This document shows positions 1-64,000 of a DNA stretch of 64,000 nucleotides, piece by piece. Both the position numbers and the translations under genes were made by a program. The notes under the pieces are model-generated. The model searched no databases, had not been told where the DNA came from, and saw only the letters and a program-made list of their open reading frames with translations. Position 1 is the first letter of the stretch, and every line of letters begins with the position of its first letter. This DNA is from Prochlorococcus marinus CUG1416 (GTDB lineage: Bacteria > Cyanobacteriota > Cyanobacteriia > PCC-6307 > Cyanobiaceae), in contig NZ_JAAORM010000001.1 of assembly GCF_017695965.1 (NCBI RefSeq), forward strand, positions 1 to 64,000, in the 5' to 3' direction.

Positions 1-22
1 TAAGTCAGGTTTGTTTATTAAA

Positions 23-40
23 ATTTCCACAATTTCCACA
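23..40 (+). promoter_or_regulatory. Putative tandem DnaA boxes, candidate oriC edge
   Basis: Two directly adjacent 9-mers, ATTTCCACA at 23-31 and 32-40, lie about 130 bp upstream of dnaN. Each differs from the DnaA-box consensus TTWTNCACA only at the first base. A run of A/T-only sequence (56-130) follows, which could act as an unwinding element. Cyanobacterial origins are often next to dnaN, so the location fits. Two imperfect boxes alone do not prove an origin, and the window begins here so the upstream side cannot be seen. Confidence 0.45.
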
Positions 41-168
41 GTAACTACTACTACTAAATTTTTTAATTTATTATTTATTTTTATATTAGAAAACAAGAAA
101 AAAATTAATTTATTGAATTTAATTTACGAAAAAAGTATATTGTGAGTGTAAAAAAGTTCCAAATTCCT

Positions 169-1326
169 ATGGAGATTATTTGTAATCAAAATGAGTTAAA
201 TAATGCTATACAACTTGTAAGCAAAGCAGTTGCTTCACGACCAACTCATCCAATTCTTGCAAATATTCTTCTAACAGCTGACCAGGGAACAAATAAAATT
301 AGCTTGACAGGTTTTGACCTTAACTTAGGAATTCAAACTTCTTTTGATGGAACTGTTAAAAATAGTGGTGCTATTACTGTACCTTCAAAACTGTTATCTG
401 AAATAGTCAATAAATTACCTAATGAAAGTCCTGTGTCTTTAGAAGTAGATGAAAATTCTGATAATATTTTAATAAAAAGTGATAGAGGTTCTTTTAATCT
501 TAAAGGCATACCCTCTGATGATTATCCTAATTTGCCATTTGTTGAAAGTGGGACTTCTTTAAATATTGAACCTGTTTCTTTTTTAAAAGCTTTAAAATCT
601 ACCATTTTTGCTAGTAGTAATGATGACTCAAAGCAATTACTTACAGGTGTCAATTTTACTTTTAAACAAAACTATTTAGAGTCTGCTTCTACAGATGGTC
701 ACAGATTGGCTGTTGCTTTAATGGGTAACGAAGAACATAGCGAGAATAAAGATAACTTACCTTTAAATCAAGGTGATTTATCAGTAACTATTCCAAGTAG
801 ATCATTAAGAGAAATTGAAAAACTAGTATCTTTGAGAAGTTCAGAAAAGTCAATAAAGCTTTTCTATGACAAAGGTCAAGTAGTTTTTATTTCTTCTAAT
901 CAAATAATTACAACAAGAACCCTTGAAGGTACCTATCCTAATTATTCACAACTAATCCCGGATACTTTTTCAAAGATTTTTAATTTTAATACTAAAAAAT
1001 TAATTGATGCATTAGAAAGAATTGCTGTTTTGGCTGATCAGCAGAGTAGTGTTGTTAAGATCAAACTGGATAATAAAGATTTGGCTTCTATAAGCGCAGA
1101 TGCACAAGATATTGGAAACGCAAATGAATCCATCCCTGTTTCTTACTCTGGAGAAGATTTTGATATTGCATTTAACGTTAGATATCTTTTGGAAGGTTTA
1201 AAAGTTATTGCTTCTGAAAATGTACTTTTAAAGTGTAATCTTTCAACTACTCCAGCTGTTTTTGTACCAGAAGATAATCTTAATTCTTTTACTTATTTAG
1301 TTATGCCAGTTCAGGTTCGTTCTTAA
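169..1326 (+). CDS. dnaN: DNA polymerase III beta subunit (sliding clamp)
   Basis: Encodes the ring-shaped processivity clamp that tethers the replicative polymerase to DNA. The 385-residue protein has the usual three-domain clamp length, starts MEIICNQNEL and ends with the family-type tail around VMPVQVRS. It contains the conserved segment with STDGHRLA in domain 2. An in-frame GTG at 142 would add nine residues; the ATG at 169 is preferred because known clamps begin at this Met-hydrophobic strand. It is the first gene of a same-strand run with the PRC-barrel protein, purL and purF, separated from the next gene by one base. Confidence 0.96.
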   Translation: MEIICNQNELNNAIQLVSKAVASRPTHPILANILLTADQGTNKISLTGFDLNLGIQTSFDGTVKNSGAITVPSKLLSEIVNKLPNESPVSLEVDENSDNILIKSDRGSFNLKGIPSDDYPNLPFVESGTSLNIEPVSFLKALKSTIFASSNDDSKQLLTGVNFTFKQNYLESASTDGHRLAVALMGNEEHSENKDNLPLNQGDLSVTIPSRSLREIEKLVSLRSSEKSIKLFYDKGQVVFISSNQIITTRTLEGTYPNYSQLIPDTFSKIFNFNTKKLIDALERIAVLADQQSSVVKIKLDNKDLASISADAQDIGNANESIPVSYSGEDFDIAFNVRYLLEGLKVIASENVLLKCNLSTTPAVFVPEDNLNSFTYLVMPVQVRS

Positions 1327-1327
1327 C

Positions 1328-2035
1328 TTGAAATTACCTAAAGAAATATTATTAAGTGAATTACTAAATTACACTGTTAAGGGAAATATGGCCCTTAATT
1401 ATGGAAATGGTGAAAATGTTTGGATGCATCCTCCAGTTCATAGAATTTTAGGATGGTACTCTCGTCCTTCTAATTTTGATTTAAAACGAAATGTCTGGCG
1501 ATTAAATCAAATTAGTCAAATAATAGATAATGATATTTATGTAAAAGGTGATCCAGCGATTTCTGATTTAGCAACTCTAAATAGGTTCCCAAATTTAATA
1601 GAAGCTAATCTGATCAATATCAATGGTTCAAAAATAGGAATTATTGCGGATTTTTTATTTGAAATTAAAACGGGTCAAATTAAATATTATTTAGTTTCTC
1701 GATCGAATCCTAAGATTCCAGGTTCTAGTAGATGGAAATTAAATATTGAAAATATTAATGATCAACAACCTGGTTTAGTTTTTTGTGAAAGCAATTCTTT
1801 AGATGACTTATCTTTAATAAAATCAAGTATTAAAAATGAATTTTTCCAAAAAGGAAAAAAAATTATTGATAGATTTGATGATATGAAAAATATAGCTTCT
1901 AATAGGTTAGAGGATTGGCTTGAAGAAGATGAAGATATAAACCAAAACTTAGATTTTAAACAACAAAGTTTTTATAATAATGATAGAAAATTTCGATCTT
2001 TTAGCGATAAAAAAGAAGATGACCCTTGGATCTAA
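1328..2035 (+). CDS. Conserved PRC-barrel-like protein of unknown function
   Basis: A 235-residue soluble protein read from a TTG one base after the dnaN stop. The middle (about residues 90-150, GSKIGIIADFLFEIKTGQIKYYLVSR) resembles a PRC-barrel strand pattern, a fold used in RNA-processing and photosynthetic assembly proteins. The C-terminal 80 residues are charged and probably disordered, with DDPWI at the end. No catalytic motif is visible. The tight position between dnaN and purL suggests co-transcription. In picocyanobacteria a gene of this kind follows dnaN (recall). A later Met (MALNYG, residue 21) is an alternative start. Confidence 0.75.
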   Translation: MKLPKEILLSELLNYTVKGNMALNYGNGENVWMHPPVHRILGWYSRPSNFDLKRNVWRLNQISQIIDNDIYVKGDPAISDLATLNRFPNLIEANLININGSKIGIIADFLFEIKTGQIKYYLVSRSNPKIPGSSRWKLNIENINDQQPGLVFCESNSLDDLSLIKSSIKNEFFQKGKKIIDRFDDMKNIASNRLEDWLEEDEDINQNLDFKQQSFYNNDRKFRSFSDKKEDDPWI

Positions 2036-2038
2036 AGA

Positions 2039-4378
2039 ATGTTAAATCCAGAAAATAATGATCTATATGATCTTCATGAAGCACTTAAAGTTGAAAATTT
2101 AACAATTAATGATTACGAAGAAATTTGCAAAAGATTAAAGAGAAAACCAAATAGGACTGAACTAGGAATGTTTGGTGTTATGTGGTCTGAACATTGTTGT
2201 TATAGAAATTCAAAACCTTTACTATCTAAGTTTCCCACTAAAGGAGCTAATGTTTTGGTTGGTCCTGGAGAAAATGCTGGAGTTATAGATGTTGGAAATA
2301 ACCAAAAACTTGTTTTTAAAATAGAAAGTCATAATCATCCTTCTGCTATTGAACCTTTTCAAGGAGCGGCAACAGGTGTAGGAGGAATATTAAGAGATAT
2401 TTTTACAATGGGAGCAAGGCCAATCGCAGTATTGAATTCATTGAGATTCGGAAATCTTGATAAACTATCAAATGTCGATTTGCTTCGAGGAGTTGTATCC
2501 GGTATTGCACATTATGGAAATTGTGTAGGTGTCCCTACTGTTGGAGGTGAAATTGATTTCGATGATAGTTATTCTGGAAATCCTCTAGTCAATGTTATGG
2601 CTTTAGGACTTTTAGAGACTAATGAAATTGTTTGTTCTGGAGCTAAAAATGTAGGATCACCAGTACTATATGTAGGCAATACTACTGGCAGAGATGGTGT
2701 TGGTGGTGCAAGTTTCGCAAGTTCAGAATTAACTTCTACTTCGTTAGATAACAGACCGGCAGTGCAAGTAGGTGATCCATTTATTGAGAAAAGTCTTATA
2801 GAAGCTTGTTTAGATGCTTTTAAGACAGGAGATGTGATTTCAGCTCAAGATATGGGCGCGGCAGGTTTAACTTGTAGTAGTGCAGAAATGGCTGCTAATG
2901 GAAATTTAGGCATATCTATTGATTTAGATATGGTTCCTTCTAGAGAAGATAATATGTCTTCTTACCAATATTTACTATCTGAATCGCAAGAGAGAATGTT
3001 GTTTGTCGTTAAGGAAGAAAAAATTAATAACCTTATTGAAAAATTTAAAAAATGGGGATTATATGCCTGTGTAATTGGTGAAGTAATAGAGACTAATGAG
3101 GTAATTATTTCTCATAAAAGTAAAATTGTTGCTCAAATTCCTACTTCTGCTTTATCAGATGATACTCCTGTGAATATTCATAATGTGATTAATAAACCAC
3201 CTGCTTATTTGTTAAGTAAATGGGAATGGAACGAAGATAATTTACCACAAATTAATGAGCAAACAATCTTTTCATTAAAGGAAAATAAGAGTTTTTCTTA
3301 TTCACAAATCATCTTAAAACTTCTCTCTAATCCATCAATAGCTTCTAAACGATGGATTTATGAACAATATGACTCTCAAGTGCAGGCAAATACAGTTTTT
3401 AAACCTGGAGAATCAGATGCAGCTGTAATAAGATTAAGAGAACAAAATGAAAAAAATAAAAATAAAGTATTTTCTGGTGTTGCCGCTTCAGTTGACTGTA
3501 ATAGCAGATGGGTTTCTCTTGATCCTTATAGAGGAGCTATTGCTGCAGTTGCAGAATCTGCAAGAAACGTAAGTTGTGTTGGGGCTGAGCCAGTAGCAAT
3601 TACAAATAACTTGAATTTTTCTTCTCCTGATACTGAAATAGGATATTGGCAACTTTCATCTTCATGTGATGGGATTTCAGAAGCCTGTAAAGCTTTAGAA
3701 ACTCCTGTTACGGGAGGAAATGTTTCCTTATATAATGAATCAAAAAATAAAGATAATAAAATTACTCCTATTAATCCTACTCCAGTCATTGGAATGGTTG
3801 GCAAGATAGATAATGTTGAAAAAGCTATAAGTAGTGAATGGAAAAATATTCAAGATCAAATTTGGTTAATTGGTTCTTATAAATCAGAAACAACAATTGC
3901 AGCTAGTGCTTATTTGGAATATTTTCATGGGGAAATTACAGGTCGGCCTCCAAAAATAGATTTGCTGGATGAAAAGTTTTGCCAAAGTTTTTTAAGAAAT
4001 GGGATTTTAAAAAGTTTTGTAGTTTCTTCTCATGATATTAGCGATGGGGGTTTAGCTATAGCTTTAGCAGAATGTTGTATTTTGTCCTCAAAAGGTGCAA
4101 CAATTGAATTAAAGAAAGATGTTAATAGAGACGATAATTTATTGTTTGCAGAAGGAGGTTCTAGAATTATTTTTTCAATAGACAAAATGAAAGAAAAAGA
4201 ATGGCTTAATTATTTAAAAAAAATTCAAAAAAATTTTAAATCAAGTGTATACGTAAAAAAAATAGGATATGTTTCTAGTGAAACTCTTAAGATAAAACTT
4301 CAAGATAAAAATATGTGCAATATTAGGGTTGAGGAATTAACCGAAAAATTTAATAATAGTATTTCAGGTAATTTATAA
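2039..4378 (+). CDS. purL: Phosphoribosylformylglycinamidine synthase II
   Basis: Fourth step of purine synthesis: ATP-dependent conversion of FGAR to FGAM with ammonia delivered by PurQ. At 779 residues it is the small PurL type, which needs separate PurS and PurQ subunits (not in this window). It shows the catalytic segment [23 protein letters not shown] near residue 90, the internal AIRS/PurM-like duplication, GGEIDFDD and [14 protein letters not shown]. It starts three bases after the previous stop and precedes purF, so two purine genes sit together. An antisense reading inside it (3526-3804) is a shadow. Confidence 0.96.
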
Positions 4379-4425
4379 ATATGAAAAATATTTCTCAACT
4401 ATTAAATTTTCTAAGAAATTAAGTT

Positions 4426-5886
4426 ATGTGCGGAATAGTTGGAATCGTTTCTTCAGATGATGTAAATCAACAAATATACGATAGTCTTTTGCTTTTACAG
4501 CATAGAGGTCAAGACTCAACAGGTATAGCTACCATGGAAAATACTGTTTTCCATATACATAAGGCGAAAGGTCATGTTAATACTGCTTATAGAACTAGAG
4601 ATATGAGAAATTTAATTGGCAAAATTGGATTAGGTCATGTTAGGTATGCAACAAAGGGATCAGCAGAAAGTGTAGAAGAAGCTCAGCCTTTTTACGTTAA
4701 TGCTCCTTATGGAATTGTTTTGATACATAATGGCAATTTGACGAATACCAGAGATTTAGAAAAACAATTATTTAATATTGATAAGCGTCACACAAATTCT
4801 TCAAGTGATACTGAAATGCTATTAAATGTATTTGCGACAGAATTGCAAGAACAAATTCATAATCAAGAATTAGAACCTGATATTATTTTTGATGCTGTCA
4901 AATCTTTACATAAAAGAATTCAGGGTTCATATGCTTCAATTGCATTAATTTCAGGACATGGTCTATTAGCATTCAGAGATCCTTTTGGTATTAGACCTTT
5001 AGTCATAGGAAGAAGACTTTCAATAACTACAAAAAAAGAAGAGTGGATGGTTGCTAGTGAATCTCTAGTGCTTGAGAATAACGATTATCAGGTAGTTAGA
5101 GATGTAGATCCTGGAGAAGCTATTTTTATAAATCTTAATGGTGAGTTATTTTCTAAGCAATGTTCTGCAAATCCAATGTTATGTCCATGTGCTTTTGAAT
5201 ATGTTTATTTAGCTAGGCCAGATTCAATTATGAATGGAATTTCAGTATATAAAGCTCGTTTAAAAATGGGAGATTATTTATCTGAAACAATAAAAGAAAC
5301 AATTAATTCTGGAGATATAGATGTTGTAATGCCTATTCCTGATTCTTCTCGACCTGCGGCCATGCAAGTTGCAAGACAATTGGGTATTGAATACAGAGAA
5401 GGTTTTTTTAAAAATAGATATGTTGGTAGAACATTCATAATGCCTGGTCAGCAAAAACGTAAGAAATCTGTTAGACAAAAATTAAATGCTATGAGTGCAG
5501 AGTTTAAAAATAAAAATGTATTAATTGTTGATGACTCGATAGTAAGAGGTACTACTTCAAAAGAAATTGTCCAGATGGCTAAAGATGCAGGAGCAAATAA
5601 AGTTTTTTTTACATCAGCAGCACCCCCTGTTCGTTTTCCTCATGTTTATGGAATTAATATGCCAAATAGAGATGAATTAATCGCTCATGATAGAACAATA
5701 AGTGAAATTGCTTATCAACTTGAAATTGATAGTCTCATTTATCAGAGTGTTGAAAATTTACGCAAATCTATAATAAGTGAATCTTCTATTGAAGATTTAG
5801 AGATGAGTTGTTTTACTGGCTCTTATGTAACAGGAACTGTAAATCAAGAGTACTTAAATTGGGTTGAAAATGAATATAAATCTTAG
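4426..5886 (+). CDS. purF: Amidophosphoribosyltransferase
   Basis: Commits PRPP to purine synthesis by forming phosphoribosylamine from glutamine. The 486-residue protein begins MCGIVGIV, so Cys2 becomes the N-terminal nucleophile once Met is removed and no propeptide is needed. The glutaminase half has HRGQDSTG and HNGNLTNT; the transferase half has the PRPP loop [14 protein letters not shown] near residue 365. A conserved Cys precedes [11 protein letters not shown], but the full four-Cys Fe-S ligand set of Bacillus PurF is not evident. It lies 47 bp after purL. Its stop overlaps by 4 bp the stop of the convergent gyrA-like gene. Confidence 0.96.
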
Positions 5887-8327
5887 TCATGCAAGTTTTT
5901 AAGTCTAAAGCAATTTTCAAGATACTCGCTTTTTTCTAATTGCAAAAAGTCGCTTATAAAATTTGTTTTATTAGATTTGAAATTTAATTTATCAATTTTT
6001 AATCTAGCAGATTTATTTTTATTAGTTTCAATATCAAGGTAATAATTACTTGGCAGGATTTTGAGGAAGTAATCGTTTTTAAGTTGAGTTTTTTCATTTA
6101 AATACCCCAAACCGTATTCATTTGCGTAATAAATTTCATTAGTATTTATACAGAAGATTTTGCCTTGTTTAGAAACTAAATAAATATTTTCTCCATTTTG
6201 AGATGGACAACAAGAAACAATCTTTTCAGTTGGTAAAAGTTTTGCAAGCATTAATCCTTGAGATTGCTTAGTTGTCGGAGTTAAAAATTTATTTGATAGA
6301 TTAAATTTAAAAATACGTCCTATTGAGGTTAGGATTAATAAGTTTTGATCTCCATCAGAAATAAATGAATCTATTGTTTTAATATTATTTTTTAATTTTG
6401 TTATTGCGAATGATCTATTACTTTTAATCATGTCCTCATCAAATAAAACTTTTTTAAATCTTCCATCCGAATTCAAGATACATAAATAATTTTTATTTCC
6501 TTTTTTAATTGAATGAAAATTAATTATTTCATTTGGATCAATATTTCCAAGAATTTTATTATCTAATTTGTAGTCAATATTAATATTTGACTCCCAATCA
6601 ATGTGAAAAACTTTTCCGGTGTAAGTGGTCCCAATTATTTTTATTTTTTTTTCAATATTACATATAAATTTTTGAATATTTTTATTATCTATAATTTTAT
6701 TTGAATCTTCAAAAGATTTCTTATAGTTATTGAAAATTATTTTTCTTAAATATAGTCTATTGTCTATGTATATTTTAGTTTTTTTGTTGATATAGTTTTC
6801 TAATATTTGATTGTTAATTGTTTCTAATTCTTCATTCTGATCTATATTTTTAAGTAGTTTTGTTTTTCTTTTAACATTATATTTTTTCTTTAATATTAAT
6901 AATTCTTCTATAAGTAATTTAAGTAATAATTTTCTTTCATTTAATAATTTTTGAAAGTAATCCTTTTTTTCTTGTAATTTTTTTATATCATCATCTATTT
7001 GATTTTTTTCTAGATTTGTTAATTTTTTTAGAGGCATATCCAAAACTGAATTTGCCTGTTTTTCACTTAAATCAAAATTATAAATTAACTTAGATTTAGC
7101 TTCTGCAGAATTTTCCGAGCTTTCGATAGTTGCGATAATTTTTTTTATGTTTTTTGTAGCTTTAGATAAACCTTCTAAAATTTCTAATTTTTCAAGAGTG
7201 CTTTTTAGAAAATAATTTGTTCTTTTTCTAATTGTTTCTTCTCGAAATTCTAGAAAATAATTTAGATATTCCTTTAAGTTTAATTGAATAGGCTTGCCTT
7301 TAATTAAAGCTAAAAAAATAGCACCAAAGTTGGTTTGGAGAGTTGTTTTTTTGTATAAATTGGAAATTACAAGTTCTGAATTAGAATCTTTTTTTAACTC
7401 TATTACAATTCTCATTCCATCTCTATCGCTTTCATCCCTAATATCAGAGATACCATTGATTTTGTCTGAATTAACAAGTTCTGCCAGTTTTTCAATCCAA
7501 CCTGCTTTACTGATTTGATAAGGAAGTTCTGTAATTATTAAGGCATTTTTTTTATGTTTACCTTTGCCTAAATTTAACTCTTCTGTATTTATGACTCCTC
7601 TTATTGTTATTGATCCTTTCCCAGTTTCGTACATTTCTTCTATTGCGCGATTATAGATTAATTCTCCCCCCGTAGGAAAATCAGGTCCTTTGATAATATT
7701 AGATAGTTTTTTATTACTTACATCTTTATTTTCTACTACTGCAATTAAACCATCTACTATTTCTCCAAGGTTGTGAGGTGGAATGTTTGTTGCCATTCCA
7801 ACAGCAATACCTGATGATCCGTTTAGCAATAAAAATGGGAGTTGAGCTGGAAGAACATCAGGTTCTTTTTGTGAACCATCAAAGTTATTTGAGAAATTTA
7901 CTGTGTTAGATCCAATTTCTTCAAGAAAAGCTTTATGTGCTATTGGTGCTAACCGTGTCTCTGTGTATCTCATTGCTGCTGGTGGATCATTATCTACAGA
8001 TCCAAAATTCCCATGCCCATCCAGAGTTGGATATTTAGTCGAAAAATTTTGTACAAGCCTTACTAGAGCATCATATACTGCTTGATCACCATGAGGATGG
8101 TATTTACCTAGGACATCTCCAACAACTCTCGCACACTTTCTAAATGGTCTATCAGGCGTTAAACCTAATTCGTACATAGCAAAAAGTATTCTTCTCTGGA
8201 CAGGCTTAAGGCCATCTCTTGCATCGGGAAGAGCACGTCCAACTATTACACTCATTGCATACTCAAGATAAGAACGTTTCATTTCTTCTTGGAGAGAGAT
8301 AGAAGTGAGTTTTTTCTTATCCATCAA
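5883..8327 (-). CDS. Type IIA topoisomerase subunit A, second GyrA/ParC-like paralogue
   Basis: The breakage-reunion subunit of a type II topoisomerase. The N-terminal 450 residues are canonical: active-site Tyr121 in [10 protein letters not shown], the helix [16 protein letters not shown], and [20 protein letters not shown]. The C-terminal third is Lys/Asn-rich and diverged. Where gyrases carry the GyrA box (QxRGGxG), the nearest match is KQSQGLML, so DNA wrapping and negative supercoiling are doubtful. Cyanobacteria commonly hold two gyrA-type genes, and this fits the divergent one. Two consecutive ATGs start it (8327 or 8324). No gyrB or parE neighbours it. Confidence 0.88.
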
Positions 8328-8401
8328 TGTGCAAAATTAAATATTTATTGATTAACTTAATTAAGATTAATAGGTAAACAAAGATTTACCAGTATTGAAA
8401 A

Positions 8402-9265
8402 TTAAGAAGATGCATTTATTTTTGTTTTTGCCAATATTACATCTGTTTGAAGTTGATTATTTTGTAAAAGTATTTCTGTAGAGACTTGCAATTTCTCCCC
8501 CCATAACTGTTCTTTTCTATAATCATAATTAACGTAGTTAGGATCTTTATTCAAAGCCTTTTTTGCGAATTTAAGAGCTAATTTCATATCTTTCATTCTT
8601 AAACACGAAGCAAGTCCGAGTAATGGTTCAGCATTTTCCTCTATTGAGATTGCTTTTTCAAAATGTTTAATAGATAGATTGATTTTGTTTTCCTCGAAAT
8701 AAGCTAAACCTTTATTATTGATTGCTTGCCAGAAATTAGGTTTAATTTTTACAGTTCTTTCAAACAACTTGATAGCCTCTAAGTAATTTTTTTCCATTAA
8801 AAAAATATTCCCTAATTGAAAAATAGCTTTATGGTTATTTGGATCAATATTTAATCCTGTTTCTAAAGCAATCTTTGCATCTTTTTTTTGTTCGATCTTT
8901 AAGTAAATATTACTTTTCGCAAAGTATATTTCGCTAATATTTGAATTTAGCTTTTGTGCTTTATTTAAAGAATATAATGCATTTTTGTATAGTTTGTTAG
9001 CTATCTGTGCCTCAGACAAAATCAACCATAGTTTTTCATTTTTTGCATTTAACTTTACGGCTAATTTTGCTAAGTTAAGACTGTCTTTATATTGTCCAAA
9101 ATAGAGAAGTTGATATGCACTTTTGCCAATAGATAAACTTTCCTTTTCTAAATTTTTTATTGTTGGAAAATAATAATATGGAACAATTGACTTAACACTT
9201 TCTATGTTAAGAAAGTAAAAACTGATCAAAGACACGCATATTATCTTTGCTAAAAAATTTTTCAT
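8402..9265 (-). CDS. Exported TPR-repeat protein
   Basis: A 287-residue protein with an N-terminal signal or anchor (MKNFLAKIICVSLISFYFLNIES) followed by tandem 34-residue tetratricopeptide repeats over about residues 40-240, for example PNNHKAIFQLGNIFLMEKNY. TPRs form helical scaffolds for protein binding, so it is probably an assembly factor in the periplasm, lumen or at a membrane; no specific partner can be named. It lies directly downstream of queG on the same strand (4 bp gap), consistent with an operon. Confidence 0.82.
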   Translation of the reverse strand: MKNFLAKIICVSLISFYFLNIESVKSIVPYYYFPTIKNLEKESLSIGKSAYQLLYFGQYKDSLNLAKLAVKLNAKNEKLWLILSEAQIANKLYKNALYSLNKAQKLNSNISEIYFAKSNIYLKIEQKKDAKIALETGLNIDPNNHKAIFQLGNIFLMEKNYLEAIKLFERTVKIKPNFWQAINNKGLAYFEENKINLSIKHFEKAISIEENAEPLLGLASCLRMKDMKLALKFAKKALNKDPNYVNYDYRKEQLWGEKLQVSTEILLQNNQLQTDVILAKTKINASS

Positions 9266-9269
9266 GGTT

Positions 9270-10217
9270 TTATTTTTTATTCCTTAAATTTGCTTTTATG
9301 TTTCTTTTCCACATCCATGGTTTAATTCGTTTTAATGTAGTTCCTTTAAGATTTTCTTCCCAAGTTTTATCATCCCAATTTAACGACTCTATATTAAGAT
9401 TTTTAATCCAATCTTTTGGAGTAGTCTCATAAGTATTGTTGTATGGTACGGACTGATTCCAAGGGCATACATCTTGACAAATATCACATCCTGCAACCCA
9501 TCCATTTAAATTTTTTTCTATTTTATTTGGAATAGTTTTTTCTCTGCTTTCTATTGTGTGATATGCAATGCATAGGTCTGATTGTATTACAAAGGGTTCT
9601 ACTATTGCCTTTGTGGGACATTGTTCAATACATTTATCACATTTTCCACATAGTGATTGATGAGGTATATCCGGTATTAAATCTTTTGTAAGGATCATAA
9701 AACCTAAAGTAAACCAAGAACCATTTTTTTTGCTTATTAAATTACTATTTTTACCTATCCAACCTAGACCCGATTCTTCAGCCCATGCTTTTTCAAGAAG
9801 AGGCGAGGTATCAACACATATTTTCCATTGGCAATCCGGAATTTCTAGATTGATCCATTTACCAATATTCTTTAATTTCTTGTAAATCACCTTATGATAA
9901 TCATCTCCTTGACCAAATTTCCCAATTTTGAAGAGGTTGTTGTTGTTTTGGTCTGAACTAATGTAATTAAATCCAACGCTTAGAACACTTTTTGCATCTT
10001 CAAGAAGTAAGCCTATGTTTTTTCTTCTTTCTGCTTCCATCCATTTCATTTCAGCATGGTAGTTATTTGATAACCATCTTTCTAATGCCTTATTTCTTAA
10101 TTTTATGCGAGAACTGCCTGGAATTGAAGCAATTCCGGCTATTGTAAAACCTTCAAAAATTGCTCTTTCTTTTAATTTTTTACTTATTTCTTTTTTGTTT
10201 TGAATGGTATCGATCAT
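9270..10217 (-). CDS. queG: Epoxyqueuosine reductase
   Basis: Last step of queuosine synthesis in tRNA anticodons, a cobalamin and Fe-S dependent reduction of epoxyqueuosine. The 315-residue protein carries two ferredoxin-like [4Fe-4S] motifs, CGKCDKCIEQCPTKAI near residue 190 and CDICQDVCPWN near residue 245, and the family segment DTSPLLEKAWAEESGLGWIGKN. It heads a pair with the TPR gene. Its cobalamin need fits the presence of the corrinoid gene cbiD elsewhere in the window. Confidence 0.95.
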   Translation of the reverse strand: MIDTIQNKKEISKKLKERAIFEGFTIAGIASIPGSSRIKLRNKALERWLSNNYHAEMKWMEAERRKNIGLLLEDAKSVLSVGFNYISSDQNNNNLFKIGKFGQGDDYHKVIYKKLKNIGKWINLEIPDCQWKICVDTSPLLEKAWAEESGLGWIGKNSNLISKKNGSWFTLGFMILTKDLIPDIPHQSLCGKCDKCIEQCPTKAIVEPFVIQSDLCIAYHTIESREKTIPNKIEKNLNGWVAGCDICQDVCPWNQSVPYNNTYETTPKDWIKNLNIESLNWDDKTWEENLKGTTLKRIKPWMWKRNIKANLRNKK

Positions 10218-10364
10218 TTCTTTATTATGTATAGTATTTCTCTCAAAAGTTATTTTTTGGAGTAGAAACTAATAAATAATTTAAATTTTTAAAAAAAAAA
10301 TATATCCTAACTCAGTAAAAACAGTTAAATTATTAGTAAAGTTAATGTAGGTAGAAACGTTATT

Positions 10365-11099
10365 TTGGTTGAATCTAATCCAAATCAAGATTCGAACCTA
10401 GGATCTAGGCTCCAACAGGATCTAAAAAATGATCTTATCGCAGGGTTGTTGGTTGTAATACCCTTAGCAACAACAATCTGGCTGTCATCATTAGTTAGTA
10501 AATTTGTTTTAACATTAGTTACTTCTGTTCCTAAACAATTAAATCCTTTTATTACTTTAAATCCTTTATTACAAGATTTAATTAATCTTACTTTGGGTTT
10601 AACTGTTCCTTTATTAGCTATTTTGCTTATTGGCTTGATGGCTAGAAATTTCGTAGGAAGATGGCTATTAGAATTTGGAGAGGGTACTTTATCAAAAATT
10701 CCTGTAGCTGGGGCGGTTTATAAAACTCTTAAGCAATTGCTAGAAACTTTCTTAAGTAATAAATCTAATCGATTTAGAAGAGTTGTTTTAGTTGAATATC
10801 CACGTGAGGGCCTATATAGCGTGGGCTTTGTAACTGGTAATGTTGGTCCCTCTCTTCAGCCAGATTTGGAAGAAAAGTTGCTAAGTGTTTTTATACCCAC
10901 AGCACCAAACCCAACTACTGGGTGGTATACCTTGGTACCTGAGTCTTCTGTTAAGGATTTGGATATTTCTGTTGAAGATGCTTTTAGAACAATAATTTCG
11001 GCTGGGATTGTTAATCCAGATGAGAAAAATAACACTACAAATCCAACATTTTCCAAATTATTTTCTCAATTACGTGCTTCCACTAATACTTCTTCTTAA
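10365..11099 (+). CDS. DUF502 family membrane protein
   Basis: A 244-residue protein with two hydrophobic segments (about residues 27-50 and 70-95), then a soluble domain with TLSKIPVAGAVYKTLKQL and PNPTTGWYTLVPESSV, hallmarks of DUF502. Family members are inner-membrane proteins; plant relatives (COV/LCV) act in membrane trafficking, but the bacterial role is unknown. The reading begins at a TTG (10365); no ATG lies near. It abuts nusB with no spacer, indicating a common transcript. Confidence 0.85.
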   Translation: MVESNPNQDSNLGSRLQQDLKNDLIAGLLVVIPLATTIWLSSLVSKFVLTLVTSVPKQLNPFITLNPLLQDLINLTLGLTVPLLAILLIGLMARNFVGRWLLEFGEGTLSKIPVAGAVYKTLKQLLETFLSNKSNRFRRVVLVEYPREGLYSVGFVTGNVGPSLQPDLEEKLLSVFIPTAPNPTTGWYTLVPESSVKDLDISVEDAFRTIISAGIVNPDEKNNTTNPTFSKLFSQLRASTNTSS

Positions 11100-11102
11100 T
11101 TG

Positions 11103-11732
11103 ATGCATAATAATAGATCTCTTTCTAGAGAATTATCTTTAATTTCTCTAGGCCTGATAAAAGATAAAGGTGATTGTAAATTAAATAAATTTCAGATAGA
11201 AGAAATTTTTGAATCTGCTTTGGATTCTCTAGTAGATCATTGCAGAGATGAATTAGATAATTGCGAATCAGAGTTAGAAAATGCATCGCAAAAAATATTA
11301 GATAGCGAATTGCAAGAAGGGGTTGATTCCTCTTTTTCAAATGTTAGAGATGCTTTGAAAAAATCTCTAACAAAAATCGAAACTGTAATGAATACTCTTT
11401 CAGTAACTTTAGACTTTCCAAAATTAATAGTCTCTAGTTGTCAAATTGATATTAGAGAAGATGTCAATCAGAGGATTCATAATATTATTAATAATCTTAA
11501 AATTATTGATTCTGATATAGATCAAGCAATGGATGGCTGGAGACTAAAAAGGTTACCAAGAATTGATAGAGATATTTTGCGTTTGGCTTATGTGGATATT
11601 AATTTTTTGAATACACCTGTTGCTGTTGCTTGTGATGAGGCTGTTAATTTAGCTAATAAATATAGTGATGATCAAGGAAGAAAATTTATTAATGGAGTTT
11701 TAAGGAGATTACAAACAGTTAAATTGCAATAA
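11103..11732 (+). CDS. nusB: Transcription antitermination factor NusB
   Basis: NusB binds boxA RNA with NusE (S10) in antitermination complexes. The C-terminal domain, from about residue 125, is well conserved: KRLPRIDRDILRLAYVDINFL, PVAVACDEAVNLANKYSDDQGRKFINGVLRRL. The N-terminal part has a central acidic insertion, making the protein longer (209 residues) than the usual 140, as is typical of cyanobacteria. The ATG at 11103 is chosen over the TTG just before it. It follows the DUF502 gene and precedes ftsY. Confidence 0.93.
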   Translation: MHNNRSLSRELSLISLGLIKDKGDCKLNKFQIEEIFESALDSLVDHCRDELDNCESELENASQKILDSELQEGVDSSFSNVRDALKKSLTKIETVMNTLSVTLDFPKLIVSSCQIDIREDVNQRIHNIINNLKIIDSDIDQAMDGWRLKRLPRIDRDILRLAYVDINFLNTPVAVACDEAVNLANKYSDDQGRKFINGVLRRLQTVKLQ

Positions 11733-11791
11733 TTATTTGATATAAATAAATAGTATTTTAAAATTGTTTTACATAAGTATTATAAATATCA

Positions 11792-13021
11792 ATGACTAAT
11801 ACTAATTCTGATAATTCTCGAGAGTGGGCTGCACAAGCGTATACACTTTTAAAAAAAAGACAAGAGGAGCAAAAACAAGAATTAAAGAAGCAGGAGGAGC
11901 AAAAACAAGAATTAAAGAAGCAGGAGGAGCAAAAACAAGAATTGATTGATATTGATAGTACAGAAAATCTTGCTATATCTCCTAAAACTATTGCTGAATC
12001 TGAATTAGGAGAATTTGATGATAATTTTACTTGGTCGGCAATGGTATTAGCTGCTCAAGGAAAAAAAATAAATCAAATTTCAATAGATGAAATTGATTGG
12101 TTAACTAAATTAAGAAGAGGATTAGAAGAGACACGAAAAGGATTTGTTACTGAATTTTTGGATCAATTGGGAGATGATCCTCTTACTCCTGAAGTCTTGG
12201 ATGATTTAGAGACCTTATTAATAAGAGCTGATGTTGGCATTGTTTCAACTGATAAAGTGATAAGTTCTCTAAGAACAAAATTAAATGAAGAAGTCTTGGG
12301 TGGAGAAGCAGGAATAAAATTCTTAAAGAACGAATTAAAATTAATTATCGATAAACCAATCAAAGATTCGGGTAGTGATCTTTTGGTACCTCAAAAGGGT
12401 AAGTTAAATGTATGGTTATTAGTAGGTGTTAATGGTGTTGGTAAAACTACTACATTAGGAAAACTAGCATATTTATCATCACGGAGTAATTATAAAACCT
12501 TGATAGCTGCTGCTGATACTTTTAGAGCTGCCGCAGTAGAACAACTTAAAGTATGGGGTGAGAGAAGTAATGTTGATGTTATTTCTAATCAATCAAAAAA
12601 TGCTGATCCAGCTGCAGTAGTTTTTGATGCAATTAATTCTGCAAAAAAAAGAAATGTTGACTTGTTACTAGTTGATACTGCAGGTAGATTGCAAACAAAA
12701 AATAATTTGATGGATGAATTAGCGAAAATAAAAAAAATTATTGACAAAAAAGTTCCAGATGCAATTGTTGAATCATTATTAGTTTTAGACGCAAGTCAGG
12801 GTCAAAATGGCTTAAAGCAAGCAAAAAGTTTTTCTAAATCAGCAAATTTAAGTGGAGCAATTATTACTAAATTAGATGGGACTTCTAGAGGAGGCGTCTC
12901 TTTAGCTGTCTCTGAAGAAGTTAATTTACCTATAAGATTTATTGGTGCAGGAGAAGGCATAAAAGATTTGAGACCTTTTAATAGTTATGAATTTGTTGAG
13001 GCTATGCTTGCAGATAAATAA
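11792..13021 (+). CDS. ftsY: Signal recognition particle receptor FtsY
   Basis: A GTPase that docks SRP-ribosome complexes at the membrane. The NG domain is complete: four-helix N domain from about residue 95, P-loop GVNGVGKTTTLGKLA, AADTFRAAAVEQL, DTAGR, TKLDGTSRGG and the C-terminal GAGEGIKDLRPF. The usual acidic A domain is short and contains a 10-residue repeat (QEEQKQELKK) occurring about three times, encoded by near-identical 30-bp DNA units. It follows nusB by 59 bp. Confidence 0.96.
   Translation: MTNTNSDNSREWAAQAYTLLKKRQEEQKQELKKQEEQKQELKKQEEQKQELIDIDSTENLAISPKTIAESELGEFDDNFTWSAMVLAAQGKKINQISIDEIDWLTKLRRGLEETRKGFVTEFLDQLGDDPLTPEVLDDLETLLIRADVGIVSTDKVISSLRTKLNEEVLGGEAGIKFLKNELKLIIDKPIKDSGSDLLVPQKGKLNVWLLVGVNGVGKTTTLGKLAYLSSRSNYKTLIAAADTFRAAAVEQLKVWGERSNVDVISNQSKNADPAAVVFDAINSAKKRNVDLLLVDTAGRLQTKNNLMDELAKIKKIIDKKVPDAIVESLLVLDASQGQNGLKQAKSFSKSANLSGAIITKLDGTSRGGVSLAVSEEVNLPIRFIGAGEGIKDLRPFNSYEFVEAMLADK
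11861..11950 (+). repeat. In-frame 30-bp tandem repeat in ftsY
   Basis: Three 30-bp units (11861-11890, 11891-11920, 11921-11950). Units 1 and 2 differ at one base and unit 3 diverges only at its 3' end. Each encodes ten residues of the form QEEQKQELKK, a charged helical stretch in the linker before the FtsY N domain. The near identity at DNA level points to recent slippage or unequal exchange, so copy number may vary between strains. Confidence 0.9.
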
Positions 13022-13088
13022 ATATTTAATTAAATTTTTTTAAAAATTTAAATTTAATGTTAAAACATATTTATCTATAAGATTTGTT

Positions 13089-14432
13089 GTGACAAATAAT
13101 CAAAAAGAAAAGTTATTTTCAAACAAATTTATTCAGAATTTTTTAGAAAATGAATCTACAGTATCTTTAAATAATAAATACAAATTTGCTGAAATTGCAT
13201 CTTCATTAGCATATTATTTAAAATCTTTTTCTAATATAAATAAATTCCTAGATTATGTTTGCTTAATTTTTAAACATGTTTTTCATGAAAAAATAATATT
13301 AGTTATTCCCTTAAATTATGAGGGAGAAATATGGAATGCAAACATAAAAATTTCTGCAAATAATGAATGTTTAAAAATTCAAGAAGAAATTAATAGTTTT
13401 CTTTCTCAATTTAATTTTTCAAAAAATTTTAAGATTAAAGAAATTTTAACTTTTGAAAATTCTTTAAAAAATAATTTTAAAGAATATAAAATCGAAACAG
13501 AAAAAATATTATCTAGAGGTAAATGTAGAGGATTTATTTATGTATTTAGTAAAGATAAATCTTGTCAATCGATTACTGATGATAATAATTTTAATTTTAT
13601 TCAAAATTGTCTCGCTGTAGGATTAGAAAATTATTGCTTAATAAAAACAAAGAAAAAGCATGAGAAAGTAGATAGAGAGATTTCTACTGGAGCTGAAATA
13701 CAATCTCAGTTACTCCCAGATTACTGTCCAATTATTTATGGTATAGACCTTGCAGCGCATTGTAGGCCTGCTCTCCAGTTAGGGGGAGATTATTATGATT
13801 TTATGTGTCTAAAGACTAATATCTCAGAAAAAAGAAAGGAAAAAGCTCGATGGGCATTCGTTATAGGAGATGTCATGGGTAAAGGTATTCCAGCGGGTCT
13901 TCTAATGACCATGCTAAGAGGAATGTTGCGTGCAGAGGTTTTGACGGGTTTACCTCCAGATAGAATTATGCATGATTTGAATCAGCTCGCAATAAATGAT
14001 TTAGACCAATCACATAGATTCGTAACATTATTTTATTCAGATTATGACCCTAGAACTAGAAAATTGAGATTTGCTAATGCAGCGCATAATCCTCCTTTGC
14101 TTTGGAAAAGCTCAGATCAGAAAATCATTAAATTAGATGCGGAAGGATTTGTACTTGGATTACAAAAAGACGCCGAATATCATTGCGGTGAAATCAAGCT
14201 TAATGAAAATGATTTACTACTTTATTACACTGATGGAGTAATCGATACTTCCAATTCTCTAGGCGAAAGATTTGATGAAGAAAGGTTAATTAAAACTCTT
14301 ACAAAATTATGCAAGCAATCCTACACATCACAAGAAATTTTAAATAAAATCTTTAAAAAATTAGATGACTTTACAGGACAAAATAGACATCTTGAAGATG
14401 ATGCATCTATGGTTGTTTTTCAGTTGAAATAG
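13089..14432 (+). CDS. PP2C-type Ser/Thr phosphatase, RsbU/SpoIIE family
   Basis: A 447-residue protein, GTG start. The N-terminal half (to about residue 190) looks like a diverged GAF-like sensory domain, and the C-terminal half is a PPM phosphatase: ELQLGGDYYDF-type motif (here LQLGGDYYDFM), VIGDVMGKGIPAGLLMTMLRGMLRAE, RKLRFANAAHNPPLLW, YYTDGVIDTSN and HLEDDASMVVFQL. The metal-binding aspartates are present. Such proteins usually dephosphorylate an anti-sigma-antagonist in partner switching; no anti-sigma gene is adjacent, so the target is unknown. Confidence 0.9.
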   Translation: MTNNQKEKLFSNKFIQNFLENESTVSLNNKYKFAEIASSLAYYLKSFSNINKFLDYVCLIFKHVFHEKIILVIPLNYEGEIWNANIKISANNECLKIQEEINSFLSQFNFSKNFKIKEILTFENSLKNNFKEYKIETEKILSRGKCRGFIYVFSKDKSCQSITDDNNFNFIQNCLAVGLENYCLIKTKKKHEKVDREISTGAEIQSQLLPDYCPIIYGIDLAAHCRPALQLGGDYYDFMCLKTNISEKRKEKARWAFVIGDVMGKGIPAGLLMTMLRGMLRAEVLTGLPPDRIMHDLNQLAINDLDQSHRFVTLFYSDYDPRTRKLRFANAAHNPPLLWKSSDQKIIKLDAEGFVLGLQKDAEYHCGEIKLNENDLLLYYTDGVIDTSNSLGERFDEERLIKTLTKLCKQSYTSQEILNKIFKKLDDFTGQNRHLEDDASMVVFQLK

Positions 14433-14494
14433 ATATTTTTTGTCACCTATATAAAAAAATGCTTTATTAGAGATATATACAGTTAATAATTGAT

Positions 14495-15874
14495 ATGGCA
14501 AAAGTTTGGAGTAAAAGATTTGATAATTCACTTAATCCTTTCATTGAAGAGTTTAATGCTTCAATTGGTTTTGATCGAAAACTTATTTTAGAAGATTTAG
14601 ATTGCTCCATAGCTCATGCAAAAATGCTTGGCAAAACTAAAGTTTTAACATCTTCTGAAACTTTGCAGATTATTAATGGGCTAGAGAAAATAAAAGTTGA
14701 TTTTTTGGAAGGTAAATTTTTTCCTGGTCCACCTTCTGAAGATATTCACTATTGTATTGAAGAAAAGCTAATTAGTTTAATTGGTGAAACTGGAAAAAAA
14801 TTACATACGGGTAGAAGTAGAAATGATCAAGTGGGGACAGATATAAGATTGTGGCTAAGAAAAGAGATTGATAATCTGGATATTTTAATAACTGATTTGC
14901 AAAAGTCCTTCTTTAAGCTTGCAGAAACAAATATTTACACCTTAATTCCTGGATATACTCATATGCAAAGAGCACAGCCATTATCTTTAGCTCACCATTT
15001 ATTGGCTTATTTAGAAATGTTTCAAAGAGACCGGGAAAGGTTTCAAGAAGTCAGATCAAGAGTCAATACCTCCCCATTAGGGGCTGCAGCCCTAGCCGGC
15101 ACAAAAATAAAAATAGATAGAGACTTTACAGCTGCAGAATTGGGTTTTGAAAAGATTTATAAGAATAGTATTGATGCAGTTAGTGATCGAGATTTTTGTA
15201 TAGAGTTTGTTTCTGCATCTGCTTTAGCAATGTCCCATTTGAGTAAAATTTCCGAAGAAATAATTTTATGGGTAACTGATGAATTTTCTTTTGCAAAATT
15301 AACAGACAATTGTTCAACGGGCAGCAGTTTAATGCCTCAGAAAAAAAATCCGGATGTTCCAGAATTGATAAGAGGTAAAACTGGAAGAGTATATGGACAT
15401 CTTCAAGCATTATTAACAATGGTCAAAGGTGTACCTCTTGCATATAATAAAGATTTTCAAGAAGATAAAGAGCCAATATTTGATACTGCAGAAACTATAT
15501 CTTCTTGCATTAAAGCTATGACTATTTTAATGAACGAGGGCATAGAATTTAATATACAAAATTTATCTGATACGGTGGAAAAGGACTTTTCTAATGCTAC
15601 TGATTTAGCAGATTACTTAGTTGGTAAAAAGGTTCCATTTAGAGACGCTTATCAAGTTGTGGGTGAAATTGTTAAGTATTGCTCAGAGAGAGAAATGTTA
15701 TTGAAAAATCTTAAAATTGATGAATTTAAAAAATTTCATCCTAAATTCGATGAGGATGTTTTTGTGGATCTTCAACCTCTTAATGTCGTTAAGTCAAGAA
15801 CTAGCCAAGGTGGAACAGGTTTTACCCAAGTTGAAAAGGAGATAAATAATTGGAGGAAAAAGTTGTTATTCTGA
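14495..15874 (+). CDS. argH: Argininosuccinate lyase
   Basis: Last step of arginine synthesis, cleaving argininosuccinate into arginine and fumarate. The 459-residue protein has normal length and the superfamily signature [20 protein letters not shown] near residue 280, plus [10 protein letters not shown] and [11 protein letters not shown]-type (here [12 protein letters not shown]) segments of the active site. It stands alone in orientation between the phosphatase and the RNA-binding protein gene; argJ of the same pathway is 38 kb away. Confidence 0.97.
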
Positions 15875-15909
15875 ATCTCAATCTTTTTCTACAACAAGGG
15901 TATGCTTTG

Positions 15910-15953
15910 AAGTAGAATAATGAGGCAATATTATTAATGTTATTAGGCTACTT
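15910..15953 (+). promoter_or_regulatory. Possible structured leader of the RNA-binding protein gene
   Basis: In the 124-bp gap after argH, AAGTAG (15910-15915) can pair with CTACTT (15948-15953), and inside it AATAAT (15916-15921) with ATTATT (15930-15935). It sits 45 bp upstream of the GTG start, so it may be a 5' leader element or a weak argH terminator (TTTTTT follows at 15961). Weak A/T stems make this tentative. Confidence 0.25.
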
Positions 15954-15998
15954 ATTGTAGTTTTTTAAATTAGGTAAATTTTCTTTGTTGAGTTTAAA

Positions 15999-16625
15999 GT
16001 GAGTATTTTTGTTGGCAATTTGCCTTTCCGCGCAGAGCGTGAAGATGTTTTACAGTTGTTCGCCCCTTTTGGTGAAGTTGTAAATTGTTCTCTTCCTCTT
16101 GAAAGAGATACTGGAAGAAAAAGAGGATTCGCATTTGTTGAGATGGCAGATGAAGCAATTGAGTTAACAGCTATTGATGGTTTGCAAGGCACTGAGCTTA
16201 TGGGTAGGCCATTAAGAATTAATAAGGCAGAGCCAAGAAATTCTGGAGGATCTCGAAGAGGAGGAAGAGGAGGCTACGGTGGTGGTAATAATGGCGGTGG
16301 CTACGGCGGTGGTAATAATGGCCGTGGTAATAATGGCGGTGGCTATGGCGGTGGCTACGGTGGTGGTAATAATGGCGGTGGCTATGGCGGTGGCTACGGC
16401 GGTGGTAATAATGGCGGTGGCTATGGCGGTGGCTACGGTGGTGGTAATAATGGCGGTGGTAATTCTGAACCTAATAATTCTTACACCAATAAATCCTCAG
16501 GTGCTGAAGGTTGGGAAGACAGAAGTTTTGGAAACTCTTCTGAAGACTCTGAATATGAAAGTGGCAGAAGCAGAAGAAAAAGGGGAGTTTCTCATGAGGA
16601 TAATGCCTCAAATGAGGATAATTAA
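15999..16625 (+). CDS. RRM-type glycine-rich RNA-binding protein
   Basis: A 208-residue protein from a GTG start. Residues 1-80 form one RNA recognition motif with RNP2 IFVGNLP and RNP1 RKRGFAFVEM. It is followed by RGG-like SRRGGRGGYGGG and a long Gly/Asn/Tyr low-complexity tail with a 13-residue period, then an acidic/basic end. Cyanobacterial Rbp proteins of this design are often cold- or light-regulated and bind mRNA. The tail could drive self-association. It overlaps the stop of convergent dusA by 4 bp. Confidence 0.93.
   Translation: MSIFVGNLPFRAEREDVLQLFAPFGEVVNCSLPLERDTGRKRGFAFVEMADEAIELTAIDGLQGTELMGRPLRINKAEPRNSGGSRRGGRGGYGGGNNGGGYGGGNNGRGNNGGGYGGGYGGGNNGGGYGGGYGGGNNGGGYGGGYGGGNNGGGNSEPNNSYTNKSSGAEGWEDRSFGNSSEDSEYESGRSRRKRGVSHEDNASNEDN
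16270..16460 (+). repeat. Glycine-rich coding minisatellite (39-bp period)
   Basis: GC-rich codon repeats in an otherwise AT-rich genome encode GGGNNGGGYGGGY-type units. Three clean 39-bp copies occupy roughly 16340-16456, with shorter partial units before. Strand composition (GGC/GGT runs) is very unlike the flanks. Copy number is probably unstable by slippage. Confidence 0.9.
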
Positions 16626-17626
16626 TAACCCATTTCTTCAAGCCACGAAGTTAATTTAAAGAGATATTCACTATCTAATTCCTTTTTTATAGATTTAATT
16701 GAAATTTGATTTCTCCAAATTTTTGCTTTTGGAATTCCTTCAACTAAATTTATAATATGTTTACAAATATCCCAAGATTTTCCTCCATTACTCATATGCT
16801 TTTCTATGTATGGAATTAAAGAGAAGATAATATCCGAAGCAAACTTAGGTTCTGTATTGATACCATAAACTTTTTGATCAATTTCTGACCATCTTAAGGG
16901 ATGTTTATATACTGATCGTCCAATCATGACACCATCAAAATCACCTAGGGCTTTAATCGATTTATCGATACTATTGAAACCTCCATTGATTTCAATTAAT
17001 AATTCTGGATTTAATTTTTTTAATTTTTTTACTACTTCATATTTCAGAGGAGGTATAGTTCTGTTTTGTTTTGGATTAAGACCTTTTAGTATGGCTTTCC
17101 TGGCATGAACTGTAAATCTGTCAGCACCAGCATTTGCAACATGTCTTACGAAATTATTCAAGTTTCTGAAACTATCATCTTCGTCTACACCGATTCTGTG
17201 TTTGATCGTAACCGGTAAGCTACAGCTATTTTTTAAGGATTCTATGCATTTTGCTACTTTTGCAGGATCTTTCATTAGTGAAGCGCCAAAGTTTCCTGAG
17301 CAGACTCTTGGACTTGGACAACCAACATTAAAGTTTATTTCGTCATAACCCCAATCCTGTGCCATTCGAGCAGCCTCTTTAAGAATTAAAGGGTCGTCTC
17401 CACCAAATTGAATCGATATTGGGTGTTCTTCGTTATTAAAATCTAGAAAATTTTCTTTTTTTTTCGTATAAACTAAACTTTGGGCCACAATCATTTCCGT
17501 ATACAAGAGGGCTTTAGAACTTATTTTTCTCATTATCATCCTGAAATGTCTATCAGTACAATCCATCATTGGAGCAATACTTAATTTATGAATATTTTTC
17601 ATAGAATTAGGTTGATTAAAACTCAT
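16622..17626 (-). CDS. dusA: tRNA-dihydrouridine synthase A
   Basis: FMN-dependent reduction of uridine to dihydrouridine in tRNA D-loops. The 334-residue protein has IAPMMDCTDRHFR at the N terminus, the FMN barrel and the catalytic Cys in NVGCPSPRVCSGNFGASLM, plus HARKAILKGL and GVMIGRSVYKHP near the phosphate site. These are DusA-subfamily forms. A second Met at residue 9 is an alternative start. It is divergent from msrB, with only 23 bp between starts. Confidence 0.95.
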   Translation of the reverse strand: MSFNQPNSMKNIHKLSIAPMMDCTDRHFRMIMRKISSKALLYTEMIVAQSLVYTKKKENFLDFNNEEHPISIQFGGDDPLILKEAARMAQDWGYDEINFNVGCPSPRVCSGNFGASLMKDPAKVAKCIESLKNSCSLPVTIKHRIGVDEDDSFRNLNNFVRHVANAGADRFTVHARKAILKGLNPKQNRTIPPLKYEVVKKLKKLNPELLIEINGGFNSIDKSIKALGDFDGVMIGRSVYKHPLRWSEIDQKVYGINTEPKFASDIIFSLIPYIEKHMSNGGKSWDICKHIINLVEGIPKAKIWRNQISIKSIKKELDSEYLFKLTSWLEEMGY

Positions 17627-17649
17627 TACTTTTTATGTGATTTAAATAT

Positions 17650-18144
17650 ATGAATCAATTTCTAACAAGAAGATCTTTTATTCTAATTCCTATTATGTCA
17701 ATCTTAAAAATAATCTTTAAGCCCATGCAAGTATTAGCTTCTTCAATTGCTTCCAAAGAAGCGTGGAATTTATCAAAAGACGAATGGAAATCCAGGCTTA
17801 GTCCAGAATCTTATTATATTTTGCGGGAGGAAGGAACTGAAAGAGCTTTTAGTAGCGAATTAAATAATGAGAAAAGAAAAGGGGTTTTTCACTGCGCAGG
17901 ATGTGATTTACCACTTTTTCTCTCAGATAAAAAGTTTGATAGTGGTACTGGATGGCCAAGTTTTTGGGATTCAATTCAAGGATCAGTTGCAACTAAAGTT
18001 GATTTTAAGTTGATTGTTCCAAGAACCGAATATCACTGCTCTAGATGCGGAGGTCACCAAGGACATGTTTTTAATGATGGGCCACTTCCTACAGGCAAAA
18101 GATACTGTAATAACGGATTAGCATTAAGATTTGTTTCTGAGTAA
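17650..18144 (+). CDS. msrB: Methionine-R-sulfoxide reductase B, exported or anchored
   Basis: Repairs methionine-R-sulfoxide. The 164-residue protein has a hydrophobic N terminus (residues 8-32, RRSFILIPIMSILKIIFKP) that may be a Tat/Sec signal or anchor, then the MsrB fold with two zinc CxxC motifs (CAGCDLP, CSRCGGHQG), GTGWPSFW and the catalytic Cys in RYCNNGLALRF. The RRSF start after MNQFLT hints at twin-arginine export, but that is an inference. Confidence 0.93.
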   Translation: MNQFLTRRSFILIPIMSILKIIFKPMQVLASSIASKEAWNLSKDEWKSRLSPESYYILREEGTERAFSSELNNEKRKGVFHCAGCDLPLFLSDKKFDSGTGWPSFWDSIQGSVATKVDFKLIVPRTEYHCSRCGGHQGHVFNDGPLPTGKRYCNNGLALRFVSE

Positions 18145-18150
18145 AAATTT

Positions 18151-18178
18151 GTGCGGCCTTCCGCAACTTGTTTTGTTC
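18151..18178 (+). terminator. Possible terminator after msrB
   Basis: TGCGG (18152-18156), a CCTT loop and CCGCA (18161-18165) form a short perfect hairpin, unusually GC-rich for this genome, followed by the T-rich stretch TTGTTTTGTTC. It lies 8 bp after the msrB stop and 55 bp before grpE. The five-pair stem is short. Confidence 0.4.
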
Positions 18179-18219
18179 ATCACTTTATTGGAAAATAGTT
18201 TTATTAAATTTTTAGAAAA

Positions 18220-18939
18220 ATGATTGAAAATCAATCAGACAATATTGATATTAAAGAAAATGATGTTTCTAATCAGGATAATGCCCCTGAGGATAATTCA
18301 TCTGCTGAAGATAAAATAATCGAAAATGATGAATCATCTTCAGAAAAAACAGAAGAAATAAATACCGAAGAATTAAAAAATACTATCTCCAATAATGATG
18401 CAAGGTTAGAACAGTTAGAAAAAGAGCACGAAACATTAAAAAATCAATATGTAAGAATTTCAGCAGATTTTGATAATTTTAGAAAAAGGCAGTCTAGAGA
18501 TCAGGATGATTTAAAAGTCCAACTTGTTTCTAAAACTTTAACTGCAATACTCCCAATCGTTGATAATTTTGAAAGAGCAAGACAACAACTAAAACCAGAA
18601 AGTGAAGAAGCTCAAGCCCTTCATAGAAGTTATCAAGGATTGTATAAACAATTGGTAGAAGTTTTAAAACAACAAGGAGTTGCCCCTATGAGAGTTGTTG
18701 GCCAGCAATTTGATCCAAATTTGCATGAAGCTGTATTAAGAGAGCCGAGTGAAGAGTTTAAAGAAGATTTTATTGTAGAAGAATTACAGCGAGGCTATCA
18801 TTTAGAGGGAAAGGTTTTGAGACATGCTTTGGTTAAAGTTTCCATGGGGCCAGGTAAACAAAATTCACAAGAGGAAGTAGAAAAGGATACAGTTGAAGAG
18901 AGTATTGATTCAGAGGAAAATACTTCTGAAGATGTATAA
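18220..18939 (+). CDS. grpE: Nucleotide exchange factor GrpE
   Basis: Co-chaperone that releases ADP from DnaK. The first 60 residues are acidic and disordered, then comes the long coiled coil (about 65-125) with [17 protein letters not shown] and the beta-wing domain [25 protein letters not shown] and [12 protein letters not shown]. An acidic tail extends past the usual end, giving 239 residues. It forms an operon with dnaJ 29 bp downstream. Confidence 0.96.
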
Positions 18940-18968
18940 ATTCCAAATTTTTACTTGAGCGTTGTTTA

Positions 18969-20093
18969 ATGGCTGATTTTTATCAAATACTTGGAGTTTC
19001 ACGAGATGCTGATGCTGATACCTTAAAAAGGGCTTATAGAAAATTAGCAAGACAATATCATCCTGACGTTAATAAAGAACCTGGTGCTGAAGATAAATTT
19101 AAAGAAATTGGCAAGGCTTATGAAGCATTAGCTGATCCTGAAACTAGAGCTAGATATGATCAGTTTGGAGAGGCTGGTCTTGGAGGTGCAGCTGGAATGC
19201 CTGATATGGGCGATATGGGTGGGTTTGCAGATTTATTTGAAACCTTTTTTAATGGCTTTGGAGGGCAAACTCCACAGGGAGGAAGAACTCAAAGACGAGG
19301 TCCTCAACAAGGAGATGATTTAAGATATGACCTTAATGTTGATTTTAAAGATGCAATATTTGGCCAACAAACAGAAATTACAATTCCTCATCTTGAGACA
19401 TGTGAAGTCTGTAGGGGAACAGGTGCCAAACCAGGAACCGGACCGAAAACTTGCACAACTTGTGGAGGAAGTGGACAAGTTAGAAGAGCCACGAGAACAC
19501 CTTTTGGGAATTTCACACAAGTAGCTGAATGTCCTTCATGTAATGCAACTGGTCAAATAATCTCAGATCCATGTACAAGTTGCGGTGGTAATGGAGTAAA
19601 GCAAGTCAGAAAAAAATTACGAATTAATATTCCTGCAGGAGTTGATACTGGTACTAAATTAAGAGTTTCCGGAGAGGGAAATGTTGGTTTGAAAGGAGGT
19701 CCACCTGGGGATCTTTATGTTTTTATCAAGGTGAAGAATGATTCGAAATTAAAAAGAGATGGTGTGACTATTTACTCAGAAATAGTTGTGAGTTATTTAC
19801 AGGCAATTTTAGGAGATACTGTTGAAATTACTACAGTTGATGGCAAAGTTAATTTAAAAATTCCTAGTGGTACGCAACCAAATACAACTCTTTCACTTGA
19901 GAATAAAGGGGTACCTAGACTTGGTAATCCAGTTGCCAGAGGAAATCATGAAGTTCTAGTAAAGGTAAAATTGCCAACTCGTATAACTGAAGAAGAGCGA
20001 AATCTTTTAGAGGATTTAGCTTCTCAGTATTCAGATAAAAATATCAATTCCAGTAGTGGACTATTTAGTAAATTATTTGGTAAAGAATCTTAA
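18969..20093 (+). CDS. dnaJ: Chaperone DnaJ (type I)
   Basis: Stimulates DnaK ATPase. The 374-residue protein shows all type I parts in order: J domain with HPD (YHPDVNK), Gly/Phe-rich linker ([19 protein letters not shown]), four zinc-finger CxxCxGxG repeats ([34 protein letters not shown]) and the C-terminal peptide-binding domains. Its stop shares bases with the next start (TAATG), so the TusA-like gene is translationally coupled. Confidence 0.97.
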
Positions 20094-20323
20094 TGATTTC
20101 TTTAAAGTATTTGGATCTGAAATCTGTTCCATGTCCTTTAAATGTCGTCAAGATTAAATTGGCTTTAGAGAAGTTATCCAAAAATGAACAACTTATTGTT
20201 GAATTAGATAAAGGTGAACCAGAAGAAATGGTATTAAAAAATTTAGAAGAGATGGGATGTTTCTATGAACAAATCAATGAATATGAAAAAATTTTAAAAA
20301 TAAAAATTCTGAATGAAAACTAA
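20093..20323 (+). CDS. TusA/SirA-family sulfur-carrier-like protein
   Basis: A 76-residue protein of TusA fold: YLDLKSVPCPLNVVKIKLALEKL holds the conserved Cys-Pro (the usual CPxP reads CPLN here), followed by a G/E-rich second half. TusA proteins relay persulfide sulfur to thiouridine, molybdopterin or other acceptors. Overlap with dnaJ (1 bp shared in TAATG) and with rsgA (11 bp) places it inside a coupled operon, which links it to chaperone and ribosome-assembly genes rather than to a sulfur cluster. Confidence 0.85.
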   Translation: MISLKYLDLKSVPCPLNVVKIKLALEKLSKNEQLIVELDKGEPEEMVLKNLEEMGCFYEQINEYEKILKIKILNEN

Positions 20324-21230
20324 TAGTAAACATTTAGGTTTAGTTACGAAAAAATTTAATGAATTTTTCTTTGTTGACCTAAAAAATAAAGAAAACTTTG
20401 GAAATAGCGAAAGATTTTTATGTAAGGTAAGAAAGTCTATACATTTCAAAGATCAATTTATTTATGTTGGAGATGAAGTAGAAATTGATAATATTGATTT
20501 AACAAGTAAGCGGGCAGTAATAGCAAGTCTAAAAAAAAGACAAAATTTATTAAATAGACCATCAGTTGCAAATATTTCTAACATTTATATTACTTTTTCA
20601 GTTGAAGAGCCAAAGTTAAATTTATCTCAAGTTAATAGGTTTTTGATATCAGCAGAATCTATGGGGGTAGAAGTGTCATTAGTTTTGACAAAGTGTGATT
20701 TAATATCAGACAAAAAACAGATTTTTTTACTTGATAAATTTAAGAAATGGGGTTATCAAGCAATTATTTTAAATTTACATAAATCTGATCACTTTGAAGA
20801 TTTATTAGCTCAGTTAAAGAAAAAAAAGTGTTCGATTTTTATGGGCCCATCCGGTGTTGGTAAAACTACTTTGCTTAACAAGATAATTCCAGGTCTTCAA
20901 AATAGTACTGCTCCAGTTTCCAATAAAATTAAGAGAGGGAAAAACACTACTCGAAATGTTGAGTTATTTTCCATATCTAATCAAAGTTATATTGTTGATA
21001 CACCAGGTTTTAATATGCAACCTCTTGAGGTTGATAGTAGGTTGATACCAAATCTTTATTCGGAAATATATAAACAAGTAATCGATGAAGGAATTAGGTG
21101 TAAATTTCGGGACTGCTTACATTTGAATGATGAGGGCTGTAATTTAAATAAATCTTTTGAAAGATATTCTTTTTATAAAGAAATGATCGAGTCTTCTAAG
21201 AGTCACTATTATCAAAACCCGGAAGATTAA
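20313..21230 (+). CDS. rsgA: Ribosome small-subunit biogenesis GTPase RsgA
   Basis: Circularly permuted GTPase that checks 30S maturation. Order of motifs is diagnostic: OB-fold first, then TKCDLI (G4), then [14 protein letters not shown] (G1) and DTPGF (G3), then a C-terminal zinc site ([14 protein letters not shown]). At 305 residues it is of normal length. The start lies inside the TusA-like gene. Its 3' end overlaps the convergent ybaB-type gene by 35 bp. Confidence 0.96.
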
Positions 21231-21546
21231 GATTTAATCCACCAGTTAAATCATTCATTCTTTCTTTCATAGTGGTAGTAGATAATTCATGAGCTTTTTG
21301 AATGGCTTGTAAAATATTTTGCTCTATTTTTTCTATATCTGAATTTACAATATTTTCTTGCACTTCTACTTTTAAAGGAAGTTGGTTGCCACTTATCCAG
21401 ACTTTTACCATTTCATCATCACTTTTTCCTTCAATCTCCATACTTTCAAGTTCATCTTGTAATTTTTGAGCATCTTGTTGAATTTGTTTAGCTTTTTTAA
21501 AAGCTTCTGTAAGTTGTCCAAAGTTAGGAAGTCCAAAACCCGCCAT
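21196..21546 (-). CDS. YbaB/EbfC family nucleoid-associated protein
   Basis: A 116-residue protein with [31 protein letters not shown] at the N terminus and the family signature of a central beta hairpin and a C-terminal helix ([14 protein letters not shown]). Family members bind DNA as dimers and affect nucleoid structure and expression. It starts a leftward run with murB and murC upstream of it on the same strand. The last 35 bp overlap the end of rsgA. Confidence 0.9.
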
Positions 21547-21563
21547 TGTATAAAAAAGTTTCT

Positions 21564-22457
21564 TTAATTAGGATAGTCAAAACCAATCATTCTTACTTCC
21601 GGTTGCAAAAAAATCCCCTTTTTTTGTAGTACTTTTTGTTGAATTACAGTTATTAATTCATGAATATCTTTTGAACTTGCTGAAGAATTGTTAATTATAA
21701 AATTTGAATGTATTGTAGAAATTTCTGCTCCGCCAATTTTAAATCCCTTTAAACCCATATCATCAATTAATTTTGCTGCAAAACTATTTTCAGGATTTTT
21801 AAAAACACTACCAAAACTTGGTTGATGATATGGCTGTGTTTCTGTTCTTAATTTAAGGTTATTTTTGGTTGTTTGAATTAATTTTTCGTGATTTCCATTA
21901 GGCTCAAAATGTAGTTTTGCACTAATAATTCCTAAATCATTATTTTGAAAAGAGCTAAATCTATACTCAAAAATTATATCTTTTGTGTCGATTTCAAGTG
22001 TTTCATTAGTGTTATTATTAATTACTTTCACAGAAATAAGATTTTTTGCTAGCGATAAATTACCTGTACCAGCATTCATATAAATTGCTCCTCCCAATGT
22101 TCCTGGAATTCCGACAGCCCATTCTCCTCCTTGTAATCCATTTTTAGCGAGAGAATTGGATAATGTTGGGAGCATTACACCTGCTTCCGCTTCAACAATT
22201 CCTGAATATGGCTCTATCTTTAATGACTTCATTTTTTTTGTACATATAACCAAACCTTTTATGAAAATATTATTTATTAAAAGATTTGAGCCTGCACCTA
22301 TTATTTGGCATCTTTGATTGTTTAAATTAGCCCATTTTATTAGATATGAAAATTCGTCAATGCTCCTTGGTTCAGCAAAGTATTCAGCTACTCCTCCAAC
22401 TTTTATAGTTGTATAACTACTTAAATTGCAGTTCTCAGAAAAAATCTTCTTATTCAT
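21564..22457 (-). CDS. murB: UDP-N-acetylenolpyruvoylglucosamine reductase
   Basis: Flavoenzyme that reduces UDP-GlcNAc-enolpyruvate to UDP-MurNAc. The 297-residue type II (Gram-positive/cyanobacterial) form has NTTIKVGG-like [38 protein letters not shown] and [11 protein letters not shown], where the Ser acts as proton donor. It lies 15 bp after murC in the same direction, making a clear wall-synthesis pair. Confidence 0.96.
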
Positions 22458-22472
22458 AAATTAGTGAAGTAT

Positions 22473-23882
22473 TTAATTGTTTTTCCCATTTAAAATTGAC
22501 CAGAAATGATGACAATCACCAGCTCCCATATTCAGAATTAAATCCCCTTTTTTAGTTAATTCGTAAAAGTTCTTTGTAATTTCATGATAATTATTTATGA
22601 AAATAACATTTTTATTTTGTTTATAAATTAGATCAGTGATAATTTTTGAATTAATTTTATCTTTGTTTACTTCCCCGGCTCCATAAATACTAGTTACGTA
22701 AATAACATCTGCTTTTGATAACTCTTCAGCAAATTCTTTCGCAAATTGCTTGACTCTAGAGTATCTATGAGGTTGAAATACAGCTATTAATCTACTTTTA
22801 AGAGATTTATTATTACATTTGTTCTTGATAAATAACCTACCTAATTTAATGGTCTCTTTTATTTCGTTTGGGTGATGTGCATAATCATCATATAAAGTTC
22901 TTTTATCTATTTGGCCTCTGAATTCAAATCTTTTTTTTGGCAGTTTAAGGTATTTAATATTTTGCTTAATTTCTATAAAATCTACACCGATCATTCTTGA
23001 AGCTGCCAATGCAGCAGTGATATTCGATAAGTTATGTAATCCTGGAATTGGAATATTTAAACTACTAATAAAATTTCCATTTTCATAATATTCCCCAATC
23101 GTATGATCTTCATTAATTTCAGTCGGGATTAAAGCATATGCTACGTTGTTTGCTGTAGTGTTTGACCACTGATTATCAGAATAAAAATTATTTCTTGTGG
23201 TTTCACAATCAAAATTAAGTAATAATTTCTTAGAATTTGTAGCGAAATCTTTAAAAGAAGATATGACTTCACCTATATTAGAAAAATGATCGCAATGATC
23301 AAAATCAATGTTATTGATTATTCCAATATCAGATTTGTATTTATCTAGTGTCCCATCTGATTCATCGACTTCTGCCACTAAGAATTTTGTATTTTCTAAA
23401 TGGCAATTAGAGTTGTAGATAGGGATTATTCCTCCTGTTATTGAAGAAGAGTTATGCGTACATAATTCCAGTAGTGTAGAAAGAAATGTACTGGTTGATG
23501 TTTTGCCATGGCTGCCAGCTACTGCTAATGCCGTATAAGATTGCATTAACATTGAAAGGATATCTGAACGATGTTTTATTGTAAAATTTTTTTTTCTACA
23601 GTACGATAATTCTTCATTTTCTGGTTTGATGGCAGAGCTTACAACAAAATTAATCAATTTGTTGTTAAATTTTGAAGTTATAAATTCAACATTTTGTTGA
23701 CTTTGAGAATTAAAGATAACTGCTCCTAAATGTTCTAGTTTATTAGTCTCATTGTTTTTAACTAAATCCGATCCTGAAACTGAACAACCTTTCTTCCGTA
23801 AACCCATTGCTAATCCAGACATTCCAATGCCTCCTACTCCAATAAAATGAAAATGAAGTTTCTGAAGTAATTCGTTATTCAA
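22473..23882 (-). CDS. murC: UDP-N-acetylmuramate--L-alanine ligase
   Basis: Adds L-alanine to UDP-MurNAc in the cytoplasm. The 469-residue protein has the N-terminal Rossmann segment HFIGVGGIGMSGLA, the ATP loop AGSHGKTSTSTFLS, VAEVDESDGT, the ligase-core NIDFDHCDHF and the C-terminal DDYAHHPNEI and FQPHRYSR. It is the promoter-proximal gene of murC-murB-ybaB. The 192-bp gap to divergent gap2 must hold promoters for both directions. Confidence 0.97.
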   Translation of the reverse strand: MNNELLQKLHFHFIGVGGIGMSGLAMGLRKKGCSVSGSDLVKNNETNKLEHLGAVIFNSQSQQNVEFITSKFNNKLINFVVSSAIKPENEELSYCRKKNFTIKHRSDILSMLMQSYTALAVAGSHGKTSTSTFLSTLLELCTHNSSSITGGIIPIYNSNCHLENTKFLVAEVDESDGTLDKYKSDIGIINNIDFDHCDHFSNIGEVISSFKDFATNSKKLLLNFDCETTRNNFYSDNQWSNTTANNVAYALIPTEINEDHTIGEYYENGNFISSLNIPIPGLHNLSNITAALAASRMIGVDFIEIKQNIKYLKLPKKRFEFRGQIDKRTLYDDYAHHPNEIKETIKLGRLFIKNKCNNKSLKSRLIAVFQPHRYSRVKQFAKEFAEELSKADVIYVTSIYGAGEVNKDKINSKIITDLIYKQNKNVIFINNYHEITKNFYELTKKGDLILNMGAGDCHHFWSILNGKNN

Positions 23883-24032
23883 TGTTTATCTTTTACTTAA
23901 ATCAAAATAACTTCTTACCAAAATTTTGGTATTTTTTCTTAAAAAAAAATGTTTTTTTTCTCGAATTAATACAAAACTAGACTTATTTGCTTAATAAATC
24001 AAAAAAACCTTACGTTATTGCACAAAATTCAG

Positions 24033-24038
24033 TATGAT
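24033..24038 (+). promoter_or_regulatory. Candidate -10 element of gap2
   Basis: TATGAT, a good sigma-70 type -10 match, sits 36 bp before the gap2 ATG in the murC/gap2 divergent region. No convincing -35 hexamer is found at 16-18 bp spacing, which is common in Prochlorococcus promoters. The predicted leader would be about 30 nt. Confidence 0.35.
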
Positions 24039-24074
24039 CAGCAACTTAGGTTAATCTTTTAGAAATTTTTAGTT

Positions 24075-25097
24075 ATGACTTTGCGTGTTGCAATTAACGG
24101 CTTTGGCAGAATTGGTAGAAACTTTATGCGCTGTTGGCTTAGTAGAGGTGCTTACACCAATATTGAAGTAGTTGGTATTAATGTTACTTCAGATCCTAAG
24201 ACAAACGCTCATCTTTTAAAATACGATTCAGTACTGGGTAAACTTGATGGCGTTGATATTCAATATACTGATGACACTTTTGTAATCAATAACAAAACAA
24301 TTAAATGTTTTTCCGACAGAAATCCAATGAATCTCCCTTGGAAAGAATGGGGTGTAGATTTGGTTATTGAATCAACTGGAGTTTTCAATACTGATGTTGG
24401 GGCAAGTAAGCACTTGGAAGTAGGAGCAAAAAAAGTTATCTTAACTGCGCCTGGTAAAGGTCCTGGAGTTGGGACCTATGTAGTTGGAGTTAATGCTGAT
24501 ACATACAACCACAAAGATTATGATATTTTGAGTAATGCTAGTTGTACTACAAACTGTTTAGCTCCAGTAGTTAAAGTTTTAGATCAAACTTTTGGAATTA
24601 ATAAAGGTTTGATGACTACGATACATAGTTACACAGGTGATCAAAGAATTCTTGATAATAGTCATAGAGATTTAAGAAGGGCTAGAGCCGCTGCTACCAA
24701 TATTGTTCCCACTTCTACTGGTGCTGCTAAAGCAGTAGCACTGGTTTACCCAGAAATGAAAGGCAAATTGACAGGGATTGCAATGAGAGTTCCAACACCT
24801 AACGTCTCAGCGGTAGACTTCGTCTTCGAATCTTCTAAATCTGTCACAAGCGAGGAGGTCAATCATGCTCTTAAAGATGCTTCTTTAGGTTCAATGAAGG
24901 GAATTATTAAGTACGGTGATGAACCATTAGTGTCAAGCGATTATGCAGGCACTAATGAATCATCAATCGTAGATAGTGATCTTACTATGTGTATTGGTGA
25001 TAACCTTGTTAAGGTCCTTGCATGGTATGACAATGAGTGGGGTTATAGTCAGAGGGTTGTAGATTTAGCTGAGATTGTTGCTAAAAAGTGGGAATAA
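24075..25097 (+). CDS. gap2: Glyceraldehyde-3-phosphate dehydrogenase, photosynthetic Gap2 type
   Basis: Reduces 1,3-bisphosphoglycerate in the Calvin cycle (reversible). The 340-residue protein has the Rossmann start [17 protein letters not shown], the catalytic [13 protein letters not shown] (Cys near residue 154) and the P site STGAAKAV. The segment [20 protein letters not shown] matches the plastid/Gap2 branch that accepts NADPH, rather than glycolytic Gap1 (subfamily call from recall of related sequences). Stop codons of gap2 and convergent thiL abut exactly. Confidence 0.95.
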
Positions 25098-26084
25098 TTA
25101 AAAGTGTTTGAAAGGAGTATTGTTTAATAATTTAACTTTTTCATTATCTTTAAATTTTATTGATGGTTCACCATCGGTAAAGAAGCCAATTTCGTTAATA
25201 TTTTTATCTAGTTTAGATAAATTCCTCGCCCATTTTTTGGGCAGAGAGAATACTAATTCGTAATCTTCACCTCCAAAAAAATAAAATTCATCCCATTTCA
25301 CCCCTTTTGGCCAGTCCTTGTCTTTTGGTATTTTTTCGTAATTAATAATTGCTTGACAGTTGCTAGCGATTGCTAAATCTTGTACGGCTTGAAATAGACC
25401 ATCACTACTATCAGTACATCCAATTTTATTTATTTTTTTATTGGAGCGAGTTTTAAGAAGATTTTTTAGAAAATTTGGGTTAACTTGAGGCCGACAAAAA
25501 TGTTTAATTGATTTACTGATTAATCTTTCATTAAGAGACACATCATTATGAAAATTAATTTTACTTTGCATCATAAATCCTAGTTTGCTAAGACCATGAA
25601 TTCCTGTAGTTAAGATAATTTCACCTGGTTTACATGCGTCTCTTCGCAATGCAAGTTCTCCTTGAATGCCTAGTGCTGTAATTGAGATAACTTTTTCATT
25701 CCCCATAGAGCAATCGCCTCCAAGAATTATCCCACCATATTCTTTTAAAGCTTTATTCATGCCTTTATATAACTCTTCTACCCAAACCCACTCAGTTTTA
25801 GAAGGTAGAATTAGACTTATTGTAATTCCTATCGTTTTCTTGCTACCACTGGATAATAAGTCAGAGATGTTACTGACAACTGCTTTCCATCCAAGGTCTT
25901 GAGCGCAAATAGTAATGTCATTGAAATGAACATTTTCTACTAATGAATCATTATTAACAAGTAATTTATTATTCTTAGTTTTGATTAAAGCGCAATCATC
26001 TGCAATTTGATCTTTAGGCATGAATTTTCCAAGCCTATTTATTAATTCTTTTTCTCCTATATCTTCTAGTAATTCTTTATGCAT
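25098..26084 (-). CDS. thiL: Thiamine-monophosphate kinase
   Basis: Phosphorylates TMP to the active cofactor TPP. The 328-residue protein follows the PurM/ThiL fold: GEKELINRLG, DDCALI metal site, LLVNNDSLVENVHF, ILGGDCSMG and CTDSSDGLFQAVQDLA. Its ATG overlaps the stop of the upstream cyclophilin gene (8-bp overlap), indicating coupling. No thiamine riboswitch-like structure was noticed upstream. Confidence 0.95.
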   Translation of the reverse strand: MHKELLEDIGEKELINRLGKFMPKDQIADDCALIKTKNNKLLVNNDSLVENVHFNDITICAQDLGWKAVVSNISDLLSSGSKKTIGITISLILPSKTEWVWVEELYKGMNKALKEYGGIILGGDCSMGNEKVISITALGIQGELALRRDACKPGEIILTTGIHGLSKLGFMMQSKINFHNDVSLNERLISKSIKHFCRPQVNPNFLKNLLKTRSNKKINKIGCTDSSDGLFQAVQDLAIASNCQAIINYEKIPKDKDWPKGVKWDEFYFFGGEDYELVFSLPKKWARNLSKLDKNINEIGFFTDGEPSIKFKDNEKVKLLNNTPFKHF

Positions 26085-27168
26085 TTAATTTTAGGTTTTC
26101 AATCCCTTCTAAAACATCAATGGAGATAATTATGTCATCTTTAGTTAGCTCTTCTAATACATCAAAACCATCTATGACGTAGCCAAAGGCAGCATTCCTT
26201 CCGTCAATTAAATTTCGACCTGCTGGATTTAACTCTGCTTCATATAAAAAGAAGAAAAATTGCGATGAGCCATCATCAACTGCGGTACTAGAGTGAGACC
26301 AACCTAGAGTTCCCATTGTTGCAAAAGGTAATGTTGGTGTCTCTGTGTAAAGGCCTAAATCTTCAAAAGTTTGATTATAAAAAGTATCCTCTTCATCAGG
26401 AATTCTTATTTCTAGAGGAACGTGACGTTCTTTATTTGTATCAGGATCTATGTATCCAATTGCTTCGCCAATTGGATCACCTGTTTGCAGAACAAAAAAT
26501 TCTTCTGCTCTATTAATAGGTAAATCCTTATAGAAGTTTTTTGAAGATAAATCTATAAATGCGCCTGCAGTAAGCGGGGCGTTAAATCCATCTACAATAG
26601 CTTGCATATCTCCTTTGGAGGTTTTGATATTTACTTTTGCTCTTCCTAATAATCTTGGTAGATTAGCAAATTCTTCAGGGATAGAGTGTGGAAATTGATT
26701 CGGTAGAAAATATTCTTCTAATCCACCTAGTTTATCTAAAGCCTCTTTTCGGGTTGTCACAAATGAGTACTTATCCTTTGATTTAGCATAATTTTGAAGG
26801 TTATCAAAATTGTCTTTAAGCTTTAAAAATGTTTTTTCAGCAATTTTCTGTTTTTCATTTGGTAATTCTTGAATAATTTTAATTTGGTATTTTTTTAGTA
26901 AAGATTGACATTTTGTAACAGTTTTAGTAATAGCGGGCCATCTTCCTCCTCTTACAAGGTTGCTAGTTTCTTCTAATTTGTGTTGAATTTCTTGCAACTC
27001 AACTTGCTTGATAGGGAGAGCGTTTCTTAGGATTGCGTTAGGGTCTTTTACCGCATTTCCAGTCGGTAAATCGGCTAGAACTTGAATCGGTTTGAAAAGA
27101 AAAACCTGTAAAATTATGATTGAAATAAATAAGAAAAGTTTGTTCTGATTTGATAAGAATTTTTGCAT
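26077..27168 (-). CDS. Cyclophilin-type peptidyl-prolyl isomerase, TLP40/CYP38-like
   Basis: A 363-residue exported protein. A signal peptide (to about residue 32, [10 protein letters not shown]) precedes an all-helical domain (about 35-165) and a C-terminal cyclophilin-like domain (about 170-355) with [17 protein letters not shown] and [15 protein letters not shown]. This helical-plus-cyclophilin design matches plant TLP40/CYP38, which acts in photosystem II assembly in the lumen. Active-site residues look diverged from canonical cyclophilins, so it may be a chaperone more than an isomerase (inference). It is divergent from efp with 43 bp between start codons. Confidence 0.85.
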
Positions 27169-27211
27169 AGCACTCTTGCAGGTTTATGATCCTTGGGGAT
27201 GTAATACAGGA

Positions 27212-27772
27212 ATGATTTCCAGTAACGATTTTCGCACAGGTACCACCATCGAATTGGATGGACAAGTTTGGCGTGTTGTAGAGTTCCTACATGTCAAGCC
27301 TGGTAAGGGTTCTGCGTTCGTGCGAACAAAATTAAAATCAGTTCAAAGCGGCAACGTGGTTGAAAAAACTTTTCGAGCCGGAGAATCAGTACAGCAGGCT
27401 ATCCTTGAGAAGTCTAACCTCCAACACACTTATGTGGAGTCTGGAGATTATGTTTTTATGGATATGACAAGTTTTGAAGAGACAAGACTATCCGTTGAAC
27501 AAATAGGTAAAGGCGCAAAGTATTTGAAAGAAGGAATGGAGGTTAATGTTATTTTCTATAATGGTAAAGTTTTAGAAGTGGAACTTCCAATATCTATTAC
27601 TTTAAAAGTTACAGAGACTGATCCTGGAGTTAAAGGCGATACTGCCAGTGGGGGCACGAAACCAGCTATTCTAGAAACAGGTGCTCAAGTTATGGTTCCT
27701 TTATTTATTTCTGTTGGAGAAATGATTAAAGTTGATACTCGTAACGATAGTTATCTTGGACGTGAAAATTAA
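27212..27772 (+). CDS. efp: Translation elongation factor P
   Basis: Rescues ribosomes stalled on polyproline. The 186-residue protein starts [20 protein letters not shown]; an in-frame TTG at 27176 would add 12 residues not seen in the family, so ATG 27212 is used. The tip loop reads [15 protein letters not shown], with Lys at the post-translationally modified position. It ends in [12 protein letters not shown]. The stop overlaps the accB start in TAATG form. Confidence 0.96.
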
Positions 27773-28278
27773 TGGCTATGAAATTAGATCATGAAGACTT
27801 AAATCGCTTAATAGAGAAAATCTCAACAAGCGATATTCAAGAATTCTCACTGGAGGGAGAAGATTTTAAACTTGAAATAAAACGGAATTTATTTAATCAG
27901 AACCAATTTACTAATAATTCAGTTCCTAATAATTCATATGATAGGCAAACAATTGCTAATCAAAAAGCCATCAATGATAATGCCTCATTAGTTAATGAGC
28001 CTGAGACGACTCAAGTAGCCCCTCCTGGACGCTCAGACCTTACTGAAGTAACTTCTCCTATGGTTGGAACCTTTTATAGGGCTGCAGCCCCAGGGGAGGA
28101 CCCATTCGTTGAAGTAGGAAATAAAGTTAAGGTCGGTCAAACTATTTGTATTTTGGAAGCTATGAAATTAATGAATGAAATAGAATCTGAATTTAACGCT
28201 GAAATAGTAGAGATTCTTGTTGAAAATGGAACGCCAGTTGAATTTGGTCAAGTTTTAATGCGTGTTAAGCAGTCTTGA
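27772..28278 (+). CDS. accB: Biotin carboxyl carrier protein of acetyl-CoA carboxylase
   Basis: Carries biotin for the first step of fatty-acid synthesis. The 168-residue protein has a short N-terminal helix domain, a Pro/Asn-rich linker and a biotinyl domain (about 90-166) with the biotin Lys132 in EAMKLMNE. It is coupled to efp by a 1-base stop/start overlap, the usual cyanobacterial and plastid-like arrangement. Its end overlaps convergent pdxA by 24 bp. Confidence 0.97.
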   Translation: MAMKLDHEDLNRLIEKISTSDIQEFSLEGEDFKLEIKRNLFNQNQFTNNSVPNNSYDRQTIANQKAINDNASLVNEPETTQVAPPGRSDLTEVTSPMVGTFYRAAAPGEDPFVEVGNKVKVGQTICILEAMKLMNEIESEFNAEIVEILVENGTPVEFGQVLMRVKQS

Positions 28279-29289
28279 ATTTTTAGTCATTTCTATGGCA
28301 GCCTTTATAGCCTCAATCATGCTTTGAGATTGAGCTATTCCTTTGCCAGCAATGTCAAATCCCGTTCCATGATCTGGAGATGTTCTTATAAAAGGTAAAC
28401 CTATTGTTGTGTTGACTGAGTAATTAAGAGCTATAACCTTCATTGGTATTAATCCTTGATCATGATACATAGCAAGAATGCCATCATGTTTTTCAGTATC
28501 TTTTTGTCTCCAAGCTTTGGCGGCAGAATTCCAGCAACTATCTGGTGATAATGGGCCTATTAATTTAATATCTCTATTATTTTCATTCCAAGCAATCAAT
28601 GCATCATTAAGCCAATCTATTTCTTCATTACCCAAAATACCTTCTTCGCCAGCATGAGGGTTTAATCCAGCAACTTTTAAAGTAGGTTTCTCAGTATATG
28701 TCATACAAAACTCCTTGAAAAGATCTAATTTAGCGTGAATTAATTGTGTATTTAGGCTTTTTGGTACCTCATAAAGTGCTATGTGGGTTGTAGCTAGTAA
28801 GGTATTGAATCTCCAACCTGTAATTGGTGATTTAGCTGTGAATAACATACCAACATTTTTTACTCCACATGATTTTGCTAATACTTCAGTCTGCCCGGAG
28901 AAGTGATGACCAGCTAGAGACCATGATTTCTTGCAAATTGGGCCAGTCACAAGTGCTGAATTAGGATATTGTTTTACAATTTCAATTGCTTTTGTTAAGT
29001 AATAGAAACTTGAATCACCATAACCTGATTTAGATTCATTATCAGATGAAGAAATTTTGAGATCATGGATTTGTAAATCATTAGGATTTGCGAGGTTTTC
29101 CAATCCTAGACCTCTAAGATGTGTATATGTATTTTGTAGATTTTTTTTTGAACCAACTAATATAAACTCAATATTTTCTTGTATCTCATGAGAATAAAGA
29201 GCTTTTAAAATTATTTCAGGTCCTATACCGGATTCATCTCCGACGCTTAATACAATTTTAAGTGTATTCTTAGAATTTTTAATATTCAT
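28255..29289 (-). CDS. pdxA: 4-hydroxythreonine-4-phosphate dehydrogenase
   Basis: Oxidises 4-phosphohydroxy-threonine in the DXP-dependent route to pyridoxal phosphate. The 344-residue protein has VGDESGIGPEIILKAL, the metal ligands in GHHFSGQTEVLA and AMYHDQGLIPMKVIAL, and RTSPDHGTGFDIAG. It lies 21 bp downstream of the epimerase gene on the same strand. The final 24 bp overlap accB. Confidence 0.96.
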   Translation of the reverse strand: MNIKNSKNTLKIVLSVGDESGIGPEIILKALYSHEIQENIEFILVGSKKNLQNTYTHLRGLGLENLANPNDLQIHDLKISSSDNESKSGYGDSSFYYLTKAIEIVKQYPNSALVTGPICKKSWSLAGHHFSGQTEVLAKSCGVKNVGMLFTAKSPITGWRFNTLLATTHIALYEVPKSLNTQLIHAKLDLFKEFCMTYTEKPTLKVAGLNPHAGEEGILGNEEIDWLNDALIAWNENNRDIKLIGPLSPDSCWNSAAKAWRQKDTEKHDGILAMYHDQGLIPMKVIALNYSVNTTIGLPFIRTSPDHGTGFDIAGKGIAQSQSMIEAIKAAIEMTKNSRLLNTH

Positions 29290-29310
29290 AAAGAGTGTTA
29301 ATTTATTTGT

Positions 29311-30189
29311 TTAACTATTTAAAAAGCAGTTTTTCAAGCCTAATTTATAGTTTTTATAAATTAGTTTATATCCAAGTGTTTCGCATAATAGTTTATTAGA
29401 AACTCTTCTATTTTCCATCCAAAACGATTGAGCTATAGGTGACAATTTCTGTTTTGCATCTTCAAATAATATTGGCTTTGGCATTTCTAAACCAAGAAGA
29501 TCGTAACAAAATTGAATCACTTCTATTTGAGAACAGGGTTCATCATCTGCAATATTAATAATTTGGTGAAACTTTAAAGAATCTTTATTTTGTAAAATAT
29601 AAATAATTGCATTTGTAATATCAGCAACATGAATTCTTGAAAATACTTGATTTTTTTTAGAGATAACGCGAATTTTTTGATTTCTGATTGCTTCAAAAGT
29701 GGATCTTCCAGGTCCATAAATACCGGGCAACCTAAAAATTTGTACTGGCAAACCAGATTCAATCCATTCTTTTTCGCAATTTAATCTATTATGACTTCTT
29801 TTTTGTAAAGGATTAGTTTGATATGTCTCAGAAACCCAATCCCCTTCAGTATTTCCATAAACTCCTGTTGTAGATAAATATCCAACCCACTCAAGGGATA
29901 AACTTTGTAGTGTACTTTGCAGACTTCCTAATACTGGATCATTGCCATTTTTGTCGGGAGGTATGCAACTAAGAATATGCGTGACTCCATCAAAAATTTT
30001 TTTATCAGGAACTATATTATTTTCACTGTTAAACACAAAACTATTTGGATCTCTGTTTTCAGATCTTGAACTTGTCAAAGCAGTACAGCCTAATTTTCTT
30101 ATGGTTTTTGCAAAAAAACTACCGCTAAAACCACATCCTAAGATTAAAAATTTATTTTTATTTTCTAGTAAACTTGCTAAATTCTTCAT
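29311..30189 (-). CDS. NAD(P)-dependent epimerase/dehydratase family (extended SDR)
   Basis: A 292-residue Rossmann protein. The dinucleotide loop is LGCGFSGSFFAKTIRKLG; STTGVYGNTEGDWVSE gives the YxxxN-type region, and PGIYGPGRSTFEAI and VADITNAIIYILQ are usual in this atypical SDR group. Substrate is not deducible. Paired with pdxA in one direction. Confidence 0.85.
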   Translation of the reverse strand: MKNLASLLENKNKFLILGCGFSGSFFAKTIRKLGCTALTSSRSENRDPNSFVFNSENNIVPDKKIFDGVTHILSCIPPDKNGNDPVLGSLQSTLQSLSLEWVGYLSTTGVYGNTEGDWVSETYQTNPLQKRSHNRLNCEKEWIESGLPVQIFRLPGIYGPGRSTFEAIRNQKIRVISKKNQVFSRIHVADITNAIIYILQNKDSLKFHQIINIADDEPCSQIEVIQFCYDLLGLEMPKPILFEDAKQKLSPIAQSFWMENRRVSNKLLCETLGYKLIYKNYKLGLKNCFLNS

Positions 30190-30221
30190 ATGGCATTAAA
30201 GTAGTACATATGTATTATTAA

Positions 30222-30452
30222 ATGATGAAGATAGCTGTTAAACCTGATTTAAAATCAAAAACTTTTGCTGCTGCAAAAAGTTATACTCTTTTTAAAGAAA
30301 AAGAAATAGGTTTAGTTAATATTAAATTCTACCAAAAATTATTTGTTGTCCTTATTTTATTGTCTACATTTTTAATATTCCCAGAATCTCCAAGAGAATT
30401 GGAAAACATATGTGAAAGCTATAATTCTAGGAAATTGTGTAATGTTTGGTAG
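30222..30452 (+). CDS. Small membrane protein of unknown function
   Basis: A 76-residue protein with one hydrophobic helix (about residues 43-58, LFVVLILLSTFLIFPES) between a basic N-terminal arm and a short Cys-containing tail (CESYNSRKLCNVW). Not recognised as a known family. Two start codons lie in tandem (MM). Its stop abuts that of the convergent HNH gene. The codon use is like its neighbours, so it is probably real. Confidence 0.65.
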   Translation: MMKIAVKPDLKSKTFAAAKSYTLFKEKEIGLVNIKFYQKLFVVLILLSTFLIFPESPRELENICESYNSRKLCNVW

Positions 30453-30854
30453 TCAAGCTGCTTTATAATTTGTTTCGTCTATTTCGTAATTCTTATTACT
30501 AACCTGAAAATTAGGATTAGCCCATTGCAATAATCTTATAGCTAATCTTAAATCTCCTTCTAACCAAGCTCTAATAGCCATTGCTCTTCTAGGATCATAA
30601 AATTTTTGTCTTCTATACCAATACAAAGCATTTTCATCTGATTTGTCCCCGTTACAAGAAAGACATGCAGGTACACAGTTTTCTGTCGTACTTAAGCCAC
30701 CTTGGCTACGTGGTAAAACATGGTCAATTGATTCAGATGGTTTCCCGCAATATATACAACTTTTTCCTGTAAATCTATGAATTGACTTTCGCCATTGTCT
30801 AAATCTGAACTTAGGACATAAATCCTCTAAAAATACCGCATCATTAATATGCAT
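30453..30854 (-). CDS. HNH nuclease domain protein
   Basis: A 133-residue protein with an HNH/beta-beta-alpha-metal core: CIYCGKPSESIDHVLPRSQGGLSTTENCVPACLSCNGDKSD, with two CxxC zinc pairs and the catalytic His in the DHV/P box. The C-terminal half is helical. Stand-alone genes of this kind are conserved in picocyanobacteria (recall) and are not obviously linked to restriction; possible roles include DNA repair or processing. Confidence 0.85.
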   Translation of the reverse strand: MHINDAVFLEDLCPKFRFRQWRKSIHRFTGKSCIYCGKPSESIDHVLPRSQGGLSTTENCVPACLSCNGDKSDENALYWYRRQKFYDPRRAMAIRAWLEGDLRLAIRLLQWANPNFQVSNKNYEIDETNYKAA

Positions 30855-31022
30855 TCAGACTATTTAATTAAATAAATAATGGCTTGAATATATCAAAAGT
30901 CAATATTTATTTATTATTTTTTAGCTGAAATTCGACCATAAAAATATAATTTAGTGTTGGTAGATACAAAATAAAATTTACTACATATCTAATTAAAAAA
31001 TTAAAAAAAAGCAGAGCTTTAA

Positions 31023-31472
31023 TTAATAGCTGTATCTTTCAATTGTCTCTTCTGAATATTCTTCATTAGCTTCTTCTAATTCTTTTTCTAACCTTTTCTT
31101 ATTTTTTTCTCTCTGTTGAGCTTCTTTTTCTTTTCTTTCTTCTTCGTTTTGTATATCTCTTATTAGTTTTCTATTTGGATGAAGTTGATCTAGATATTCA
31201 ACACAATAGCTGAAGGTTTCTCTATCTCTAATTACTGATTCAGTAATTTGTGCTGCTGCTTGTTTAGGTGAGACTTTGAAAATTCCTCCTTTTTGCTTTT
31301 TTATATATGTATATGCTGCATCCCAACTACTTTCATGATCATTACCACCATCTCTCATAGTACAGAAAATTTCTGCTCCAAATGATCCTGCATTAACTTT
31401 TAATGTTTGGATTGATATGGGAGATATTATCCCTAGGGTTAAAAAAATTAATTTTTTTTTAAATCCTTTCAT
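31023..31472 (-). CDS. Exported protein with charged coiled-coil tail
   Basis: A 149-residue protein with a signal peptide (MKGFKKKLIFLTLGIISPISIQTLKVNA) and a small globular part (FCTMRDGGNDHESSWDAAYTYIKKQ, two Cys). The tail from about residue 112 is nearly all Glu/Lys/Arg (EEERKEKEAQQREKNKKRLEKELEEANEEY), a predicted coiled coil. No known family recognised. AGGAGG upstream of the start supports translation. Probably periplasmic. Confidence 0.7.
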   Translation of the reverse strand: MKGFKKKLIFLTLGIISPISIQTLKVNAGSFGAEIFCTMRDGGNDHESSWDAAYTYIKKQKGGIFKVSPKQAAAQITESVIRDRETFSYCVEYLDQLHPNRKLIRDIQNEEERKEKEAQQREKNKKRLEKELEEANEEYSEETIERYSY

Positions 31473-31527
31473 TTAAGTTTTCCTCCTATTTAAAAATATC
31501 TTTTATTAAAAATATGTCTATAGATAA

Positions 31528-32040
31528 TTAAGATTTTATTACTCCAAATAAGTTCAAGCATTTCACAACTAAAGGAAGAATTAGTAGCACAGTAATCAAT
31601 CTAACTGCGTGTAATGTAGCGACTGCAGCTCCAACTCCATATTCAGAACCTACAAGACTCATCCCGCTAATACCTCCTGGTGCAGCTCCAAGAATTGTTG
31701 TTATCACATCTATATTAAGTAATCTGCTTGTCCATAAGCCAATTACCAATCCTGTAATAACTAAAGTAAAAGTTATTAAAATGGCAGGCTTCCATAAGCT
31801 TTGAAGATCAACTAATGAGTCTTGAGTTAAGGATGTACCAATAACTGTTCCAATTCCAATTTCTAATATTGTTCTTGTACCAATTGGCCAATCTGCTACA
31901 TCGACCTTTCCACTGATACTCAGTATGCTTGCGCCTATTAAAGCGCCTGCAAGAGGAGCCGCAGGGATACCCGTTTTTAGAGCTAATGCTCCAAAAATCC
32001 CCCCTGCTATTAGGTAATAGATTAGATTTATGTTTGACAT
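31528..32040 (-). CDS. Half-size AbrB-type membrane protein (Pfam AbrB/AmoA-like)
   Basis: A 170-residue, mostly hydrophobic protein with GGIFGALALKTGIPAAPLAGALIGASILS and a second block containing LGAAPGGISGMSLVGSEYGVGAAVATLHAVRL. These are the signature loops of the AbrB duplication membrane family, whose usual members have about 350 residues and two such repeats. Only one repeat unit exists here, so a dimer may replace the fused form. Function is unknown (transport suspected). Confidence 0.75.
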   Translation of the reverse strand: MSNINLIYYLIAGGIFGALALKTGIPAAPLAGALIGASILSISGKVDVADWPIGTRTILEIGIGTVIGTSLTQDSLVDLQSLWKPAILITFTLVITGLVIGLWTSRLLNIDVITTILGAAPGGISGMSLVGSEYGVGAAVATLHAVRLITVLLILPLVVKCLNLFGVIKS

Positions 32041-32150
32041 GAATTTTAAAGATGTTTGGACATAATATTAGAAAAATTTATTTTTGATTGGGTTTATACT
32101 CAAATTATATTTTTGCTTTCCTCTCATAATGTCCCCTTTTGTTGGCATAA

Positions 32151-32156
32151 TATAAT
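32151..32156 (+). promoter_or_regulatory. Perfect -10 box just upstream of a small gene
   Basis: TATAAT ends 7 bases before the ATG at 32164. A start of transcription at the usual distance would fall on or next to that ATG, implying a leaderless mRNA, or a 9-nt leader if the Met at 32173 is used. No ribosome-binding site precedes either codon. Confidence 0.4.
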
Positions 32157-32163
32157 TTAAAGC

Positions 32164-32370
32164 ATGAATTTTATGTCTTCTCAAATTTCATACAAAGCAA
32201 ATAGAAGCCTCATAAAGAAAAAATTATCTTTTTTTGAGGGTGGCCACCAGCTTGAAAAATTAGAGTTTGCTCTTGCAATAGCTCAAACTAACGGAGATAA
32301 AAAAAAATCATTAGTTCTTCGAAAAAAGATAGTTGAATTAGGCGGAAATGTTGAAGAACCAGGGACTTAA
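32164..32370 (+). CDS. Small conserved-type hypothetical protein
   Basis: A 68-residue basic protein, mostly helical, with SQISYKANRSLIKKKLSFFEGGHQLEKLEFALAIAQTNGDKKKSLVLRKKIVELGG. No family is recognised. The ATG at 32173 is an alternative start. A consensus -10 box lies immediately upstream, which supports expression. It converges on the aminotransferase gene with stops 1 base apart. Confidence 0.65.
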   Translation: MNFMSSQISYKANRSLIKKKLSFFEGGHQLEKLEFALAIAQTNGDKKKSLVLRKKIVELGGNVEEPGT

Positions 32371-32371
32371 C

Positions 32372-33535
32372 TCATTTTGTCTCAAGAAATTTAGATGCCA
32401 CTACTAATGCTTCACCAGCTTCTTGAACAGTGATTTTTCCCAGATCAAGAAGTGAATTACTGATAGCAGAAATTACTGTAATGATATCCCTGTCATTTAC
32501 ATACCCTAAATGTCCGACCCTAAATATTCTTCCCTTCAAGTGATCTTGGCCACCAGCAAGTAGGATATCAAACTTATTTCTTATTGTCTTTCTAAATTCT
32601 TCAGCATCCATTCCTTCAGTCTTTATTGCAGTAATCGAAGGGCTTAAACATTTTTCATCAGCAAATAATTTTAGATTTAAAGCTTTTACTGCATTGCTCA
32701 TTGCTAATTTATGTTTATTATGCCTAGAGAAAATGTTTTTTAAACCTTCTTCTCGCATCATATTTAAAGCTTCATCTAAAGCAAAAACCAAATTAACTGC
32801 TGGAGTATATGGATTACTGTTACTTACAAGACTCTTTTTGTAGGATTTTAAATTTAAATAAAATTTTGGTAAATCAGATTTTTCTGTAGCTTCCCATGCT
32901 TTTTGGCTCATTGCTATAAAACTTAGGCCTGGGGGAATCATATATCCTTTTTGTGATCCTGAAGCAACGACATCTAATTGCCATTCATCTACGGGTACAT
33001 TGCACGCCCCAAGACTTGTGACGCAGTCAACAATAGATAATGCTGTATTGTGTTCCCGAATATATGAGCTTATGGTTTCTAGATCATTAATGACACCTGT
33101 TGAAGTTTCAGAATGAGTTAAGATAACTGCTTTTATTGCTTTTTGTTTATCTTCTTCTAATATTTTTTTGAATTCTTCTGGATTAAGGGGAGTACCCCAT
33201 TCGGAATCAATTTTTATTACGTCTAACCCAAATGTCTTAGCAACTTTTACCCATCTTTCGCCGAATTTTCCATTTTCTCCACAAATTACTTTATCACCTT
33301 TACTTAAAGTATTTATTATTCCAGCTTCCATTGCGGCAGTTCCACTACCAGTAATTGTTAGAACATCATTTTGAGTTTGATGAAGCCACTGTAAATTTTT
33401 AGTGGTACTTTCTACGAGCTCTTGGAATTCTTTACTGCGATGGCCGATTGGATGCTTACTTAATGCTTGTAAAACTTTTTCTGGAACTGGTGTGGGTCCA
33501 GGAATCATCAATGATAATTTTTGTTGTATGGCCAC
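32372..33535 (-). CDS. Class V aminotransferase (serine/alanine--glyoxylate type)
   Basis: A 387-residue PLP enzyme starting LMIPGPTPVPEKVLQAL with GHRSKEFQ, as in the alanine-glyoxylate/serine-glyoxylate aminotransferase group. The Schiff-base Lys is in VASGSQKGYMIPPGL, and TGSGTAAMEAGI and DCVTSLGACNVPVDEW line the cofactor site. In cyanobacteria it probably acts in photorespiratory glycolate metabolism (inference). Divergent from cbiD. Confidence 0.9.
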   Translation of the reverse strand: MAIQQKLSLMIPGPTPVPEKVLQALSKHPIGHRSKEFQELVESTTKNLQWLHQTQNDVLTITGSGTAAMEAGIINTLSKGDKVICGENGKFGERWVKVAKTFGLDVIKIDSEWGTPLNPEEFKKILEEDKQKAIKAVILTHSETSTGVINDLETISSYIREHNTALSIVDCVTSLGACNVPVDEWQLDVVASGSQKGYMIPPGLSFIAMSQKAWEATEKSDLPKFYLNLKSYKKSLVSNSNPYTPAVNLVFALDEALNMMREEGLKNIFSRHNKHKLAMSNAVKALNLKLFADEKCLSPSITAIKTEGMDAEEFRKTIRNKFDILLAGGQDHLKGRIFRVGHLGYVNDRDIITVISAISNSLLDLGKITVQEAGEALVVASKFLETK

Positions 33536-33595
33536 TTTTTGTTAAATAGGTCATTCTTAGATTAGTTCTCATTATATATTTTTCAATTACTTGAT

Positions 33596-34708
33596 TTGAA
33601 AAAAGGATTTTCTTTACCTTTGTGGGTTGCTGGTGCTTCTAGGTCAGCATTAAAAAAACTAGTAGGGTTTCCATTTGATAATTATGAACTAATAAAAATC
33701 CCTAATGAAAAAAAAGAAATAAAAATCGAGATTCATTCTGTTGGTTTAATTAAAGGTGACTCACATGCTTTAGGAATTTCCTTTGCAAAGTCTGGATTAG
33801 ATCTTGACATTACACAAAACTTAGAAATATGGACAATAGCCTCTTTAGAAAAAATTTCTTTGAATAATCTTGTTCAAAGAAATCCAATAAATATTATTGC
33901 AGGATCTGGTGTAGGTATCAAAGAGAATACATCAGAGATATGCATTTCTAATTTTGCTAAAGAACTTTTATATGATAATTTATTGGATATTATTCCAGAA
34001 GGTTTTAATTTAAATTTAGAAATTATTTTCCCAAATGGGGAGTTTTTAGCGGAAAGAACTAGTAATAAGTCATTTGGAATTGTAGATGGATTATCTATTA
34101 TTGGAACTTCTGCTGAGACTTATTCGAGTGCTTCACCTGATCAATTAGAAGAGGCTAAAACGGAGCTAGCAAAGTTAATTAAAAATGATTTTAAAGGGAA
34201 AGTTGTTTTTGTTATTGGTGAAAATGGCCTAAATTTGGCAAAAACTTGTAATGTTAAGTTGCCAATTATAAAAGTTGGTAACTGGTTAGGGCCGCTAATA
34301 GTTGATGCTGCAATAAAAAAAGTTAAAACTGTGATTCTTTTTGGTTATCACGGAAAATTAATTAAATTAGCAGGCGGTATTTTTCATACACATAATCATA
34401 TAGCTGATGGAAGAATCGAGATTCTTGTTTATTTAGCCGTTCAAGAAAATTTACCACCTGAATTAATAGTTAACTTGTCTACCTTAAATACTCTTGAAGA
34501 TGCCTTATTAGTGCTTGAAAGATTTAATCAATATATAGCTGAAAAATTATTCCACAATTTATCTAATACGATTGAAAAGCGTTCTTTTGCATATGTTAAT
34601 AGGTATGTAAAAACAGATATGAAAATTGCAGCAATCCTTTTTGATAGAAAAAGGCAAATAAGGTGGTCGGGTACTAACGGTAATGATTATATTTCTTATT
34701 TTAAATAA
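33596..34708 (+). CDS. cbiD: Cobalt-precorrin-5B C1-methyltransferase
   Basis: SAM-dependent methylation at C1 with ring contraction in the anaerobic cobalamin/pseudocobalamin route. The 370-residue protein has a usual CbiD start (FSLPLWVAGASRSALKKL), EIHSVGLIKGDSHALG, NIIAGSGVGI and the C-terminal HGKLIKLAGGIFHTHNHIADGR. The start is a TTG (33596) with no nearer ATG. It precedes guaA by 54 bp. Confidence 0.92.
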   Translation: MKKGFSLPLWVAGASRSALKKLVGFPFDNYELIKIPNEKKEIKIEIHSVGLIKGDSHALGISFAKSGLDLDITQNLEIWTIASLEKISLNNLVQRNPINIIAGSGVGIKENTSEICISNFAKELLYDNLLDIIPEGFNLNLEIIFPNGEFLAERTSNKSFGIVDGLSIIGTSAETYSSASPDQLEEAKTELAKLIKNDFKGKVVFVIGENGLNLAKTCNVKLPIIKVGNWLGPLIVDAAIKKVKTVILFGYHGKLIKLAGGIFHTHNHIADGRIEILVYLAVQENLPPELIVNLSTLNTLEDALLVLERFNQYIAEKLFHNLSNTIEKRSFAYVNRYVKTDMKIAAILFDRKRQIRWSGTNGNDYISYFK

Positions 34709-34762
34709 GATGAATTTTTAGTTGATTATGCTTTTGTAAATAAATTGAGCTAACTTTTATAC

Positions 34763-36349
34763 ATGAGTCAAACATCTTTAAAAAAAGAACGAGATCCTTC
34801 AATATTAATTTTAGATTTCGGATCTCAATATTCTGAATTGATTGCAAGAAGAATCAGAGAAACTAATGTTTATTCTCTTGTAGTAAGTAACTGTATTTCA
34901 ATTGAGGAAATTAATGATATTAATCCTAAAGGGATAATTTTGAGTGGAGGGCCAAATTCTGTATATGACCAAAATGCGCCTAAATGCAATGAAAAAATTT
35001 TTGATTTAGGAATCCCTATTCTTGGCATATGCTATGGAATGCAATTAATGGTTAAAGAACTTGGAGGATCCGTTACTTCAGCCACAAAAAAAGCTGAGTA
35101 TGGGAGAGCACCAATAAATATAGATTTAGAATCTGAACTCCTTTCTGATGTAAAAGATAACTCTATAATGTGGATGAGTCATGGCGATTCAATTAACTTT
35201 TTGCCTGATGGATTCAATAAAATTGCTCATACCGAGAATACACTCCATGCAGCAATTTCAAATGATAGAAAGAAATTATTTGGCGTACAATTTCATCCTG
35301 AAGTTATTCATTCAGAGTTCGGGATGACGGTAATTAAGAATTTTGTCTATAAAATTTCTAGTTGTCCGGTTGATTGGACAACCGAAACTTTTTTAGAGGA
35401 GACAATTCCCAGGATAAGAGAGCAAGTTGGTAATAAGAAAGTTTTGCTTGCCTTGTCAGGAGGAGTTGATTCGTCAACTCTTGCTTTTCTACTTAATAAA
35501 GCAATTGGAGATCAGCTTACATGCATGTTTATAGATCAAGGGTTTATGAGAAAAGGTGAACCGGAATTTTTAATGAATTTTTTTGATAAGAAATTTCATA
35601 TAAAGGTTGAATATATTAATGCTAGGGAAAGGTTCATTGCCAAATTAAAAGGGATTACTGATCCAGAACAAAAAAGGAAAATTATTGGCGAAGAATTTAT
35701 TAGAGTATTTGAAGAAGAAAGTAATAGATTGGGACCTTTTCAGTACTTAGCTCAAGGTACTCTCTATCCTGATGTTATTGAAAGTGCTGGTACTAATATT
35801 GATCCCAAGACAGGTGAGAGAATAGCGGTCAAAATCAAGAGTCACCACAATGTGGGCGGATTACCAAAAGATTTACAGTTTAAATTAGTTGAACCATTAA
35901 GAAAACTTTTTAAAGATGAAGTTCGAAAATTGGGAGCTGCTTTAGGTTTGCCTGATGAAATCATCAAAAGACATCCATTTCCAGGACCAGGATTAGCAAT
36001 AAGAATTTTGGGTGAAGTGACCAATGAAAAACTAGATTGTTTAAGAGATGCAGACTGGATAGTGAGAGATGAAATTAAAAAAGCAGGACTTTATAATGAT
36101 ATTTGGCAAGCTTTTGCAGTATTGTTACCTGTTAAAACTGTAGGAGTTATGGGTGATAAAAGAACTTATGCATGGCCAATAGTTTTACGCTGTGTATCTA
36201 GTGAAGATGGTATGACAGCAGACTGGTCAAAAATACCTTTTCAAATTTTGGAGAGAATCTCAAATAGAATCGTAAATGAAGTAGTTTCAGTTAATAGAGT
36301 TGTTTATGATATTACAAGTAAACCTCCTGGAACTATTGAGTGGGAATGA
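34763..36349 (+). CDS. guaA: GMP synthase (glutamine-hydrolysing)
   Basis: Converts XMP to GMP. The 528-residue protein has the class I amidotransferase with nucleophile Cys in [10 protein letters not shown] and FHPEV, the PP-loop [13 protein letters not shown], and the dimerisation domain ending KPPGTIEWE. Its last 19 bp before the stop (36329-36347) recur at 37484-37502, where the copy ends in TAA instead of TGA. This marks the guaA 3' end as an integration point that leaves the protein intact. Confidence 0.97.
36329..36347 (+). repeat. guaA 3'-end core repeat, left copy
   Basis: GGAACTATTGAGTGGGAAT, encoding GTIEWE up to the stop of functional guaA. Identical over 19 bp to 37484-37502. 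Proposed left core (attL). Confidence 0.85.
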
Positions 36350-36388
36350 AAAGTAGGTCATAAACCTAGTTATAGACTAAAAAAAAAT

Positions 36389-36410
36389 GGTTTCACGTGG
36401 GTTTCACGAG
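36389..36410 (+). repeat. Left arm-type 11-bp pair of element E
   Basis: GGTTTCACGTG (36389-36399) directly followed by GGTTTCACGAG (36400-36410). The unit recurs as GGTTTTACGTG near the other end. It starts 42 bp inside the core repeat and 48 bp before the HNH gene start. Confidence 0.75.
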
Positions 36411-36457
36411 TAATTTTGGTATTCTGTGAGCATCAGATTAGTATCCTTTAGATTTAA

Positions 36458-37393
36458 ATGCTAAGAGAATTCCTAAAAAATACATCTCAAGGATTAAAAG
36501 ATGGTATCCCTAGTTTTTATAAAGGTCATCCTTTAGCGATTTCTATTAGGGAAGACGGTAGGAAAATAATAGAATCACTTTTGCCAAATCATTTTGAAGA
36601 TTATAAAGTTGAAGGTTCTGCTGGTAGAGGAAGATGGGCAGATATTCCATGGGTAGCAATTTATAATTGTTCTATTACGGATAAAGCAAGTCAAGGTTAT
36701 TATCCTGTTTATTTAATTCCAAATTCAAGTAATAAAATCATATTAGGTTTAGGGCAAAGTTTTCAGGAAGCAGAGAAAGAGTATGGGAAGGATTCAAATC
36801 AAAATTTAGATAAACAGGCAGAGATAATGCGTATGAAAATTTCTGAATTTAAAAGTTTCTTTTCTTCATCTAAACCAAAAATTGAAATTAATGGGCGTTT
36901 AAATTACAAGAGTGGTCATGTTTACCATATTGAATATGATGCTGCAGACCTACCAAGCGAAGAAGAGTTAGTGGGTAATCTTCATAATATGCTTGATGCT
37001 TATGAAACATTATTTTTTCGAGGGGGTAGAGATAGTGATAATTTTTTAATTGGTGAAGAACAAAATGAGAATATCACTATTGAAGAAACATATAAGAAAA
37101 AAGTTCATTATTTAATTGAAAGACCAAGCAGTGCTCAAATAAAAAAAATTAAAAAAGAACTTGGATTTGTTTGTCAAAGTTGCAATTTTGATTTTCAAAA
37201 AATTTATGGAGATATCGGTAAAGAATATATTGAAGCACATCATTTAGTTCCAATGTCGGAATTAAAAAAGGGTGAGACTAGAAAATTAACTAAGAAAGAT
37301 TTTGCTGTTTTATGTTCAAATTGTCATCGAATGATTCATAAACTAAAAGACTCTAGTGATTTAGAACAATTAAAGAATTTGATAAAAAAATGA
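36458..37393 (+). CDS. McrB-N-like (DUF3578) plus HNH nuclease, putative type IV restriction protein
   Basis: A 311-residue two-domain protein. Residues about 25-200 match the MrcB-like N-terminal DNA-recognition domain (GSAGRGRWADIPWVAIYNCSITDKASQGYYPVYLI). The C-terminal part is an HNH nuclease with CQSCNFDF, EAHHLVPMSEL and CSNCHRMIHKL. The pairing suggests a single-chain nuclease that reads modified bases, as in type IV restriction. It is the only gene between the guaA-end repeats, so it is cargo of a probable mobile element. Modified-base specificity is inference. Confidence 0.85.
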   Translation: MLREFLKNTSQGLKDGIPSFYKGHPLAISIREDGRKIIESLLPNHFEDYKVEGSAGRGRWADIPWVAIYNCSITDKASQGYYPVYLIPNSSNKIILGLGQSFQEAEKEYGKDSNQNLDKQAEIMRMKISEFKSFFSSSKPKIEINGRLNYKSGHVYHIEYDAADLPSEEELVGNLHNMLDAYETLFFRGGRDSDNFLIGEEQNENITIEETYKKKVHYLIERPSSAQIKKIKKELGFVCQSCNFDFQKIYGDIGKEYIEAHHLVPMSELKKGETRKLTKKDFAVLCSNCHRMIHKLKDSSDLEQLKNLIKK

Positions 37394-37394
37394 T

Positions 37395-37416
37395 GATTCA
37401 ACGTAGGTTTTACGTG
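37395..37416 (+). repeat. Right arm-type 11-bp pair of element E
   Basis: GATTCAACGTA (37395-37405) followed by GGTTTTACGTG (37406-37416). The second unit differs from the left-end GGTTTCACGTG at one base; the first is degenerate. It begins directly after the HNH stop and ends 67 bp before the right core repeat. Confidence 0.65.
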
Positions 37417-37483
37417 GAAAAATTTGTGTTATAATTAACTTAAACCCATTGATATAACTGTCTTTTTTATTGACCTTTTTTGA

Positions 37484-37502
37484 GGAACTATTGAGTGGGA
37501 AT
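37484..37502 (+). repeat. guaA 3'-end core repeat, right copy
   Basis: Exact 19-bp copy of the end of guaA followed by AATTGG, so that in frame it would read GTIEWE and TAA. It probably is the displaced original end of guaA. Proposed right core (attR). Confidence 0.85.
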
Positions 37503-37562
37503 AATTGGAGTTTATTTATTAATGTTTTCCTATGCAACTAGTTTATCCGTTTTAAGGAGAAT

Positions 37563-37763
37563 CTAACCCTCTCTTAAAAGATTATGATACTTTTTAGAAG
37601 CTTTTAATTTACTAAGTCTTTTTTTAAATCTTAACTGCTTACACTCAATATCTTTAATTTCCCAAAAGCAAACAAAGCCTTCATATTCAGGATTTTTCAA
37701 GTCTTTTTCGAAAACTATGAGATTATCATTCTTTTCGTTAATAAAAGTTCCTTCTGGAAACAT
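37563..37763 (-). CDS. Small hypothetical protein
   Basis: A 66-residue protein, MFPEGTFINEKNDNLIVFEKDLKNPEYEGFVCFWEIKDIEC and a basic C-terminal helix (KQLRFKKRLSKLKASKKYHNLL). No family recognised. It lies alone between the guaA element and the RecB-like gene. Beta-rich first half and basic tail suggest a nucleic-acid or ribosome binder, but this is a guess. Confidence 0.5.
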   Translation of the reverse strand: MFPEGTFINEKNDNLIVFEKDLKNPEYEGFVCFWEIKDIECKQLRFKKRLSKLKASKKYHNLLREG

Positions 37764-37920
37764 GATTATTAAAGTACTTAGATTCAGATAACTATCTCTT
37801 TTCTGCGTGTCAAGGATCTAAATAAGATAAAAAATAAGCTAAATTTAAATAAAATTTGTCATTTTAAAATTAATATAATCTTTTATCAAAGTTTCAAACG
37901 ATTTAGATTTTAACCACTAT

Positions 37921-37978
37921 TATTTTGAATGAGCAAAAGAAATTTTCTATTTTCATAGTTATTCAAAATAGCTTTTTT
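37921..37978 (+). terminator. Inverted repeat with oligo-T
   Basis: TATTTTGAAT (37921-37930) and ATTCAAAATA (37961-37970) are perfect inverted repeats with a 30-bp loop, followed by GC and eight T. It could terminate rightward transcripts coming from the guaA element or serve as a leader hairpin of the nuclease-like gene 25 bp on. The large loop weakens the terminator reading. Confidence 0.4.
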
Positions 37979-38002
37979 TTATAAGATGATATGTAAAAAG
38001 TG

Positions 38003-38716
38003 ATGAGCGGTATTATTAAATTAAGTAGAACTACTGTTGAAAAATATCTTAGTTGCCCAAGATGTTGCGTACTTGATAAAAAATATAAAATAAAACCACC
38101 ATCATTACCATTCACCTTAAATATAGCTGTAGATAATTTATGTAAAAATGAATTTGATTATTACAGAAGAATTCAGGAGCCTCATCCTTTAATTATTGAA
38201 CATGGTCTTGATGCTATTCCTTTCAAACACAAAGATTTAGAACGTTGGAGAAGTAATTTCCAAGGTATAAGATATAAGTCAATAGAACATAATTATGATT
38301 TTGGTGGAGCTGTGGATGATATTTGGCAGAAAAAAAATGGTGAGCTTATCATAGTTGATGTAAAAGCAACATCTAGAAATAATTTTGATTGGTCCGAGAC
38401 TTTTAATAAATACGAATATGCAAAGGCTTATAAGAGACAATTGGAAATGTATCAGTGGCTATTTAAAAAAAACGGTTTTCAAGTTGCTAATGAAGCTTAT
38501 CTTTTATATTTTAATGGAAAGAAAAATGAAGAGGCCTTTAATAATCAATTAAATTTTGATGCACATTTAATTAGATTGAATTGTTCTTCATCATGGGTAG
38601 AAAATAAGATAATCGATACAGTCAATTTATTACGATCCGACATTTTCCCCAAACCTTCATTAAATTGTGAATACTGTAATTATTTAAAAAAGCGTTGGCA
38701 GTTATCAATAACTTAA
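38003..38716 (+). CDS. Stand-alone RecB/Cas4-like PD-(D/E)XK nuclease, putative Fe-S
   Basis: A 237-residue protein of the PD-(D/E)XK superfamily. An N-terminal YLSCPRCCVLDKKYK and a C-terminal CEYCNYLKKRW supply the Cys ligands expected of an Fe-S Cas4/AddB-type nuclease. The catalytic core is GGAVDDIW then ELIIVDVKATS (Asp, then DxK) and the motif-IV-like QLEMYQWLFKKNGF. No CRISPR array or cas gene is in the window, so a role in repair or phage defence is inference. A GTG at 38000 directly precedes the chosen ATG. Confidence 0.75.
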   Translation: MSGIIKLSRTTVEKYLSCPRCCVLDKKYKIKPPSLPFTLNIAVDNLCKNEFDYYRRIQEPHPLIIEHGLDAIPFKHKDLERWRSNFQGIRYKSIEHNYDFGGAVDDIWQKKNGELIIVDVKATSRNNFDWSETFNKYEYAKAYKRQLEMYQWLFKKNGFQVANEAYLLYFNGKKNEEAFNNQLNFDAHLIRLNCSSSWVENKIIDTVNLLRSDIFPKPSLNCEYCNYLKKRWQLSIT

Positions 38717-38797
38717 AACTCATAGGAAATATTTTTGATATTTCTGGAAAATTAGTGAATAAAAGATAATCTTTAATTAGATTATTAATTTAGACTA

Positions 38798-39406
38798 TTG
38801 ATAAAAGCGAAAAACTCTGAAAGAAAGATAACTAATCATCTTCAACAAGATGTAGTCAAAGTATCTGGTAAAACAATTTTCATTAATCCTTTTTTGTATT
38901 GGCGTAGATTTGATGAAAATACCAATAGATGGCTTAGAGAACCCGGTCAAATGTCAGAGGATCAAATTCAACCTAATAGAAATCGCTTTTATCCAGAAAT
39001 AGAGTGGACTGAGTTAAGTAATGAGCAAAAGCTTATAAAAGATGCAACTGTTGAGATGTTTTTAAAAACTCTTGAATTGATAAGTACATTTCACCCTTAT
39101 CTTAGTTCAGGTCAGCTACTAGAAGTTGAGAGAAAAATGGCGATTATAAAAAAGATTCCTTTTGAAAAGTGGGTTACAAAATCTTTCGCAAAAAAAGCAA
39201 GATTATTAGAAAATGAAAAAAGAAAATTTCAAAGAGAAAGGTTTTTTAGTAGTTGGAGGGAATGGCTTATGCTTGAAAATACTCAACAAGTGATTTTCCC
39301 ATTAATCGTCACGATAATTATTTCAGCATTCATTGGCTGGTCTTTAGGAATATCTAAAAATAGTTGTAATCCTTATTTTGAACAAAATTTAGAGCAGTTA
39401 AATTAA
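38798..39406 (+). CDS. Hypothetical protein with C-terminal membrane anchor
   Basis: A 202-residue protein from a TTG. The N-terminal 150 residues are soluble with a segment INPFLYWRRFDENTNRWLREPGQMSEDQIQPNRNRFYPEIEWTELS and charged helices. A single hydrophobic helix (about residues 167-185, VIFPLIVTIIISAFIGWSLGI) is followed by a short tail. No family recognised. A tail-anchored topology with a cytoplasmic domain is likely. Confidence 0.65.
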   Translation: MIKAKNSERKITNHLQQDVVKVSGKTIFINPFLYWRRFDENTNRWLREPGQMSEDQIQPNRNRFYPEIEWTELSNEQKLIKDATVEMFLKTLELISTFHPYLSSGQLLEVERKMAIIKKIPFEKWVTKSFAKKARLLENEKRKFQRERFFSSWREWLMLENTQQVIFPLIVTIIISAFIGWSLGISKNSCNPYFEQNLEQLN

Positions 39407-39491
39407 TTTGTTAATCTTATTTCTTCAGTATCTAACTTAATATTATTTTGATAAAAATTTTTTTTAATTTAAGATTGGAATATATAGAACA

Positions 39492-39659
39492 ATGAATTTT
39501 AAAAATATAACTTTTATGAATCAAAAATACACTTCAAATGATATTCAAAATGATGAGTTTACTCATGATAATCAAGATATTGATTATCAAAATTTAATAA
39601 CTAGACTTAAAGAGATAAGCACAACAATTACTCTATTGGAGAAAACAATATATAGATAA
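39492..39659 (+). CDS. Small acidic ORF upstream of the PBP gene
   Basis: ATG to TAA encodes 55 residues, MNFKNITFMNQKYTSNDIQN and an Asp/Asn-rich middle, ending in a helix LITRLKEISTTITLLEKTIY. It ends 11 bp before the PBP start and fits between the two neighbouring genes without overlap. No family is recognised. Position and a plausible amphipathic tail are the only support. Confidence 0.45.
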   Translation: MNFKNITFMNQKYTSNDIQNDEFTHDNQDIDYQNLITRLKEISTTITLLEKTIYR

Positions 39660-39670
39660 ATTTAATATCT

Positions 39671-41461
39671 TTGAAAAAAAGTAGTTCTAACAAAAAACTT
39701 ATTTCATTAAAAAGACAACCATTAGTCTTACTGATTTTTTCTTCTATTTCTTTTTTATTGATTTTATTAAGGTTGATTTTTTTACAACTCTTAAATTATG
39801 AATCTTTTAAAAAAATGTCTGATGAAAACAGAATTAGACTTATTGCTTCTCAACCAATACGGGGCAGAATACTTGATAAAAATGGTTATGTTTTAGCAGA
39901 TAGTAGAGTTAAATATTCTTTAATAATAAAGCCTCAATCTGTTAAAGAAAGTAGTTGGGAAAACCATAAATCAAGTATTTCTGATTTGTTAAATCTTGAT
40001 AGTAATTTAATTCAAAAAAAATATTTTGATGGTAAAAAAAATCAAAAACTTTCAGTAACTATTCTTGATGACTTGAATGTTGATCAATTAATCAAATTCA
40101 AGGAAAATGATGATAATTTATTTAGTTTTGAAATCGCGACGAAATTAATTAGAAATTATCCCTATCAATCTGTTGCTGCTCATGTAATTGGTTATAGTCA
40201 GCCAATCACTGAATCAGAATATAACTTTTTATCTAAGAAGGGTTATAAATTAAATGACTTAATTGGGAGAACTGGAATTGAATATGTTTATGAAGATTTT
40301 ATAAGAGGTGAATGGGGTGGAGAAATGGTTGAAGTAAATTCTTTAGGCAAATTTCAAAGATCATTGGGTATTAAACCTTCAAGGCAAGGTAATGATATTG
40401 AATTAACTATTGATATGAACTTGCAATTAGTTGCGGAGGAAGCACTGCGAGACAAAAAAGCTGGAGCGATAATAGTGATGGATCCAAGAGATGGTGCAAT
40501 AAGAGCAATGGCAAGTAAACCTACCTTTGACTTAAATTTTTTCTCAAAGGATTTTAAGCCTGAGACAGAATATAATAAGCTATTTAATTCTTCTGAAAAA
40601 CCTCTTTTTAATAGAGCATTAAATGCTTATGATCCAGGAAGTGTTTGGAAAATTGTAACGGCTTTGGCGGGCTTAGAAAGTGGAAAATTTCCTATTGATA
40701 CAATGCTAGAAACAAAACCATGTATTACTTATGGTAGTCAATGTTTTAGAGAACATAATGATTTAGGCTTTGGTGTAATAGGTTATGAAGATGCTTTAAG
40801 AGTTTCAAGCAATACTTTTTTTTATCAAGTCGGATATGGTGTAGGCGTTGATGAAATTTATGAGGTTTCAAAAAAGCTAGGTTTCAATTCTTTATCCGGA
40901 ATTGAAATTTCTGAACAAGAAAACATGGGCTTAGTAGCTAATAGTCAATGGGCTAAGGATGGTAGAGGATGGGGAGAACCAGGTAGAACTCCCTGGGTTC
41001 CCGAAGATATTGCGAGTATGTCTATTGGACAATTTGTCGTTCAAGTAACTCCAATTCAAATAGCTAGAGCATATGCAGCGATTGCTAATGGAGGTTATCT
41101 AATTACTCCCCATTTAACTAAAAAAGATGGAGAAAGTCTTTTAGATAAAAAACGTATTAAAATTGACATTGCTCCAAAAAATATTCAATTGATAAAAAGT
41201 GGCCTTAGAAAAGTGGTTGAGTCTGGAACGGGGGTATCAATTAATTATGGAGTTACAAATTTACCTCCAGTTTCAGGTAAAACAGGAACTGCTGAAGATG
41301 GTGAAGGTGGCTTAGATCACGCTTGGTTCGTTTGCTTTACTCCTTCGGAAAAGAGTGAGTTGGTTGTAGTTGCTTTTGCACAAAATACTCCAGGTGGAGG
41401 GTCTGTACATGCACTCCCTATGGCAAGAGAAATTTTAAAAGTTTGGAATGAAAAAAAATGA
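39671..41461 (+). CDS. mrdA: Class B penicillin-binding protein, PBP2/MrdA-like
   Basis: A transpeptidase for elongation of the cell wall. The 596-residue protein has an N-terminal membrane anchor (about 17-38), the pedestal motif RGRILDKNGYVLADS and LIGRTGIEYVYEDFIRGEWGGEMVEVNSLG typical of PBP2. Catalytic motifs are in order: SVWK (SxxK) in AYDPGSVWKIV, SSN (SxN) in VSSNTFFYQ and KTGT in VSGKTGTAEDG. The start is a TTG. No rodA gene is adjacent, so the PBP2 rather than FtsI label rests on motif form. Confidence 0.9.
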   Translation: MKKSSSNKKLISLKRQPLVLLIFSSISFLLILLRLIFLQLLNYESFKKMSDENRIRLIASQPIRGRILDKNGYVLADSRVKYSLIIKPQSVKESSWENHKSSISDLLNLDSNLIQKKYFDGKKNQKLSVTILDDLNVDQLIKFKENDDNLFSFEIATKLIRNYPYQSVAAHVIGYSQPITESEYNFLSKKGYKLNDLIGRTGIEYVYEDFIRGEWGGEMVEVNSLGKFQRSLGIKPSRQGNDIELTIDMNLQLVAEEALRDKKAGAIIVMDPRDGAIRAMASKPTFDLNFFSKDFKPETEYNKLFNSSEKPLFNRALNAYDPGSVWKIVTALAGLESGKFPIDTMLETKPCITYGSQCFREHNDLGFGVIGYEDALRVSSNTFFYQVGYGVGVDEIYEVSKKLGFNSLSGIEISEQENMGLVANSQWAKDGRGWGEPGRTPWVPEDIASMSIGQFVVQVTPIQIARAYAAIANGGYLITPHLTKKDGESLLDKKRIKIDIAPKNIQLIKSGLRKVVESGTGVSINYGVTNLPPVSGKTGTAEDGEGGLDHAWFVCFTPSEKSELVVVAFAQNTPGGGSVHALPMAREILKVWNEKK

Positions 41462-41483
41462 TATTAATTTTTGGTTTTAAAGT

Positions 41484-42008
41484 TTATGTTTTTAATTTTT
41501 TCATTTGTAAAAGTCTTTGAATTATATCTTCAATAGTTTTGGTATCTATCGGTTTACTATATGAGGACAAAAGTTGTCTGCCTAATACTTGACTTCCTAA
41601 ATGCACTAATTGAATGCGTAATGAAGTAAGCAGTTCTAACCCTATGCCACCAGAAAATGTTGCAATTGCAATTGGTTGACCATTAAATAAGTTTCTAAAG
41701 TCATCTCCCGAAATAGAGAGCCATGCTATGAAGTTCGAGAGAATGGGAGGTATAGATCCATTATATTCAGGAGCGCAAATCACCCACCTTTCTATTGCGA
41801 AAAGCTTTTTTTTTAATTCTTTTATTTCACTTGGAATATTTTCTTTGCTGTGAATTCTTGGATTAAATAATGGAATATCAAGAGTGGTAAGATCTAAAAT
41901 TTCAGACCTTATTTTAAGTTCATTACTTTTTTCAAGAAATTTTTCAGAAAGTTCTAGATTTTTACCACAACTAGCCGTAATGATTATTAGGTCTTTTGTT
42001 TCAGTCAT
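41484..42008 (-). CDS. NAD(P)H-dependent FMN reductase family protein
   Basis: A 174-residue flavodoxin-fold protein: IIITASCGKNLELSEKFLEK (phosphate loop region) and APEYNGSIPPILSNFIAWLS, the signature of the SsuE/ChrR/azoreductase group. It lies 17 bp downstream of flv1 on the same strand, so it may be co-transcribed with the two flavodiiron genes and supply or take reduced flavin there (inference). Confidence 0.85.
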   Translation of the reverse strand: MTETKDLIIITASCGKNLELSEKFLEKSNELKIRSEILDLTTLDIPLFNPRIHSKENIPSEIKELKKKLFAIERWVICAPEYNGSIPPILSNFIAWLSISGDDFRNLFNGQPIAIATFSGGIGLELLTSLRIQLVHLGSQVLGRQLLSSYSKPIDTKTIEDIIQRLLQMKKLKT

Positions 42009-42025
42009 AAATTAGATACATAAAT

Positions 42026-43828
42026 TTAATAGTTAGCACCTGTTTTGCGGTGATGAACTGCCGTTAGACTATTGGATTTTAGTATATTACCGTGTAGTAC
42101 TTCGGCGTATATTACCCAATGATCTCCACATTCCATTCTCTCTTTGACAGAAGCATCTAACCATGCGAGCGATTCAGGAATGATTATCTGTTCATTAGGA
42201 GTTAATTCAATATTTATGCCTTCAAATCTATCTTCTCCAGGTGCAAAGGGCTTTGTGAATCTTTTCAAAGGTTCTTTAAAATCTTTTTCACTAAGAATAT
42301 TTAATGCGAATGAATCTCCTATTTGCAGAAGAGACTCTACCGATCTATCTTTTGCTACTGCAATACTTAACCCGGGCGGAGAAAAACTTGCTTGACTAAC
42401 CCAAGATGCAAGCATAGCTCCTTTAATATTATTCTCATCTTTGCCTTTAGAGGCTGTAAGTACACAAAGTGAACCAATTACTCTTCCAAGAGCTTGTAGC
42501 TTTGGATCCGTTTTGCTTGTAATCATTCCAGTATCTGATTTTCTGGGTTTTTTCTTTGCTTTTTTTATAATTTTTCTTCCAAAGTGAGTTCCTATTTCTT
42601 CTAACTCTTTAATCTTTGGTTTATTTGGACTGAATTTAATCCTTATAGGGTCAAAACTAAACTTAAAACCACCGTCTTTTAATTTTGTTTCAAGTAAATC
42701 TATAGCTTCGCCGCTCCAGCCAAAACTGCCAAAAATTCCAACTGGCTTATCTCTATTACCCTCTGCTAATAATGTTCCTAATGCACTAACTATTGGAGTT
42801 GGGGCGTGACCACCCAATGTGGGTGAGCCTATTAAATATCCATCAGCATTTTGGATAGATTTTACAAGTACATCATTAGGTGTAAATTCACAATTAATAC
42901 TTTCAACTTCTACTGAGGTTCTATTTATCCCTTTAGCCAATGCATCACCTATTGAGGCTGTATTTCCATAGGCACTTGCATATATCAGAGCGATTTTAGG
43001 ATTATTTGTTGAGAGGTTCTCTCCCCATCTAATATAGTCATTTAAAAAGCTTTTTAAGCTATATTCGATCGCCGGACCATGTAATGGTGCAATAGTTTTA
43101 ATGTCATAATCTGCAATTTTTTCAGTTATTGATACCACTTGATTAGACATTGGTGCCATCAAGCAATCATAAAAATGTTTCCTATCAATTTCTGTACTAA
43201 CTCGATTTGTTTCAGACCAATATTTAGACGCAATGTGTGCAGAGAAAATTTTTTCACTAAGAAGTATTTCTTGATTACGTTCATAAATTATTAGGCCACC
43301 AGGCCAACGTGCTGTTGGAATAGGAATTAACTCTAGTGAAATGTTATCTAATTCTAAATTAAGTTCTTTTTTGATTATGTTTATTTCAGGTAATTGAATT
43401 TCAATAAAGTTTTCTAAGGTAGGATTTCTTTGATTCCAAAGTTCGCTAATAAGTTTATAACCTGGATTAGAGCAAGTAATAGTTGTGTTTTGAAATTGGG
43501 TACTTATATTTTTTATAGTTTCAATAATTTGGGGATTAATATGACCAGAAATGAAGTTGATTTTATCTAATTTAAATTGATCGCAAAACCTAGAAATTAC
43601 TTTATTAAATGAATTTAAATATTGTTTCTCAGGTGGATGAATAACAAAAAGTTCCTCATGACTTCTAATGAAAAAAGTATTAAAAGAAGTTCCTTTTTCA
43701 AGGTTAAATTCAAGTTCAAATCTTTCTTTATTTTGGTCTAAGAATCTTACACAAGAAAAATTTTCGGTAATTTCAAATGCTGATAAGTTTTGATTTTCTG
43801 CAAGTTGGCCTATATTTATATCTGACAT
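42026..43828 (-). CDS. flv1: Flavodiiron protein Flv1, non-canonical diiron site
   Basis: Light-protective O2 photoreduction downstream of photosystem I, as a partner of Flv3. The 600-residue protein has the three cyanobacterial domains: metallo-beta-lactamase-like, flavodoxin (IALIYASAYGNTASIGDALAKG) and flavin reductase (ASWVSQASFSPPGLSIAVAKDRSVESL). Diiron ligands are replaced: the HxExDH motif reads HINPQI, the later His is Arg in TARWPGG and the Asp is Lys in LLSEKIFS. This matches the Flv1 class. It follows flv3 by 16 bp. Confidence 0.92.
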   Translation of the reverse strand: MSDINIGQLAENQNLSAFEITENFSCVRFLDQNKERFELEFNLEKGTSFNTFFIRSHEELFVIHPPEKQYLNSFNKVISRFCDQFKLDKINFISGHINPQIIETIKNISTQFQNTTITCSNPGYKLISELWNQRNPTLENFIEIQLPEINIIKKELNLELDNISLELIPIPTARWPGGLIIYERNQEILLSEKIFSAHIASKYWSETNRVSTEIDRKHFYDCLMAPMSNQVVSITEKIADYDIKTIAPLHGPAIEYSLKSFLNDYIRWGENLSTNNPKIALIYASAYGNTASIGDALAKGINRTSVEVESINCEFTPNDVLVKSIQNADGYLIGSPTLGGHAPTPIVSALGTLLAEGNRDKPVGIFGSFGWSGEAIDLLETKLKDGGFKFSFDPIRIKFSPNKPKIKELEEIGTHFGRKIIKKAKKKPRKSDTGMITSKTDPKLQALGRVIGSLCVLTASKGKDENNIKGAMLASWVSQASFSPPGLSIAVAKDRSVESLLQIGDSFALNILSEKDFKEPLKRFTKPFAPGEDRFEGINIELTPNEQIIIPESLAWLDASVKERMECGDHWVIYAEVLHGNILKSNSLTAVHHRKTGANY

Positions 43829-43844
43829 TTTAAAGACTTATTTT

Positions 43845-45620
43845 CTAATAGTGATTAGCAACTTTTCTATGATGCACTGCTGTCTTGCATGATAAGTCAG
43901 AAACATTACCGTTTTCAACAATTCCGTAAATTATCCAATGGTCTGGAGTCTCCATTCTGGAACTAACTTTACAATCTAAAAAGGCGAGTGAATCTGAGAG
44001 AACTGGTCCTCCTTCAGCGATGTTGCTAATTACATCTACATCTGCAAATCTATCAGCTCCAGGGGCAAATCTTTTTAAAAAATGTCTGAACATTTTTTGA
44101 TAGTTATCTTCTCTCAAGATATTCACAACAAAACCATTCCCAACTTGCATATATGATTCAATAGCTCTATCTTTTGCTACTGCAACTGTAATACCAGGTG
44201 GAGAAAAGCTTGCTTGACTAACCCAACTTGCGACCATTGCACTTTGTCTAAATGTGGAACCTTCCCCTTGGCTCGCTGTAACTACATATAATCCTCCACT
44301 TAATCTACCTAACGCTTTATCTAAATTTGAATCAAGGCTCTTCATAGAGGCAATATTCTTCTTTTTATTGATCAATTGACCCAAGTCAGTTCCAGCTTCT
44401 TCGAATTGTTGATAAACAATGGGATCTGGAATATTTTTAACTCTTAAAGGGGAGAAAGCTTCTTTTTGACCAAGTTCTCTTAATTTATTTGCTAAGGAAT
44501 CTATTGGTTCATCATTTCCACCAAATGCATCATAGACAGCAGTAAATTGTTTCGGTTTTAGTGCTGCAAATAAAGTACCGAGGGATTCTTTTAATTCATT
44601 ATCTGAGTCAACTGGCCATGTGGGAATGACTAATGCTTTTGATTCGGAAATTAAACTTGTTAATTCTTGCGGGTCAGAAGATCTTAAATCAATTAATTGA
44701 ACCTGTGCATCTGCTTTACTTATTCCATGAGATATCGCTTGACTTAGTCGATCACAATAACCATAGTCACTTATATAGCAGACTGACACAAAATCATTAC
44801 CTTTGCTTTTATTGCTACTCCATTCTAGATATTTTCCTTTCCAAAAATTGACCTGATTATGGAGCAAAGGCCCATGACCAACAGCTATTGTTTTTAATTC
44901 AGGTAGCTTATCTATTCTTTTAATTGCCTGCAGAACGCTTCTAGCGTTTGGACCCATAAGGCAATCGTAATAAAAACGGAAATCATCGTATATTTCTTTT
45001 TGATCAGTGTCAAAAAATTCTTCAGAACAATAATGGAGTCCAAATGCATCGCATGTATAGAGAACATGTGTGCTGTGATCATATGAAAATATGGTATCTG
45101 GCCAATGTAAATTTGGTGCACTTATAAATTCAATATTATGTTCTAAACCACTCTTAGGATTAGTTCCGAGATTTAAAAACTCTCCACTCTTAACCTCTAG
45201 ACGCTTAAAGGGAATATGTATTTGGTCTTCAATAAATTTAAGGGCTAATTTTGATCCAACTATTGTGATATTTTGGTTTAATTCTATAAGATTACCTATT
45301 AAACCAGAATGATCAGGTTCTGTATGGCTTGTAATTAGATAATCAACTTCTTGCGGATTTACCTTTTTCAGTAATTCTTCAAACCATAATTCTTCGAACT
45401 TTGCATGACTTGTATCAATAATTGCTATTTTTTCGCCTCTAATAATAAAACTATTGTAAGTAGTTCCATTTCTTAAACCAAATTCAATATCAAATCTACT
45501 GCGATCCCAATCCAAAGATCTTATGGCACAAGAATCATCAGTGAAGTTTTGAGATTGAACTGTCAACTTGTTATTTATTTGTGCCAATTTAGAATTACTT
45601 GTCTGGGCAGAGGCTATCAT
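43845..45620 (-). CDS. flv3: Flavodiiron protein Flv3, canonical diiron site
   Basis: The 591-residue partner of Flv1 in electron transfer to O2 without reactive oxygen release. It keeps the ligands: HTEPDH, His in NLHWPDT, Asp in YTCDAFG and His in GHGPLLHN. It has the flavodoxin domain (VCYISDYGYCDRLSQAISHG) and a C-terminal flavin-reductase domain. It is the first gene of flv3-flv1-FMN reductase, divergent from alaS with 119 bp between. Confidence 0.93.
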   Translation of the reverse strand: MIASAQTSNSKLAQINNKLTVQSQNFTDDSCAIRSLDWDRSRFDIEFGLRNGTTYNSFIIRGEKIAIIDTSHAKFEELWFEELLKKVNPQEVDYLITSHTEPDHSGLIGNLIELNQNITIVGSKLALKFIEDQIHIPFKRLEVKSGEFLNLGTNPKSGLEHNIEFISAPNLHWPDTIFSYDHSTHVLYTCDAFGLHYCSEEFFDTDQKEIYDDFRFYYDCLMGPNARSVLQAIKRIDKLPELKTIAVGHGPLLHNQVNFWKGKYLEWSSNKSKGNDFVSVCYISDYGYCDRLSQAISHGISKADAQVQLIDLRSSDPQELTSLISESKALVIPTWPVDSDNELKESLGTLFAALKPKQFTAVYDAFGGNDEPIDSLANKLRELGQKEAFSPLRVKNIPDPIVYQQFEEAGTDLGQLINKKKNIASMKSLDSNLDKALGRLSGGLYVVTASQGEGSTFRQSAMVASWVSQASFSPPGITVAVAKDRAIESYMQVGNGFVVNILREDNYQKMFRHFLKRFAPGADRFADVDVISNIAEGGPVLSDSLAFLDCKVSSRMETPDHWIIYGIVENGNVSDLSCKTAVHHRKVANHY

Positions 45621-45739
45621 AGAATAATTCGCTTTATAAAATAACTTTAGTTATATAGAATATAGATCCGCGTGATCATTTTTGCGAAATAACCGAAATT
45701 ACGCTTTTCTTGAATTTTTATTCTTCTTATTCTGGATAA

Positions 45740-48400
45740 ATGACATCTCAACTGATTAAAAAAATAGTTACTGGAGATGAGATAAGAAATGCTTTTTTAA
45801 AATTTTACAGTGAAAAATTACATAAAATCATTCCAAGTGCATCTTTGATTCCAGATGACCCTACGGTTATGCTCACAATTGCTGGAATGCTACCTTTTAA
45901 ACCAGTTTTTTTAGGTTTAAAAGAAAGACCATCAAAAAGGGCTACATCTAGCCAAAAGTGCATCAGAACAAACGATATAGAAAACGTTGGAGTTACAGCT
46001 AGACACCACACTTTTTTTGAAATGCTTGGTAATTTCTCTTTTGGAGATTATTTTAAACGAGAGGCTATTCAGTGGGCTTGGGAATTAGTTACTAATGTTT
46101 ATCAACTTTCTGTTGAAAATATAATTGTGAGTGTTTTTAACGAAGACGGAGAGTCTGCAAAAATTTGGAGAGATCAAATTGGTATTCATCCAGATAGGAT
46201 AGTGAAACTAGGTGAGAAAGATAATTTTTGGTCATCTGGTAAAACAGGTCCATGTGGACCTTGTTCAGAACTTTATTATGATTTTCATCCTGAAAAAGGT
46301 CTGCAGAATATTGATTTAGAAGATGGAGATCGTTTTATTGAATTTTATAATCTTGTTTTTATGCAATATAATCGTGATCCTAATGGAAAATTGACAGATT
46401 TAAAATTTAAAAATATTGATACAGGAATGGGCCTTGAAAGGATGGCTCAAATATTGCAAAAAAAGCAAAATAATTATGAGACAGATTTAATTTTTCCTAT
46501 CATTCAAAAAATTTGTGAGATTGCAAATATTGATTATTTTTCTTCAGATGATAAAAACAAAATTTCTTTAAAAATTATTGGAGATCATACAAGAGCTGTT
46601 ATTCATTTAATTTCTGATGGAGTAGCAGCAAGTAATCTCGGCAGGGGATATATACTGAGACGGCTTATTAGAAGAATGGTCAGACATGGGAGGTTATTAG
46701 GCATAACAAATGAATTTTTACCTCATATTGCTACTGTCGGGATCAATCTAATGCAAAATAATTATCCCGATTTAAAAAATAATAGTGATTTAATTTTGAA
46801 TGAGATAAAAATTGAAGAAGTAAGATTTAGGGAAACTCTTGAAAGAGGAGAGAAATTGCTAGATGAGTTAATTTCTTCAGGGCAGAAATTGATTTCTGGT
46901 TTTAAAGCTTTTGAACTTTATGATACTTATGGATTTCCTCTAGAACTTACTGTAGAAATTGCTGAAGAAAATAGTATCAGTGTAGATGTAAAGGGTTTTG
47001 AAGAAGAAATGAATGCACAAAAAGAGAGAGCTAAAGCTGCTTCAACTAATATTGATTTGACATTAGAGGGATCATTAGAGCGAGAAATAGATCTTTTTAA
47101 CAAAACTGTTTTTAATGGTTATGATTCACTTCTTTCGGAAGCTGAAATAAAGGGTATATTCTTGGATTCAACATTAGTTAAGCAAGCAAGTAAAGGTCAG
47201 AAAGTTTTAATTGTTCTTGATCAGACAACTTTTTATGGAGAATCTGGCGGTCAAGTTGGTGATATTGGAACGATATTTTCAAAAGATGTAGAGGTCTTGG
47301 TTGATAATGTTATTCGAAAGAAAAATGTTTTTTTACATTATGGAACTATCAAAAAAGGAATATTAACTATTGGACAAAAAGTTAAGACTAATGTTAAACC
47401 CTCTAATAGAGCTAAGGCTGCTGCAAATCATACAGCTACCCATTTATTGCAATCTGCTCTTAAATCAATCGTTAATGAAAGTGTTGGACAAAAAGGTTCA
47501 TTAGTAGCCTTTAATAAATTAAGATTTGACTTTAATTCTTCAAATCCTATTTCTAAAGATCAAATTTCTAAGATTGAGACTTTAGTTAACTCTTGGATTA
47601 TGGAAAATCATATCCTAGAAATAAAAAATATGTCTAAGAGTGAGGCTCTTGAAAAGGGTGCAGTGGCCATGTTTGGAGAAAAATATGATGATGAAGTGCG
47701 CGTTGTTAATGTGCCAGGAGTTTCAATGGAACTTTGTGGTGGCACACATGTTAAAACTACATCTGAATTAGGTTCTTTCAAAATAATTAGTGAGGAAGGA
47801 ATCTCAGCCGGAGTAAGAAGAATCGAAGCATTATCAGGCCAATCAGCATTAGACTATTTCAGTGATAGAAATGCTTTAGTAAATCAACTAAGTGATTTGT
47901 TAAAAGCAAATCCTAATCAACTTTTTGAAAGGGTTAATAATTTGCAAGCAGAGCTTATTAATAAGAATAAAGAGATACAAAAAATGAAAGATGAAATTGC
48001 ATATTTTAAATACTCTTCTATGAAATCATCTGCAGAAATAGTAAATTCTTTTTCAATTTTAGTAAATCAGATTGATGGCTTAGATGGGAATTCTTTGCAA
48101 TCTGCAGCACTTAATTTAACATCTCATTTGGGAAATAAAGCAATAGTTATTCTTGGAGGAATACCAAATCCAGACAATAGAAAGTTGTTATTTGTAGTTT
48201 CTTTAGGGGATGATGCAGTAAAAATAGGATTGCATGCAGGTAAATTAATTAATGATATCGCAAGAATTTGTTCGGGAGGTGGAGGAGGAAAGCCTAACTT
48301 TGCTCAAGCAGGTGCCAAAGATATTGATAAGTTAAGTGATGCTATAGATTATGCTAAAAATCTTTTGCAAAAAACATTAGATAGTCATTCTGATAAATAA
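45740..48400 (+). CDS. alaS: Alanyl-tRNA synthetase
   Basis: Charges tRNA-Ala. The 886-residue protein contains the class II core ([50 protein letters not shown]), the editing domain zinc sites [12 protein letters not shown] and [13 protein letters not shown], and the C-Ala region with [14 protein letters not shown]. Full length, no anomalies. Its end overlaps the convergent speA gene by 16 bp. Confidence 0.98.
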
Positions 48401-50331
48401 CTACTTTTTCTGAGACTAATTTCGATTTGATCCATTAATTTCCTTGCTTCTTCAATAGTTAATTTTTGTTGATCAATTGCTGATTCAGTATTAATTCTTA
48501 TAGATTCAACCAAAGAAGCTGAACTGTAATCTAATAATTGTAAAATTTCAGATTTACTGTCCTCTTTAATAATATTTTTGACCTTATATGAATTATCTTG
48601 ATTTATATCTATATGAACAACGTTTGTACTGCCAAACAAATTGTGCAAGTTTCCTAATGCTTCTTGATAGGCTCCAGTCATAAAAATTCCAATTAGATAA
48701 TCTTTATCTTGCTCTGGCTTATGTAAATTTAGTAATGATTTAATTTTTCCATCATCAATAAAATTATTTAGTTTCCCATCTGAATCACAAGTTAAATCTG
48801 CAAAGTTGCCTTTGCAGAAAGGCTCTTCTAAGTGCCTATGTATTGGTAAAATTGGAAATATCTGATTGATTGCCCAGCTATCTGGAATAGATTTAAAGAT
48901 TGATATATTTGCATAATAAGTTGACGCAAGAGTTTCTGTAATTTCAGCTAAATCAGGGTGATTGATTTCATCATTATTCAGGTTATTAGAAATTTCTTGT
49001 GCGCAAGCCCAGGTAAGTTCTTCGGCATAAGCTCTTTCTGCTAAACTTAAAAATCCTAATCTAAAGGCAACTAAGCAATCTTCTTTAAACTTTTTTGCAT
49101 CATTCCATAGTTCAATTATTTGAGATAAATTTATTTTTTTATTTTTAAGTTTTTTTAATTCATAGAAAGTTTCAAGTAAATTTGAAATGATTAATTGTTG
49201 ATCTTTTTGATCAATAATTTGTAGTTTGGAACTGACATGGCTAGTTCCCAAGACATTAAAAATTAAAACTGAACAATGACTAATTATTGCTCTTCCACTT
49301 TCTGAGATTATGGTTGGATGCTTGATATTATTTAATTCACATGAATCTTTAATGGTTGCAATTACATCGTTAGCATAATTTTGAAGAGAATAATTAGTAG
49401 AGGTGTTGGAGGAGGTTTTAGTTCCATCAAAATCTATCCCTAATCCCCCCCCTACGTCGATATATTGCATTGGGGCTCCTAGTTTACATAGTTCAACATA
49501 TATTTGACTCGCTTCTTGTAATGCGTCTTTGATCACAGCAATATCACTTATTTGACTTCCTATATGAAAATGGAGCAATTTCATTTCGTTTATAAGATTT
49601 GCTTCTTTAAGTTCTTTTATTGTCAACATAATTTCTGGGATTGATAATCCAAATTTGGAATTATCTCCAATAGATTTTCCCCATCTACCACTACTTTTAC
49701 TTGATAACTTTGCTCTAATTCCTATCAATGGAGTCGCGTTAAGTTCTTGAACTGCTTGAATAATTCTTTTTACCTCATCTCGTTGTTCAATAACTATTAT
49801 TGGATTTTTACCGAGTTTTCTGGCCAAAGTAGCAATCTCAATATATTTTTTATCTTTATATCCGTTGCATATCAATAATGAATTTTGGTTTTCAAGAAGT
49901 GCAAGGCCAATTAATAGTTCTGATTTACTTCCTACTTCTAAACCAAAATTCCACTGACTACCAAACTCTATTATCTTTTCCAATACATTTTTTTGTTGAT
50001 TACATTTGACAGGAAAAACGCCTTGATAGATATTCTTATATTTGTAGTTTTTTATTGCTTTTGAAAAAGCATCATGTAGTGCATTTATTCGATCTTTTAA
50101 GATATCGTTAAATCTTATGATTAATGGAGGATTGATTTCTCTACTTTTAAGTTCTTTGACAAGCTTGAAAAGATCAATCTTTTTTTCAGATTTTATATCT
50201 TTAGTTACTGATATATTTCCTTTGGAATTTATAGAAAAATATTTATCCCCCCATTTGTCTATGTTGTAAGTCGAAATACTATCTTCAATAGTCCAAATAT
50301 TTTTTAATTTTTTTGGTTCAAAATTGGTCAA
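48385..50331 (-). CDS. speA: Biosynthetic arginine decarboxylase
   Basis: Makes agmatine, a polyamine precursor, from arginine with PLP. The 648-residue fold III enzyme has the cofactor Lys in [27 protein letters not shown], the glycine loop [15 protein letters not shown] and a late Cys-containing segment near LTCDSDGK. Length agrees with the SpeA family. It is divergent from ndk across a 120-bp gap. Confidence 0.95.
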
Positions 50332-50451
50332 TTTATTTCTTAATAATTAAAATGTTTTTGAAAATAAATCAAAACAATATCTTTTATTTTAATGATTACT
50401 TGCCAAGTTACCACCCAAAAGTTGAATATACATAGAGTGATTATTAACTAA

Positions 50452-50910
50452 ATGACCAAAGAGAGAACCTTTATTGCAATTAAACCAGATGGAGTTCAAA
50501 GAGGATATGTTGCTGAGATTATTGGCAGATTTGAAAAAAAAGGATTTAAATTGGTTGGATTAAAGCAATTAATCCCTTCAAAAGATCTTGCTCAAAATCA
50601 TTATGGTGTACATAGAGAAAGACCCTTTTTTGGTAATTTAGTAGACTTTATCTCAAGTGGTCCTGTTGTAGCAATGGTGTGGGAAGGCGAAGGAGTTATT
50701 TTGAGTGCTAGAAAACTAATAGGTGCAACAAAACCTCTTGAAGCAGAGCCTGGAACAATTAGAGGTGATTTAGCTATTGATATAGGGAGGAATATTATTC
50801 ATGGTTCTGATGGAGAAGATACTGCAAAATTTGAAATTGATCTATGGTTTAACGATGAGGAATTATGTGAGTGGGAAACTTCTGATTCGAAATGGCGATC
50901 TGAAAATTAA
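50452..50910 (+). CDS. ndk: Nucleoside diphosphate kinase
   Basis: Exchanges gamma-phosphates among NTPs and NDPs. The 152-residue protein is complete: [30 protein letters not shown] and the phospho-His in [16 protein letters not shown]. Its stop is 3 bp from that of the convergent oxidase gene. Confidence 0.97.
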
Positions 50911-50913
50911 AAT

Positions 50914-52023
50914 TTAAATCTCAAATCTATCTAAACTAAATTTTTCTAAAAAGCTTTTTTCTATTTCTTTAAGAATTTTATTTTGAACTATTTTCAAAAG
51001 AAGATCACTTGTTATTGCAGAAAATAAAACTCCATTTCTATAATGTCCTGTAGCTATAAAAAGGTTTTCAATTTTTGATTTTCCAATTATTGGTTTAAGG
51101 TCTGGTGTGCAAGGTCTAAATCCCCACCAATGTTCCATTTGTGGCCAATTAATAGCTTCTGGTAATAAAGAGCAAATGCCTTCTTGCAGTTCTTTTATTC
51201 CATAAGGAGTATTACCCTGATTAAATTTTGAATCTTTTTCAACTGTCGCTCCAACGATAATAAGTCCATCATCACGAGGAACTAGATAAGTTTTTGGACC
51301 AAAAATAACTCTTTTCAAGAAATTTGTTGGACCTTGTATTGATAGCATTTGTCCCTTTACAGGAAAGACTGGAATCTTATTAAAAATTTTTTTACTCCAA
51401 GCACCACTGCATATAATTGCTTTTTCGCAGGTAATTTTTTTTAGTTCCCCAGTGGCACATAAAACTGTCGCTCCAGTAATTTTGTTTTTTTCTAATGTCA
51501 AATCCTCTACTTCTGATCCTTCTTGAAATTCGACTCCATGCACGGAGCATGCCCTCTCAAGAGCTCGCATCAGTCTTCTTCGGTTATCTATCTGACCATC
51601 TTGTTCAAAAAGTAAACCATGTTTCCAAATCGAATTTATTCCCTTAATTTCTGTTTGAAGATCTTTCTGATTTAAATACTTTCCATATTCATAAGTAGGA
51701 AACTCTTCAAGATCTTCTTTATTTATAAAAGGAACTACTATTCCACATTGTTTTAAACCGCATTTCATATTACTATCTTTTTCAATACTTTTTATCCATT
51801 TTGGAATTAGACTTTGACTTTTTTGGCCAAATTTTAGTAATTCATCTTCGAGCCCTTCGGCATGCGTAGCTAACATTCCTGCAGCAACAAATCCAGCTGA
51901 TTCATTTCTGTTTTTGCTTAAAACTAAAACTTTGAAATTATTTCTAGAAAATTCATAAGCAATAGATAAACCTATTAGTCCACCGCCAATAATTAAAATT
52001 GAATTTTTTGTTTCTTGCGTCAT
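50914..52023 (-). CDS. thiO: FAD-dependent amino-acid oxidase, glycine oxidase ThiO-like
   Basis: A 369-residue DAAO-family flavoprotein with N-terminal SILIIGGGLIGLSIAYEFSRNNFKVLVLS, GFVAAGMLATHAEG, VKGQMLSIQG and the C-terminal HWWGFRPCTPDLKPIIGK and ATGHYRNGVLFSAIT. These forms fit ThiO, which makes the iminoglycine unit for the thiamine thiazole. It is not fused to thiG here. thiL elsewhere in the window belongs to the same cofactor route. Confidence 0.85.
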   Translation of the reverse strand: MTQETKNSILIIGGGLIGLSIAYEFSRNNFKVLVLSKNRNESAGFVAAGMLATHAEGLEDELLKFGQKSQSLIPKWIKSIEKDSNMKCGLKQCGIVVPFINKEDLEEFPTYEYGKYLNQKDLQTEIKGINSIWKHGLLFEQDGQIDNRRRLMRALERACSVHGVEFQEGSEVEDLTLEKNKITGATVLCATGELKKITCEKAIICSGAWSKKIFNKIPVFPVKGQMLSIQGPTNFLKRVIFGPKTYLVPRDDGLIIVGATVEKDSKFNQGNTPYGIKELQEGICSLLPEAINWPQMEHWWGFRPCTPDLKPIIGKSKIENLFIATGHYRNGVLFSAITSDLLLKIVQNKILKEIEKSFLEKFSLDRFEI

Positions 52024-52102
52024 TTAATATTTAATATTTTTATTTGTGTTTTGGTCCTCTTTTCCTTTATATCCAATAATATTAATAAAGAGACTTTTAA
52101 TA

Positions 52103-53575
52103 ATGAACAATTTTGAATCTTGGGAAGCTGTTATTGGTTTGGAAACTCATGTACAGCTTAATACGAAAAGTAAAATATTTACATCTGCGTCAACAGCTTT
52201 TGGTGATGCACCTAATACGCATATAGATCCTGTAGTTTGTGGGTTACCAGGAACTCTTCCAGTTTTGAATGAGACTGTTCTGGAGTACGCTGTAAAAACT
52301 TCTCTAGCATTAAATTTAAATGTTGCAGAACATTGTAAATTTGATAGAAAACAATATTTTTATCCTGATCTGCCAAAAAATTATCAAATTTCACAATTTG
52401 ATGAGCCACTAGCTGAAAATGGCTGGCTAGAAGTTGAAATAATAGAAAAAGACAAAGAACCTTATTTTAAAAAAATTGGTATAGAAAGGCTACATATGGA
52501 AGAAGACGCCGGTAAATTAGTTCATTCAGGCAGTGATAGATTAGCTGGTTCTAAGTATTCCTTAGTTGATTACAATCGTGCTGGAATAGCACTTTGTGAA
52601 ATTGTAAGTAAACCAGATATTAGGACAGGTAAAGAGGCATCTGAATATGCTTCTGAGATTAGAAGAACAGTTAGATATCTCGGGGTATCAGATGGAAATA
52701 TGCAGGAGGGTTCATTAAGATGTGATGTCAATATTTCAGTTAGAAAAGGCCCTAATGCTCCTTTTGGTACCAAAGTGGAAATTAAGAATATGAATTCATT
52801 TTCTGCAATCCAAAAGGCTTGTGATTATGAAATAGCCAGACAAATAGAAGTTTATGAAAATGGAGGAGAAATTTTCCAAGAAACAAGGCTATGGGATGAA
52901 GCTAAGCAATTGACAAAAAGTATGAGACTAAAAGAAGGTAGTAGCGACTATAGATATTTTCCTGATCCTGACTTAGGACCAATTGAAATAACAAAATCCC
53001 AAAAAGAAATATGGTTTAAAGAATTACCAGAATTGCCTTCAAAGAAAAGAAATAAATATGTAAGTGAATTTGGGTTGTCTGCATATGATGCAAGGGTAAT
53101 TTCTGATGAAATTAATATGGCAAACTTTTTTGAAGCAACAGTAGCCAATGGTGCTGAGGCCAAACTAGCTTCAAATTGGGTAACAAGTGATATTGTGGGC
53201 TATTTAAAAGCAAACAAACTTAGTTTTAGTGAATTAAAGCTTAGTCCCGAAAATCTTGCTGAAATGATTAATATGATTTCAAAAAATGCTATTAGTGGAA
53301 AAATTGCAAAAGAAATTTTACCTGAACTAATTCAAAAAAATATTTCGCCGGAAAAATTAGTTGAAAAAAAAGGGTTGGCTATGATATCTGATTCTTCAAG
53401 TATTTTACCAATAATCAATGAACTTATTACTGAACATCCAAATGAAGTGCAAGCATTTAGAAATGGTAAAACTAAATTACTTGGTTTTTTTGTTGGTCAA
53501 CTTATGAAAAGAACTAAAGGTAAGGCTGACCCTAAACTTGCAAATAAACTTCTTGCAGAAAAGTTGAATAGCTAA
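52103..53575 (+). CDS. gatB: Aspartyl/glutamyl-tRNA amidotransferase subunit B
   Basis: Part of GatCAB, which transamidates Glu-tRNA-Gln and Asp-tRNA-Asn. The 490-residue protein starts MNNFESWEAVIGLETHVQLNTKSKIFTSA, with the PD-x kinase core KFDRKQYFYPDLPKNYQISQFD, GIERLHMEEDAGKLVH and QEGSLRCDVNISVR. A TTG/ATG reading from 52046 adds 19 unlike residues, so ATG 52103 is preferred. The YqeY-like C-terminal tail domain is present. Divergent from thiO. Confidence 0.96.
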   Translation: MNNFESWEAVIGLETHVQLNTKSKIFTSASTAFGDAPNTHIDPVVCGLPGTLPVLNETVLEYAVKTSLALNLNVAEHCKFDRKQYFYPDLPKNYQISQFDEPLAENGWLEVEIIEKDKEPYFKKIGIERLHMEEDAGKLVHSGSDRLAGSKYSLVDYNRAGIALCEIVSKPDIRTGKEASEYASEIRRTVRYLGVSDGNMQEGSLRCDVNISVRKGPNAPFGTKVEIKNMNSFSAIQKACDYEIARQIEVYENGGEIFQETRLWDEAKQLTKSMRLKEGSSDYRYFPDPDLGPIEITKSQKEIWFKELPELPSKKRNKYVSEFGLSAYDARVISDEINMANFFEATVANGAEAKLASNWVTSDIVGYLKANKLSFSELKLSPENLAEMINMISKNAISGKIAKEILPELIQKNISPEKLVEKKGLAMISDSSSILPIINELITEHPNEVQAFRNGKTKLLGFFVGQLMKRTKGKADPKLANKLLAEKLNS

Positions 53576-53579
53576 AGCT

Positions 53580-54197
53580 TCAAAGAAGCTCTCTTATAGT
53601 ATTGATCCATTTATTTTGATCATCTGAATTATCTAAAATAATATCTGAGAGTTTACTTTTTTCTTCAAAACTTAATTGAAGATTTATGGTTTCATATGCT
53701 TCTTTTTCGCTAATTTTATCTCGTGTGATAAGTCTTTTTTGTTGTAGTTCTCTAGGGCATTTAACTAACCATATTTCAGTGCAAATATCTTCAAATTTTG
53801 CTTCAAATAATAATGGAATAACCATTACTATAGTTTGATTATTTTTGTATTGACTGCATTCTTGAATCATTTTTTCTTTAATTAAGGGGTGAAGTAGTTT
53901 CTCAATCCATTTTTTACTTTCTGAATGTTTAAAAATTATGTTTCTTAAAAGTTTTCTGTTTATTGCTTTCTTTGAATTGTTCGTATTATCAATTATTTGA
54001 TTTCCAAAATAGTCTAGAATTTTTTTATATCCATATGTGTTTGGTTTGATTAATTCTCTTGATAAATTATCTGCATCTAATATCGGTATTTTGTTATGTT
54101 TTCTAATGTAATTTGTGATGGTTGTCTTCCCACTCGCGATACCTCCTGTTAAACCAATTCTTCTTTGGTTAGTTTTTAATTGTTGAAGAATATCCAT
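53580..54197 (-). CDS. coaE: Dephospho-CoA kinase
   Basis: Last step of coenzyme A synthesis. The 205-residue P-loop kinase has RRIGLTGGIASGKTTITNYI, LDADNLSREL and VIPLLFEAKFEDICTEIWLVKCPRELQQKRL. It converges on gatB with a 4-bp gap and is divergent from argJ. Confidence 0.95.
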   Translation of the reverse strand: MDILQQLKTNQRRIGLTGGIASGKTTITNYIRKHNKIPILDADNLSRELIKPNTYGYKKILDYFGNQIIDNTNNSKKAINRKLLRNIIFKHSESKKWIEKLLHPLIKEKMIQECSQYKNNQTIVMVIPLLFEAKFEDICTEIWLVKCPRELQQKRLITRDKISEKEAYETINLQLSFEEKSKLSDIILDNSDDQNKWINTIRELL

Positions 54198-54274
54198 ATA
54201 TTTAATAATAATCTAATTTTCTATTTCTTTAGTATTAAAGGGAAGTTAGTATGAATTAAAAATATAAAAAAAGA

Positions 54275-55513
54275 TTGAGCCAGTCTGATTCCACTTGGTC
54301 GTTTGTTGATGAAGGTAATGAAACACCTAAGGGTTTTCTTTTCGCTGGGATTTCGGCTGGATTAAAAGCTTCTAATAAAAAAGATTTAGCACTTATACTC
54401 GCTCCAGAAGGAAGTATTGTTAGTGGAATGTTTACCCAATCAATAGTTCGCGCTTCTTGTGTCGATATTTGTGAGGAAAGGATTAAAAAATCTTCAGGTT
54501 TTGTTCGAGCAATACTAATTAATTCTGGTCAAGCAAATGCATGTACAGGAAATCTTGGAATTCAGCATTTTCAAATTGCTACGGCAAAGATTGCAGAACT
54601 TTTAGGAATAAAAGAAGAAGAAGTTTTAATGTGCTCAACTGGTGTAATTGGTGTTCCTATACAAATAAAAGATTTAGTAAAAAATTTACCGAATTTAGTT
54701 AGTGATTTAAAAGTTAATAACTTTCAAAATGCAGCAGAAGCAATTTTAACGACGGATTTGACTTTGAAAAAAGTTTTAATAGAGACGATTATTCAAGGTA
54801 GAAAGATAAAAATAGCAGGATTAGCAAAAGGATCAGGAATGATTTATCCCAATATGGCTACAATGCTCGCTTTCCTGACCTGTGATGCAGGTATTGAGAA
54901 AAAAGAATGGGACAAAATGATTTCTATTGCTGTAAAAAAATCTTTTAACGCAATATCAGTTGATGGAGAGACAAGCACAAACGATTCTTTTGTTGGAATA
55001 AATGCAGGAAATAAAATTGATAAAAGATTTTTGCCAATTATTCAACAAGGAATCGACATTGTATGTCAAAACTTGGCAAAAAATATTGCTAGGGATGGAG
55101 AAGGGGCAAATTGTTTATTAGAAGTTTTAGTTCAAGGAACAAAAAATACTGATGATGCAATTATCGTTGCTAAATCTATATGTAATTCTGCATTGGTAAA
55201 AACTGCAATACATGGCTGTGATCCTAATTGGGGAAGAATTATTTCTGCTGCAGGTAATTCTGGCGTTAAATTCAATCTAAATGATGTTGACTTACATATA
55301 GGTAACCATAAGATTTTGGAAAAGGGAAAGTTAAATAAATATGATTCGCAAAAAGTCACAGACTATATTAGGTCCAAAATGAAAGGTAGATATTTAGTAG
55401 ATGATATTGTACAAATTATGATTAATCTAAACTCTGGCGAATTCAAAGGCACAGCTTGGGGATGTGATCTTTCTAAAAAGTATGTTGAAATAAATAGCGA
55501 ATATACTACATAG
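54275..55513 (+). CDS. argJ: Bifunctional ornithine acetyltransferase / N-acetylglutamate synthase
   Basis: Recycles acetyl groups in arginine synthesis. The 412-residue precursor self-cleaves at the conserved KGSGMIYPNMATMLAFLTCD, where the Thr of ATML becomes the nucleophile of the beta chain. It has NSGQANACTG and a C-terminal GCDLSKKYVEINSEYTT. The start is a TTG (54275). The 17 bp at 55493-55509, coding NSEYT, is repeated four more times over the next 5 kb, marking the gene end as an insertion site. Confidence 0.96.
   Translation: MSQSDSTWSFVDEGNETPKGFLFAGISAGLKASNKKDLALILAPEGSIVSGMFTQSIVRASCVDICEERIKKSSGFVRAILINSGQANACTGNLGIQHFQIATAKIAELLGIKEEEVLMCSTGVIGVPIQIKDLVKNLPNLVSDLKVNNFQNAAEAILTTDLTLKKVLIETIIQGRKIKIAGLAKGSGMIYPNMATMLAFLTCDAGIEKKEWDKMISIAVKKSFNAISVDGETSTNDSFVGINAGNKIDKRFLPIIQQGIDIVCQNLAKNIARDGEGANCLLEVLVQGTKNTDDAIIVAKSICNSALVKTAIHGCDPNWGRIISAAGNSGVKFNLNDVDLHIGNHKILEKGKLNKYDSQKVTDYIRSKMKGRYLVDDIVQIMINLNSGEFKGTAWGCDLSKKYVEINSEYTT
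55493..55509 (+). repeat. argJ 3'-end core repeat, copy 1 (within argJ)
   Basis: AATAGCGAATATACTAC, the reference copy inside the functional argJ end. Copies 2-5 are at 56896, 58883, 60299 and 60484. Confidence 0.85.
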
Positions 55514-55559
55514 TCTGAGATCGACTGTGCTGGAATCGAAGTCAAGGAATAATTAAATG

Positions 55560-55581
55560 ATATGACACTAATATGACAGTA
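55560..55581 (+). repeat. Left arm-type pair of element A
   Basis: ATATGACACTA (55560-55570) then ATATGACAGTA (55571-55581), head to tail, 50 bp from core copy 1. Confidence 0.75.
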
Positions 55582-55626
55582 GATTTTAACGAATTTATTA
55601 ACTTCAAAAAGTTTATTTTAAAAATT

Positions 55627-56604
55627 TTATTTAAGTTTATAGATTGCTAAATCTTTTGACTTAATTTCCTTAAGTGCAATTTTTTCAAGTCTTTCTAATC
55701 TTGATAATAGTTGCTTGTTTTTCTCCTCAAGAGATTCAATTTTGTTCTTGAAATTTTCTTTCTCTTTCATACTAATTTGAGTTGGTTTTATGGCCTTACC
55801 TAATTTCCATACAAATCCTGCGCGTGCAGAAAAAGTATCTTCAAAATCCCCAGCATAATCTTGACCAGGCATAGTCATAGACGCCGCATAATTTACTGAA
55901 AGTTTTTCATTTATTTTAGAAGCACAACCTCCCGAAAAAGCAAAATCCCCTCCGTGGGTTCCACTCCCCAAACCGCAAGCAAGAGTAGTTTCAGTTGGCA
56001 CAGTTGGTAAACCTGTAAGGGCAGCACTTAATGCTCCAATATTATTAATAGATTGCTCAACATCTCTTCCATTAATTAATAATTTGCTTCCATTTGTGAT
56101 ATTTATTGGTACTACTTTTCCATCTGCATTTGTTCCCCATAATTGTTGCTCATTTGCTGTCTCTTTCATTTTCAAGGAATTTTTTCCAATACTTGTAATC
56201 CCTGTTGATGCATCTGTTCTAATTAATTCATTTATGCCTTTTGGATAAAGAATCATATCCTGAGTAGGCGCATTACTTAATTTCGTAATCGAATTATTTT
56301 TTAAATCGTATTCGAGAAGGTATTCAGAAGAGTTTGCGTTGCTGGCGTTCTTTTCATAAGTAGAAAAATAAACTTTCCCATTGTATTCATCATAAATTCC
56401 ATCTTCAATATCAGCATGTATACCTACATCACTTCCACTATATGAATTCAATGTTGTAGATGTTCCATTTGATGTAACTCCATAAAATGTAACTGTGTTT
56501 CCTGAGGTTGTTGAAGTAAGAAATTGATATTCATTTGCTTTAGCAACTTCAAAGAAAGGAATTAATAAACTTAACAGAGATAAAATAGAAAATAACTTTT
56601 TCAT
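55627..56604 (-). CDS. Exported YadA-anchor-like protein with a terminal coiled coil (cargo A)
   Basis: A 325-residue protein. A signal peptide (MKKLFSILSLLSLLIPFFEVAKA) is followed by a beta-rich region (TVTFYGVTSNGTSTTLNSYSG) and then a trimeric-autotransporter-like anchor: INNIGALSAALTGLPTVPTETTLACGLGSGTHGGDFAFSGGCASKINEKLSVNYAASM ending AGFVWKLG. About 50 residues of coiled coil (KENFKNKIESLEEKNKQLLSRLERLEKIAL) come after the barrel strands, where ordinary YadA proteins stop. Two Cys occur in adjacent strands. A longer reading starts at 56634. Paralogue of the gene at 57020-58519. Confidence 0.75.
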   Translation of the reverse strand: MKKLFSILSLLSLLIPFFEVAKANEYQFLTSTTSGNTVTFYGVTSNGTSTTLNSYSGSDVGIHADIEDGIYDEYNGKVYFSTYEKNASNANSSEYLLEYDLKNNSITKLSNAPTQDMILYPKGINELIRTDASTGITSIGKNSLKMKETANEQQLWGTNADGKVVPINITNGSKLLINGRDVEQSINNIGALSAALTGLPTVPTETTLACGLGSGTHGGDFAFSGGCASKINEKLSVNYAASMTMPGQDYAGDFEDTFSARAGFVWKLGKAIKPTQISMKEKENFKNKIESLEEKNKQLLSRLERLEKIALKEIKSKDLAIYKLK

Positions 56605-56756
56605 TTTCAAAATATATTTATCTAGTTTTATCAAAGAAGTATTTTAAAAACTTAATTATTGCGAATTTGACTCAAAGTATCGTTAAATTAATTTGCTTTG
56701 TTACCACTTTATTTAGTGTGATTAATTTTGTTAATTGTTACTTACTCAGTGGTTGG

Positions 56757-56840
56757 ATATGACACTAATATGACACTGCTTCAGTGGTATCAAGAGGTTT
56801 GATTAGGTAGCATTTACAATATGACACCAATATGACACTA
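56757..56840 (+). repeat. Right arm-type repeats of element A (two pairs)
   Basis: Pair one: ATATGACACTA (56757-56767) and ATATGACACTG (56768-56778). Pair two: ATATGACACCA (56819-56829) and ATATGACACTA (56830-56840). The units match those of the left end and keep orientation. The 290-bp gap 56605-56895 otherwise holds no gene. Confidence 0.75.
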
Positions 56841-56895
56841 ATTAAATCCTTAAAATTAATTGGTATGACTGATTTTTACCCTTTATGTTTTTATC

Positions 56896-56912
56896 AATAG
56901 CGAATATACGAC
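56896..56912 (+). repeat. argJ core repeat, copy 2 (A/B junction)
   Basis: AATAGCGAATATACGAC, one mismatch to argJ. From here 103 bp (56896-56998) is closely similar to 60299-60401. Confidence 0.8.
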
Positions 56913-56984
56913 GTAGAAAATGTGATGTTTGGGATTAGTTGATATGACTATATAAAATCTCTAAAAGAATACACACCTTTTGCA

Positions 56985-57006
56985 ACTGTGACAATACTGT
57001 GATTAT
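56985..57006 (+). repeat. Left arm-type pair of element B
   Basis: ACTGTGACAAT (56985-56995) then ACTGTGATTAT (56996-57006), 72 bp from core copy 2 and just before the cargo stop. Confidence 0.75.
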
Positions 57007-57019
57007 TATTTCAGTTCAA

Positions 57020-58519
57020 TTATGGAAGTTTTATGGTTGCTAAATCTTGAGATTTAGACTTGCCAAGTGCTACTTTTTCTAGTCGTTCTAGTCTTGCTAA
57101 AAGTGCTTTATTTTGAACAATAATGTTTATATTGTTTGCTTTTAGATCACTTATTTCTTGCTTCAATTCTTCTTTTTCTTTCATACTGATTTGAGTTGAT
57201 TTTTTTAATTCACCTAGTTTAAAAACAAATCCCGCTTTAATAACCCCATTATCTAAGGTGCCTTCTCCATAGGATTTTGAACCACCAAAAACATATGATC
57301 CTCCAGCATTTATATCAACTCTTGCATTTACTTTAGAAGCACAACCAAAACCTAAAGCATACCTACTGCTATAAGCACCAGTTCCAACGCCACAACTTAG
57401 TTTGGATTCTTTTGATGTTTGAGGAAGTGCGGTTAGTGCTGCTGTAAGTGCTGTTGAACCCGCTACACCTTCTCCGAGATTTTTGATGTTCGAAGTATTA
57501 GAAGAAATATTGGAAGTATTAGTAGAGATATTATTTTTATTTGTTGTTACTTGTGCGCTATCCCCTGCTATTACTTCTACACCATCAATTAATAACTTAC
57601 TACCATAAATGTTTATTGGAATTTTGTTATTACTATCATCTTCTGCCCATAAATGATGAACTTTTGTCCCATCACTAAGTGTTGAATAATCTTCAGGAGT
57701 AATTAAAGAGTTTTTACCAATATGAATATTCCCATCTGCTTGTTTAGTAATCATTGGATTACCATCTATGCTTAATCCTTCAGCAGTAATGTCAATATCA
57801 TTTCCATCAGCACCTATTTGGATTGATCCATCAGAATTTTTAGTAAAAATTGCTTGACCATCTATATTTAATCCGTCTGCTACTACATCAACATCATTCC
57901 CATCAGCACCAATTTGAACTGAACCATCACTATTATTTTTTACCAAAGTTGCACTATTAGTTCCCCCTGTGCTTATTCCATCATCATCTATTCTTAAGAG
58001 TTCATCTGTACCAGATCCACCAAGTGAGATGAATTTAGTATCAGTTGCACCACAAGAAGCACTAGTTGTATTACATTTTTTATCTGCAAGATTTTCCATC
58101 TTTACAGGTATATCAATAAACATTGGACTTCCAGAACCAGGAAGATTGGTGATATTTGTAAATCCTTCGAAAGCATTCGTATCCATATCAAATATCCTAA
58201 TTCTTCTTTGTGCATTTCCACTTCTTGGTGGCTCTAAAAAATAAATCTTCCCTTTTTGTTGATCAACAGTATAGTCCGTTGCACTAAAAGAGTTTGTTGT
58301 AGAGTCAGGAAATATATTGGATATGATAATACTAGCTGCGCCGTCAGCGGCTAATTTATAAAGGTGGACTTGAGTTTCGCTACCTGTATTTTCTGAGGAA
58401 ACAAAATATCCTAAGTCTGATGTAGCAGTTGAAACTTCTCCAGCTAAGGAAGATAAGGGTGTTATTAATAAAGTCGAACTGAATAACGAAGTGAATATTT
58501 TCTTTAGTGTTTTTAGCAT
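57020..58519 (-). CDS. Exported YadA-anchor-like surface protein with terminal coiled coil (cargo B)
   Basis: A 499-residue protein. Order: signal peptide (to about residue 27), beta-rich region with VYFLEPP-like segments, two 32-residue repeats of the form NSDGSIQIGADGNDIDITAEGLSIDG, a heptad stalk (NNISTNTSNISSNTSNIKNLGEGV), a YadA-like anchor (ALTAALTALPQTSKESKLSCGVGTGAYSSRYALGFGCASK to AGFVFKLG) and then a coiled coil of about 55 residues with KNKALLARLERLEKVAL-like sequence. Probably trimeric and outer-membrane. The coiled coil after the barrel is unusual. Adhesion or phage interaction is inference. Confidence 0.78.
   Translation of the reverse strand: MLKTLKKIFTSLFSSTLLITPLSSLAGEVSTATSDLGYFVSSENTGSETQVHLYKLAADGAASIIISNIFPDSTTNSFSATDYTVDQQKGKIYFLEPPRSGNAQRRIRIFDMDTNAFEGFTNITNLPGSGSPMFIDIPVKMENLADKKCNTTSASCGATDTKFISLGGSGTDELLRIDDDGISTGGTNSATLVKNNSDGSVQIGADGNDVDVVADGLNIDGQAIFTKNSDGSIQIGADGNDIDITAEGLSIDGNPMITKQADGNIHIGKNSLITPEDYSTLSDGTKVHHLWAEDDSNNKIPINIYGSKLLIDGVEVIAGDSAQVTTNKNNISTNTSNISSNTSNIKNLGEGVAGSTALTAALTALPQTSKESKLSCGVGTGAYSSRYALGFGCASKVNARVDINAGGSYVFGGSKSYGEGTLDNGVIKAGFVFKLGELKKSTQISMKEKEELKQEISDLKANNINIIVQNKALLARLERLEKVALGKSKSQDLATIKLP
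57735..57930 (-). repeat. Tandem 96-bp coding repeat in cargo B
   Basis: Two consecutive copies of a 32-residue unit (SDGS.QIGADGND.D..A.GL.IDG....TK) and a truncated third beginning QADGNIHIGK. DNA identity between the first two copies is high. Such passenger repeats are expected to vary in number. Confidence 0.75.
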
Positions 58520-58684
58520 AATTTTTATACGTAGGGATACTTTATAAATATATAAATTTTGTTAATTTAAGACTTTTTAAATTTTAAATATCACCTAAAT
58601 CAATTTTTTTATTAAAGAAATTTTTTTTAAGTAATAGGAAATTCCCATCCCCCCTCTTAATTCTGAATATCCACCTTTGGTAGT

Positions 58685-58808
58685 AATGTGATTATTCTGC
58701 GATTACGCGTAAGATCACAGAAATTAATCTTAATTATTTCAATGAATTTTATTTAAAAATCTAAAACTGTGATTATTATTTTCCCGACTGTGATTATGGT
58801 GTGATTAT
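58685..58808 (+). repeat. Right arm-type repeats of element B
   Basis: Pair: AATGTGATTAT (58685-58695) and TCTGCGATTAC (58696-58706). Single: ACTGTGATTAT (58766-58776). Pair: ACTGTGATTAT (58787-58797) and GGTGTGATTAT (58798-58808). Same unit and orientation as the left end. The gene-free stretch 58520-59013 consists of these arms, the core repeat and the left end of element C. Confidence 0.72.
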
Positions 58809-58882
58809 TTTCTAAAAATTTACTTAAGTGCTAGCAATGTATTACAGCAAGGTGTATATACTATTTGCCCAAGGTTGAAATA

Positions 58883-58899
58883 AATAGCGAATATACAAC
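58883..58899 (+). repeat. argJ core repeat, copy 3 (B/C junction)
   Basis: AATAGCGAATATACAAC, one mismatch to argJ. The match extends left: GTTGAAATA at 58874-58882 equals argJ, giving 23 identical bases that would code VEINSEYT-like residues. Confidence 0.82.
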
Positions 58900-58947
58900 T
58901 TAACGCTAAAACTTAGTTATATCAATAGATTTGAAGATAATTAATAT

Positions 58948-58969
58948 GTTGCTTACGGTCTGCTTACAT
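58948..58969 (+). repeat. Left arm-type pair of element C
   Basis: GTTGCTTACGG (58948-58958) then TCTGCTTACAT (58959-58969), 48 bp from core copy 3. Confidence 0.65.
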
Positions 58970-59013
58970 TAAATTAGGACTTATTATTACTAATTTAATT
59001 TAGTCGTACTAGG

Positions 59014-59181
59014 TTAAACATATCCATTAACTATGGTTGGATGTTCTTTGTTTTTGAACATTTTTCTATAATCATCATGCAATCTTTCAGTTGCTAATTT
59101 TCTTTTCTTCATTGCATCTCTGATTAAATCCATCTCATTGAATGTTCGATTGAGAATGGTGAATGGAGTAGTTAGTTTCAT
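59014..59181 (-). CDS. Tiny ORF with strong ribosome-binding site (MKLTTPF...)
   Basis: Encodes 55 residues, MKLTTPFTILNRTFNEMDLI, then a basic helix RDAMKKRKLATERLHDDYRKMFKNKEH. GGAGG lies 5 bases before the ATG, a perfect Shine-Dalgarno that is rare in this genome. The N terminus resembles that of the next ORF (MKLFNQFNILPRYL). No known family. Confidence 0.6.
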   Translation of the reverse strand: MKLTTPFTILNRTFNEMDLIRDAMKKRKLATERLHDDYRKMFKNKEHPTIVNGYV

Positions 59182-59219
59182 AAAACCTCCTTTTTTAATA
59201 AAGACTAAAAATTAATAAC

Positions 59220-59402
59220 TCAGTCGCAGTAAATTAAACAATTTTGATTTGTTGGATGTTCTCTACATTCTTTCTCCCAAAAGTTTTGAAACTCAGGGGT
59301 GCATTTCTCAAGTTCTTTTGGGGTTTCGTTTAGATTTAATCCTGCATAATTAAACGCAGTTAAGTATCTTGGAAGAATGTTAAATTGATTGAATAGTTTC
59401 AT
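59220..59402 (-). CDS. Tiny Cys-rich ORF with strong ribosome-binding site (MKLFNQF...)
   Basis: Encodes 60 residues starting MKLFNQFNILPRYLTAFNYAG, with four Cys in the C-terminal half (CTPEFQNFWEKECREHPTNQNCLIYC). AGGAGG is 5 bases before the ATG. It probably shares a transcript with the ORF at 59014-59181. The Cys pattern could form two disulfides or bind metal. No known family. Confidence 0.62.
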   Translation of the reverse strand: MKLFNQFNILPRYLTAFNYAGLNLNETPKELEKCTPEFQNFWEKECREHPTNQNCLIYCD

Positions 59403-59454
59403 AAGACCTCCTAGATCTATATCTATATTGTCCTCCTATTAACTTGAAATTCAT

Positions 59455-59622
59455 AGAGTATTATTACCCGAGTAGAAGTGCTTTGTGGTTGTACCGACTA
59501 TCTTTTTCCATTCACTAGGAGTAGAAATAATTCAGGAGTCAAAAGCACTTCATCGACTTTGTGGACAGCGAGGTGCACAAGACTCGAAGAGGGCAAACAA
59601 ATGCCCTCTTATTTTACTTTTA
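59455..59622 (+). ncRNA. Candidate structured small RNA with terminator
   Basis: GAAGTGCTTT (59475-59484) pairs perfectly with AAAGCACTTC (59542-59551), closing a domain. A 9-bp perfect hairpin, AAGAGGGCA (59587-59595) with TGCCCTCTT (59602-59610), is followed by ATTTTACTTTT, a clear rho-independent terminator on the plus strand. An ORF reading of 62 residues here has no family look. The 309-bp gene gap is thus best read as an sRNA gene. Confidence 0.6.
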
Positions 59623-59711
59623 GTAAACTTATACTGATTCTCTTCGCTAAATTCTATCGATATTAGCATTTAGGATATGAATGGTTAGATTTATCAAAAT
59701 GGGAAAAAATT

Positions 59712-60005
59712 ATGTTTGTAAGTATTGACTTATGTTTAGTCCCTATTGGAGTTGGAACTTCCCTATCTCCTTATATAAAAGAGTGTATTGAAGTTATTAA
59801 AAATGAAGGACTTAACTATGAATTGGGAGCGAATGGAACTGCAATAGAGGGAGATTGGGATAAAGTATTTGAATGTGTTAAAAAGTGCCATAAAACAATT
59901 CATTCAAAAGGTGCTCCAAGAATTTATACAACGATGAAAGTAAATACAAGAACTGATAAAGAACAAAAATTCTCAGATAAAGTAAAAAGTGTATTAGAGA
60001 ATTAA
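59712..60005 (+). CDS. MTH1187/YkoF-like thiamine-binding family protein
   Basis: A 97-residue protein matching the MTH1187 family: VSIDLCLVPIGVGTSLSPYIKECIEVIKNEGLNYELGANGTAIEGDWDKVFECVKKCHKTIHSKGAPRIYTTMKVNTRTDK. Members form ferredoxin-like tetramers that bind thiamine-type ligands. The stop shares a base with the next ATG (TAATG), so a 42-residue ORF is coupled. In this genome it sits within a probable mobile module. Confidence 0.82.
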   Translation: MFVSIDLCLVPIGVGTSLSPYIKECIEVIKNEGLNYELGANGTAIEGDWDKVFECVKKCHKTIHSKGAPRIYTTMKVNTRTDKEQKFSDKVKSVLEN

Positions 60006-60133
60006 TGGAAAGAGAAAGTGATTACGATAATGATGGATTAGATCCATCCGAAGAATATTTCAGAAGGAAGAAAAAAGGTAATGATGAGGATACCTATTTC
60101 CCTCTAGAAGAATCAGAACCACCTCATTATTAA
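60005..60133 (+). CDS. Small acidic ORF coupled to the MTH1187-family gene
   Basis: Encodes 42 residues, MERESDYDNDGLDPSEEYFR then RKKKGNDEDTYFPLEESEPPHY. Its ATG overlaps the upstream stop by one base. Highly charged and probably disordered. No known family; coupling and composition support translation. Confidence 0.5.
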   Translation: MERESDYDNDGLDPSEEYFRRKKKGNDEDTYFPLEESEPPHY

Positions 60134-60161
60134 TAAATTAGTTAATCTAATTTATATGTTC

Positions 60162-60233
60162 TGTTGCTTACAGTTGCAAAGTAAAAATTTAGTAATAACT
60201 TAATTTTCAACTATCACTTACAATGTGCTTACA
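60162..60233 (+). repeat. Right arm-type repeats of element C
   Basis: TGTTGCTTACA (60162-60172) with a degenerate partner GTTGCAAAGTA (60173-60183), then TATCACTTACA (60212-60222) and ATGTGCTTACA (60223-60233). Units resemble the left-end GTTGCTTACGG. Confidence 0.6.
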
Positions 60234-60298
60234 GTTGTATTCACTTATGAAACTTAGTTATCGCAGTTAATTATAGTGATTATCTTCATATAGAAATG

Positions 60299-60315
60299 AA
60301 TAGCGAGTATACGAC
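60299..60315 (+). repeat. argJ core repeat, copy 4 (C/D junction)
   Basis: AATAGCGAGTATACGAC, two mismatches to argJ and one to copy 2. Confidence 0.78.
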
Positions 60316-60387
60316 GTAGTTTCTGTGATCTTTGGGATCACTTGATATGACTATATAAAATCTCTAAAAGAATACACACCTTTTGCG

Positions 60388-60409
60388 AATGTGATAATAC
60401 TGTGATTAT
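60388..60409 (+). repeat. Single arm-type pair of element D
   Basis: AATGTGATAAT (60388-60398) then ACTGTGATTAT (60399-60409). It is the only pair in the element and serves as both left and right arm. Confidence 0.75.
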
Positions 60410-60483
60410 TTTCTAAAAATCCACTTAAGTGATAGCAACGTATTACAGCAAGGTGGATATACTAAATGCCAAAGGTGGAAATT

Positions 60484-60500
60484 AATAGCGAATATACTAC
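60484..60500 (+). repeat. argJ core repeat, copy 5 (right end of the array)
   Basis: AATAGCGAATATACTAC, identical to the copy in argJ. It overlaps the stop of the leftward small membrane protein gene (CTA at 60497-60499), so the pre-insertion site was probably argJ meeting that gene tail to tail. Confidence 0.85.
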
Positions 60501-60733
60501 TTGAGTTTTAGTAAATCTATTGGTAGATATTCATTAATATAAAGGAACAGTATTGTTACAGTTCCAATTACAGAACCTATAAAACCTCCAAAGAAATTAA
60601 CGAATAATCCAGATTGTGTAATTATTGTCTCTTCGTTTTTTTCTTTCTCAAAATCAGGCGCATCTACTACTTTTAAGCGCTGATTGGTTGTTGGTTGTTG
60701 TTGGCGTCGGATGAGGGCTTCGAAATCAGGCAT
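60497..60733 (-). CDS. Small membrane protein overlapping the ParA-like gene
   Basis: A 78-residue protein, MPDFEALIRRQQQPTTNQRLKVVDAPDF, with one hydrophobic helix (about 47-68, FVNFFGGFIGSVIGTVTILFLYI). A longer reading starts at 60757. It begins inside the ParA-like gene (61-bp overlap), implying translational coupling and a joint role, possibly as a membrane tether. The stop lies in core repeat copy 5. Confidence 0.65.
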   Translation of the reverse strand: MPDFEALIRRQQQPTTNQRLKVVDAPDFEKEKNEETIITQSGLFVNFFGGFIGSVIGTVTILFLYINEYLPIDLLKLK

Positions 60734-61338
60734 GGAATTTGTGAGGCAATTGAACAATAAGCAGACCAGCCCGTCATTCGACGAGGATCTGATCTACCTA
60801 TATCGTCTACAGCTTCAAATACAGCATTACCCGAAGCTTCTGCTTTATCGAATGCTGAAAGTAAGGGTATAAATTTATCAAAAACATATAAACCAAAATT
60901 CTCTAGAGCTGCTTTAGCTTGTTGTGCTGCTTTTTGCTGTCTAAAATCAACTTTTACTATCACTACTGCATGGTTAACTTTTAATTCGCTTAATAAATTT
61001 GCTAGTTCAACAGTTAACTCTACTGATCTTGCTTTCGCAGTGGTAGGTAAGATTACTAAATCTGAACCATAAGCTAAGTGTTTTAGTTCTTCTTGATCAC
61101 TGCTAGCTTGTCCATCAGTTATTACGATTTCTGATGATCTTGATGCTTTAGCAGCTGAGCTAACTGGGAAGACTGGAAATGGGAGGTTACCTCTTGATGA
61201 GTATGCTAATGCTGATCTATTTTTATCAGCATCGACGATGCAAACTTTTTTACCTTCAGAATGCCAAACACTAGCAAGGTGAATACTTGTGCAGGTCTTG
61301 GCCACTCCTCCTTTTTGTCCGCAAACAGTAATAAACAA
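60673..61338 (-). CDS. ParA/MinD-type ATPase
   Basis: A 221-residue deviant Walker ATPase: FITVCGQKGGVAKTCTSIHLA with the KGGVAKT loop at residues 9-15, VCIVDADKNRSAL, VITDGQASSDQEE and a long-range DLVILPTTAKARSVE. Such ATPases segregate DNA or position complexes. No parB lies beside it; the overlapping small membrane protein may be a partner. The C-terminal tail (SDANNNQQPISA) is polar. Confidence 0.85.
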   Translation of the reverse strand: MFITVCGQKGGVAKTCTSIHLASVWHSEGKKVCIVDADKNRSALAYSSRGNLPFPVFPVSSAAKASRSSEIVITDGQASSDQEELKHLAYGSDLVILPTTAKARSVELTVELANLLSELKVNHAVVIVKVDFRQQKAAQQAKAALENFGLYVFDKFIPLLSAFDKAEASGNAVFEAVDDIGRSDPRRMTGWSAYCSIASQIPCLISKPSSDANNNQQPISA

Positions 61339-61469
61339 TTTTTTATTTTTATTTCTTTTACTTTGGAGAATAATTTCTTAATGTCAAGAGAAATGGATTT
61401 GAAATGCTTTAAAACTTATTTTTTTTGAAATATTTTAAAGAGTGCAATGTTTTCAGATAACCTTATAAA

Positions 61470-62452
61470 GTGATTTATTTAAATAGGCTAGTGAACAAAA
61501 GAATTGGACTAGGTACTTGGTCTTGGGGGAATAAGCTTTTTTGGAATTATAATTCTGCGAATGACGATGAGTTACGTGCCACATATAATGAAGCTTTGAA
61601 AAGAGGTTTTGATCTAATTGATACTGCCGATTCTTACGGTACTGGGAATCTTAATGGTAGAAGTGAATCATTGATAGGTAAATTTTTACTAGGTACTCCT
61701 TCTGCAAAAAAAAAAGAATTCAAATAGCAACCAAACTCGCACCTTATCCCTGGAGAATTGGTAATAAAGGTTTTAATAAACCATTTTTAAACAGTTTAGA
61801 AAGGCTTAATAATAAATTAGACATAGTGCAATTGCATTGGTCAACAGCAAAATACAATCCTCTGCAGGAATTAGGTCTGTTGAGTAATCTTTGCGATTTA
61901 AAAGATCAAGGGTTTGATTTTCAAATCGGTTTATCAAACATAGGTCCTAAAAGGTTGCAGAAATTAATTAATTACTTATCTATGCGAGATCAGAGGCTAA
62001 ATAGCGTTCAGATTCAGTTTTCTTTACTTGCTCCAGATTTACACAGACAATATCAGGTAAAAAAAATTTGCGAAGAAAATAATATTGATTTCTTTGCTTA
62101 TAGTCCCTTATCCTTTGGAATTCTTTGTATTGATCCAGATAAAGACGAAAATAGAAAAAGCAGTTTTATTCGAAATGTCTTATTTAAAAGCTATAAAAAA
62201 CCAACATATGAATTGCGGAGATGTCTTAAAAGTATTGCGTATCAAAGATCAGTTTCACAAGCTCAAGTAGCAATTAATTGGTGTTGTTACCAAGGAACTA
62301 TTCCACTTGTTGGAATGCGAAAGAAATCTCAAGTTATAGATGTATCGAATGTATTTAAGTGGAATTTAAATAAAGATGAATTTAATGTACTTCAGGAGCT
62401 TTCAAAAAATTGTTTAAAAAAAATGCCTAAAAATCCCTTTTCGAGTATTTAG
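61470..62452 (+). pseudogene. Aldo/keto reductase interrupted by a frameshift in an A10 run
   Basis: Positions 61470-61727 encode the N-terminal 85 residues (RIGLGTWSWGN, DTADSYGTGN with catalytic Asp and Tyr). At 61705-61714 a run of ten A shifts the frame. The next frame continues at once as RIQIATKLAPYPWRIGNKGF and joins the reading of 61826-62452 (LDIVQLHWSTAKYN, catalytic Lys and His). Eleven or eight A would restore a protein of about 327 residues. It may be a recent mutation, a sequencing error or slippage-dependent expression. The ATG at 61826 is internal. Confidence 0.8.
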
Positions 62453-62461
62453 GTGAATTTT

Positions 62462-62599
62462 TTAGTTAGATATCTTTTTATTTTTTTTTATTTGATAACT
62501 ACTATTCCATAGTTCAGCAGGAAACTTTTCACCAGTGAATCTAATAACTTTAGGATTGAGATTGCTTAATAAGTCATTTAAGTTTTTATTAGAGAACAT
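62462..62599 (-). CDS. Small ORF between the aldo/keto reductase and tmRNA
   Basis: Encodes 45 residues, MFSNKNLNDLLSNLNPKVIR, then FTGEKFPAELWNSSYQIKKNKKISN. Tail to tail with the aldo/keto reductase gene, 9 bp apart. No family recognised and no clear ribosome site. Possible alternative: noncoding spacer. Confidence 0.45.
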   Translation of the reverse strand: MFSNKNLNDLLSNLNPKVIRFTGEKFPAELWNSSYQIKKNKKISN

Positions 62600-62753
62600 T
62601 TTCAAGGATTGGACTTTTTAATACGATAAGTTAATTTATAGCCAATCTTCTAAGTATTTATACTTATAAAATTTGAAAAATTCTTTTTAATACAGGCAAT
62701 TGCAGCAATATTTACAAACTAAGAACTTATCTAATACAACTTCTGAGTTATTT

Positions 62754-62779
62754 AAAAAAGTGGAGTCCTTCCAGACTCC
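62754..62779 (-). terminator. Terminator of tmRNA
   Basis: Read leftward, GGAGTC, a short loop and GACTCC form a hairpin (62762-62779) followed by A and six T (62754-62759). It closes the tmRNA coding piece. Confidence 0.7.
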
Positions 62780-63015
62780 TCGGATCATTTGGTTGATAAG
62801 GCTGATATAACCCCATCTCCTTAAAGATCAAGCAGCAACTGGTGCTGTTTGACGGGAGAAACTAACGATTTTGTTAGCGTTTGTGTTTTTGCTCTAACCG
62901 AGCCGGCTTCAGTCACCTTCCTTATGCCACGTCGAAACCATTACAACCCCAAAAAGTGGAGTTGAGCGGAATCGAACCGCTGTCCGAAACATCGGTTGAG
63001 ATCACCTAGTCCAAG
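62760..63015 (-). ncRNA. ssrA: Permuted two-piece tmRNA
   Basis: Rescues stalled ribosomes. On the minus strand the acceptor half comes first: T arm GCGGTTCGATTCCGC and 3' strand CAACTCC. A spacer of only about six bases (CTTTTT) follows, then the 5' strand GGGGTTG (62950-62944), which pairs with it. The coding half has the tag frame 62878-62828: ANKIVSFSRQTAPVAA then TGA, the tag type of Prochlorococcus. CCA is not encoded. A -10 box TATAAA lies at 63027-63022. This is the circularly permuted cyanobacterial form; the exact 5' end is estimated. Confidence 0.92.
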
Positions 63016-63081
63016 TGGACATTTATATTCTGACAGGCAAAATGAGTATTGAATAGTTTTTTTATTAAGTTTTTATCGTAT

Positions 63082-64000
63082 ATGAATATAGTTGCATCTG
63101 CTCCAGAAGGACTAGAGAAATATTTAGCTGAAGAAATTTCAAATTTAGGTGGATTTAAGATTAATACATATAAAAGATTTATTAATTTTGAATGTGATTA
63201 TGCCACTTTTTACAGAGTGCATTTCTATTCCAGATTAGCCTTTCGTTTTTATAGAGAAATTGCAAGTTTTAAATGCTATGACAAGCAGTCTTTATATGAG
63301 GGGGTGAGAGATTCATTTGATTGGTTAGATTGGTTGCACTATGAAAAAAAGTTTAATGTTCAAGTAACTGGGAGAACATCTTCTTTAAGTCATACACACT
63401 TTACTGCTCTTGAAGTTAAAAATTCCATAACTGATTTGCAACAGGCAGCTTGGAATAAAAGATCAAATATTTCTTTAGATAACCCTGATTTTATAATTCA
63501 TCTTCATTTAAATAATAATAAAGCTATTCTCAGTCTTCAAAGTAGTGTGGAAAGCTTACACAAACGAGGTTATAGACCCGCAGTTGGAAATGCACCATTA
63601 AAAGAAAATTTAGCTTCTGGATTGATAAATATGACTCAATGGAATGGTAAAGTTCCTTTAATTGATATGATGTGCGGCTCAGGAACTTTTTTAATTGAGG
63701 CTGTTAATCAATTTCTTGAAGTCCCTATAAATATTGATCAAGTTTATCTTTTTGAGAATTGGTTGGACTTCAGGAAAGATATTTATCTTGATGAAAAAAA
63801 TAAAGCAAAAAATAAAATTATAAATTATAAAAAATTACCAAAAATTATAGGTTGCGAAATTAATAAAAAGGTTTTTGACCAGGCTAAAGTAAACACATCA
63901 TTGGCAGGTCTCGAAAATTATATTGAACTTATAAATAAAGACTTTTTCGAACTCCAATTAAAATATACACCTGGGATAATTATATCTAATCCTCCTTATG
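63082..64000 (+). CDS. RlmL/UPF0020-type 23S rRNA methyltransferase, partial
   Basis: The ATG at 63082 opens a frame that runs off the window after 306 codons. The N-terminal part is THUMP-like (MNIVASAPEGLEKYLAEEIS). The methyltransferase domain shows SAM motif LIDMMCGSGTFLIEA and KRGYRPAVGNAPLKENLASGL, and the last residues read IISNPPY, the target-base motif. This matches the N2-guanosine methyltransferase group (RlmL/YcbY N half). The C terminus is not visible. Confidence 0.9.
   Translation, partial: MNIVASAPEGLEKYLAEEISNLGGFKINTYKRFINFECDYATFYRVHFYSRLAFRFYREIASFKCYDKQSLYEGVRDSFDWLDWLHYEKKFNVQVTGRTSSLSHTHFTALEVKNSITDLQQAAWNKRSNISLDNPDFIIHLHLNNNKAILSLQSSVESLHKRGYRPAVGNAPLKENLASGLINMTQWNGKVPLIDMMCGSGTFLIEAVNQFLEVPINIDQVYLFENWLDFRKDIYLDEKNKAKNKIINYKKLPKIIGCEINKKVFDQAKVNTSLAGLENYIELINKDFFELQLKYTPGIIISNPPY

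Follow-up and report, generated by a model that had tools for sequence, protein, structure and literature searches.

Integrase-less elements that stand in tandem at the 3' end of a gene, having accumulated there by site-specific accretion, are known as CIMEs; those related to ICESt1 are an example, and PMC5704250 describes CIMEs as decayed relatives of ICEs and IMEs that are mobilised in cis. The cassettes of Prochlorococcus marinus CUG1416 reported here (A–E) resemble them in that they retain attL and attR at a gene end in tandem, without integrase and transfer genes, and in that related autonomous elements use their att sites. There are, however, differences: (i) several arm codes are found per site; (ii) the cassettes start at 0.14 kb and far outnumber the integrases; (iii) no conjugation genes were recognised among the proteins tested. 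At ssrA in Dehalococcoides, too, islands are arrayed at the end of a single gene and many have no integration module (vcr-GI; PMC3146451), but these involve a serine recombinase, target the tmRNA gene and are larger, and their description makes no mention of arm-type sites (PMC3146451). Other tyrosine integrase elements at the 3' end of guaA (ATE-1, the Brucella IncP island and Gisul2; table of PMC5704250) differ in belonging to other phyla and carrying their own integrase, and the excerpted text of that source describes no integrase-less cassette arrays with matching arms among guaA elements. In the same genus, tycheposons are reported to be tRNA-bounded elements of 4–200 kb with a tyrosine recombinase (PMC10872708). 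Like them, the autonomous elements described below are cargo-bearing tyrosine recombinase elements, and one at guaA (L101) encodes a DUF5906 protein; A–E, in contrast, are bordered by the ends of the protein-coding genes guaA and argJ and lack a tyrosine recombinase. No tRNA gene lies at their borders, and the window, that is, the whole stretch of 64,000 nucleotides analysed, holds no tRNA, only a tmRNA.

Heterobivalent integrases of the Lambda, L5 and Tn916 type act on an attP whose core has repeated arm sites of ~10–11 bp on both sides. The attachment sites described here are alike in that arm-type repeats flank the core on both sides and stand beside int in the autonomous elements; the difference is that here the putative arm sites are also found on cassettes without the enzyme. 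Integron gene cassettes were set aside as a model, as the repeats here are direct and the modules are bounded by gene 3' ends.

Architecture of the cassettes

E is bounded by copies of the guaA 3' end and A–D by copies of the argJ 3' end (Table 1), the native flank to the right of the argJ array being the sequence that lies directly 3' of argJ at the empty sites of relatives. As the initial annotation had stated, the modules contain no enzyme for their own movement: neither integrase nor transfer genes are present in A–E by ORF and Pfam analysis, and the genome's own tyrosine recombinases lie on other contigs. An Rfam search of the argJ array gave no match. The cargo of E is likely a modification-dependent restriction protein, judging from its domains, and the cargoes of A and B are homologous. 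D is a gene-less element of 185 bp in which the left and right ends of B are fused at the arms.

Table 1. Features of element E at guaA and of the argJ array (positions in the window)
Feature	Position	Strand	Sequence or product	Remarks
E left core	36332–36345	+	ACTATTGAGTGGGA (guaA 3' end)	guaA 3' end conserved in 40 genomes
E left arm pair	36389–36410	+	GGTTTCACGTG GGTTTCACGAG	unique in genome
E cargo	36458–37393	+	MrcB_N + HNH nuclease	Pfam MrcB_N 5.6e-38, HNH 2.1e-6
E right arm	37395–37416	+	degenerate unit + GGTTTTACGTG	intact unit 37406–37416
E right core	37487–37500	+
A left core	55484–55512	+	argJ 3' end	core copy at 55493; argJ 3' end conserved in 60 genomes
A left arm pair	55560–55581	+	ATATGACACTA twice
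A cargo	55627–56634	-	335-aa protein, weak YadA_anchor match	E 0.0014, under Pfam cut-off
A right arms	56757–56840	+	two pairs	56757–56778, 56819–56840
Core A/B	56887–56915	+		copy at 56896
B left arm pair	56985–57006	+	ACTGTGACAAT ACTGTGATTAT
B cargo	57020–58519	-	499-aa YadA-anchor protein	Pfam E 1.2e-7, over cut-off
B right arms	58685–58808	+	pair plus single or degenerate units	pair 58787–58808; units at 58685, 58766
Core B/C	58874–58902	+		copy at 58883
C left arm pair	58949–58970	+	TTGCTTACGGT CTGCTTACATT
C small ORF	59014–59181	-
C small ORF	59220–59402	-
C cargo	59712–60005	+	thiamine-binding-protein family, 97 aa	Pfam Thiamine_BP 6.1e-35
C small ORF	60005–60133	+
C right arms	60164–60235	+	degenerate TTGCTTACA units	around 60164 and at 60214–60235; weak
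Core C/D	60290–60318	+		copy at 60299
D arm pair	60388–60409	+	AATGTGATAAT ACTGTGATTAT	single, common to both ends
Array right core	60475–60503	+		copy at 60484; native flank follows

The initial annotation had placed adjacent 11-bp repeats just inside every boundary. This is the case in A and B and at the left ends of E and C, but the arms are weak at the right end of C, and the right end of E has one intact unit beside a degenerate one, not the full pair at each end that had been claimed. The arrangement of one pair on the left and two on the right, proposed for A, B and C, is seen in A; at the right end of B there is one pair together with single or degenerate units, and that of C is degenerate. 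D, for which a pair at each end had been described, has one pair serving both. E also lacks a second left arm pair that is present in its relatives.

Distribution of the arm pairs and of the insertions

With up to 3 mismatches allowed, the pairs of A, E and B are confined to the A–E modules within the 1.67-Mb genome, and reversed patterns, used as a control, gave 0 matches in it. The 11-mers are not scattered over unrelated regions of the genus either, since 15 of 16 matches to the A pair lie downstream of argJ and 46 of 49 matches to the E pair downstream of guaA. The arms are conserved in homologous elements, and the family of the left arm of C (TTGCTTACAGT) recurs in two further loci (L034, L086). 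Neither of the two outcomes that the initial annotation had named as contrary to its reading was thus obtained. At element ends taken from about 100 argJ and guaA loci, tandem pairs with a period of 11 (at most 1 mismatch) were present at 26/84 argJ ends and 46/126 guaA ends; periods 10 and 12–14 yielded 0–3 at the same ends, and internal windows 0–0.15 in the same test. Within an element, the unit on the left matches that on the right (0/5000 permutations at each site), as the initial annotation had it, and hybrid elements are also present (L038, L063, L108).

The 3' ends of argJ and guaA are insertion hot spots throughout the genus: in a sample in which many genomes are partial assemblies and elements can be missed, 30 of 60 genomes have an empty argJ site and the other 30 an occupied one, and the guaA site is occupied in most of 40. 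Comparison of empty with occupied sites puts the argJ insertions exactly at the core. Such core-precise insertions, each with a duplicated core and arm sites, together with the use of the same cores by integrase elements, leave very little room for the idea that the modules are exchanged by homologous recombination between conserved gene ends and flanks with no site-specific recombinase involved, even though the flanks are highly similar genus-wide.

Integrase-bearing elements at the same cores

Tyrosine recombinase elements with the same arm geometry occupy the same guaA and argJ cores, so that the initial annotation pointed rightly to larger elements with the same 11-mers beside an integrase; its idea of several different recombinases is supported as well. 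One integrase family is found at guaA (L098, L099, L100 and L101, with relatives from other genera), with 9 of 12 homologues directly 3' of the gene, and in two guaA elements (L158, L161) the integrase is adjoined by E's own unit, GGTTTCACGTR. The argJ integrases are of two dissimilar types: one comes with TGTGATT arms like those of B and D, and the other with the layout of A and C. Two argJ elements (L050, L172) combine an integrase with GTGTGATT arms; another (L138) has arms at +65/+76, -139 and -78, as in A and C. For the units of A (ATATGACACTA) and C (TTGCTTACA), integrase elements with the layout and a similar unit, TTTGTTCACAG, were found, but none that matched exactly.

These elements follow a mirror rule, with two arm pairs at the integrase-proximal end and one at the distal end: at guaA the integrase is on the left and the arms are at +54, +115/-106, and in L138 one pair lies on the left and two on the right, where the integrase is. 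The catalytic part of the integrases matches solved Int structures, e.g. 3nkh and 6en0. Arm similarity correlated with similarity of the integrase N-terminus (Spearman 0.60, 1/2000 permutations) and of the catalytic part (Spearman 0.44, 38/2000 permutations; n = 11); arm sequence follows the N-terminus better than the catalytic domain, an association that may in part reflect shared ancestry. Excisionases too bind short direct repeats, and the 11-bp pairs might be bound by such a directionality factor, or by a host protein, instead of the integrase. We consider this improbable, given that the units occur at both ends, with two pairs by the integrase gene and one distal, like integrase arms, and that their variation follows the N-terminus of the integrase more closely than its catalytic domain.

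A further candidate enzyme is a resident chromosomal tyrosine recombinase that would mobilise all the cassettes, either the 389-aa (G000:C2:249451) or the 425-aa protein (C4:143713). These are the only two tyrosine recombinases found in this genome, and the former is near-universal, most genomes of the genus having it. However, many element-specific arm codes would be needless for one enzyme, tandem 11-mers of these families were not found near either gene, and dedicated integrases occupy the very sites, which makes this explanation highly improbable.

Probable mobility of the cassettes

Because larger, enzyme-bearing elements with matching arms are present at both sites, the cassettes very probably travel as their passengers, and we regard A–E with considerable confidence as CIME-like non-autonomous cassettes, passengers of several families of integrase elements. 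Each would consist of cargo between the attachment ends of a tyrosine-recombinase element from which the integrase gene is absent, an end being made up of a core, which is the 3' end of the target gene, and of 11-bp arm-type sites, typically one pair against two. The two chromosomal attB sites, at the 3' ends of guaA and argJ, would be common to several element families, each with an arm code of its own, which its integrase would recognise through the N-terminal domain, and cassettes would accrete in tandem because each insertion restores a core. Movement would take place in trans, when a rare autonomous element supplies an integrase of the matching family, or alternatively in cis, when a cassette is excised jointly with a neighbour. 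Cargo would be swapped or lost through recombination between ends and arms, D presumably being B cut down to its ends. It is from sequence that we infer that the integrase binds the arms, that cassettes are excised and integrated in trans, and that there is a transfer vehicle.

The alternative is that the modules are decayed remnants, which came with their own integrase, lost it and are now immobile, their tandem order reflecting past accretion only. Integrase elements are indeed rare (about 2/126 argJ and 4/126 guaA loci in the genus sample) and vastly outnumbered by integrase-less cassettes, arms are degenerate at the right ends of E and C, hybrids exist, and the genome has no matching integrase. 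Against this, many cassettes keep intact, matched arms and cores though the integrase gene is cleanly absent, the space is filled by open cargo genes, and C is patchy across genomes and more alike between them (92–96% identical) than argJ, the flank and the next gene (mostly 88–92%). We think decay unlikely, while giving it real weight. Mobilisation by integrase elements, which we prefer, need not extend to the present copies: since all three integrase types are absent from the window's genome and rare in general, the modules here may be immobile residents.

More tentatively, and with slightly less than even confidence, we propose mobility in two tiers, in which a genus-wide pool of tiny cassettes would be kept mobile by rare, diverse integrase elements, and an evolving 11-bp code would pick which cassettes each integrase carries. 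Defence and surface genes would thereby be shuffled at two docks, in an integron-like economy run by lambda-like integrases in trans. The ways in which variable genes move, above all those for phage defence and the surface, are of interest in Prochlorococcus as one of the most abundant phototrophs. The cassettes, with restriction, YadA-like and other genes as cargo, offer two precise docks, candidate enzymes and a signature recognisable in sequence, namely the core from the target gene together with the 11-mer pairs of the particular element, and their movement can therefore be tested directly. Arm units and integrase N-termini have diversified in parallel at a shared core; this is moreover a natural data set on arm-site specificity, which would allow predicting which integrase mobilises which cassette.

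Conjugation genes were recognised neither among the commonest Pfam hits for 69 cargo and backbone representatives nor in the tested genes of L050, L098 and L101. Relatives of the L050 and L100 integrases were absent from viral contigs and phage records, and the E pair had no viral match. A viral origin was rejected, the only exact viral matches to the A pair (L154, L155) being near-identical contigs of an unrelated phage without the argJ core. Recoding of the argJ core (CTCGG) was likewise considered as a form of immunity and discarded: four such sites are empty, but the right end of L138 has a CTCGG core.

Results

The window covers the 64 kb at the start of contig 1 in a genome of 1.67 Mb, and its modules are almost certainly precise integrative cassettes with arm-like sites. 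Each boundary of the argJ modules is a copy of the argJ 3' end, AATAGCGAATATAC, those of the guaA module are copies of the guaA 3' end, ACTATTGAGTGGGA (the cores), and directly inside the boundaries lie head-to-tail 11-bp units (the arms), which were checked individually. No recombinase gene was found among the ORFs of modules A–E or in a Pfam search of these modules; the two tyrosine recombinases of the genome are located on contigs other than that of the window.

Modules and neighbouring or related features (window positions unless a locus or contig is named)
Feature	Position	Location	Cargo or content
Module E	36332-37500	downstream of guaA, single	MrcB_N-HNH nuclease
Modules A-D	55493-60497	downstream of argJ, four in tandem	A and B, YadA-anchor-like proteins; C, thiamine-binding-family protein and small ORFs; D, none
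Non-coding stretch	59430-59640	module C	terminator-like hairpin at its end (AGAGGGC...GCCCTCT, then T-rich); no match in an Rfam search
PD-(D/E)XK/Cas4-like nuclease gene	38000-38713	right of the guaA dock	conserved; a homologue serves as cargo in locus L049
tmRNA gene (ssrA)	62737-63046	2.2 kb past the argJ array	frequent integration target elsewhere
Tyrosine recombinase, 389 aa (L001)	G000:C2:249451-249906	same genome, adjoining a cobalamin adenosyltransferase-like gene	near-universal in the genus
Duplicated argJ 3' region (L048)	G142:C12, oriented 394-2428	related genome	two copies, downstream sequence partly repeated; true duplication or assembly error
22-mer ATATGACACTAATATGACACTA	L154:12880-12901; L155:10331-10352	near-identical IMG/VR contigs of an unrelated phage	exact copy; about 1.8 kb from a tyrosine integrase gene in L155

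The 3' ends of argJ and guaA behave as attachment sites. Among 60 relatives, the native flank follows the argJ end directly in 30 (one called empty by eye because its flank has diverged) and an insert intervenes in 30 (one cut short at the edge of its contig); in inserts with both ends visible, the terminal core copy sits 19 bp before the native flank. Only 2 of 40 guaA loci, 4 of which were picked for the presence of an integrase, look plainly empty, and most carry at least one core-bounded element. In an automatic listing, whose guaA part includes false boundaries, the median element measured 1.4 kb at argJ and 2.3 kb at guaA. Across the genus, the cargo at both docks includes type IIG and other restriction-modification proteins, SRA-HNH, NotI-like, helicase and methyltransferase genes, together with YadA-like proteins, PEBP and metabolic genes. 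Module C is 92–96% identical to its copies in other genomes, whereas argJ, the flank and the next gene of those genomes are mostly 88–92% identical, as expected if C moves horizontally. Part of C is also present alongside different cargo in four loci (L036, L049, L086 and L091), which suggests a C-type backbone with exchangeable cargo. Four further loci (L045, L047, L079 and L089) have the argJ core recoded to AACTCGGAATATAC, and all 4 sites are empty; the 9-kb element of L138, however, has this recoded core at its right end.

Of the 84 argJ and 126 guaA element ends, 26 and 46, respectively, have tandem pairs with a period of 11 and at most one mismatch. Periods 10 and 12–14 give 0–3, periods 8–9, at which the shorter words are easier to match, give 2–13, and internal windows give 0 to 0.15 per round. 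The units vary from element to element, yet both ends of one element agree: mean left-right similarity at the two sites is 8.0 and 8.5 of 9, versus 6.5 and 6.9 when permuted (0/5000 permutations as high). Within the genome of the window, the A, E and B pairs are confined to their own modules. When matches in 151 genomes were compared by hand with argJ and guaA positions, the A pair lay downstream of argJ, within about 3 kb, in 15 of 16 cases and the E pair downstream of guaA, within about 11 kb, in 46 of 49, each time on the same strand as the gene; the exceptions were on contigs without a detected argJ or guaA, respectively. The reversed patterns, used as controls, matched one and three times in total. 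At argJ, TGTGATTAT units are associated with +89 and nearly all others with about +61 to +69. The phage copy of ATATGACACTAATATGACACTA may be either chance or a convergent arm site.

In a few genomes, a Pfam search located integrases shortly downstream of guaA and of argJ. Four guaA elements (L098, L099, L100 and L101) encode tyrosine recombinases of 454–491 aa, 0.2–1 kb inside the left core, and have the arms ATCACACAC, TCACACA, GGTTTCCCGTG and CTCACCC, respectively. A survey of 300 genomes from the family turned up relatives of the L100 integrase in 12, spread over seven genera; 9 of the 12 are directly downstream of guaA, with pairs typically about 41 and 101 bp past the gene. Integrase-less and integrase-bearing elements frequently have units in common, for example GGTTTCCCGTG in the integrase-less L102 and L107 and TGCTCACC in the likewise integrase-less L112 and L129, and the arms of two guaA integrase elements (L158 and L161), GTTTCACGT(G/A), are the unit of module E. 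At argJ, L050 (4.7 kb, with a 457-aa integrase and a serine resolvase) and L172 carry GTGTGATTTAT pairs, which match integrase-less L034 and are akin to the B/D units. L138, an element of about 9 kb, encodes an integrase of 527 aa at the right end; its arms, which are TTTGTTCACA-like, lie at +65/+76 on the left side and near -139 and -78 on the right side, and A and C share this arrangement of one left and two right.

Discussion

The guaA elements have the integrase on the left, with two pairs left (+54, +115) and one right (-106), and L138 has it on the right, with two arm sets right and one left; the integrase-proximal arm thus has two pairs and the distal arm one. Integrase-less cassettes retain the arm pattern of their site, and this mirror rule is anatomical evidence that they are built from the attachment sites of the integrase elements. 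Very probably the cassettes derive from integrase elements of the same docks, and we lean towards their being mobilised in trans to this day; the reading as a whole we hold with good confidence. Among 11 guaA integrases, arm similarity tracks sequence identity more closely over the first 60 residues (Spearman 0.60; 1/2000 permutations as high) than over the catalytic part (0.44; 38/2000). Because these integrases are few and related to one another, the result is support for, not proof of, recognition of the arm sites by the integrase N-terminus.

In the way they work, the modules resemble cis-mobilizable elements (CIMEs) and accretion arrays (PMC5704250) as well as the ssrA islands of Dehalococcoides that lack an integrase (PMC3146451). 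Judged on the borders and the enzyme that PMC10872708 cites for tycheposons, the modules do not belong to that class, and no conjugation genes were recognised among the element proteins examined. Among the papers searched that mention both Prochlorococcus and guaA, no title concerned such insertions; the primary tycheposon paper could hold an earlier description.

Module D consists of the left end of B as far as the arms and the right end of B from the arms onward, with one arm pair in common, and gene-less elements of 137–185 bp are present in other genomes at both docks. Exactly such a gene-less solo element would result if the arm pairs of a single element recombined with each other. Hybrid elements with unlike units at their two ends were found at three loci (L038, L063 and L108), and possibly arose by fusion of neighbouring elements.
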